Shown piece by piece: positions 1 through 29,119 of a stretch of DNA of 29,119 nt (positions within the stretch are counted from its first letter, which is position 1; every line of letters begins with the position of its first letter). A model generated the notes under the pieces. It did not search any database, was not told the DNA's origin, and saw only the letters and a program-made list of their open reading frames with translations. A program made the position numbers and the translations under genes. The stretch is taken from positions 1-29,119 of the IMG/VR virus record IMGVR_UViG_3300043420_001189. The stretch is one strand, 5' to 3'. Source of the stretch: a virus.

Positions 1-144
1 TGTTCCCGCTAAACCAAGCTGGTTGATGAACCTTTGCCCACAACTTTCGCTTGAGGGAAACTCTCCTCCACAGCAATTATCGTTGCTTACTACTATTACT
101 TGTTGAACTGTACCGTTCTCGTCTATTTGTGCAAAGTGTGCCAT
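1..144 (-). CDS. Virion-associated hypothetical protein, N-terminal part
   Basis: Only the first 48 codons are in the window; the gene runs off the left edge. The product begins MAHFAQIDENGTVQQVIVVS. From memory this opening resembles small proteins found beside tail-fibre genes in many environmental tailed phages; their exact role is not known to me. Its ATG overlaps the stop of the preceding gene by one base (TAATG), so it is very probably translationally coupled and the last visible member of the fibre operon. A CC pair and a further Cys follow at about residues 24-35. Confidence 0.7.
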   Translation of the reverse strand, partial: MAHFAQIDENGTVQQVIVVSNDNCCGGEFPSSESCGQRFINQLGLAGT

Positions 145-362
145 TATTCCTCCTCACAATTTCTACATGGTATTTCTTGATCTAGAAGTGCATATATTTC
201 GTTATTCTCTATAACAATAGAATTGATATCTATATTAAGATCATTTTGTAAAATACTTATAGCCTGTTCGTCAGAAACAGATTTTCCTTCTGTAAGATAA
301 ATATTAAGTATATAAGACCAGTTATTGTTAATATCTTTAATCATTAATAGTTGTTTTATCAT
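144..362 (-). CDS. Small hypothetical protein in fibre operon
   Basis: This 72-aa acidic protein belongs to no family I recognise. It has no membrane segment, is rich in Ile/Asn, and ends in a CRNCEEE tail with a CxxC pair. A purine-rich ribosome site (AAGGAT) lies about 6 nt before the ATG. The gene sits 9 nt after the upstream gene and overlaps the next by one base, so it is part of the same late mRNA. A structural or chaperone-like accessory role for the adhesins is only a guess from position. Confidence 0.65.
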   Translation of the reverse strand: MIKQLLMIKDINNNWSYILNIYLTEGKSVSDEQAISILQNDLNIDINSIVIENNEIYALLDQEIPCRNCEEE

Positions 363-371
363 TTTTTATCC

Positions 372-1037
372 TTATCTAGCCCATACTATTAGTTTTTCTG
401 CTCTATCTTGAACACTGCCAGCACATCTATGATTTATAGCTGGTCCACCTTCGCATCCCGCAAACCAAGACTGAACACATGATGCTTTATAATAATTACT
501 CCATCCTCCAACAGCACCTGAACATCCATCACTACCAGATGTTTGCCAATCTGTATAATCTGCAACTCCTCCCCATTTTCTTTTAAACCTTGCTCCTGAA
601 CTAGTAGCATTACTACTCCATAAATTTGGATTTTCAAATAAATTATATTGAGTGCCCCTATTACTCAAACTACCATTAGCAAATACAGAACCAAATTCTA
701 CTGAAGTATGATACCATTGTGTTCGTGTTTCTTTAAATCCATTGTTTAATATTGCTTTAATATCTGAATCTGATAATTTATTCATATCTGTATCTATAGT
801 TGGATGTGGTGGAGTTGAACCATACCTAGTTGTTACATATGGAGATCTAATTCTGGGATACGCAATAAACACACAAAACCAAGCACCAGTAGGGTCTGTT
901 TCGACATCAACCCATACCTTCTCGTTTACAAGAGGTCTACCAGTAAGTCTATCTCTTATAACAGTGTAGGCATTCTCTTTTAGTTGTGTTTTAGCACTAA
1001 TGCTATCATATATAAAACCACCGTATGCTATTCCCAT
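372..1037 (-). CDS. Putative fibre tip / adhesin-associated protein
   Basis: The 221-aa product is not a family I can name. It is rich in Trp, Tyr, Ser and Gly, has no transmembrane segment, and carries four of its five cysteines in the last 58 residues (DGCSG, SCVQ, GCEGG, HRCAG), which suggests a small disulphide- or metal-stabilised C-terminal domain. Its ATG overlaps the stop of the glycine-rich adhesin gene by one base (TAATG). Position directly after two long fibre genes suggests a receptor-binding or fibre-assembly role, which is inference only. Confidence 0.6.
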   Translation of the reverse strand: MGIAYGGFIYDSISAKTQLKENAYTVIRDRLTGRPLVNEKVWVDVETDPTGAWFCVFIAYPRIRSPYVTTRYGSTPPHPTIDTDMNKLSDSDIKAILNNGFKETRTQWYHTSVEFGSVFANGSLSNRGTQYNLFENPNLWSSNATSSGARFKRKWGGVADYTDWQTSGSDGCSGAVGGWSNYYKASCVQSWFAGCEGGPAINHRCAGSVQDRAEKLIVWAR

Positions 1038-2599
1038 TATAATCCAAACCTCCCTTTAGTAGCATTATAGTTGTCTAGGATTTGATCTGCTGACAATCCA
1101 ATATTATATATCTGAAAACTAGCCATATTGATATTTGAACCAGCAGTAACAATACGAACATTGTCTTTTGATGCAATATGATCTCCGAACGTAAATAAAG
1201 AACCATTCCAATAAGTGCTTTTAGTTAAAGTTTGTAATGACCCATTTACATAAACTTTCCATGTATTATTTTCTACAACACACACAGCGTTAACCCACTG
1301 GTTTTGGTAATCATAACCATTTGCTATTCCATAAAAAGTAGCTTGAGTTTGAGAATTACTACCATTATAATTATGAACACAAAATGTTTCTGCTGGTATA
1401 GTACCAGTTACATTTCCATACCTAAAAATAAAAGCATATGAACCAGTAGTTCCAACAGCGACATCATTGGACATAGAAAATAAGACAGAACCAGTATTTT
1501 TGTCATGAAGAGGCATAAACCAACAAGATATTGTCGCTGGAGAACTAAATATTAAATTATCAGCATAAGCACTACAGTCAATGTATTCATCTGTGTTAAA
1601 ATTAAAATATCCCTTATTGCCACTATTATAATTACTACTCCCCATATTATTTAAAGTACCAACAATCTTACTAGTACTTAAACCATCAAGAGATTCGCTA
1701 AGAACAAAACTACCGCTACTAGTAAAAGTATGAATTGTATATCCATTTTTATAAACTATTGAATCTCCACCTGTAGCTTTTTGTTTTCCTCTGTATCGAA
1801 TCATTACTATACCAGAACCACCATTTCCTCCAAATGTAGCCCTGTTAAAATAACTGCCTCCACCTCCACCTCCACCGCCAGTATTTGCTGTTCCAGCAAC
1901 ACCGTCTGTGTTTGTGTCTCCTCCACTGCCACCGCCGCCTAATCCACCAGAGCCATCTCCTCTGCTACAACAACCGCCAACCCCGCCACCTCCAGCATAA
2001 TATTGCCAGTTAAAATCTATTTTAGCAACTCTTCCTATTCCACCAGGAACTTTAGATAATCCACTGGTAGGAGCAGAAGTACCAGGAGTTCCAGCAGCAC
2101 CAGCACCACCGCCACCACCACCTCTGTAATAATTAATTCCATCTCCACCATCATTTCCCTGTCCAGGCACTCCAGAACCACCGACTCCATGAGGAACATT
2201 ATTATTACCGTATCCACCACCACCAGAACCGCCAGCCAATCCATCTTGAATATTCTTACATCCAGCACCACCACCGCCATATGCGATCAAAGAATCTCCA
2301 ATTTGACTATCTCCACCATTTGACCCTCTTGATCCGCTACTATTAGTACCTCTTCCACCACCAGCACCAATAGTAACAGTATAAGTTCCAGAAGTTAGCT
2401 TAGTGGAGTCTAAAAGAAATCCACCAGCACCTCCCCCAACACCATCACCCCAACCGCTACCACCACCACCACCAGCAACAATGAGATATTCAATCGTTAA
2501 TCCTTCAGGATCATATCCCTTATCACTCACAGCACCAGCAGCATCTAGATTAAATACTAATCCATCTGATACAATCTTTGGACCACCTTTTACGGTCAT
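1037..2599 (-). CDS. Glycine-rich, LamG-like receptor-binding tail protein
   Basis: 520 aa. The first residues (PKIVSDGLVFNLDAA) look like the first strand of the LamG/concanavalin-like domains of phage fibres. A long glycine-rich segment then starts at IEYLIVAGGGGG (about residue 36) and ends near residue 305 with GIVMIRY and TIHTFTSSGSFVL, the usual borders of the phage glycine-rich domain. The rest (about 310-520) returns to LamG-type sequence, including WVNAVCVVENNTWKVYVNG and a C-terminal QIYNIGLSADQI. The glycine block therefore seems inserted inside the LamG fold. The likely role is carbohydrate or receptor binding at the fibre tip. A strong AAGGAGG ribosome site precedes the ATG, 15 nt after the long fibre gene. 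Confidence 0.85.
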   Translation of the reverse strand: MTVKGGPKIVSDGLVFNLDAAGAVSDKGYDPEGLTIEYLIVAGGGGGSGWGDGVGGGAGGFLLDSTKLTSGTYTVTIGAGGGRGTNSSGSRGSNGGDSQIGDSLIAYGGGGAGCKNIQDGLAGGSGGGGYGNNNVPHGVGGSGVPGQGNDGGDGINYYRGGGGGGAGAAGTPGTSAPTSGLSKVPGGIGRVAKIDFNWQYYAGGGGVGGCCSRGDGSGGLGGGGSGGDTNTDGVAGTANTGGGGGGGGSYFNRATFGGNGGSGIVMIRYRGKQKATGGDSIVYKNGYTIHTFTSSGSFVLSESLDGLSTSKIVGTLNNMGSSNYNSGNKGYFNFNTDEYIDCSAYADNLIFSSPATISCWFMPLHDKNTGSVLFSMSNDVAVGTTGSYAFIFRYGNVTGTIPAETFCVHNYNGSNSQTQATFYGIANGYDYQNQWVNAVCVVENNTWKVYVNGSLQTLTKSTYWNGSLFTFGDHIASKDNVRIVTAGSNINMASFQIYNIGLSADQILDNYNATKGRFGL

Positions 2600-2614
2600 A
2601 TGGTGGCCTCCTTA

Positions 2615-4684
2615 TTATGGCGAACCACCGTCAATTAAGCAATATGATAGGACTGTTGGAGCTGCCGCACTAGCTCCACTAATTGCAACTAATCCGTCTA
2701 TTCTATTGCTACTCGACCCTAATTCAACTTCAGTAGTGCCAAAAGTAACACTATCATTAACTAGTTGGTTATTGCTAACACCACTAGTTTTAATAGAAAC
2801 AGCACCAGTTGTAACTGAAAAATCATTAGTATTAAAGCTAGCTATGCCTTTAACAGTTGTGGTAGCTAATGTGTGGGTTGTTGTATTAAGCCCAGTTACT
2901 CTTCCATAACTGTCAACACTCACACTACTTACAAAATTAGCCGTTGGGCCTGTTGTAGTATTAGTCTGACTAACAGAAGGTAGTCTCGCTGAATTTAATG
3001 TTCCAGTAGCGATATTACTAGCATTAATATCAGTAATCTGACTACCGTTTCCAGAAAATCCTGTAGCAACTACTAAACCAGCACTAAATCCACCGCTAGA
3101 ATCTCTAGCAACTAAAGTATTATTAGTATTGGCTGGAGTAGCATTGCTAGTGATTGTTGGAGTTTGACCTTCGCCACTAGTTACATCAATACTTAGTCCA
3201 GTACCACTAACGTTTAAGCTTTCTACATAATCTCCTGTTGTATCGTCACCTAGAATAACACTATTATTAAGAACAGTAGAACCTAAGACAAGAGAAACGT
3301 TGCCACTTAAGTCTGTCCAAGTATAAGAACCACTAGCAGAAACATCTCCTGTTAAAGCAACTGTAATAGTAGGATCTGGCTTATCTGTAGCATTATTCCA
3401 GCTTCTATAGTAAGATCCGTGTTGACCATCTAAGAGGTCGGCATTTAAATTATTCACCAAAGTATTAGAAGTAACCGAAAGAGGAGGAGTCCCTCCTGCA
3501 ACTGTAGAAACAAGCGTGTTAGCTGTAATGTCTCCACCAGTATATACATCTTCTGATCCAGCAAATTCCCATCTACTATTAGCATTATTCCATATTAATT
3601 GCTTATAGTTACTAGTTGATCCATCTTGTACTTCTATACCACCAGTAGACAAACCACTTGTATTAACCCTGATGATATTGTCACCAATTTCAACAACAGT
3701 AGAATTAACTGTGGTTGTTGTTCCAGCAACAGTAAGGTCTCCACCTATTTGCACAGCCCCGGTGGTCGAGATCTGTCCTACAGAAAGTAAATTAGTAGCA
3801 GCGTTGTACGACAAATCCCCATCTGTTCTTACTGTTTCATCGGTAAGAGAAACATTGTCACTATCAACAAAAGCTAGATAGTGTGTTCCTGTATCTGTTG
3901 TGACAGTTTTGACTTGGCTAGCTGTATCGGCATTGCCTGTTAAATCTCCAACAAATCCTCCAGAAGCTGTTACAACATTAGCAGCATTAATATTATTAAA
4001 ACCAGTAATATTCTTGCTTCCATCTACTACTACCGCATCTCCAGCACTAACAGTTCCAGGAGAAACTCCATCTAGTACATTAAGTTCTGAAGCGGTGGAT
4101 GTAAGATTTTGTGAAAGATCTAATAAGGTATCAACAGGAGCTACAGTATAAGTATAGTTTCTAACTGTTTCTCCGTCTACGGTTGTGTCAGAAAAAAATC
4201 TAACAGTTGTTAAGCCAGAAACTGCGCTAATATTGGTTGGAGTTCCTGTGATACTAATGTATGTAAGTCCAGAAGTATCGTTATAGTCTTTTAATATACC
4301 GTAACCAGCAGTAACTCCGCTCTCGCCAATAATGTCTTGAACTTGTTCGGTATCAATACTATCGGCATCTACTATAGTCTGTACAGCTGTTGTAAAATCA
4401 TTAACTTGAGTAGATTGAATTCCCGTCACACCAATCGTTAAACCACTACCATTAATACCAGTAGTTAATCCTATACCATCAGTCCCAGTAAAATCAGTCG
4501 GTAAAACAGCTGCGTACCCTAAAGAATTCCATGCTGTAGACCCGTCACCAATCTTATATCTTCCAGTATCTGTTTCGTATCCCCATTCTCCTCTATATAA
4601 AATTCCTTGGCCCAGCTCTTCTGTTGCGTTAAACCATTCAGAAGAAGTACCTCTCCTGATTTGAATTAAAGTATTTACAGCCAT
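2615..4684 (-). CDS. Long tail fibre protein with Mtd-like N-terminus
   Basis: 689 aa. The N-terminus (LIQIRRGTSSEWFNATE, then GEWGYETDTGRYKIGDGST) matches the tail-fibre N-terminal module seen in Mtd and many marine phage fibres, which anchors the fibre to the virion. The middle carries repeats typical of elongated fibre shafts: ASELNVLDGVSPG, GDLTGNADTASQVK, VVEIGDNIIRVN and GSTSNYKQLIWNNANSRWEF. The composition is Thr/Ser/Asn/Val-rich with few Cys, as in trimeric beta-helical shafts. No S74 chaperone motif is visible at the C-terminus. A GAGAGA ribosome site lies upstream. It probably works with the downstream LamG-like adhesin. Confidence 0.85.
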   Translation of the reverse strand: MAVNTLIQIRRGTSSEWFNATEELGQGILYRGEWGYETDTGRYKIGDGSTAWNSLGYAAVLPTDFTGTDGIGLTTGINGSGLTIGVTGIQSTQVNDFTTAVQTIVDADSIDTEQVQDIIGESGVTAGYGILKDYNDTSGLTYISITGTPTNISAVSGLTTVRFFSDTTVDGETVRNYTYTVAPVDTLLDLSQNLTSTASELNVLDGVSPGTVSAGDAVVVDGSKNITGFNNINAANVVTASGGFVGDLTGNADTASQVKTVTTDTGTHYLAFVDSDNVSLTDETVRTDGDLSYNAATNLLSVGQISTTGAVQIGGDLTVAGTTTTVNSTVVEIGDNIIRVNTSGLSTGGIEVQDGSTSNYKQLIWNNANSRWEFAGSEDVYTGGDITANTLVSTVAGGTPPLSVTSNTLVNNLNADLLDGQHGSYYRSWNNATDKPDPTITVALTGDVSASGSYTWTDLSGNVSLVLGSTVLNNSVILGDDTTGDYVESLNVSGTGLSIDVTSGEGQTPTITSNATPANTNNTLVARDSSGGFSAGLVVATGFSGNGSQITDINASNIATGTLNSARLPSVSQTNTTTGPTANFVSSVSVDSYGRVTGLNTTTHTLATTTVKGIASFNTNDFSVTTGAVSIKTSGVSNNQLVNDSVTFGTTEVELGSSSNRIDGLVAISGASAAAPTVLSYCLIDGGSP

Positions 4685-4715
4685 AATAATCTCTCTCTAC
4701 TAAGGTATTATTTTT

Positions 4716-4922
4716 TTAAGGTGGTAACGGGTCTCCGCAGTCGAATTCATATTCGTCTAAATACGCATCTAATCCGCTAATTTTTGATAAAGGTATATTG
4801 TCTGGCAAATCACTAATAAGCAATTTTTCTGTGTCAATAACTTCAATATTGTAAACAACTTCTTCTTGTATTAGATGATAGGTTTCTGTATCATCTACTA
4901 TGTGTAAGTTGTAATTAGCCAT
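4716..4922 (-). CDS. Small hypothetical protein before the fibre gene
   Basis: 68 aa from the ATG that overlaps the previous stop by one base (TAATG); an in-frame TTG nine bases upstream is less likely. The protein is acidic, with a VDDTETYHLIQEE stretch and a proline-ended C-terminus (CGDPLPP). I recognise no family. Coupling to the baseplate/fibre-associated gene on one side and the long fibre on the other suggests a small virion or assembly protein. Confidence 0.6.
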   Translation of the reverse strand: MANYNLHIVDDTETYHLIQEEVVYNIEVIDTEKLLISDLPDNIPLSKISGLDAYLDEYEFDCGDPLPP

Positions 4923-5326
4923 TATTGACAATCCAATGTTTCAGAATATTCGCTATTACGCTTTTTAATAGTAATTACACCTTCTAATACTCTTGTTGTA
5001 TATTTACCTCCATGAGCATAAAAATCATCGGGAGATTGTAACTCTAGTTCATACTTAGCAGCATCAAATAAAAAACCATTTGTTGTTACAGCAGGTATAA
5101 GCAGAACGATTTTCCCGTTTGGACCATCTATGTAAAAATGATACATACTATGATCTAGATTAGTTGTTGTAAATATTTTGGTTGGAGTATTATACTTTGG
5201 ATTCATAATTAATCTAGCGCACCAATCGGTTAAATCTACAATATCATGATTAGCGTTTTTATAAGTTAATGCCAATTTAAAAGAAGTTCCTTGTTCAATA
5301 ATGAAGTTATAGTTAGCTGCTGGCAT
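4922..5326 (-). CDS. BppU-like N-terminal baseplate/fibre-attachment protein
   Basis: 134 aa. The pattern NYNFIIEQGTSFKLALTYKN, then DLTDWCARLIMNPKY, GKIVLLIPA, FDAAKYELEL and RVLEGVITI is that of the small beta-sandwich found upstream of fibre genes in many phages and resembling the BppU N-terminal domain. Such proteins are thought to link fibres to the baseplate or tail. The length fits the domain alone. A CAAGG ribosome site lies 7 nt before the ATG. The family match is from memory of the pattern, so the exact role is uncertain. Confidence 0.65.
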   Translation of the reverse strand: MPAANYNFIIEQGTSFKLALTYKNANHDIVDLTDWCARLIMNPKYNTPTKIFTTTNLDHSMYHFYIDGPNGKIVLLIPAVTTNGFLFDAAKYELELQSPDDFYAHGGKYTTRVLEGVITIKKRNSEYSETLDCQ

Positions 5327-5344
5327 TTTATTACCTTGTATTGT

Positions 5345-5860
5345 TTATGCGTAAAAGTTTTTATTTCTATGATCACTATATGGAAAAACAAAAGGATCAA
5401 ATTTATTGCCAACAAAAGGACTAAGAATAGCAGCAATCGCAGTGGCATTTTGAACGTCCCAATGTTCAGTAAGATCATAATATGTTTTGCATGGGCCGTG
5501 CTCTAAAATTTGCTTGAAACCAGAAAGATGGTTTTGCACAGCTAAACTTGTTGGTCCTAAAGAAGCTCTAACTCCTTCTAAAGCAGCTTTTGTTCTAAAT
5601 GTGCTCTGATCTAACAAGCATGCTGTACGAAGACCAAGTAAACTAACAAAGATATCGTCTTTATTAACAGTTGGGTCAGGACTTATTGTAATATTAGAGA
5701 TATCTGCTGTATATTTTGTGTCCAGAGACACATCATACTGAACAAAATTAACACAAGCTACTATAGATTGTAATATTTGATCGTCGCCATATACTGGTTC
5801 TTCGGATAAATCGTTAACTAATATTCTGACTAGAGTTAAGATTTCTTGTTGCCAAGCCAT
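5345..5860 (-). CDS. Probable neck / head-tail connector protein
   Basis: 171 aa, helical at the N-terminus (LTLVRILVNDLSEE, then DDQILQSIVACVNFVQYDV), with LLGLRTACLLDQSTFRTKAA and a C-terminal SPFVGNKFDPFVF. I recall similar proteins next to the capsid gene in environmental tailed phages. Location directly after the capsid gene and before the fibre genes, plus a mostly helical adaptor-like N-terminal half, suggests a head completion or connector protein. I cannot assign it to a specific T4 or lambda neck protein. It is the first gene after the capsid terminator; AAAGG lies upstream of its ATG. Confidence 0.55.
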   Translation of the reverse strand: MAWQQEILTLVRILVNDLSEEPVYGDDQILQSIVACVNFVQYDVSLDTKYTADISNITISPDPTVNKDDIFVSLLGLRTACLLDQSTFRTKAALEGVRASLGPTSLAVQNHLSGFKQILEHGPCKTYYDLTEHWDVQNATAIAAILSPFVGNKFDPFVFPYSDHRNKNFYA

Positions 5861-5913
5861 ATATAGACCTTTCTAGAAATAAAAGTTATAGTGTCAATAA
5901 TTAATACACCTAA

Positions 5914-5949
5914 ATAAAAGAGGCTGGCACAGGCCAGCCCCTTTTTTTT
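5914..5949. terminator. Bidirectional intrinsic terminator after capsid gene
   Basis: A perfect 7-bp stem (GGCTGGC / GCCAGCC) with a 4-nt ACAG loop is followed on the plus strand by CC and eight T. On the minus strand it is followed by TCTTTTATTT. It lies 20 nt past the capsid stop, so it would cut the capsid mRNA or reduce read-through into the neck and fibre genes. This is a common place for differential late expression. Confidence 0.85.
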
Positions 5950-5969
5950 CTAGAACGTCTTTATGGAGA

Positions 5970-6983
5970 CTAGAGACTACCGAGAAGAACTCTGCGGTTA
6001 TCAAGAACAGCAAAGCCTTGTTCTGCCCAGCCATAAAAACCAGCTCTCTTCTGACGATGAAGAGAAGCGTCTTCGAAGATTTGAACTTCTTGACGAACTG
6101 GCATAATAAAGCTATCTCTCTTTCTGAGGTCTAGACCAACAACAATTTCGTTATCGCTAGCTGGTAAAGTACCACTCAAAACATTGCTGTAAAACAACTG
6201 ATACTCTTGGCCTTCTCCAAGTTCATCTAGATCGTGTAAATTGATACTAAATACACGGTTTAGAGTACCATCGGCCGCTGTATAGATTTCTCTACGTGTC
6301 ATTTCATCAACCTGATCAATTCCCCAGTTGCGAATATCTTCCATTGCTTCTGGTGAAACATAAAGATCAGTTAAAATGCCACGGTTATTGCTAGCGCTAT
6401 TACCACCACCATTACGACGCATAACAGTTTTCATAAGAGAAACAAGTCTCTTAGTAAACTGACCGGCAGCAGCATCACTATCATAAACTACGATGTTGCG
6501 ATCAACACCAGCGGCTAGAAGTGTATGCCAACCGTCGTCATTCATTTTCTTGGTAAAGGAAGCTTCTAGAACCTCCATAGCGCGACCAACAACATCCCAT
6601 CTACCATCACGAGCATACTTTAGGAGATAGTCGATACTAGCTCCAATGTCATAGGTTGGAACCATGACATAGTCGCCTTCTACATGCTTCTCTGGAATAT
6701 ATCCGTGATTAGGAATGGTGTAAGCAACAAAATCTTTTTCTGTACCAGGAGCTAGGAAATCTAATGGAAATTCTGGAGTAGCACTCTGAGCCAATTGGAT
6801 TGGTTCAAAAATACCATTCAGGATATCTCCACTAAGTAACCCCTGTCTTAGTGGCTGCTCTAGAGCTTTAGCAATTTCTGCGTTAGCTCCAAGAGAAACC
6901 TCTCTATTGGATGAACCAGAACGAACTAAAAGATCTGTTAGTTCAGTTGTTGGTTGAAAAGTTTTACTATTTACTGCTGACAT
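5970..6983 (-). CDS. Major capsid protein (HK97-like fold)
   Basis: 337 aa, the expected length for a small HK97-type capsid subunit. It lies directly after a decoration protein and the prohead protease. Visible features include an N-terminal arm with a long helix-forming stretch, FLAPGTEKDFVAYTIPNHGYIPE, a central spine-helix-like segment (DGRWDVVGRAMEVLEASFTKKM), FTKRLVSLMKTVMRRNGG, and a C-terminal QEVQIFEDASLHRQKRAGFYGWAE that looks like the end of the P and A domains. It has a strong GGGAG ribosome site and is followed by an intrinsic terminator, as expected for the most abundant virion protein. Confidence 0.9.
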   Translation of the reverse strand: MSAVNSKTFQPTTELTDLLVRSGSSNREVSLGANAEIAKALEQPLRQGLLSGDILNGIFEPIQLAQSATPEFPLDFLAPGTEKDFVAYTIPNHGYIPEKHVEGDYVMVPTYDIGASIDYLLKYARDGRWDVVGRAMEVLEASFTKKMNDDGWHTLLAAGVDRNIVVYDSDAAAGQFTKRLVSLMKTVMRRNGGGNSASNNRGILTDLYVSPEAMEDIRNWGIDQVDEMTRREIYTAADGTLNRVFSINLHDLDELGEGQEYQLFYSNVLSGTLPASDNEIVVGLDLRKRDSFIMPVRQEVQIFEDASLHRQKRAGFYGWAEQGFAVLDNRRVLLGSL

Positions 6984-7004
6984 TTGTGATCTCCCTTTTT
7001 AAAA

Positions 7005-7454
7005 TTACTGAATATTGACTGATACTTTGGCGTAACCGTCGGAATCAACTGAACTTAGGAAAGAACCTATCTTTACGGCGTCTGTTGAATCTGTGCTAAT
7101 AAGACCATTAGCACCAACATAAGCACCACTACCTGCTGATGGGGTTCCAGTAACACGGTCGGTTGTAACTTGACCTACTCTTAGTAGAGTTACTTTTCCG
7201 CCTACTTGTACTTCATCTTTGTGCCAATTAATGTGTTGTCTAGTTAAATCTAGATTAACAACATCATTTAATAGAACGCCGACAGGAAGAGCACCGCTTG
7301 GATTTGTAGCATAAGCTACTACACCATTAGCATCATCCATTGATACTCCAGAACCACTGGTTACTGCGGAAACAACTCCGCCTCTAACAGCAGTTGTGTT
7401 CATGAAGAAAGAAACGTCTGTTAATGTTTCGATACGATCAGGTTTAAGAGCCAT
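7005..7454 (-). CDS. Head decoration / stabilisation protein
   Basis: 149 aa of beta-rich, Val/Gly/Thr/Ser-rich sequence (GVLLNDVVNLDLTRQHINWH, EVQVGGKVTLLRVGQV, GAYVGANGLISTDS). Size, composition and position between the protease/scaffold gene and the major capsid gene match the head decoration proteins of HK97-type phages, which cap the outer capsid surface. A GGGAG ribosome site lies 7 nt upstream, and the gene is 2 nt downstream of the protease stop. The exact family is inferred from context rather than a diagnostic motif. Confidence 0.7.
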   Translation of the reverse strand: MALKPDRIETLTDVSFFMNTTAVRGGVVSAVTSGSGVSMDDANGVVAYATNPSGALPVGVLLNDVVNLDLTRQHINWHKDEVQVGGKVTLLRVGQVTTDRVTGTPSAGSGAYVGANGLISTDSTDAVKIGSFLSSVDSDGYAKVSVNIQ

Positions 7455-7456
7455 TT

Positions 7457-8995
7457 TTATTCTCCCTTATTGAGTTTTTTGCCTAGTCTAGCACATACAA
7501 ATTCTAGAAGTTCTGCACGAGTTGAGTTAACATCAGAAGAATCTTCTGAACCGACACCAAGATTAATATCTTGTTCAACTTCTACGTTTTCCAAAACAGA
7601 AGCATCTACTGTTGGTTCAGGAACTGTTTCTTCTGTCAATTCAACATCTGTCTTTTTTTGGCTAACTAGCATATTAGCAATAGCCTCAAAAGCAGTATCG
7701 TCAATATTTTCAAATGTTTCTACCGCTGAAGCGGCAACTTCTTCGGAAACACCAGCTTCTGTTAAAGCAGCCATTCTTTTCATCATCTTTGCTTTCTTAG
7801 CCATTTCTTCTTCTTGCTTCTTATAGCCAGCAAGAACTTCGTTTAATGATTCAACCTCGGCTTTCATTTTTTCTAGCTGCTCGTCTTTCTTTTTCATTTC
7901 TTCATTCTTGTTTTTCATAGCAGCTTCAGATTCTTGAACATGAACAGATATCTGCTCATCAAATTCAGCTTTCATCTTCGTGGCCATTTCTTCCTTCTTC
8001 TTCATTTCTTCATCCTTCTTTTTCATTTCCATGTCTTTCATAGACATTTGTTTAACCGCAGCTTCTAGTTCTTGTTTAATTTGTTCGATTTCAGAAACCG
8101 ATTCTTCAACAACCGTAGTTGCTGATACAAGTTCTTCGTTTTCGGTTGTTTCAACAGTTTCTTTATTTGCACTCATTTCATATATCTCCATATTAGAGGT
8201 TGACTTATTCATAGATACACCTGTTTTAATTAAATCGTCATTTTTTTTCTCGACAATATTGTTTTTAGAAAAAATTATACTTTCGGGATTGGCTGGCTTA
8301 TTAACAAAACCCTTGCCTGAAAAAGTTATATTTCTCAAAACTCTTCCAATTTGATAATCTTCATGTTCACCCATGCCACCATATGCTCTCAAGTATTTAG
8401 TCAAATGAGCAGTGTCGTCGTTTCTGCTTAATACCTGATAAGCTCCAGTATTTTTGTTTCTTAAACCATAATCAAAACCTTTGAAAAAACATTCCATACT
8501 AACATATTTAGTTCCGTTTTCTATTTCTGATATAAGTTGTTCAGCTCTTTCTTTTAGTTCTGGCTGACTAAAACCTCTATATATTACAGAACCGGTTAAG
8601 ATATGATATTTGTCCGGAATTTCAGCAACGTCTAAATCATCAGGAATAATATTTCCTTCTTGATCTATAGGCCAATTGGAAGTAATGTGACCTATAATTA
8701 AAGACTCATCATGTTCTAAATTTGTTGGTTTATCTTCCGGTGTTTTCTTTGCTGCCCAAACCTCAGACTTATCGAATATATCGTCATTTTTATTCCAGCT
8801 TGAAGTAACTAAAATAGATTGGACATAATAAAGATCATCATCGCTATAAGAAGCCAAAGTTTTTAGATCTTGATCAATATGGATTTTTTCTGATTTATAA
8901 GGAACAGGTTCTGCTAAAGCAGCATACACAATTGAAGAGGACGTTGCGATCTTATGATCAATACCGTCGTCAATTTCTGCTTGAAAAATTTTCAT
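7457..8995 (-). CDS. Prohead maturation protease fused to scaffold
   Basis: 512 aa in two parts. Residues 1-245 look like a phage prohead serine protease: LEHDESLIIGHI gives candidate catalytic His95 or His103, and KYVSMECFF gives candidate Ser166. NITFSGKGFVNKPANPES closes the domain. After a linker, residues 300-410 form a highly charged coiled coil with repeated MKKKDEE-type heptads, typical of internal scaffolds. The C-terminal 100 residues include an ELLEFVCARLGKKL helix that could bind the capsid protein. Two in-frame ATGs at residues 262 and 274 each have a ribosome-site-like sequence (AGGTG, GGAG), so a free scaffold may also be made. Position between portal and decoration protein fits. 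Confidence 0.88.
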   Translation of the reverse strand: MKIFQAEIDDGIDHKIATSSSIVYAALAEPVPYKSEKIHIDQDLKTLASYSDDDLYYVQSILVTSSWNKNDDIFDKSEVWAAKKTPEDKPTNLEHDESLIIGHITSNWPIDQEGNIIPDDLDVAEIPDKYHILTGSVIYRGFSQPELKERAEQLISEIENGTKYVSMECFFKGFDYGLRNKNTGAYQVLSRNDDTAHLTKYLRAYGGMGEHEDYQIGRVLRNITFSGKGFVNKPANPESIIFSKNNIVEKKNDDLIKTGVSMNKSTSNMEIYEMSANKETVETTENEELVSATTVVEESVSEIEQIKQELEAAVKQMSMKDMEMKKKDEEMKKKEEMATKMKAEFDEQISVHVQESEAAMKNKNEEMKKKDEQLEKMKAEVESLNEVLAGYKKQEEEMAKKAKMMKRMAALTEAGVSEEVAASAVETFENIDDTAFEAIANMLVSQKKTDVELTEETVPEPTVDASVLENVEVEQDINLGVGSEDSSDVNSTRAELLEFVCARLGKKLNKGE

Positions 8996-9009
8996 TATAA
9001 AAACCTATC

Positions 9010-11220
9010 TTAATCGTTGTTGAAAATATTAGAATAAAATGATGACTTGATATGCTTGATATCATCTACTGATAATTCTTTATTTACATCTGCCTTTAAC
9101 TGATTTAACCATACACTATATTGATTAGTTATATACAAAATATTATCATTATTGGTTTCTGAAACATTTGCTAATATACGATCTTCATCCAAAGATTCAA
9201 AAGGATTCAGAGAAAACAAAAGCTTCGTTTTTAATTTATCAAGCTCTTTAGTTTCTTCGTTAGATAAGCTTCTCAAATTTTTTTTGTCATAAAAATCAAG
9301 CATTATAGGATTAATTGCTGCACTAATTTTTTCTTGAGCTTCTGAAGCCCAAACCATCAGTTTAGCTCCTGTCTGAGGAGTAAACTTCCTAGTTTTTCGT
9401 GGTTCAGAATCTTTGGAGTTCATAGGTCTACCTTCACCTGGTTGTCCCGGCTGAGTTTCATTTATATTTTCAGAATTAGGCCCATTAGAAGGCAGAACTT
9501 TTGGTTCTTTGGGCTTAACCAAAGCTTGTTTTAATTCCATCAAATTCTTTTCTCCCTTTTTCTTTTCCCCAAGCTCTAAACCAACCTGGCTAGGAGTAGC
9601 CATACCTCCTTGTAAAGCGATTTTTTTAAGACTATTTTCTGGTTGAGGATCATGCCAAGGTCCAGACTTTTTGATCATTCTATTAGTTTTCCTTTCTCTA
9701 GACTCTTTATTAAGTCTATTTTTTTCCATTTCAGGATCCATACCAAACCTTAATTGTAATAGTTCGTCACTAATTAGATTTCTATCTGCTAGCTGAATTA
9801 GTAAAGCCTTTTCTGCTTCTTCATTACTGAGGTCCATAGTGTCAAATTCTATCTTAGCCGGATGAGCAAAACCCATTGCTTTTTGAACGATCAAAATTTC
9901 GTTTTCCCAAAATTCTGTTAATATTTCTCTACCATATTGCAAACGTTGTGTGAGAGTTTTAAGGCTGATAAAATTATTAGTAGTGCCTGCTGCTCCATAA
10001 GTACCCGTCAAAGTTGGCGGAATTCCTAATCCAGCATAAACTGAATTTAAGTGAGGAATATATTTGCCTTCTCCAAGAAATTGATGTACACTAGTTTTGC
10101 TTTCTATAAGCTCGATATCAGGACCCCAAACCAAATCCATAGTTCCTCCACCAACATTATTACCCAATATCTGAGCTAATTTGGAGGTAGCCGCTTTAGT
10201 AGGAGCTATTTTATGATCTAGGCTACCAAGCTTAAAAATACGAATATTGCTAATAGCACCATCAAGAGCTGCCATATCAGCAAGTTTCAATTTTTCTAGT
10301 ACCGTAATATCGTCCATAATTGCATATATCATAGGATATGCCCAAGCTTGCCAATCGTCTTTTTTATAGTGATAAACAATAGTTTTATTTGGATCTAAAG
10401 GATACGGTTTTTTTGATTTAGCTGCTTCTATTAGAGAAGTTGGTAAAGTTTCAATAATAGCTCTAGCCGCATCTGTTTTTGGACTGTTTATAGCTTTTCT
10501 AATAGTAGCCGGTAATGTTAATTCATATCTTTTATCTATAGAAAAAGCAGCAACTAAGCCTGCAGCAACATCTACAACAACAGGATCAATAAAAGTATAT
10601 TTCCAAGGAATTTCTTTTTTTTCATTGATATACCTATCAATATTTTTAACTTCAAGATCAGGAGAGCCGACAGATCTATATAATTGATTTGTGGTTTTAA
10701 TATTAATTTTAGCTGTTTGTCTGTTAATAACTATGTTTCCTGTTTTATATATGTTATTTAAAAATCTTTCGCTCCTTTCTTTACCATTAACCTTTTTAAA
10801 CCACTGTTTATAAAATTTTTCTATTCTCTTATTCTTATGAACAACCCTAATGCCTTGACTAGCAAAGTCTCCCATAAGATCTATTACGTTTTTAACTAAC
10901 CCAACTCTTTGATAAATATCTTCGGCCTTTTTAATAATATTTTTGACCTGATTGGGAATTTGCTCTCCAGGTCTAAAGTAGTAATAATCAGATCTTGTTA
11001 AACCAGGTCTTCCTGAAGTATTCGTGTCTAAATTAGAATAGTCTGTAGAATATCTTCTGGAACCTATAGATCTTTCGTTAGAATTTATAGAAGTGTATTC
11101 AGATAAAGACTCAGAGGATTGTTGCATAGCAGCTGCTCTGCTTGCTTCATCGTCTCCCCATGCTATAAATGCTGGTTCTTGTTGATTGGTGGCAGCATTA
11201 ACTTTTGGATGTTCTTTCAT
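9010..11220 (-). CDS. Portal protein
   Basis: 736 aa from the ATG; a TTG nine bases upstream is in frame but lacks a better ribosome site. The protein follows the large terminase and precedes the protease. It carries portal hallmarks: an N-terminal YFRPGEQIPNQVKNIIKKAEDI region, a clip/stem-like middle with AYPMIYAIMDDITVLEKLK, the LNSVYAGLGIPPTLTG and FISLKTLTQRLQYGREIL segments that build the crown and stem helices, and a lysine-rich disordered tail after residue 500. Portals form the dodecameric DNA channel and docking site for terminase. The length is at the long end for the family. Confidence 0.9.
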   Translation of the reverse strand: MKEHPKVNAATNQQEPAFIAWGDDEASRAAAMQQSSESLSEYTSINSNERSIGSRRYSTDYSNLDTNTSGRPGLTRSDYYYFRPGEQIPNQVKNIIKKAEDIYQRVGLVKNVIDLMGDFASQGIRVVHKNKRIEKFYKQWFKKVNGKERSERFLNNIYKTGNIVINRQTAKINIKTTNQLYRSVGSPDLEVKNIDRYINEKKEIPWKYTFIDPVVVDVAAGLVAAFSIDKRYELTLPATIRKAINSPKTDAARAIIETLPTSLIEAAKSKKPYPLDPNKTIVYHYKKDDWQAWAYPMIYAIMDDITVLEKLKLADMAALDGAISNIRIFKLGSLDHKIAPTKAATSKLAQILGNNVGGGTMDLVWGPDIELIESKTSVHQFLGEGKYIPHLNSVYAGLGIPPTLTGTYGAAGTTNNFISLKTLTQRLQYGREILTEFWENEILIVQKAMGFAHPAKIEFDTMDLSNEEAEKALLIQLADRNLISDELLQLRFGMDPEMEKNRLNKESRERKTNRMIKKSGPWHDPQPENSLKKIALQGGMATPSQVGLELGEKKKGEKNLMELKQALVKPKEPKVLPSNGPNSENINETQPGQPGEGRPMNSKDSEPRKTRKFTPQTGAKLMVWASEAQEKISAAINPIMLDFYDKKNLRSLSNEETKELDKLKTKLLFSLNPFESLDEDRILANVSETNNDNILYITNQYSVWLNQLKADVNKELSVDDIKHIKSSFYSNIFNND

Positions 11221-11273
11221 TTTTCTCAATTCTATTGTAATAGTAATGCAATAATATTAAGATAATACACTTA

Positions 11274-13313
11274 TTATTTGTAAATCCCCATATATACCGA
11301 ATCGTCATTAGCTCCATTAGTAAACCATTCTGGTCCTTTATACATATCTCCTTCGTGTTTACCAAAATCTCTTGCGTTTGCGCCTATAATATCGTATTCT
11401 GGAGTTTGTAATATTCTGCTAGTCTGTCTAGCTAGCATATTAGCTATTACTAAAGCGCTATATCTATCTTTTCTTAATCTTCCTTTCTTGCCATTAGGCA
11501 TTTTAATTTCAGGAGTATCCCATCTATCTCTTGCGTTCGGACCAGTACTAGTCTGTGTCATAACTATAGTAGTAAGCTCATTCTTTAAGTCTTCAATTTC
11601 TAAAATACATTCTCCTAAACTATCATATAAATTCTCTAAGCTAGATTCCATAACATCCTGTCCTTCTTTAGCTAATGTTAAACCTAAAGTAAGATTATCA
11701 AATCTAGGAAATAGCAAAACTTTATCTTCCATATCTTTTCTTAAACCATGATTCGCTTGAGCTGTCCAATCTGCTCTAGCAAATTGAACAAGTTCTAATA
11801 TGTGCAATCCTTGTTGATTATCTGTGTCTTTGGATTTATTATAGTCAATAACAGGCCATATTAACAGCTCTCCTTCTTCTAATTTGTCTGGGTCGTGTAA
11901 AGCCTCCTCGATTGCAACACCTCCTCCTTGAGCATCCATACCTATCCTAGCACAAGGAAATACCTTCATTAAGTTTCTAATTTTCCTGGCACAAAAACTA
12001 TAGAAATCATGCTCGTTTACCAATCCTGTTTTTTGTCGTTCTTTAAAATTACTTCTATTAGTAGTCCAACAGTAAACAACTCTATTATGGTCAGAATTTA
12101 ACTCTATAACCACAATACTAAAATTGTCATTTTCTGATGCAGGATCAATTCCATAGATATAATGTTTATGGGAAGAACCTTTAACTGTTGCGTCAAAAAC
12201 AATTTTACCGCTTGTGGGACCAATGATATCTTTCTTGTCTGAAACAACACAACTTTCTATCAAGCTTCTCTTAAAAAATCCTTCACTATCTTCTGTAAAA
12301 CATGCTGCGTATTCCATATTATATATACCAGTATGAATAGTTGCTTTGGCTCGTGCTACCTGTTTATCATCCATGAAACCTTTTGGTATTAATTCATATG
12401 GGATTCTGATAATGCTATAGTCTTTCCAATTGAAATTTTCTGGTACCTCTCCATTAAACATGTCTTTGAGCTTATTGATATCTCCTTTGGTGTTTATAAT
12501 AGTTTTGTACCTATTCCAGTACTGAGAGAAATGCTTAAAAGAATAATCCGCAGTTCCTGCAATAATTGCTTGATTGCTAATCTTATGAGAAATACTTTCT
12601 AGCTCTTCACTCCATATTCCAGCTTTTTTCATAGCTTGTTTTTTAGCTTCTTCCTTGACATTTTGTATGGGGCTTGCGCTAACTGCGGCAAAGCCAGCAA
12701 CTACGGTCTCATAAATATCTGGACTAATGGAAGCAAATTCGTCAGCAATGATTATGTGTGCCCTTAAACCTCTAATCTTACTACCGTCTCCCATAGGGAC
12801 TGCAATAGCCCAGCTGTCGCCATATCGGATTGTACATCGGTCTACATCTCTTCGGGGGCCATCATCATTTCCGTTAAAAATGCTTCTTAGAATTGGGCTA
12901 TTTCTCCATATGTTTTCCATGTACTCGAAAATAAGCTTACTTTGTCTAAACGCAGCACCAACAATAACTATTTTGGTTCCAGGCACGAAAATCGATTTTA
13001 GTGTTGCGTAGAGAGCTAGCGAAAAACTCTTACCAAAACCTCGGCTTGCAATAAACATAGGAAATGGTCGATTCCAGAATTCTTGTAGCACAGCTATCTG
13101 AATCGGATGAAGCTCTATACCCAATAATAATTTACAGGTCATTCCAAAATATTTAGGCTGTCTCATTATTTTGACAAGATGAGCATCAGGATTTTCTATA
13201 TCCTCTTTGCTTCTGTTGATCATTAAATTTTGAGCTATTTTGATTTGAGACGTATCGCCAATATTTAACCATGCGTCTTCAAAAATCTTTTTATTTTGAT
13301 TCATATTTTGCAT
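11274..13313 (-). CDS. terL: Terminase large subunit
   Basis: 679 aa. The N-terminal ATPase has a Walker A-like SRGFGKSF (90-97) and a Walker B IIIADE with acidic residues 191-192, preceded by the terminase-type adenine-binding segment IELHPIQIAVLQEFW. The C-terminal RNase H-like nuclease shows GIDPAS (Asp390) and IGMDAQGGG (Asp460), with a further acidic site likely in the RKDRYSALVIANM region. It pumps and cuts DNA at the portal. The ATG overlaps the end of the ERCC4-type nuclease gene by 23 nt and has AAGG 5-6 nt upstream. A later in-frame ATG at codon 4 is possible. Confidence 0.95.
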   Translation of the reverse strand: MQNMNQNKKIFEDAWLNIGDTSQIKIAQNLMINRSKEDIENPDAHLVKIMRQPKYFGMTCKLLLGIELHPIQIAVLQEFWNRPFPMFIASRGFGKSFSLALYATLKSIFVPGTKIVIVGAAFRQSKLIFEYMENIWRNSPILRSIFNGNDDGPRRDVDRCTIRYGDSWAIAVPMGDGSKIRGLRAHIIIADEFASISPDIYETVVAGFAAVSASPIQNVKEEAKKQAMKKAGIWSEELESISHKISNQAIIAGTADYSFKHFSQYWNRYKTIINTKGDINKLKDMFNGEVPENFNWKDYSIIRIPYELIPKGFMDDKQVARAKATIHTGIYNMEYAACFTEDSEGFFKRSLIESCVVSDKKDIIGPTSGKIVFDATVKGSSHKHYIYGIDPASENDNFSIVVIELNSDHNRVVYCWTTNRSNFKERQKTGLVNEHDFYSFCARKIRNLMKVFPCARIGMDAQGGGVAIEEALHDPDKLEEGELLIWPVIDYNKSKDTDNQQGLHILELVQFARADWTAQANHGLRKDMEDKVLLFPRFDNLTLGLTLAKEGQDVMESSLENLYDSLGECILEIEDLKNELTTIVMTQTSTGPNARDRWDTPEIKMPNGKKGRLRKDRYSALVIANMLARQTSRILQTPEYDIIGANARDFGKHEGDMYKGPEWFTNGANDDSVYMGIYK

Positions 13314-13788
13314 AAATCCTTTTCATAATAGATAAAGCTGTTTTTTGAGCCCAATCATGATTACCGCAAAACATAACATGTATACCATGATTCATTTGTA
13401 GTTCTATAATAAATTTCAGTATAAACTTAGGAGTAATTTTAATCTTGCTCCACTTGTTTTTGGGTACGTCGGAACCATTTGGATAATTCATTAATTGGTC
13501 GTAGTCACACTCGATTAGAATATAAGAATGTTTATAATTCTTCATCCTGTCGATAACATCCTTAAATCTTCGTTCAACTACATTTCTCGCTAATTCTGCC
13601 ATCCCACTTTTTCTTTCTATGCATAATACATTTTCATAGCCTTCGATACTATAGTCTCCTGTGTCTAATTTTTTATTAGCTACAGCATGATACTGAAATT
13701 CCCACGGGTTTTGTTCCCTAGTATCGATTATAACGGTAAAATCTTCATTGTTTTTTGGAGGCAACGATTCTGAGGAATGATGCTGCAT
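13291..13788 (-). CDS. ERCC4/XPF-type nuclease
   Basis: 165 aa. The core motif of the XPF/ERCC4 nuclease family is clear: VIIDTREQNPWEF (Asp22, Glu25), then GDYSIEG (Asp45) and IERKSGMAEL (Glu58, Lys60). The family cuts branched or structured DNA in a metal-dependent way. Only the nuclease domain is present, without helix-hairpin-helix domains. A very strong GGAGGAAA ribosome site precedes the ATG. Placement between HNH and TerL suggests trimming of branched replicative DNA before packaging, or a recombination role, which is inference. Confidence 0.85.
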   Translation of the reverse strand: MQHHSSESLPPKNNEDFTVIIDTREQNPWEFQYHAVANKKLDTGDYSIEGYENVLCIERKSGMAELARNVVERRFKDVIDRMKNYKHSYILIECDYDQLMNYPNGSDVPKNKWSKIKITPKFILKFIIELQMNHGIHVMFCGNHDWAQKTALSIMKRIYAKYESK

Positions 13789-14008
13789 AAATTTCCTCCA
13801 TACCTTTTATAGAATCATGATGATGTTTACATAAAGTAATACCATTATCAACTTCAAATCTTAAGCCAGGAAATTCTGCCCAATTTTTTATGTGATGAGC
13901 ATTAAGTTTATTTTTCATGGTGCAATTTGGCCATTGACAAGTAAACTTATCTCTTTTATACACTGCTACTCTCCAGGCTTTATATTCTGGCGAATGAAAG
14001 TTTCTCAT
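13745..14008 (-). CDS. HNH endonuclease
   Basis: 87 aa from the ATG that directly precedes RNFHSPEYKAWRVAVYKRD, the usual start of small phage HNH proteins; an upstream in-frame ATG at 14044 would add 12 residues. Motifs: CQWPNC zinc pair (C24, C29), NAHHIKNW (H38-H39), DNGITLCKHHH (Asn55, Cys60, His62-64). The C-terminus overlaps the ERCC4-type gene by 44 nt. Small HNH proteins encoded near terminase genes can assist cleavage during packaging in other phages; a homing role is the alternative. No intron or split gene is seen nearby. Confidence 0.85.
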   Translation of the reverse strand: MRNFHSPEYKAWRVAVYKRDKFTCQWPNCTMKNKLNAHHIKNWAEFPGLRFEVDNGITLCKHHHDSIKGMEEIYAASFLRIVASKKQ

Positions 14009-15029
14009 TACAATTTTTTCTACATTGCTTTTTATTGGTATCATACTCAACCATATTTGCTACTAATGCTTCAAAACTCAATTCTGGTTTCCATCCTAGC
14101 TTTTCAAAAGCTTTTGAACTCCTGCCTTTTAGGTAATCAACTTCTGCTGGTCTATAAAATTCCGGGTCTTGAACAACATAATCATCCCAGTCATTAATGT
14201 CTATTAAATTAAAAGATGCATTCAAAAAATCAGAAATCGAATGAGTCCTTTCTGTACATATTACAAAATCATCAGGAGTATCTTGTTGTAGCATCATCCA
14301 CATAGCACGAACATAATCTTTTGCATGCCCCCAGTCTCTTCTTGCCTCTAGATTACCTAGTCTTAGTTTAGGAAAGTTTTCTGATCTTCCGCTATTAACA
14401 AACTCTCCAATCCATTTTGTGATTTTTCTTGTTACAAAATTCTCTCCGCGTCTTGGGCTTTCATGATTAAATAAAATACCACAACAACCAAAAATATCAT
14501 ATCCTTCCCTATAAATTCTTACTAGATTATGAGCAGCTAGTTTTGCAACGCCATAAGGACTTTGAGGTTTAAAGCTAGTATTTTCATCCTGATATTTTTC
14601 TCCTGTATTAACATCAACAGAAAAATTTGCGCCAAACATTTCACTGGTACTTGCTTGATATAGTTTAGTACCTGGGCTATGTTTAACTATACTATCAAGA
14701 ATATTTACAACCCCATTTGTATTGATGTTAAAAGTAGTCGTTGGCTGTTTGAAACTTGTTCCTACATGACTCTGTGCTGCTAGGTTATAAAATTCATTTG
14801 GATTGTATTTTTCTATAATAGCGGCAACAGAAATAGGGTCTGTTAAATCAAATTCTTCTAGAATAAATTTGGGGTGATGCAGAATGTGGTGGACTCTTGA
14901 TGTGTTAACAGTTGATGATCTACGATGTAATCCAACAATTAAATCATATTCGGATTTTTCTAGTAATAAATCTGCTAGATAGCTACCATCTTGTCCTGTG
15001 ATGCCAGTAATTAAAGCTATTTTACTCAT
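13980..15029 (-). CDS. gmd: GDP-mannose 4,6-dehydratase
   Basis: 349 aa, full length for the enzyme. It converts GDP-D-mannose to GDP-4-keto-6-deoxy-mannose, the precursor of GDP-fucose and related sugars. An NAD(P)-binding Rossmann motif TGITGQDGSY is at 8-17, LHRRSS at 35-40, FYNLAAQSHV at 80-89, the catalytic Thr/Glu in STSEMFG at 127-133 and YGVAK (Tyr159, Lys163). NHESPRRGENFVTRK and DWGHAKDYV are family signatures. The start overlaps the preceding gene by 8 nt (ATGAGTAA) after AGAGGA. It is an auxiliary metabolic gene inside the packaging operon; no GDP-fucose synthase is in the window. It may alter host surface polysaccharide or glycosylate phage components. Confidence 0.95.
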   Translation of the reverse strand: MSKIALITGITGQDGSYLADLLLEKSEYDLIVGLHRRSSTVNTSRVHHILHHPKFILEEFDLTDPISVAAIIEKYNPNEFYNLAAQSHVGTSFKQPTTTFNINTNGVVNILDSIVKHSPGTKLYQASTSEMFGANFSVDVNTGEKYQDENTSFKPQSPYGVAKLAAHNLVRIYREGYDIFGCCGILFNHESPRRGENFVTRKITKWIGEFVNSGRSENFPKLRLGNLEARRDWGHAKDYVRAMWMMLQQDTPDDFVICTERTHSISDFLNASFNLIDINDWDDYVVQDPEFYRPAEVDYLKGRSSKAFEKLGWKPELSFEALVANMVEYDTNKKQCRKNCNEKLSFARI

Positions 15030-15864
15030 CGTCCTCTTTCTCTATTATTTCAGGTATTAAAAATGGTCGATCTACACCTTTGTTTTCGTAAGTATGAAAC
15101 TCTTGTAGTTTTTTTCTTGCTTTCTCTGTAGCTAAATTAATAAGCTCCATCTCACGACCTTCTCTTTCTCTAATTTCTTCGTCTTCTAACATTCGTATAA
15201 GTCCAACCCATGAGCTTTTGCCATCTTCGATTCTTTTGATTCTTTGTTCTCTTGTGGCCTTAAGATCCTTACTAATTTTTTGTTGTTCATTTAAAAGTTT
15301 TGTATATTCGTTTGTATAATTAGCAATACTATTCCTGGCAAAATTAAGCTGGGTTTCCATATTAGCAAGCTTTGGAACATCTCGCTGATCTTCGGGCTTT
15401 TTGTATTCATCATCAACTAATTTTTGAAGTTTTTCAGTATCTGTAATATGTCTTTTTCGCTCTTTCATTGAGCGATTGATAAGAATTTCGATTGTAATAA
15501 ATTGCTTTATCTGTAGTTCTTCGGCCGGTAAAACATCTTCACGAAACTGTTTGATCAAACTTACCCATGTCTGTTCAAATAATTCTAATTCGCCGCTAGT
15601 CTCATCAAATTGTTTTTTAATCTCTGGCCAAAAAGGTTTACTGTGTAGTTTTTGTTTTAAATATTCAATGTTCTCTAGATTCTCTTGTCCCAACAGTAAA
15701 TGGTTTTCTGATATGTATCTTTCTATTGGTGCAGAAGATCGATTAAGTTGTTCTGCTATGTCCTCTATAGAAATAGAGTTTATATTTTTTCTTATGAACT
15801 CTTCTTCTTGTAAAGAGAGCTGCCCTCTTTTTTTGGGTGTTTTATTTTTTTTCTGCGTAGCCAT
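15022..15864 (-). CDS. HTH/coiled-coil protein, possible small terminase subunit
   Basis: 280 aa. After a basic N-terminus (QKKNKTPKKRG) comes a helix-turn-helix-like segment (LSLQEEEFIRKNINSISIED, then IAEQLNRSSAPIERYI), then a long charged helical region (about 120-250) likely to form coiled coils. DNA-binding N-terminus plus coiled-coil oligomerisation and position upstream of terL fit a small terminase subunit, though three genes separate it from terL and no decisive signature is visible. It overlaps the sigma factor gene by 23 nt. The HTH segment is similar in style to the protein encoded across the divergent region at 16694. Confidence 0.5.
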   Translation of the reverse strand: MATQKKNKTPKKRGQLSLQEEEFIRKNINSISIEDIAEQLNRSSAPIERYISENHLLLGQENLENIEYLKQKLHSKPFWPEIKKQFDETSGELELFEQTWVSLIKQFREDVLPAEELQIKQFITIEILINRSMKERKRHITDTEKLQKLVDDEYKKPEDQRDVPKLANMETQLNFARNSIANYTNEYTKLLNEQQKISKDLKATREQRIKRIEDGKSSWVGLIRMLEDEEIREREGREMELINLATEKARKKLQEFHTYENKGVDRPFLIPEIIEKEDDE

Positions 15865-16498
15865 TTTTTTTTATGATTATCATGATTTCTTGTTGGAGTT
15901 TAACGAGCTCATTGCGCGGAATTCTTTCTCCATGTTTAATTTTTAGATAATTTTCTCTTTCGCTCGGTGGTAAGTTATTATCTATAATATCTAGGATTTC
16001 TTTATTGGCAATTTTTGATATAAAAGAATTTTCTTCGCTATTAGCTATTTTTTGTTCCTCTATATATTGTGGCGACATTAGGTTCTTTTTGTTATTGTTT
16101 CTTTTTTGCCACAAGCTATATAGTTGACATTCTTCTGGTTTACAAAATTTTTTACAAAAGTTATCGGGACCATTTTTAGGATTATGGAATTCACATTTTA
16201 TGCAGGGTTTATCGGGCCTTTGATAATTGTCTCGCTTATAGTTAAAAAGTCTATTTCTCACGTGGGTCCAAAGAAAATTTTCCAGTGGACGAGATTTATC
16301 ATACTTATCTAGACACTCTAGGGCAAAGATAGTAGCTTGAGATTTCATATCCTCAAAATTATGATAGCCAAATTTAAACTTGTGTGCCAATTTTTTTGTG
16401 ACATTATTTATAGCGGAAATGAATTCCTCTTCTGATATGCCTTTTGGTAGTCCTTTTTTCTTATTATTTTTCTTTGGTGTCTTCTTCTTTTTCTTCAT
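15842..16498 (-). CDS. Late-transcription sigma factor, T4 gp55-like
   Basis: 218 aa. Residues about 45-92 (HNFEDMKSQATIFALECLDK, then FLWTHVRNRLFNYKRDNYQRP) read as sigma-70 region 2, like phage late sigma factors of the T4 gp55 type. A cysteine cluster follows (C99, C102, C115, C119, C124), probably zinc-binding. Residues 165-213 look like a short helical region 4. The N-terminus is extremely lysine-rich. It would redirect host RNA polymerase to phage late promoters; a TATAAATA sequence, the T4 late consensus, occurs on the minus strand inside this gene. It overlaps the short upstream reading frame and heads the virion operon. Confidence 0.75.
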   Translation of the reverse strand: MKKKKKTPKKNNKKKGLPKGISEEEFISAINNVTKKLAHKFKFGYHNFEDMKSQATIFALECLDKYDKSRPLENFLWTHVRNRLFNYKRDNYQRPDKPCIKCEFHNPKNGPDNFCKKFCKPEECQLYSLWQKRNNNKKNLMSPQYIEEQKIANSEENSFISKIANKEILDIIDNNLPPSERENYLKIKHGERIPRNELVKLQQEIMIIIKKNGYAEKK

Positions 16499-16613
16499 CT
16501 AGTAACTGAGCAATGCTTTTGGTTGATGTTGATTCTAGGTCTTTTGAAACATCCAAATGTTCTGAGGCGGTAATTTTTAAGGTAGAAGATACAAAATTAT
16601 ATTCTGGGGGCAT
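16464..16613 (-). CDS. Short acidic protein leading the late operon
   Basis: A 49-aa reading frame, MPPEYNFVSSTLKITASEH at its start and a Glu/Asp/Lys-rich end (LDEEKEEDTKEK). It has a good AAGGTG ribosome site 7 nt upstream and overlaps the sigma factor start by 35 nt, which points to translational coupling. I know no family. It could be a sigma partner in the manner of T4 gp33, but no motif supports that; the overlap and ribosome site are the only evidence that it is real. Confidence 0.5.
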   Translation of the reverse strand: MPPEYNFVSSTLKITASEHLDVSKDLESTSTKSIAQLLDEEKEEDTKEK

Positions 16614-16693
16614 GTGTTTCACCTTGATCTCTAGAGTAAAGTTACTATTATAATAACGTATTACACAATATTGTCTAATTTAAGGGGCATAAA
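16614..16693. promoter_or_regulatory. Divergent promoter region between late operon and plus-strand genes
   Basis: An 80-bp AT-rich region between divergently read genes. A TTATAATAA block in its centre gives a TATAAT-like -10 on either strand, with only loose -35 matches (TTGATC on plus at 19-bp spacing; TAGACA on minus at 19-bp spacing). It has none of the hairpin cassette found further right. It is the only gap where the long minus-strand operon could start, so a promoter is likely even though the exact site is unclear. Confidence 0.45.
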
Positions 16694-16936
16694 ATGACAA
16701 CAAAATATCACAGATGGCAGGAAACTGAGCTAGAGTACATTAAAAACAACCATAATATACTCAGCGATGAAGAGATTGCAGCAAATTTAAGTAAGATTAC
16801 AAATAAGAATATTACGGTAGCTATGATAAGACGTCAAAGAAGAAAATTAGTTATTAAAAAACCTAGAGGCAGAAGATCCAAGGATTCTGATGTTGTTATG
16901 CAGGAAGAAAAGGTGGGGGCTGTCGATGAAACATGA
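16694..16936 (+). CDS. Small HTH DNA-binding protein
   Basis: 80 aa. WQETELEYIKNNHNILSDEE, then IAANLSKITNKN, VAMIRRQRRKL looks like a Myb/homeodomain-like helix-turn-helix in which the basic VAMIRRQRRKL helix would contact DNA; a basic tail (KKPRGRRSK) follows. AAGGGG lies 8 nt before the ATG. It is transcribed away from the late operon from the shared intergenic region, so it may regulate the late switch. Its N-terminal half resembles that of the 280-aa protein across the gap. Confidence 0.65.
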   Translation: MTTKYHRWQETELEYIKNNHNILSDEEIAANLSKITNKNITVAMIRRQRRKLVIKKPRGRRSKDSDVVMQEEKVGAVDET

Positions 16937-17237
16937 TATTGGAAAAGATAGCAACATTGATTTTTTGAGATGGTTAAGGGGCAGATTAGTAAATAGATAT
17001 AAAGAAGATCCTTTAGTTGTAAATAATTTGGATAATATCATTAATAACAAGAAAATAGTCAGTAAAACAATCGATGTTAATTTAGTCGAAAAAATATGTG
17101 AAAAATTCTGGCCGGGGTTTACTCCAGAAACTTCAGAATTCTTTGGTTCTGTTGATAGGTATGGAGAACAGGAAAAGAACGAAATAAGGCATCTGGTCAC
17201 AAAGATTCTTGGAGAAGCTAGAAGGGATTGTTCTTAG
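16926..17237 (+). CDS. Hypothetical protein coupled to HTH gene
   Basis: 103 aa from the ATG overlapping the end of the HTH gene by 11 nt, with a GGTGGGGG purine run just upstream. The N-terminus is basic (FLRWLRGRLVNRYKEDPL) and the rest helical (EKICEKFWPGFTPETSEFFG, then HLVTKILGEARRDC). No family recognised. Co-expression with a DNA-binding protein suggests a joint regulatory role, which is inference. Confidence 0.6.
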   Translation: MKHDIGKDSNIDFLRWLRGRLVNRYKEDPLVVNNLDNIINNKKIVSKTIDVNLVEKICEKFWPGFTPETSEFFGSVDRYGEQEKNEIRHLVTKILGEARRDCS

Positions 17238-17421
17238 GGCTAATCTGAAGGTTTAGGTAATACTATTTAATTTGGTTGGGCTTATTGTTTTTGTACCACC
17301 GCGCCTTTATAGTCAGGAGGCGTTAATAACACTATAAAATATAAAAACCCCCCTTAATATAGTCGAAATAGTATAACAACTTTTTAATGTTAATAACATA
17401 TAGTAAAAATAACATCATAAA
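17238..17421. other. Gene-free AT-rich junction
   Basis: No convincing reading frame on either strand. The stretch holds two copies of GTTAATAACA about 67 bp apart, several TATAGT words (TATAGTCA, TATAGTCG, TATAGTAA), a small CGCCT/AGGCG stem with an 11-nt loop and a C-rich run (AACCCCCCTT). It marks the switch from the AT-rich left module to the cassette-rich right module. It could hold an operator, an origin or old module boundaries; nothing decides between these. Confidence 0.4.
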
Positions 17422-17531
17422 TCCCCCAAATGAGGGGTCTTGAGCGGGGGCGACCCCTCGCTAGGGGGGTGCTAGCAAATCCTGTACCAAAGTTTTGGCA
17501 TGAAACTTGCACGAGCAAACCCTGTGCCAAA
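17422..17531. repeat. Intergenic cassette copy 1
   Basis: The most elaborate copy. A variant first hairpin (CCCCC...GGGG) is followed by the canonical second one (GACCCCTC-GCTA-GGGGGG, ending 17470). Then come a minus-strand sigma-54-like box (AGCAAATCCTGTACCAAA, 17474-17491), a plus-strand one (TTGGCATGAAACTTGCA) and a second minus-strand box (AGCAAACCCTGTGCCAAA, 17514-17531). Confidence 0.85.
17494..17531 (+). promoter_or_regulatory. Sigma-54-like site forming a dyad with its neighbour
   Basis: TTGGCATGAAACTTGCA has GG and GC exactly 10 bp apart, the sigma-54 -24/-12 rule, pointing at the zinc-ribbon gene (predicted start about 17522). It faces an opposite-strand copy, so the whole reads TTTGGCA...TTGC-acga-GCAA...TGCCAAA, a long dyad. 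A binding site for a dimeric regulator is the alternative reading. Confidence 0.5.
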
Positions 17532-17559
17532 AAAATCGCAAAAAAAACTTTTTTTCTAG

Positions 17560-17588
17560 TTGACAGGCTCAAGTCTACTCTGTAAAAT
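17560..17588 (+). promoter_or_regulatory. Sigma-70 promoter, CTCAAG class
   Basis: TTGACA, 17-bp spacer containing CTCAAG, TAAAAT, followed by GTAGATAT and a conserved AAGAAGTAAGG leader. It is 43 nt before the zinc-ribbon miniprotein gene. Confidence 0.85.
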
Positions 17589-17630
17589 GTAGATATAAGA
17601 AGTAAGGAAAGAAAGAAAAGGAAAAAGAAA

Positions 17631-17756
17631 ATGAAGTTCACCGAAACGGTTAGCGAATGCTGCAACTCGATCCTCTCGCCTGAGCAAGAGCAGATCGGTA
17701 TCTGCCCTCACTGTGGCGAACACTGCTCGATCATCGTGGAAGAGTGGGAAGAATAA
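17631..17756 (+). CDS. Zinc-ribbon miniprotein (CCN/CPxCxxHC family)
   Basis: 41 aa: a CCN pair, about 13 residues, then CPHCGEHC and an acidic end. The two cysteine groups probably bind one zinc. AAGGAAA precedes the ATG. The same CCN...CPxCxxHC pattern returns in the protein encoded at 19032, so the two are paralogues or share a fold. The role is unknown; small zinc ribbons of early phage regions often bind host proteins or nucleic acid. Confidence 0.75.
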   Translation: MKFTETVSECCNSILSPEQEQIGICPHCGEHCSIIVEEWEE

Positions 17757-17782
17757 AAATCCAAAAAAATCTTCTCAAGCAC

Positions 17783-17811
17783 TTGACAAGAAAAAGCCGA
17801 TACTGTAGAAT
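17783..17811 (+). promoter_or_regulatory. Sigma-70 promoter with CGATA in spacer
   Basis: TTGACA, 17-bp spacer ending GCCGATACTG, TAGAAT. No hairpin cassette precedes it, unlike most promoters here. Confidence 0.8.
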
Positions 17812-17838
17812 AGAGAAAACGAAGCAAAGGAAAAAACA

Positions 17839-18018
17839 ATGACCAACTTCATCACATTTTTTGACGCTCAGGGAAACGAACTCGACGTGGTTCCATTCAA
17901 CGGCACCAACAACCCTGCTGAACAGATTACCAGTATCGTCGATGACGCTCATGGGATGGCCGTTCGTTTTGAGATTGAAGACGAGGAAGGATTCGTCTAC
18001 CATCGTGGCGTCTGTTAA
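17839..18018 (+). CDS. Small acidic hypothetical protein
   Basis: 59 aa, not recognised. It has a beta-type start (MTNFITFFDAQGNELDVVPF) and then alternating acidic and hydrophobic residues (VRFEIEDEEGFVYHRGVC). AAAGGA lies 8 nt upstream of the ATG and a promoter 28 nt upstream, so it is a single-gene unit. Cassette copy 2 starts 9 nt after its stop. Confidence 0.7.
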   Translation: MTNFITFFDAQGNELDVVPFNGTNNPAEQITSIVDDAHGMAVRFEIEDEEGFVYHRGVC

Positions 18019-18026
18019 CATACCCT

Positions 18027-18096
18027 ACCCCTCGCAAGGGGGGTCCGGGCCGGTCGCGACCCCTCGCTAGGGGGGTCTAGCAAAAGCTGTGCCAAA
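18027..18096. repeat. Intergenic cassette copy 2
   Basis: Hairpin 1 ACCCCTC-GCAA-GGGGGGT (a GNRA loop), linker CCGGGCCGGTCGC, hairpin 2 GACCCCTC-GCTA-GGGGGGTC, then the box AGCAAAAGCTGTGCCAAA (18079-18096). On the minus strand the box reads TTGGCAC-AGCTT-TTGCT, with a predicted start in the hairpin-2 loop (about 18068). Confidence 0.9.
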
Positions 18097-18123
18097 AAAT
18101 CGCAAAAAAAACTTTTTTTCTAG

Positions 18124-18152
18124 TTGACAGACTCAAGTTCAGTCCGTAAAAT
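18124..18152 (+). promoter_or_regulatory. Sigma-70 promoter, CTCAAG class
   Basis: TTGACA, 17-bp spacer with CTCAAG, TAAAAT, then GTCGATATAAGAAGTAAGG. It is nearly the same as the promoter at 17560 and serves the 65-aa protein gene. Confidence 0.85.
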
Positions 18153-18196
18153 GTCGATATAAGAAGTAAGGGACAAGAAAGAAAGGGAAAAAGAAA

Positions 18197-18394
18197 ATGG
18201 CTAATGCTACTAAAAACCTGTTCACTGCTACCGTCTATGATGTCTTTGGTGAAGAGATTGACACGCTCACCGGAACGGATATCCTCGACCTTGAGAAGAG
18301 AGTATGGTCGCTCTGGAGTGGCAGCGATTGGGCTGTCACCTATACCATTAGTGACGACCTCGGCGCAGAACTCATCTGCGAATCACTGGACTAG
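18197..18394 (+). CDS. Duplicated 65-aa protein family, copy A
   Basis: 65 aa. It is paralogous to the protein encoded at 20158: both have an NAT.xLxTAxVxD N-terminus, a GEEIDTLTG / GETIDVLTG turn, an identical VWSLWSGS core and an ESLD/ESLE end. The pattern of short beta strands around a central Leu/Glu-rich helix suggests a compact alpha/beta fold. GGGAAA lies upstream of the ATG. The duplication includes the upstream promoter region and the promoter downstream. Function unknown. Confidence 0.8.
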   Translation: MANATKNLFTATVYDVFGEEIDTLTGTDILDLEKRVWSLWSGSDWAVTYTISDDLGAELICESLD

Positions 18395-18403
18395 TGTTCA
18401 GTA

Positions 18404-18431
18404 TTGACAAGCCAAAAAAATCTGCTAGACT
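18404..18431 (+). promoter_or_regulatory. Sigma-70 promoter, A-tract class
   Basis: TTGACA, 16-bp A-rich spacer, TAGACT, 9 nt past a stop codon. Its upstream flank GTGTTCAGTATTGACA is repeated almost exactly before the promoter at 20365. It lacks CGATA and the hairpin cassette. Confidence 0.75.
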
Positions 18432-18460
18432 TAGGAAAACGAAAGAAAAGGAAAGAAAGA

Positions 18461-18688
18461 ATGAGATTCAACACCTACAATACCTACAGTTCTCCCGACT
18501 ACGGTCGCTATCGTCGTCATGCCCATATCTTCCTTGGATGGGATGCCAGTTTCAAGGCTGATGGACAGCGTTGGACCTGGAAACTTCGCCCTCACCTTGA
18601 AACAAAGATGGACGCCGAAGACGCAATCTTTGAGCGATTCCCAAACGCTACTGAAATCAAACTTCGCAAGATCATTTGTGAGGAATAA
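18461..18688 (+). CDS. Hypothetical basic aromatic protein
   Basis: 75 aa from the ATG after a GGAAAGAAAG leader; upstream in-frame codons lie within the promoter. It is Tyr/Arg/His-rich at the start (RFNTYNTYSSPDYGRYRRHA), then FLGWDASFKADGQRWTWKLR and an ED-rich helix. It is not recognised. Possibly a nucleic-acid binder from its basic aromatic surface, but no motif confirms this. Confidence 0.7.
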   Translation: MRFNTYNTYSSPDYGRYRRHAHIFLGWDASFKADGQRWTWKLRPHLETKMDAEDAIFERFPNATEIKLRKIICEE

Positions 18689-18691
18689 AAC

Positions 18692-18763
18692 GTGACAACA
18701 ACCATTGTTGCAGTGGTGTGGGTTGTATTCTGTTGGGCTATACTATTGAGGACAAACCTATGA
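18692..18763 (+). CDS. Tiny membrane peptide (GTG start)
   Basis: A 23-aa frame that is almost one hydrophobic helix (TTTIVAVVWVVFCWAILL, then RTNL). It starts with GTG 3 nt after the previous stop, with GAGGAA overlapping that stop. Its TGA overlaps the next ATG (ATGA). The arrangement, with a good ribosome site and coupling, suggests a real single-pass peptide, but it is below the size at which coding can be judged by eye. Confidence 0.35.
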   Translation: MTTTIVAVVWVVFCWAILLRTNL

Positions 18764-18852
18764 ACGATGGCGATATGGATGTTGTTTGTGTTATGTTGTT
18801 TCTTTCTTGCGTTATTGTTTCTATTTTTTATTGTTATACTCCTATCTGTTAA
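18760..18852 (+). CDS. Tiny membrane peptide
   Basis: A 30-aa frame: short acidic N-terminus (MNDGDMDVV) then one hydrophobic segment (CVMLFLSCVIVSIFYCY). GAGG lies 8 nt before the ATG, which overlaps the preceding stop as ATGA. A second frame starting at 18767 is also hydrophobic but lacks a ribosome site and runs into the hairpin repeat. Small phage membrane peptides often act on host envelope functions; that is a guess here. Confidence 0.4.
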   Translation: MNDGDMDVVCVMLFLSCVIVSIFYCYTPIC

Positions 18853-18861
18853 CACACCCCC

Positions 18862-18934
18862 ACCCCTCGCAAGGGGGGTCCGGGCCGGGCGCGACCCCTC
18901 GCTAGGGGGGTCTACTAGCAAACCCTGTGCCAGA
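18862..18934. repeat. Intergenic cassette copy 3
   Basis: Hairpin 1 with GCAA loop, linker CCGGGCCGGGCGC, hairpin 2 with GCTA loop, then the box AGCAAACCCTGTGCCAGA (18917-18934), read on the minus strand as CTGGCAC-AGGGT-TTGCT. Confidence 0.9.
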
Positions 18935-18964
18935 AAAAAAACAAAAAAAACTTGACCGAGGGAC

Positions 18965-18992
18965 TTGACCGAGCCGATACAGAGAGTATACT
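18965..18992 (+). promoter_or_regulatory. Sigma-70 promoter with CGATA in spacer
   Basis: TTGACC, 16-bp spacer containing GCCGATA, TATACT. A second CTTGACCGAG lies 16 bp upstream, giving a short direct repeat over the -35. Confidence 0.8.
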
Positions 18993-19031
18993 TGAGACAT
19001 GGTAACCAACCCCACTAACGGAGACTCACTC

Positions 19032-19205
19032 ATGAGCATCGCCTTCGAAACCCGTCAGATCGAGGAAACCTATGTCGAAGTTCAGGTCGCAACTAGCGGC
19101 TGCTGCAACGTGTTCCTGAACGACACCGAGGTAGAATATGAAGTCTGCCCGTGCTGCAAGGATCACTGTGAGGTGGTTCTCGATTACATGCCCGTTCAAC
19201 TGTGA
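19032..19205 (+). CDS. Zinc-ribbon protein (CCN/CPxCxxHC family)
   Basis: 57 aa from the ATG preceded by GGAG; an in-frame ATG at 18999 lies at the predicted transcription start and has no ribosome site. The protein has VEVQVATSGCCNVFLND, then YEVCPCCKDHCEVVLDY. The CCN pair and CPxCxxHC group, 13 residues apart, match the miniprotein encoded at 17631. It is likely a one-zinc ribbon; the function is unknown. Confidence 0.75.
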   Translation: MSIAFETRQIEETYVEVQVATSGCCNVFLNDTEVEYEVCPCCKDHCEVVLDYMPVQL

Positions 19206-19216
19206 GGAGTAAACCT

Positions 19217-19417
19217 ATGTTCAACATTGAAAACAATGGCCCATACTTTCAGGCTGCGATGGAAGCTATGACTGATCAAGAGATCACCACCTCGATGAGG
19301 GGGGCTCAAGATGCGTTGCCTAATCCAACGATCAGTACTGCATACCGTACACTACTGCGGTGCATTATCATCGAAGGTGCAACCGAGTTACGAAAGCGTT
19401 GGTTTCCGGCCCACTAG
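19217..19417 (+). CDS. Hypothetical helical protein
   Basis: 66 aa with a GAGGAG ribosome site overlapping the region just after the previous stop, so it is co-transcribed with the zinc-ribbon gene. Sequence: FQAAMEAMTDQEITTSMRGA, then AYRTLLRCIIIEGATELRKR, two probable amphipathic helices. No family recognised. Confidence 0.65.
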   Translation: MFNIENNGPYFQAAMEAMTDQEITTSMRGAQDALPNPTISTAYRTLLRCIIIEGATELRKRWFPAH

Positions 19418-19450
19418 TGTAAACCTGTATACCCGCCCGATTGAGGGACT

Positions 19451-19573
19451 ACCCCTCTTTCGGGGGGTCCGGGCCGGTCACGACCCCTCGCTGGGGGGGT
19501 GCTAACAAATGTCGTACCAAAACCAAAAAGCTAGGTTTGGCATGGTATTTGCACGAGCAAACGGTGTGTCAGA
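19451..19573. repeat. Intergenic cassette copy 4
   Basis: Hairpins with TTTC and GCTG loops, followed by three box-like sites as in copy 1. A diverged minus box (19504-19521), a good plus-strand TTGGCATGGTATTTGCA site (GG at 19539-19540, GC at 19551-19552), and a diverged minus box (19556-19573) form a dyad. The left flank CCCGATTGAGGGACTA is shared with copy 5. Confidence 0.85.
19536..19573 (+). promoter_or_regulatory. Second sigma-54-like plus-strand site in a dyad
   Basis: TTTGGCATGGTATTTGCA keeps GG-N10-GC; the predicted start is about 19564. As in copy 1 it faces an opposite-strand half, here weakened (GTGTGTCAG). ACGAGCAAAC between the halves is conserved with copy 1. Confidence 0.45.
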
Positions 19574-19598
19574 AAAAACTTTTTGTGGATTTTGGCTG

Positions 19599-19626
19599 TT
19601 GACCTGGACGATAAAGAGTGTAGAAT
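19599..19626 (+). promoter_or_regulatory. Sigma-70 promoter with CGATA in spacer
   Basis: TTGACC, spacer TGGACGATAAAGAGTG, TAGAAT. The same 16-bp spacer recurs at 24383 and, with one change, at 29044. The leader carries a CCGCC/GGCGG stem before the gene. Confidence 0.85.
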
Positions 19627-19695
19627 AACGAAGATCCCGCCAACACTGAGAGGCGGATACTAGGTCTAATCAGAGCATCACAAGGAGAACCAACC

Positions 19696-19953
19696 ATGTA
19701 CAAATGCGTTATCACCACATTCTTTGGTCCATGTGGCGGCGAAGGTGGATATGGTTCTATCACCCAAATCGGTATGGACCGCTGCTCCCCAAAGCGGGCC
19801 GTATGGAAAGCCTCTCACTGGAGCGTCTCTGATGGCAAGGCCACCAGAAACTATATCAACCAACAGCCTTGGGGGGCTGGTGGTGGCGTACCAATTCTTG
19901 GGCACTTCCAACTCATAAAGGATAACAAAGTCATAAAGGAGGTTTGGGATTAG
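19696..19953 (+). CDS. Hypothetical protein, glycine-rich alpha/beta
   Basis: 85 aa after AAGGAGA. The sequence MYKCVITTFFGPCGGEGGYG, then KRAVWKASHWSVSDGKATRN and a GAGGGVPILGHFQLIKDNK end suggests a small beta-rich domain with exposed Gly loops. No family recognised. It stands alone between cassette copies 4 and 5 and has a long 69-nt leader with a stem. Confidence 0.65.
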   Translation: MYKCVITTFFGPCGGEGGYGSITQIGMDRCSPKRAVWKASHWSVSDGKATRNYINQQPWGAGGGVPILGHFQLIKDNKVIKEVWD

Positions 19954-19988
19954 GTCTTTAATCACTTTTATGGCCCGATTGAGGGACT

Positions 19989-20059
19989 ACCCCCTCTTTC
20001 GGGGGGTCCGGGCCGGGCGCGACCCCTCGCTAGGGGGGTCTAGCAAAAGCTGTGCCAAA
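19989..20059. repeat. Intergenic cassette copy 5
   Basis: Canonical copy: first hairpin with TTTC loop (GAAA on the other strand), linker CCGGGCCGGGCGC, second hairpin with GCTA loop and the box AGCAAAAGCTGTGCCAAA (20042-20059). The A/T tract after it matches copy 2. Predicted minus-strand start about 20031, in the hairpin-2 loop. Confidence 0.9.
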
Positions 20060-20086
20060 AAAATCGCAAAAAAAACTTTTTTCTAG

Positions 20087-20115
20087 TTGACACGCTCAAG
20101 AAAATCTGCTCTATT
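20087..20115 (+). promoter_or_regulatory. Sigma-70 promoter, CTCAAG class, weak -10
   Basis: TTGACA, spacer with CTCAAG, then a weak -10 (TCTATT) followed by GTCGATAT. It aligns with the promoter at 18124 of the paralogous gene. Confidence 0.65.
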
Positions 20116-20157
20116 GTCGATATGACAAGTAGGAAACAGTTCTCGAAAGGAAATGAA

Positions 20158-20355
20158 ATGAGCAACGCAACTGAAACCCTGTACACCGCACATGTTCATG
20201 ACTGCTATGGTGAAACCATCGACGTTCTAACTGGAAGCAATATCATCGAACTAGAGCGACAAGTGTGGTCCCTCTGGAGTGGTAGTGAACAGGCTACCAC
20301 CTACACTCTCAGTGATTCTTGTGGCGTAGAACTAGCCTATGAATCACTGGAATAG
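20158..20355 (+). CDS. Duplicated 65-aa protein family, copy B
   Basis: 65 aa, paralogue of the protein encoded at 18197 with the same length and VWSLWSGS core; differences include two cysteines (HDCYGE, DSCGVE). The ATG follows AAGGAAATGA; an in-frame ATG 36 nt upstream lies next to the promoter and lacks a ribosome site. The similarity extends past the stop through GTGTTCAGTATTGACA, but the genes after the two copies are unrelated. Confidence 0.8.
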   Translation: MSNATETLYTAHVHDCYGETIDVLTGSNIIELERQVWSLWSGSEQATTYTLSDSCGVELAYESLE

Positions 20356-20364
20356 TGTTCAGTA

Positions 20365-20393
20365 TTGACAGCCACAAAAAAGTTTTGTAGACT
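20365..20393 (+). promoter_or_regulatory. Sigma-70 promoter, A-tract class
   Basis: TTGACA, 17-bp A/T-rich spacer, TAGACT, 9 nt after a stop codon. It is the counterpart of the promoter at 18404 in the other duplicated block. Confidence 0.8.
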
Positions 20394-20430
20394 CAGCGTA
20401 TCAATGAAACCAACCCCAAGGAAAACGAAG

Positions 20431-20742
20431 ATGACCTTCAACGAAGAACTCGCAACGCAACTCCTCGCCCAAGCAACTGAGGTTCGCAAGGCTCACCCCC
20501 TAGTGGAAGGGGATGACTTTTTCGATGTGATGGAAGAATGGGACGCATTCGAAGATGATGGTGGGGAATGCGAATATGATCCTATCATGAGTGAGGATTA
20601 CTATCGCAACTGGCTTGCAAAACGAGAAACCAAACGAGCAGAGAAGACTGCCGCTGACCATGAGGCTGAAACGCGAGCGAAGACGCTGGCGTTCTATATG
20701 AACGAAGACAACATACTGAACGAACGTTCACTGTGGGACTGA
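20431..20742 (+). CDS. Acidic hypothetical protein
   Basis: 103 aa from the ATG after AAGGA with 8-nt spacing; an upstream ATG at 20404 has no ribosome site. Central part is strongly acidic (GDDFFDVMEEWDAFEDDGGE) and the C-terminal half is a charged helix (LAKRETKRAEKTAADHEAET). No family recognised. The acidic middle recalls other acidic products in this arm (21610, 26767). Confidence 0.7.
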   Translation: MTFNEELATQLLAQATEVRKAHPLVEGDDFFDVMEEWDAFEDDGGECEYDPIMSEDYYRNWLAKRETKRAEKTAADHEAETRAKTLAFYMNEDNILNERSLWD

Positions 20743-20786
20743 ACACCTGATCACTGTACGCATGTACACCCCACCACCTAGGGAGG

Positions 20787-20839
20787 AACCCCCTCCTTTG
20801 GGGGGTTGGGGCCGGGGACGACCCCTCAGGCGGGGGGTT
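20787..20839. repeat. Intergenic cassette copy 6 (no sigma-54-like box)
   Basis: Hairpin 1 AACCCCC...GGGGGGTT, linker TGGGGCCGGGGAC, hairpin 2 GACCCCTC-AGGC-GGGGGGTT. The last two T are the first two bases of the TTGACA -35, so the hairpin abuts the promoter and the box is absent. TGTACGCATGTACA lies 20 nt to the left. Confidence 0.85.
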
Positions 20840-20866
20840 GACAGCCTCAAGAATATTTGGTATAAT
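20838..20866 (+). promoter_or_regulatory. Consensus sigma-70 promoter, CTCAAG class
   Basis: TTGACA, 17-bp spacer with CTCAAG, perfect TATAAT, then GTCGATATAGAAAGTAAGG. It is probably the strongest promoter of the window by sequence; its -35 overlaps the cassette hairpin. Confidence 0.9.
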
Positions 20867-20895
20867 GTCGATATAGAAAGTAAGGAGAAAGAAAG

Positions 20896-21099
20896 ATGCA
20901 CATTAGGGCAACACTTCACGCTGAGAAGATAGCCAAAGAACAGGGCTGTGAGGAAAAGTATGTGGGTCAAGATGGTTGCTATAGGGGGTGTATCAAATAC
21001 ACCTATCTGATTGGCGATACTTATTACAAGTTCAACGAAAGTGGTGTACTATTGATCAGTTATCCCAGCAAAGCAGCGATGAAAGAAAAATCTGCTTGA
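20896..21099 (+). CDS. Hypothetical protein
   Basis: 67 aa after AAGGAG. It has an N-terminal helix (HIRATLHAEKIAKEQGCEEK), a Cys/Gly stretch (QDGCYRGCIKYTYLIGDTYY) and a basic end. Three cysteines are present. No family recognised. Its TGA stop lies inside the -35 of the next promoter. Confidence 0.7.
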   Translation: MHIRATLHAEKIAKEQGCEEKYVGQDGCYRGCIKYTYLIGDTYYKFNESGVLLISYPSKAAMKEKSA

Positions 21100-21123
21100 C
21101 AAGTCAAAAAAGTTTGGTATACT
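21096..21123 (+). promoter_or_regulatory. Sigma-70 promoter with stop codon inside -35
   Basis: TTGACA, 16-bp A-tract spacer, TATACT. The TGA of the upstream gene is bases 2-4 of the -35. Confidence 0.8.
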
Positions 21124-21163
21124 TGAATCATCATCAGTAACCCTCTATCTGGAGAAACACAAC

Positions 21164-21373
21164 ATGAATGAAGATTACGGCTTTTTCGGGGCTTGCGACG
21201 ACGTTCCTGCGCCAGCCATCCAGTCGGTGGCGCAAGTTTACCACGAGCCGCAAGGCGACCGCTCTCACCCCGCAGATTGGGGGTGGCCAGATTGGTGGGG
21301 TTCTTTTGGTTATGGGGATTCCTACATCCCACCACGCCACGAGTGGCCGGAAGGGTGGAAACCCGCAAGGTGA
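21164..21373 (+). CDS. Tryptophan-rich small protein
   Basis: 69 aa after CTGGAGAA. Seven tryptophans cluster in DWGWPDWWGSFGYGDSYIPP and HEWPEGWKPAR, with many Pro and Asp. The composition is unusual and the protein is probably largely unstructured or a binding peptide. A clear promoter and ribosome site argue that it is translated. No family recognised. Confidence 0.65.
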   Translation: MNEDYGFFGACDDVPAPAIQSVAQVYHEPQGDRSHPADWGWPDWWGSFGYGDSYIPPRHEWPEGWKPAR

Positions 21374-21377
21374 CCGA

Positions 21378-21417
21378 TGTACACCGGTGTACAGGCATGA
21401 TGGTGTACAACTGTACA
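21378..21417. promoter_or_regulatory. TGTACA palindrome cluster
   Basis: A perfect 16-bp palindrome TGTACACCGGTGTACA is followed 10 bp later by TGTACAACTGTACA, giving four TGTACA words. It sits between the Trp-rich gene and cassette copy 7 and looks like an operator for a dimeric regulator; as RNA the first part would form a 6-bp stem with CCGG loop. Confidence 0.55.
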
Positions 21418-21438
21418 CTATCTTCAACACAGGTACAC

Positions 21439-21512
21439 AACCCCTCCTTCGGGGGATTCGGGCCGGGCGGAACCCCTCGCAAGGGGGGAGCACAAGCAAA
21501 AGCTGTGCCAAA
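21439..21512. repeat. Intergenic cassette copy 7
   Basis: Hairpin 1 has a UUCG-type loop (CTCCTTCGGGGG), the linker is TCGGGCCGGGCGG, hairpin 2 has a GCAA loop. The box AGCAAAAGCTGTGCCAAA (21495-21512) equals that of copies 2 and 5. Confidence 0.9.
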
Positions 21513-21541
21513 AAAACTTTTCTTTTTCTAGATTTTGTGTG

Positions 21542-21569
21542 TTGACATGGCCGATAAGCTTTGTAGAAT
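21542..21569 (+). promoter_or_regulatory. Sigma-70 promoter with CGATA in spacer
   Basis: TTGACA, spacer TGGCCGATAAGCTTTG, TAGAAT; serves the acidic protein gene 41 nt downstream. Confidence 0.85.
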
Positions 21570-21609
21570 GAAAGCATAACCAACACCCATTACTCTGGAA
21601 ACCGATCCT

Positions 21610-21948
21610 ATGACACCATATCCAAGAATCAACAGTTTTGAGATTGACCCCGCCCGATTTTCTGCTATGATCGAAGAGTTCCGAGCCTATTCTGAGACTG
21701 AGGAGAAGAAAATGCCGAACGATTATGAAGAAATGGAACAGGAAAGTCGTATTTACCCTTGGATTGATGACGAGGGGCAAGAATGGGTCGACAACTGGGA
21801 TTTGGGGGACGATGAAGATTATGATGACGATGAAGATTGGGACGAAGAATATGAATATGAATATGATGGTCAACCGTCAGAGTACACCGAGTGGCAGGAT
21901 TACATGGGCGGTGACGATTGGGATCATGGGCAGTATGACGAATACTGA
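21610..21948 (+). CDS. Strongly acidic protein
   Basis: 112 aa. After an N-terminal helix (ARFSAMIEEFRAYSETEEKK) the rest is an Asp/Glu/Tyr/Trp-rich tract (DLGDDEDYDDDEDWDEEYEY) with almost no Lys or Arg. Such surfaces occur in phage DNA-mimic inhibitors, but also in disordered proteins. A second ATG at 21712 has a better ribosome site (GAGGAG), so a shorter 78-aa form may be made. No family recognised. Confidence 0.7.
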   Translation: MTPYPRINSFEIDPARFSAMIEEFRAYSETEEKKMPNDYEEMEQESRIYPWIDDEGQEWVDNWDLGDDEDYDDDEDWDEEYEYEYDGQPSEYTEWQDYMGGDDWDHGQYDEY

Positions 21949-21958
21949 ACACCCGCAC

Positions 21959-22031
21959 ACCCCCTCCTTTGGGGGGTCCGGGCCAGGGGCGACCCCTCAC
22001 ATTGGGGGTAGAATAGCAAGTCTTATGCCAA
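21959..22031. repeat. Intergenic cassette copy 8
   Basis: Hairpin 1 ACCCCC...GGGGGGT, linker CCGGGCCAGGGGC, hairpin 2 with ACAT loop, then the box AGCAAGTCTTATGCCAAA (22014-22031), on the minus strand TTGGCAT-AAGAC-TTGCT. The spacer differs while GG and GC are kept. Confidence 0.9.
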
Positions 22032-22062
22032 ATAAAAAAATAAAAATATTCTGAAGAAACTC

Positions 22063-22090
22063 TTGACTCTTTACCGATACTCTGTATAAT
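22063..22090 (+). promoter_or_regulatory. Sigma-70 promoter with CGATA in spacer
   Basis: TTGACT, spacer CTTTACCGATACTCTG, TATAAT. Confidence 0.85.
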
Positions 22091-22114
22091 GAGATCATCG
22101 CAAGGAGATGAAAA

Positions 22115-22435
22115 ATGCAAAGTTTTGTGTATGGCGACCACTTCTGTGCCAGTGAACGGAAAAACGTAAAAGGATATATAAACAAGTATTTTTACATTAG
22201 AGGGGCGTCTTGTGTGCAACAACTTTCTCACAAAAAAGGAGACACTATCGAACTGTCTCCGTACATGAAAGTAAAGGTTGGGGAATCTTATGCAGGAAAA
22301 AAGGTGTGGGGATTTATGGGTGGAGAAGTAGTGTATGCTTGGGATCATGAGGAAGAAAAGGACGGGATGCCTGTTCGCTTGTCTGGTGTGAGTCTGGATA
22401 CAATGAAAACATGGCTTAGGAAGAATGCTTTTTAG
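22115..22435 (+). CDS. Hypothetical protein
   Basis: 106 aa after AAGGAGATG. It is basic and beta-rich (GYINKYFYIRGASCVQQLSH, KVKVGESYAGKKVWGFMGGE) with a C-terminal helix (SLDTMKTWLRKNAF). The central strand-turn pattern could be a small barrel. No family recognised. From about here on the right-arm genes look more AT-rich than those at 17.6-22 kb. Confidence 0.65.
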   Translation: MQSFVYGDHFCASERKNVKGYINKYFYIRGASCVQQLSHKKGDTIELSPYMKVKVGESYAGKKVWGFMGGEVVYAWDHEEEKDGMPVRLSGVSLDTMKTWLRKNAF

Positions 22436-22439
22436 GGTG

Positions 22440-22468
22440 TTGACAAACAAGTAGATATATGGTATAGT
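22440..22468 (+). promoter_or_regulatory. Sigma-70 promoter
   Basis: TTGACA, 17-bp spacer, TATAGT, starting 4 nt after a stop codon and without cassette. The spacer has AGATA rather than CGATA. Confidence 0.8.
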
Positions 22469-22497
22469 AGGAAGACCCCAAGGAAAAGGATAGAAAA

Positions 22498-22881
22498 ATG
22501 AACTATAAAAATATCGCAGTCCCTATGCTCGAAGAAGTCTATGAGTATCATAAGACTATTGTTAAAGATGAGCCTGAATATGTTTCTGATTGGTTAGACT
22601 ATGATCTGCCAGTATGGAACAGCATGACCGACAACACAAAACAGGCTGCTATCGAGTATGTTTACAACAACCGCAATGATATCGAACTCCATTCGGGAGA
22701 GGTAGAGAGTTGGGTTCAAGCAACAGCATATTTTATGCTGAAAAAGTTTTGGGAAGAAGTGGTCGAACGTTGTAGCGGCTTCTTTGATGATCTTGATTTC
22801 ATGATGGAAGAAGATATTCTTCAGGATAGATATATCCAAAAAACATTGGGTGTTGGCTCAACTTTTACTAATGATTTCTAG
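22498..22881 (+). CDS. Acidic helical hypothetical protein
   Basis: 127 aa, acidic and mostly helical (VPMLEEVYEYHKTIVKDEPE, FMLKKFWEEVVERCSGFFDD), with two WLDYDLPVW / ESWVQATAY aromatic patches. No family recognised. AAGGA is upstream. Cassette copy 9 follows 11 nt after its stop. Confidence 0.7.
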   Translation: MNYKNIAVPMLEEVYEYHKTIVKDEPEYVSDWLDYDLPVWNSMTDNTKQAAIEYVYNNRNDIELHSGEVESWVQATAYFMLKKFWEEVVERCSGFFDDLDFMMEEDILQDRYIQKTLGVGSTFTNDF

Positions 22882-22892
22882 GACGATACCCT

Positions 22893-22943
22893 ACCCCCTC
22901 TTCCGAGGGGTGCGGGCCGGGGGGGACCCCTCATTGTGGGGAT
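22893..22943. repeat. Intergenic cassette copy 9 (no box)
   Basis: Hairpin 1 CCTC-TTCC-GAGG restores a Watson-Crick U-A pair where other copies have U-G. Linker GCGGGCCGGGGGG; hairpin 2 GACCCC...GGGG with a long loop. The sigma-54-like box is absent. Confidence 0.85.
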
Positions 22944-22973
22944 ATAAAAATCAGAAAAATCTTCAAGGAAGGC

Positions 22974-23001
22974 TTGACACCATGTCGATACTAGGTATAA
23001 T
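22974..23001 (+). promoter_or_regulatory. Sigma-70 promoter with CGATA in spacer
   Basis: TTGACA, spacer CCATGTCGATACTAGG, TATAAT; the leader is 54 nt long. Confidence 0.85.
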
Positions 23002-23055
23002 CAGAGCATGACGATTGGAAATGGTAACTAACCCCTCTTTTTGGAGAATATACCT

Positions 23056-23409
23056 ATGTGTTTCGATTGCAGTCCTCAGAACTTGGTCGGCAAGATTGTG
23101 CAGGGAACAGGGAAGTATGAGTTTCAGGGTGTTCCTAATAGTGAAGATAACTTCTATTTTGTGGAAGGTGTAACCTATAGGGATTATGGTAAGGTTTATA
23201 ACTTTACTCTTAGGTCTCTGACCACTGGATCTCAGCGTCTTATTTATCATATTCGTCGTGGAACCTTTTATAATCATTTCCAGCATACTACTGAAGTACC
23301 GGAAAAGATTTATGATAGCATCAAGCAGGATATTGAGTATCATCAAGGGAAGATTGCTAGTGCTCGTAAGATTCTAAAGCGACTCAAGAAACCTAAGGTG
23401 ACTTCCTGA
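23056..23409 (+). CDS. Hypothetical protein with CxxC start
   Basis: 117 aa from the ATG with GGAG upstream. It opens MCFDCSPQNLVGKIVQGTGK (CxxC at residues 2-5), continues beta-rich (YFVEGVTYRDYGKVYNFTLR), and ends in a basic helix (YHQGKIASARKILKRLKKPK). It could bind nucleic acid through the basic tail. No family recognised. Confidence 0.7.
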   Translation: MCFDCSPQNLVGKIVQGTGKYEFQGVPNSEDNFYFVEGVTYRDYGKVYNFTLRSLTTGSQRLIYHIRRGTFYNHFQHTTEVPEKIYDSIKQDIEYHQGKIASARKILKRLKKPKVTS

Positions 23410-23432
23410 GGGGTTGGGAAGGTCGAGGCGAG

Positions 23433-23466
23433 GGTGGGCTTGTCCCACCTAAGCCTTCGGCTTTAT
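23433..23466 (+). terminator. Tandem hairpins after hypothetical gene
   Basis: A perfect GGTGGG/CCCACC stem is followed directly by AAGCC-TTC-GGCTT and a short T/A stretch. It resembles a weak intrinsic terminator before cassette copy 10. It is followed by a short tandem GTCAGCCA repeat. Confidence 0.45.
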
Positions 23467-23495
23467 GATGATAGTCAGCCAGTCAGCCAGTTTCT

Positions 23496-23566
23496 ACCCC
23501 ACTTTTGGGGGATCCGGGCCGGGGGAGACCCCTCGCCCGGGGGGTATCAGCAAACCGTGTGCCAAA
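23496..23566. repeat. Intergenic cassette copy 10
   Basis: Hairpin 1 CCCCA-CTTT-TGGGG (an A-U pair in the stem), linker CCGGGCCGGGGGA, hairpin 2 with GCCC loop, box AGCAAACCGTGTGCCAAA (23549-23566): minus strand TTGGCAC-ACGGT-TTGCT. Confidence 0.9.
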
Positions 23567-23597
23567 TAAAAATAAAAGATTTTCTGGATTTTGGGGC

Positions 23598-23625
23598 TTG
23601 ACACTGACGATATACTCTGTATAAT
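23598..23625 (+). promoter_or_regulatory. Sigma-70 promoter with CGATA in spacer
   Basis: TTGACA, spacer CTGACGATATACTCTG, TATAAT; followed by three coupled genes. Confidence 0.88.
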
Positions 23626-23662
23626 CAAAGCATACTTGACAACAACCCTTGTGGAGTCTAAA

Positions 23663-23869
23663 ATGGCAGAAATGACTAGAAGAGAGATGAGAGAAAAGAT
23701 GCAGGTCGGTAGCAGGGTTCGCTGGAAACCTGTGTGGAATGAGCCCGGTCTAGTGGGCCATGAAGGAACGATTGTGACTTTGGGGTATGAAGGCCCAGGT
23801 TGGGCTTGGGTCAGGTACGACGACGGGACGGAAAAGGCCGCACACCTATCGGAACTGGAGTTAATATGA
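23663..23869 (+). CDS. Small SH3/KOW-like protein
   Basis: 68 aa. VGSRVRWKPVWNEPGLVGHE, then GTIVTLGYEGPGWAWVRYDD and GTEKAAHLSELELI match the strand-turn pattern of a small SH3-like barrel of the KOW type, with a G-x-G turn and a final strand after an acidic turn. The basic N-terminal helix (REMREKM) leads in. GGAG is 8 nt upstream. Its TGA overlaps the next ATG (ATGA). The exact partner is unknown; such folds bind RNA or proteins. Confidence 0.7.
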   Translation: MAEMTRREMREKMQVGSRVRWKPVWNEPGLVGHEGTIVTLGYEGPGWAWVRYDDGTEKAAHLSELELI

Positions 23870-24024
23870 GAATCGTTTGGACGAACGCATCAATAGAGCA
23901 GCAACAGCAGGACTATGAGGCTCTGCTTGCCGCACACAAAAGAGCGATGGAAGAAGAGTTGACATGGGGTATGTTTGGTGGTATAATCACCATCAATGGT
24001 CATGATTATCAAGTTGCGGAGTAG
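23866..24024 (+). CDS. Small helical protein, coupled
   Basis: 52 aa, translationally coupled by ATGA overlap, with GGAG 5 nt before the ATG. Sequence MRIVWTNASIEQQQQDYEAL, then AAHKRAMEEELTW and a C-terminal GGIITINGHDYQVAE hairpin. No family recognised. Confidence 0.65.
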   Translation: MRIVWTNASIEQQQQDYEALLAAHKRAMEEELTWGMFGGIITINGHDYQVAE

Positions 24025-24040
24025 TTCAAGGGGAGAAACT

Positions 24041-24247
24041 ATGAAAGGTAAATGGATAAGATCGGACTTTGAGGATAAGGGAGAGATTGTTTATTTCTTC
24101 CATGGAAAAAACTCATCCGAAGGACATATTGTTCTACATGATGATGGAACCGTGGAGTTCTCGGGAACTAAGTCTATTGAGATAAGAAACGTTGGTAGCT
24201 GCAAAGAGGAAATCGTAGTTAAAAACGCTGCCGATCTGGTGCTATAG
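24041..24247 (+). CDS. Small beta-rich protein
   Basis: 68 aa after AAGGGGAGAA, 16 nt after the preceding gene. Alternating strands (GEIVYFFHGKNSSEGHIVLH, TVEFSGTKSIEIRNVGSC) suggest a beta sandwich or barrel. One Cys. No family recognised. It is the last gene of a three-gene unit ending at cassette copy 11. Confidence 0.65.
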   Translation: MKGKWIRSDFEDKGEIVYFFHGKNSSEGHIVLHDDGTVEFSGTKSIEIRNVGSCKEEIVVKNAADLVL

Positions 24248-24290
24248 CCATTAAACCACAGCTCCCCAACTGAAAGAAATAGCTCTTTCG

Positions 24291-24351
24291 GGGGGTTGGG
24301 GCGGGCCCGGACCCCTCATTAAGGGGGTACTACAGCAAACCGTATGCCAAA
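24291..24351. repeat. Intergenic cassette copy 11, core inverted
   Basis: The linker reads GGGGCGGGCCCGGACCCC, the reverse-complement orientation of the usual GGGGTCCGGGCC, so the hairpin core seems flipped. The first stem is diverged and instead a longer hairpin forms with the left flank (CCCCAAC/GTTGGGG outside, GAAAGA/TCTTTC inside). The box AGCAAACCGTATGCCAAA (24334-24351) keeps its normal direction. Confidence 0.8.
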
Positions 24352-24382
24352 AAATATTTTTCTTTTTCCTGGATTTTGGGTA

Positions 24383-24410
24383 TTGACGTGGACGATAAAG
24401 AGTGTAGAAT
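24383..24410 (+). promoter_or_regulatory. Sigma-70 promoter with CGATA in spacer
   Basis: TTGACG, spacer TGGACGATAAAGAGTG (identical to the promoter at 19599), TAGAAT. Confidence 0.85.
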
Positions 24411-24435
24411 GAGAGCATCACGAGGAGCAATGACA

Positions 24436-24699
24436 ATGAAAACGGTCAAAGTTGGCATGGTTAAAACCAAGAAGAATGAATATTCTCGGGTTGTTGAGTT
24501 TGAGAATGGATATGGTGCGAGTATTATCTCTCATGATTTTTCCTATGGTGGCACTACTGGCCTATTTGAAGTAGGAGTTCTGCACGATGGGATTCTGGTC
24601 TATGATACGCACATCACAGAAGATACGATTGGTTGGCTTGACTTTGCTGGTGTTGCTGCTATACTGAAGGATATTGAGGAACTTCCCCCAAGGAACTAG
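24436..24699 (+). CDS. Hypothetical protein
   Basis: 87 aa from the second of two close ATGs; GAGGAG is 8 nt before it but only 2 nt before the first. Beta-rich (KVGMVKTKKNEYSRVVEFEN, GLFEVGVLHDGILVYDTHIT) with a helical end (FAGVAAILKDIEELP). The strand order recalls small phage proteins of unknown role. No family named with confidence. Confidence 0.7.
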   Translation: MKTVKVGMVKTKKNEYSRVVEFENGYGASIISHDFSYGGTTGLFEVGVLHDGILVYDTHITEDTIGWLDFAGVAAILKDIEELPPRN

Positions 24700-24703
24700 A
24701 ACT

Positions 24704-25042
24704 ATGCAGACTTACAACGGTTACGCTAACTATGAAACTTGGCTGGTTTCAGTGTGGATTGATAATGATCAGTATACTATTAACCATTGGGTTGATGTAG
24801 CAAAACATCACTATAATATCTCAGAAGACCGGAAGTATTTCACCAAGAAAGAAGAGGCTATTATATCATTCTCTGAAGATATGAAAGAATGGTATGGTGA
24901 TTCTGTGCCAGACTCGGATAAGATTGGTGGATTGTTCAGTGATTTGTTACATGCTGCACTTGGTAGTGTAGATTGGCATGAACTGGCTGGAAAGTATATG
25001 GATCAGTATTTAGAGAGTGTTACAGAAAAGGAAGGTGCTTAG
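24704..25042 (+). CDS. YNGYxNYETW-family phage protein
   Basis: 112 aa. The opening MQTYNGYANYETWLVSVWID, then NDQYTINHWVDVAK is the mark of a small family widespread in phages and their hosts (xYNGxxNYxTWxVxLWIxND); its function is not established. The rest is acidic and helical (FSEDMKEWYGDSVPDSDKIG, then LFSDLLHAALGSVDWHEL, which resembles the family's usual end). AAGGA is upstream, 4 nt after the previous stop. Confidence 0.75.
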   Translation: MQTYNGYANYETWLVSVWIDNDQYTINHWVDVAKHHYNISEDRKYFTKKEEAIISFSEDMKEWYGDSVPDSDKIGGLFSDLLHAALGSVDWHELAGKYMDQYLESVTEKEGA

Positions 25043-25043
25043 T

Positions 25044-25436
25044 ATGTATGGCTATTTTGTTTTGGCTGGTATTGTTTGTGCTATCGCTGGTTTCGTTTGG
25101 TTTAATCTTTATTATGGTGTGCGTGGAGACTTGAAGAATGCTAGAGAGGGTGAGGTTTATCATTTTCGATATCTTCAGCCTGCAACTGGTGATTCTGAAA
25201 GGCATATGGTTAAGGTACTAAAGAATGTAACTCTAACGGATGAACAGATTAGAAAGTTGAATGCCCGTTCAAAGTATAGGCGGTTTGATAATAGTTTCCG
25301 TCGTACTAATCATCTGATTACTGGTCAGAGTGCTAATGGTCAGATCCGTAACTTTTATGCTGAAAGGGTTGATGGTTGTCGTAGGTCTGGAGTAGGTCGG
25401 CTTGCCTTTAGCATGGGTATTGCTAATCTGCTTTAG
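25044..25436 (+). CDS. Single-pass membrane protein
   Basis: 130 aa from the ATG just after the previous stop, with AAGGTG upstream. Residues 4-24 (YFVLAGIVCAIAGFVWFNLY) form one N-terminal transmembrane helix, probably leaving a basic soluble domain (KVLKNVTLTDEQIRKLNARS, then FDNSFRRTNHLITGQSANGQ). No family recognised. The strong positive charge of the soluble part suggests a cytoplasmic side. Confidence 0.7.
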   Translation: MYGYFVLAGIVCAIAGFVWFNLYYGVRGDLKNAREGEVYHFRYLQPATGDSERHMVKVLKNVTLTDEQIRKLNARSKYRRFDNSFRRTNHLITGQSANGQIRNFYAERVDGCRRSGVGRLAFSMGIANLL

Positions 25437-25463
25437 TATTAAACCCGCCTCTCAAGGGAGACT

Positions 25464-25514
25464 ACCCCTCCTTTGGGGGGTCGGGGCCGGACGGGACCCC
25501 TCGCAAGGGGGGTT
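25464..25514. repeat. Intergenic cassette copy 12 (no box)
   Basis: Hairpin 1 ACCCC...GGGGGGT, linker CGGGGCCGGACGG, hairpin 2 with GCAA loop whose 3' end runs into TTGACA at 25513, as in copy 6. GGGAGACTACCCC at the left resembles the flank of copies 4 and 5. A clear -10 at the right distance from that -35 is missing. Confidence 0.85.
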
Positions 25515-25584
25515 GACAAAAAAAGTTTTTTATGTACTCAAGTTTCGACTATGGATGGTCGATACTATTTCTAGGGGAAATCAC

Positions 25585-25613
25585 TTGACAACGGAGTATA
25601 GATATGATAGAAT
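25585..25613 (+). promoter_or_regulatory. Candidate promoter overlapping a gene start
   Basis: TTGACA, 17 bp, TAGAAT is a good match, but the -10 lies over the start codons of the Gln/Tyr-rich gene. Either it serves a shorter form of that gene or the real promoter is the TTGACA at 25513 with CTCAAG and GTCGATAC nearby. Confidence 0.45.
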
Positions 25614-25876
25614 CAATCGCAGTGGTGGGGATGATTTTGGGTCTGATCAAGAGTCAACAACCAGTTCAACCACAACCTTATTATTACCCTCAACAGCAAC
25701 AACAACAGTATTATTACCCTCAACAGCAGTATTATTATGTCCCGCAGCAACCGCAACAATACTATTACCCTCAAAGTCCGCAAGCAGTGGGAAGTCCCTA
25801 CGGGCCACAGGGAGGATCGCAAGGTTACTACTATGGACAGCCGCCCCAAGCGACAACGTACCAGACAGGGGGTTGA
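25604..25876 (+). CDS. Gln/Tyr/Pro-rich low-complexity protein
   Basis: 90 aa. A short hydrophobic N-terminus (MIESIAVVGMILGLIKSQQP) is followed by about 65 residues made mostly of Gln, Tyr and Pro, with repeated YYYPQQQ units and a Gly-rich end. The composition resembles prion-like or adhesive low-complexity tails; the N-terminus could be a membrane anchor. GGAG lies 9 nt upstream. An in-frame ATG at 25631 is an alternative start. The stop TGA is inside the -35 of the tRNA-Gln promoter. Confidence 0.65.
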   Translation: MIESIAVVGMILGLIKSQQPVQPQPYYYPQQQQQQYYYPQQQYYYVPQQPQQYYYPQSPQAVGSPYGPQGGSQGYYYGQPPQATTYQTGG

Positions 25877-25901
25877 CAGGGCTTGGCGAAAAGACTATAA
25901 T
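25873..25901 (+). promoter_or_regulatory. Promoter of tRNA-Gln, stop codon inside -35
   Basis: TTGACA, 17-bp spacer, perfect TATAAT, 14 nt before the tRNA. The TGA of the Gln/Tyr-rich gene lies in the -35. Confidence 0.85.
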
Positions 25902-25915
25902 GTAGATTAGTCTAT

Positions 25916-25986
25916 TCGGGGGTGGTGTAACGGTAGCACAAAGGATTTTGGTTCCTTTTGTCGGGGTTCGAATCCCTGCCCCCGAG
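25916..25986 (+). tRNA. tRNA-Gln (TTG)
   Basis: Folds as a cloverleaf: 7-bp acceptor TCGGGGG/CCCCCGA, D arm GTGT/GCAC, anticodon stem AAGGA/TCCTT with loop TTTTGGT (anticodon TTG), T arm CGGGG/CCCTG with TTCGAAT loop, discriminator G. CCA is not encoded. It reads CAA codons, which are frequent in the Gln-rich gene just upstream. Confidence 0.9.
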
Positions 25987-25999
25987 TCTTTTGTCTTTC

Positions 26000-26017
26000 C
26001 TAATCCTAAAGGATTGG
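26000..26017 (+). terminator. Hairpin after tRNA-Gln
   Basis: A 7-bp stem CTAATCC/GGATTGG with TAAA loop, 14 nt past the tRNA. There is no T run after it, so it may be a processing or stabilising hairpin rather than a full terminator. Confidence 0.4.
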
Positions 26018-26050
26018 CTAGGATGGCGATAGTCAGCGAAAAAACTTATC

Positions 26051-26100
26051 ACCCATTAGGGGGGTTGTGGGCGGCCCGGACCCCTCGGCAGGGGGGTATC
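26051..26100. repeat. Intergenic cassette copy 13, core inverted (no box)
   Basis: A short first stem ACCC...GGGT; the linker GTGGGCGGCCCGGACCCC is in the reverse orientation, as in copy 11; hairpin 2 GACCCCTC-GGCA-GGGGGG. No sigma-54-like box follows. Confidence 0.8.
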
Positions 26101-26124
26101 AACTTTTTTCTAAGGTTATGGGGC

Positions 26125-26152
26125 TTGACAAGCCGATAACAGTTGGTAGAAT
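26125..26152 (+). promoter_or_regulatory. Sigma-70 promoter with CGATA in spacer
   Basis: TTGACA, spacer AGCCGATAACAGTTGG, TAGAAT. Confidence 0.85.
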
Positions 26153-26172
26153 GAGAGAAAAGGAGATTGCTC

Positions 26173-26373
26173 ATGCAAGTAGTTAGAGTTGAGTTTGTTA
26201 CTCACTATGCTGATGTACAGGAAGCAGTTGACGTTGTATCATCAATGCTTCCAAATCTTAGGGTGTTCCCGGGTTCCCGTATGGAGTCTTGGAATATTTA
26301 TAGTGTTGATGAAACCGTTCTTACCAAAGTAAGCCACCCCGTTGAAGATGGAAAGGTTATCAAGAATGTCTAA
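26173..26373 (+). CDS. Hypothetical alpha/beta protein
   Basis: 66 aa from the ATG with AAGGAG 7-8 nt upstream. The beta-alpha-beta pattern VVRVEFVTHYADVQEAVDVV, SSMLPNLRVF, WNIYSVDETVLTKV suggests a small ferredoxin-like fold. No family recognised. Its stop overlaps the next gene start. Confidence 0.65.
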   Translation: MQVVRVEFVTHYADVQEAVDVVSSMLPNLRVFPGSRMESWNIYSVDETVLTKVSHPVEDGKVIKNV

Positions 26374-26626
26374 GAAAATCATTATTGAGTTTAGTGGTTG
26401 GGTTGAGTGTGATAGTGATAAGGTTATGTTTGTATCACTTATTAATGATAGTGTTATTACTGGCACTGAATGGTTGAAACTTTCCCAAGATGAGCAAGAT
26501 GACTATATTTTGGAAGACTGTATTGAGGCACAGAAAACAGCACTAGATGGTTCATATGAACATATGGACATTATTATTCAGAATGAGGATGGTAGTGAGG
26601 TAACTGCTAACAGAACCTACTCTTGA
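26366..26626 (+). CDS. Hypothetical protein
   Basis: 86 aa, start overlapping the preceding stop (ATGTCTAA). Beta strands at the front (KKIIIEFSGWVECDSDKVMF), then WLKLSQDEQDDYILEDCIEA helix. Acidic. No family recognised. Its TGA lies within the -35 of the tRNA-Lys promoter. Confidence 0.65.
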   Translation: MSKKIIIEFSGWVECDSDKVMFVSLINDSVITGTEWLKLSQDEQDDYILEDCIEAQKTALDGSYEHMDIIIQNEDGSEVTANRTYS

Positions 26627-26651
26627 CAACTAGCCTTGCCCATGCTATAAT
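26623..26651 (+). promoter_or_regulatory. Promoter of tRNA-Lys, stop codon inside -35
   Basis: TTGACA, 17-bp spacer, perfect TATAAT, 9 nt before the tRNA. No CGATA and no cassette. Confidence 0.88.
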
Positions 26652-26660
26652 GGGCTAAAC

Positions 26661-26733
26661 GGGTCGCTAACTCAATCGGTAGAGTATCGGTCTTTTAAAC
26701 CGTCGGTTCAGGGTTCGAGTCCCTGGCGACCCA
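26661..26733 (+). tRNA. tRNA-Lys (TTT)
   Basis: Cloverleaf with acceptor GGGTCGC/GCGACCC, D arm ACTC/GAGT, anticodon loop CTTTTAA (anticodon TTT), T arm CAGGG/CCCTG, discriminator A, no encoded CCA. The first anticodon-stem pair is a U-U mismatch. No terminator separates it from the next gene. Confidence 0.9.
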
Positions 26734-26766
26734 TGTTTGTTTCATTTCACTTCAAGGAGAATCATC

Positions 26767-26970
26767 ATGAGTGGAAATAGTTATGTGGAAGAGGTTTTCA
26801 ACCAAGAGGATTATGAGCATGAGTTTGGGCGTGTCGTATCGGATAGTGAAGAGTTTTCCTATGATGATGAACTGTTCGATTACGCAGATTCAGAGCGACA
26901 GGAAGTTGCAAACCTTGAAGAAGAGTATCGTAGTTGGTGGGAAAACGAAATGAAAAGTGGGAATAAATAA
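26767..26970 (+). CDS. Acidic hypothetical protein
   Basis: 67 aa after AAGGAGA. Strongly acidic (SDSEEFSYDDELFDYADSER, then EEEYRSWWENEM) with few basic residues. It starts 34 nt after the tRNA-Lys end and shares its transcript. No family recognised; another acidic candidate for protein or nucleic-acid mimicry. Confidence 0.7.
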   Translation: MSGNSYVEEVFNQEDYEHEFGRVVSDSEEFSYDDELFDYADSERQEVANLEEEYRSWWENEMKSGNK

Positions 26971-26993
26971 GTTTTTCTTTGAAAGGAGAGAGT

Positions 26994-27134
26994 ATGAAGA
27001 TTGTTGGAATCGGAACCGAACTCGCATTGGGGACGGTTGTTAGTATTACTCGCAATGGCGTTGTTGTTGACCGTCAAGGTAAGAGCGTTATTGTATCTTT
27101 TTCGGATGTAGAAACCGAAGTGTTTGGTACTTAA
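26994..27134 (+). CDS. Small beta-barrel-like protein
   Basis: 46 aa with a strong AAAGGAGAG ribosome site. Sequence IGTELALGTVVSITRNGVVV, DRQGKSVIVSFSDVETEVFG reads as five short strands like a minimal SH3/KOW barrel. No family confirmed. It is the last gene before cassette copy 14. Confidence 0.6.
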   Translation: MKIVGIGTELALGTVVSITRNGVVVDRQGKSVIVSFSDVETEVFGT

Positions 27135-27149
27135 CATAAAGCCCCAAAC

Positions 27150-27247
27150 GATCCCCCTCCTCTGGGGGGTCGGGGCCGGGCGGCACCCCTCAAATGGGGG
27201 GGTGTGCCGTTTATCTCGGAAGTTGCCCTAGCAAACCCTGTGCCAAA
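27150..27247. repeat. Intergenic cassette copy 14
   Basis: Hairpin 1 GATCCCCC...GGGGGGTC; linker CGGGGCCGGG; hairpin 2 is extended by an outer CGGCAC/GTGtGCCG stem with AAAT loop. An extra 20 bp precede the box AGCAAACCCTGTGCCAAA (27230-27247), so its predicted minus-strand start (about 27219) lies ahead of both hairpins. Confidence 0.88.
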
Positions 27248-27276
27248 TAAAAAAACTTTTTTCTGATGGTTGGGGC

Positions 27277-27304
27277 TTGACTTTGCCGATGATACTGGTA
27301 CAAT
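27277..27304 (+). promoter_or_regulatory. Sigma-70 promoter with CGATG in spacer
   Basis: TTGACT, spacer TTGCCGATGATACTGG, TACAAT; the motif has one change from CGATA. Confidence 0.8.
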
Positions 27305-27328
27305 AGGAACACACACGAGGAGTTAACT

Positions 27329-28033
27329 ATGAAAACTGCTGAAGGTAATGATAAACTCGGCAAGAACTGTATCGTTGTATCTCGTCCCGTGGGCAAAACT
27401 TGTCCACCGTCTTGCGTTTTTCTTGGCAACGGATGTTATGCCGAAGCGACCGAGAATCAGTATAAAAACGCTCGCACCGCAGCGTTTAATAATGTTATAA
27501 CTGAGAAGGGTCGTATTCGTTCTATGATTCTTGATGCTATTAAGCGTGACAAGAGTATCCGATGGCACGAACGTGGAGACTGGTTCAATGATGGAGTATT
27601 GGACACGGATTATGTTAATAATGTTTGTGCTGCTTGTGAATCTGTTATCGAGTCGGGCTATACTCTACCCGATATGTGGTTTTACACTCATATTTATGAT
27701 TCTCGATTGGCTGCTATGAACAAGTATATGGCAGTATATGCTAGTGTTCATAATGCTGATGATATGATTGCTGCTAAACTTGCAGGCTTTACATTGTTTG
27801 CATGGTGTGACAGCGATATGGCTATTGCACCAAAGCGTCCCCGTGGTAAAATCAAGAAAGCAGCATGGCAAGCCGCATTACCCAAACTTGTGGTACTGGA
27901 AGGCGAGCATTTTGTTACTTGTCCAGAGATTCGCAAGGGCCGCACGTTTGTTACTTGCACTGGCACTAAAGAGGGCAAGGCTTGTAATATGTGTGTTACT
28001 GGTAAGAAGAATGTACTATTCCCCTGTCATTGA
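27329..28033 (+). CDS. GP88-like cysteine-rich phage protein
   Basis: 234 aa. NDKLGKNCIVVSRPVGKTCP, then PSCVFLGNGCYAEATEN is the N-terminal pattern of the GP88-like phage proteins (conserved CPxxCxxxxxxCYA). Further Cys at VCAAC, TCPEIRKG, TCTGTKEG and CNMCVTG total a dozen, suggesting zinc or iron-sulphur sites. Histidine and Trp motifs (IRWHERGDWF) lie centrally. The function of the family is not established; a radical-SAM-like link has only been considered for related proteins. GAGGAG is upstream; it heads a four-gene unit. Confidence 0.75.
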   Translation: MKTAEGNDKLGKNCIVVSRPVGKTCPPSCVFLGNGCYAEATENQYKNARTAAFNNVITEKGRIRSMILDAIKRDKSIRWHERGDWFNDGVLDTDYVNNVCAACESVIESGYTLPDMWFYTHIYDSRLAAMNKYMAVYASVHNADDMIAAKLAGFTLFAWCDSDMAIAPKRPRGKIKKAAWQAALPKLVVLEGEHFVTCPEIRKGRTFVTCTGTKEGKACNMCVTGKKNVLFPCH

Positions 28034-28042
28034 GGTATTGTT

Positions 28043-28180
28043 ATGACACTTGAAGATTTGCGAACAGTGATGAATGATATATTTCCACACTGGGTGGAGA
28101 TTGAAACAGACGATAGCGGTGAGATTATTGTTCGCACGGGTTTAGTTTCCAACAATGGTATTCTTGAGGAGTTAGAATAA
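28043..28180 (+). CDS. Small acidic protein
   Basis: 45 aa: MTLEDLRTVMNDIFPHWVEI, then ETDDSGEIIVRTGL and an LEELE end. It looks like a helix followed by a beta hairpin. GAGG lies 7 nt before the ATG, and its stop overlaps the next start (TAATG). No family recognised. Confidence 0.6.
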   Translation: MTLEDLRTVMNDIFPHWVEIETDDSGEIIVRTGLVSNNGILEELE

Positions 28181-28395
28181 TGCAGATTAACAGTTATAGT
28201 TATGTTACTCTTGAAGATTTTGTGGATGCCCACGAACTAGACCTGTATGATGTTGATGATATTCTTTTGAATAGTGATTACAGTTATGGTACTAATGATG
28301 ATACTTTGGTAGAGTATCATGCTTTATGCAATCTATGCGGTATTCGTCCTCTTGCTGGTTATAGTGTAGGCCTTATGGTATCTTTGGGGAGTTAG
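28180..28395 (+). CDS. Hypothetical acidic protein
   Basis: 71 aa, start overlapping the preceding stop (TAATG) with GAGGAG upstream. Asp/Tyr-rich middle (LDLYDVDDILLNSDYSYGTN) and a CNLC pair (ALCNLCGIR). No family recognised. Confidence 0.6.
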   Translation: MQINSYSYVTLEDFVDAHELDLYDVDDILLNSDYSYGTNDDTLVEYHALCNLCGIRPLAGYSVGLMVSLGS

Positions 28396-28397
28396 TA

Positions 28398-28856
28398 ATG
28401 TTTGAGATTGTAAATAGCGGTAGTGAGTGTACGTTGTTTCGTACTAAGATGGGGCTATTCAAAGAGTATTGTAGTAAGTCTCATGCTGTTGAGGCACACT
28501 ATATTCAAAGTGAACTAGCGTCTATGAATCTAGCTCCTGAAGTTTATAGTAGAGTTTGTAGGGTTAGAATGCCCGAGGGTAATCTTTCTAGTTATGGTTT
28601 TTATACCGAGGAGGCTGAACCGTTAAAGCTGTGTGATTGTGACTATTATTGTTATTGTCCTATGAAAACAGAGGGGGCTAGACTTGCACTGTGCGAAACG
28701 GTAGAATACTGGACTGGTTGGGAGTTTGTAGACTTCCACGAAGGTAACTTTGGATATATCGAAAGGGATGGATTGAAACTTTTGGCTATTATTGATTGCG
28801 GACACAAGGGTTTTGTTATGGAGAAGAATATGGTAGAAAATACATGCCAATATTGA
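28398..28856 (+). CDS. Kinase-like fold protein
   Basis: 152 aa. FVDFHEGNFGYI, then GLKLLAIIDCG resembles the catalytic loop (H-x-x-N) and metal-binding Asp (IDxG) of protein-kinase/aminoglycoside-kinase-like folds. The upstream HAVEAHYIQSELASMNLAPE is the helix-to-hinge pattern of such proteins. The glycine loop and N-lobe lysine are not obvious, so it may be a reduced or inactive form. A Cys cluster CDCDYYCYC sits in the middle. It follows the preceding gene by 2 nt, with GGGGAG upstream. Confidence 0.55.
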   Translation: MFEIVNSGSECTLFRTKMGLFKEYCSKSHAVEAHYIQSELASMNLAPEVYSRVCRVRMPEGNLSSYGFYTEEAEPLKLCDCDYYCYCPMKTEGARLALCETVEYWTGWEFVDFHEGNFGYIERDGLKLLAIIDCGHKGFVMEKNMVENTCQY

Positions 28857-28888
28857 TTATTATTTTGATACTATTGATGAAAGATTGA
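28844..28888 (+). CDS. Possible 14-aa hydrophobic peptide
   Basis: A short frame MPILIIILILLMKD overlaps the end of the kinase-like gene. It is almost purely hydrophobic; the ribosome site is weak. Too short to call with confidence. Confidence 0.2.
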   Translation: MPILIIILILLMKD

Positions 28889-28929
28889 TTATATGTTTAC
28901 ATTCCAGAACTGGCCGCCAAGGATGCAAA

Positions 28930-29003
28930 GACCCCCTCCGTTGGGGGGTCGCGGCCGGGGGGGACCCCTCTGTGGGGGGGTAGGCAGCAAATCCCGTGCC
29001 AAA
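28930..29003. repeat. Intergenic cassette copy 15
   Basis: Hairpin 1 GACCCCC...GGGGGGTC, linker GCGGCCGGGGGG, hairpin 2 GACCCCTC-TGT-GGGGGG, box AGCAAATCCCGTGCCAAA (28986-29003): minus strand TTGGCAC-GGGAT-TTGCT. Confidence 0.9.
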
Positions 29004-29043
29004 CAAGATAAAAAGATTTTTGGGATTTTCTGGAGAAGAACGC

Positions 29044-29071
29044 TTGACATGGACGATAAGGAGTGTATAAT
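29044..29071 (+). promoter_or_regulatory. Sigma-70 promoter with CGATA in spacer
   Basis: TTGACA, spacer TGGACGATAAGGAGTG, TATAAT. It drives a gene beyond the right edge; only its leader is visible. Confidence 0.88.
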
Positions 29072-29119
29072 CAAAGAGTCGCCAACGGGGTGACACAAAG
29101 AGTTTGGAAACCTAGTTTT

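Follow-up and report, generated by a model that had tools for sequence, protein, structure and literature searches.

Repeated intergenic cassettes of an uncultured phage: candidate modular early promoters carrying a putative sigma-54-type site

The DNA analysed here, a 29,119-nt viral stretch (IMG/VR record IMGVR_UViG_3300043420_001189, positions 1 to 29,119; hereafter the window), raises the question of what role is played by a sequence that recurs many times between early genes. A repeat search identified a single family of 15 ungapped 56-nt copies, all in register, at 17418-28984, with 68-100% identity to the reference and 520-1779 nt from copy to copy (Table 1). All 15 lie on the + strand, the same as the early genes, and none falls within a credible gene, in agreement with the initial annotation, which had counted 15 intergenic copies at ca. 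17.4-29.0 kb and described a promoter-bearing repeat separating transcription units. Their density is 15 per 11.6 kb, within a region of gene shuffling. The order of elements, rightwards, is a palindrome, a 14-bp GC-rich linker, a second palindrome, a sigma-54-type -24/-12 site that usually faces left, an A/T tract and a sigma-70 promoter. Both loops (4 nt each) and the linker have a constant length in the 15 copies, and the distance between the paired palindromes is 32 bp in every one. Given the irregular spacing and the lack of terminal repeats, of a transposase and of any credible ORF in the repeats, an identity as insertion sequence, MITE or CRISPR was rejected, the first and last of these having already been dismissed from the sequence. 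An Rfam search returned only two tRNAs.

Table 1. Coordinates, in the window, of the elements of the 15 cassettes.
Copy	Feature	Position	Strand	Source
1	paired palindromes, first arm diverged	17418..17473	+	repeat search
1	sigma-54-like box TTGGTACAGGATTTGCT	17474..17490	-	E. coli sigma-54 matrix
1	forward sigma-54-like box TTGGCATGAAACTTGCA	17495..17511	+	E. coli sigma-54 matrix
1	sigma-54-like box TTGGCACAGGGTTTGCT	17514..17530	-	E. coli sigma-54 matrix
1	sigma-70-like promoter	17560..17588	+	
2	paired palindromes	18024..18079	+	repeat search
2	sigma-54-like box	18079..18095	-	E. coli sigma-54 matrix
2	sigma-70-like promoter	18124..18152	+	
3	paired palindromes	18859..18914	+	repeat search
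3	sigma-54-like box	18917..18933	-	E. coli sigma-54 matrix
3	sigma-70-like promoter	18965..18992	+	
4	paired palindromes	19448..19503	+	repeat search
4	forward sigma-54-like box, between two degenerate reverse boxes	19537..19553	+	E. coli sigma-54 matrix
4	sigma-70-like promoter	19599..19626	+	
5	paired palindromes	19987..20042	+	repeat search
5	sigma-54-like box	20042..20058	-	E. coli sigma-54 matrix
6	paired palindromes, without box, abutting -35	20786..20841	+	repeat search
6	sigma-70-like promoter	20838..20866	+	
7	paired palindromes	21437..21492	+	repeat search
7	sigma-54-like box	21495..21511	-	E. coli sigma-54 matrix
7	sigma-70-like promoter	21542..21569	+	
8	paired palindromes	21957..22012	+	repeat search
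8	sigma-54-like box	22015..22031	-	E. coli sigma-54 matrix
8	sigma-70-like promoter	22063..22090	+	
9	paired palindromes, without box	22891..22946	+	repeat search
9	sigma-70-like promoter	22974..23001	+	
10	paired palindromes	23493..23548	+	repeat search
10	sigma-54-like box	23549..23565	-	E. coli sigma-54 matrix
10	sigma-70-like promoter	23598..23625	+	
11	paired palindromes, first arm diverged	24276..24331	+	repeat search
11	sigma-54-like box	24334..24350	-	E. coli sigma-54 matrix
11	sigma-70-like promoter	24383..24410	+	
12	paired palindromes, without box, abutting TTGACA	25461..25516	+	repeat search
13	paired palindromes, first arm diverged, without box	26045..26100	+	repeat search
13	sigma-70-like promoter	26125..26152	+	
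14	paired palindromes	27150..27205	+	repeat search
14	sigma-54-like box	27230..27246	-	E. coli sigma-54 matrix
14	sigma-70-like promoter	27277..27304	+	
15	paired palindromes	28929..28984	+	repeat search
15	sigma-54-like box TTGGCACGGGATTTGCT, exact consensus	28986..29002	-	E. coli sigma-54 matrix
15	sigma-70-like promoter	29044..29071	+	

Phages are usually viewed as starting on host sigma-70 promoters, and a sigma-70-like promoter does follow each of the 15 copies, as first proposed, those at copies 5 and 12 being weak. The cassette region contains 62 sigma-70-like sites versus 21.4 in shuffles, and sigma-70 promoters without a cassette are also found there (17783, 18404, 20365, 21096, 22440, 23959 and 26623). 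Of 66 reverse-box sites with a CGATA-bearing promoter, 62 have upstream palindromes.

The 18-bp box, noted at the outset as usually present, occurs in 11 of the 15 copies (it is missing from copies 6, 9, 12 and 13), its sigma-54-type character having gone unrecognised. On the minus strand it reads TTTGGCAYRNNNTTTGCT, a textbook sigma-54 -24/-12 element, with GG at -24 and GC at -12 separated by 10 bp, and it fits YTGGCACG-N4-TTGCW, which is, with TTGGCACGGTTTTTGCT, the RpoN consensus in print (PMC2725144). In copies 1 and 4 the box is triplicated in the order reverse-forward-reverse, some of the members being degenerate. An independent matrix, derived from 42 E. coli ChIP-seq sites (PMC4591121, Table 1), gave 13 matches in the 29-kb window; all 13 lie inside cassettes and 12 reach or exceed the median score of true E. 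coli sigma-54 sites (1.1 expected). Among relatives, the box consensus was found at 56 distinct sites with the right spacing versus 0-1 at other spacings, and the combination of box and promoter occurs in at least 118 IMG/VR stretches, versus 8 with a spacer one base longer. Similar boxes are present in intergenic DNA of phages of Pseudomonas and Aeromonas, both of them genera that carry sigma-54. Boxes are also carried by phiPMW, a laboratory phage of P. putida.

In other phages the box may face with or against the sigma-70 promoter, and any transcript it initiated in the window would be antisense, so that a role in transcribing phage genes is improbable. This, together with the four copies lacking it, speaks against a sigma-54 role for the cassette, as do the lack of an enhancer-binding protein (PF00158) in the 22 phage contigs searched and the finding that intragenic sigma-54 binding in E. 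coli had no roadblock effect (PMC4591121). The host could be the source of the enhancer-binding protein. The box might alternatively be the site of a different DNA-binding protein, encoded by phage or host, whose target resembles a sigma-54 site by coincidence. Its distance to the -35 is similar whichever way it faces, it forms inverted pairs in other phages, and a number of small proteins of the phages are putative DNA binders (16694-16936; 15022-15864, D5-like), all of which would suit that alternative; we nevertheless regard it as rather unlikely, because the box matches sigma-54 exactly in conserved and free positions, spacing and trailing W, because its half-site is non-palindromic, and because the same motif recurs in distinct phages of sigma-54-bearing hosts. 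With the whole cassette as query, annotated phages gave matches only to a 21-mer of the forward box, present in four records of Aeromonas phages, and no whole cassette was found in plasmids. The palindromic box pair retrieved 310 annotated phage records, to be weighed cautiously because most are Vibrio phages with the match inside an annotated coding region; the reversed sequence, used as control, retrieved 49, none with 80% coverage. We did not find phage sigma-54 boxes of this type described in the literature.

The palindromes had been proposed to form two hairpins, with stems kept and loops varying as in a selected RNA structure. RNAalifold and most minimum free energy folds of the copies tested instead join the outer arms (1 and 4) and the inner arms (2 and 3), the energy model favouring a single long hairpin over two. 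Folding gives weak z-scores, between +0.4 and -2.6. No covariation supports the two-hairpin fold, without a single two-sided change among the 15 window copies, which are so alike that power is low; the covariation test rests mainly on the palindromes of relatives. In the best sampled of these, the C family, the arms do not covary: pairing across 84 distinct elements is 76.0% versus 76.1% in shuffled ones, and G-T and A-C mismatches are equally frequent (79 each), indicating no RNA-strand preference. The claim of a selected RNA structure was thus not upheld, and RNA was dropped as the leading reading.

A strict PeSL (promoter early stem-loop) or terminator reading would have a tandem or single long RNA hairpin end or stabilise the upstream mRNA, with the promoter restarting transcription. 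It draws on copies that are all intergenic and run along the direction of transcription, on GC-rich stems able to fold, on unrelated palindrome families at the same place, as expected of a generic hairpin, and on the joining of stem-loop to early promoter in PeSLs (PMC4503421). Beyond the lack of compensatory changes, however, no U-tract follows the palindromes, the region contains 8 terminator-like sites versus 10.1 expected, with no forward one at a cassette, and the rigid loop, linker and pair spacings are not needed by an RNA, so that we consider this reading unlikely. Wholesale exchange of palindromes at fixed spacing, without covariation, fits candidate DNA operator sites.

This exchange is seen in dozens of IMG/VR contigs from related phages, which share the layout with different palindromes, layout and spacing being fixed even in hybrids such as the C/B cassettes. 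The motifs CTGCC-N5-GGCAG and CGTAAGT-N15-ACTTACG have essentially no occurrence at other spacings, and pair distances are 29 bp (295/436) and 53 bp (210/262). Early-gene order is permuted in two relatives, G020 and G037, yet cassettes remain upstream of several orthologues. G020 copies resemble one another at 85% and those of the window at 62%; cassette copies are homogenised within genomes. Such homogenisation of an intergenic repeat, and the absence of the A-type pair from 398 genomes sampled in a single bacterial phylum, would agree with selfish or passively amplified repeats of REP or MITE type with no regulatory role. That explanation is very improbable in view of the constrained positions of box and promoter, the replacement of palindromes with the layout kept, the cassettes retained at orthologous genes, and the failure to find terminal repeats or a transposase.

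Terminase and capsid matches are weak, to Bacillus and other phages, none of them T4-type among the matches listed, and neither psbA nor ribosomal S21 was found in 16 large relatives or in other cassette-bearing contigs. A host assignment through terminase matches in GTDB genomes gave three MAGs from unrelated phyla, an inconsistent result that was not trusted.

The statement that no described element has this layout holds only in part, because the layout is shared by dozens of IMG/VR contigs and has a close functional analogue in the PeSL cassettes of T4-type phages, said to have been described by Arbiol in 2010 and Comeau in 2014. Both are intergenic repeats that unite a stem-loop or palindrome with a host-type early promoter, at high density among small shuffled early genes. 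The window phage is, however, of another lineage, and its cassettes have two phased palindromes and a GC-rich linker in place of a terminator stem-loop, lack an intrinsic-terminator signature, swap palindrome identity between lineages and add the sigma-54-type box. That box, TTGGCAYR-N4-TTGCW, scores like real E. coli sites in keeping with an RpoN promoter, but is multi-copy in a phage, stands beside a sigma-70 promoter, mostly faces away from the gene and comes with no enhancer-binding protein gene in the contigs searched. L5-type stoperators and SAS/ESAS of mycobacteriophages, many short intergenic sites tied to transcription, are likewise dispersed between phage genes, but differ in sequence, symmetry and attached promoter. 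REP/BIME elements are also dispersed intergenic palindromes, located at 3' ends of genes, whereas the cassettes are phage-borne, with fixed-spacing pairs, promoter and box, and no RAYT transposase was seen.

We favour, with a probability of roughly 0.55, a reading of the copies as modular early-promoter cassettes that resemble PeSLs and incorporate a putative sigma-54-type site. Each copy would be a composite early promoter, its strong sigma-70 element starting the next small transcription unit, perhaps with the A/T tract as UP element, and its palindromes serving a regulator as DNA operators rather than as RNA stems. Sigma-54, by itself or together with host RNA polymerase, may form on the box a silent closed complex adjoining the sigma-70 promoter, which would compete with or modulate early transcription and fire leftwards only with an activator. 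The near-identical cassettes may also act as recombination points that let modules of cassette plus early gene be acquired, dropped and rearranged, in parallel with the proposal for T4-type PeSLs. The repeated cassette thus suggests a reusable switch that also permits genes to be swapped as building blocks.

We propose more tentatively, at somewhat below even odds, that large uncultured phages of one widespread lineage have incorporated host sigma-54 sites in a standard early-promoter cassette with interchangeable paired operators, as a modular code that would couple early transcription to the sigma-54 state of the host and enable the exchange of gene modules. If true, the presence in many phages of a multi-copy sigma-54-type site beside every early promoter would connect host and phage transcription in a new way. 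The whole palindrome families exchanged at fixed spacing offer a natural series for the study of operator specificity, and the cassettes would be a new case, outside the T4-type phages, of repeats mediating modular shuffling.

The 29,119-base record, in which the window spans the entire IMG/VR virus entry, is probably a genome fragment. Late genes (terminase, portal and structural genes) occupy the minus strand of its left half, and small genes reading rightwards, two tRNA genes and the repeat lie in the right part. A repeat search of the window recovered a single family of 15 ungapped 56-nt copies, all on the plus strand and all intergenic (15/15), in agreement with the initial annotation, which had described 15 copies lying only between genes. 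The loops and linker differ in sequence, yet the 15-copy alignment is free of gaps. In 11 of the 15 copies the paired palindromes are followed 3′ by an 18-bp box, and then by an A/T tract and a sigma-70-like promoter; copies 6 and 12 have no box, and their second palindrome directly abuts TTGACA. Promoter-like sites number 62 across the repeat region, versus 21.4 in shuffles. The region also holds a local duplication: two paralogous small early genes whose downstream sequences are alike over 59 nt (81 %).

Coordinates of features in the window and in other phages
Feature	Sequence	Position
Repeat family	window	17418-28984
D5-like transcription regulator	window	15022-15864
Sigma-70 region-2-like protein (weak match)	window	15842-16498
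Paralogous small early genes	window	18197-18394; 20158-20355
Promoters with CGATA-type motif	window	17560, 18124, 20838, 21542, 23598, 24383, 26125, 29044
Inverted box pairs	phiPMW (L201)	3590-4300
Inverted box pairs	UAVern (L203)	2700-3500
Near-consensus TTGGCAC boxes	Vibrio phage D120 (L204)	2001-2036

Read on the minus strand, the box is TTTGGCACAGGGTTTGCT and variants of it, resembling the consensus YTGGCACG-N4-TTGCW from 186 RpoN promoters and that of Geobacter, TTGGCACGGTTTTTGCT (both PMC2725144). Exact matches to YTGGCAYR-N4-TTGCW number 12 in the window versus 0.02 in shuffles; because these sites are homologous copies, independent data are a stronger test than this count. A sigma-54 matrix built from 42 intergenic E. 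coli ChIP-seq sites (PMC4591121), with the lower quartile of true sites as cut-off, found 13 sites over the whole window, 1.1 being expected, and 13/13 lie inside cassettes. In relatives, the free positions of the box change and GG, GC and the GG-GC spacing are constant, with 56 distinct sites at the correct spacing and 0-1 at any other. Across IMG/VR, box plus promoter occurs in at least 118 stretches, the inverse-orientation box plus promoter in 93, and a spacer one base longer in only 8. Intergenic boxes scoring like real sites are also present in Pseudomonas phages phiPMW, SYP and UAVern and Aeromonas phage AhSzq-1, those of SYP and UAVern adjoining host-type promoters. The inverted sigma-54-like box pairs of phiPMW and UAVern lie near host-type promoters in ca. 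700-bp intergenic stretches with scant or no annotation. The several boxes of D120 recur in a large set of similar Vibrio phages, with a matched pair inside a short annotated ORF.

Folding favours one long hairpin with internal loops, both for the consensus and in the minimum-energy structures of most tested copies. The initial annotation had taken conserved stems with varying loops as a sign of selected structure, but two-sided changes occur at no pair among the 15 copies, and the shuffle equals this; no terminator-like sites were found on the forward strand at the cassettes. In relatives the palindrome slot is filled by type A, CTGCCAAAATGGCAG, type B, CCCC/GGGG (that of the window), or type C, CGTAAGT-N15-ACTTACG; profiles show a GC-rich linker common to all three, and hybrid C-B and B-C cassettes exist. 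Types A and C each keep essentially to a single internal spacing and a single distance between the paired palindromes, 29 bp in A and 53 bp in C; in type B this distance is mostly 32 and more scattered, being 32 in every window copy. Among 84 distinct C palindromes, pairing was 76.0 %, versus 76.1 % for shuffled columns, G-T and A-C mismatches were equally frequent (79 each), and in a smaller test, in which the partners were unselected, any excess of pairing was marginal at most. Half-sites of this kind, independent of each other and locked in their spacing, argue for recognition of the DNA by a protein, for type B by inference. The A-type pair is present in 65 viral stretches and absent from all 398 genomes searched, from a single bacterial phylum. 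In some A-type phages (L208, L260, L262) the second palindrome is fused with the box (CTGCCAAATTGGCAC...TTTGC), which suggests that the -24 half of the box may have given rise to the A palindrome.

Palindromes lie upstream in 62 of 66 distinct reverse-box sites with a CGATA-bearing promoter, and are missing from 33 of 44 without CGATA; the cassette therefore belongs to one broad lineage of phages, and the box alone is more widespread. The CGATA-type motif (GCCGATA, GACGATA, GTCGATA and variants), located in the early-promoter spacer or just 3′ of the -10 and found also in many relatives, marks this lineage and may be a further operator. The terminase has 141 relatives in IMG/VR, on contigs of up to 223 kb. 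Orthologues of window early genes in the related contigs G020 and G037 are differently ordered, several being preceded by cassettes. G020 copies are 85 % alike among themselves versus 62 % against those of the window, and a cassette is not clearly closer to its orthologous counterpart than to other cassettes. This is concerted evolution, as would be expected if the cassettes recombine.

The nearest known kind is the PeSL (promoter early stem-loop) cassette of T4-type phages, likewise a repeated unit that combines palindrome and promoter and lies where early genes are shuffled. The window cassette differs in lineage, in its paired, phased palindromes, in lacking the terminator signature and in having a sigma-54-type box. 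It is thus PeSL-like in modular shuffling but misses two defining PeSL features, and for this reason is classed as a variant within the wider kind, not as PeSL proper.

No phage-encoded enhancer-binding protein was found in the 22 phage contigs searched and the window box faces away from the gene, making a productive phage promoter role of the box unlikely; sigma-54 polymerase, if bound there, would stay silent upstream of the sigma-70 promoter. Within E. coli genes, bound sigma-54 was no roadblock (PMC4591121). At the late/early junction, the adjoining sigma-70 region-2-like protein and D5-like regulator, kept in relatives, are a possible late sigma factor and partner. Most likely, the sigma-70 promoter of each cassette would start one small early transcription unit, with control by proteins that occupy the box and the paired palindromes.
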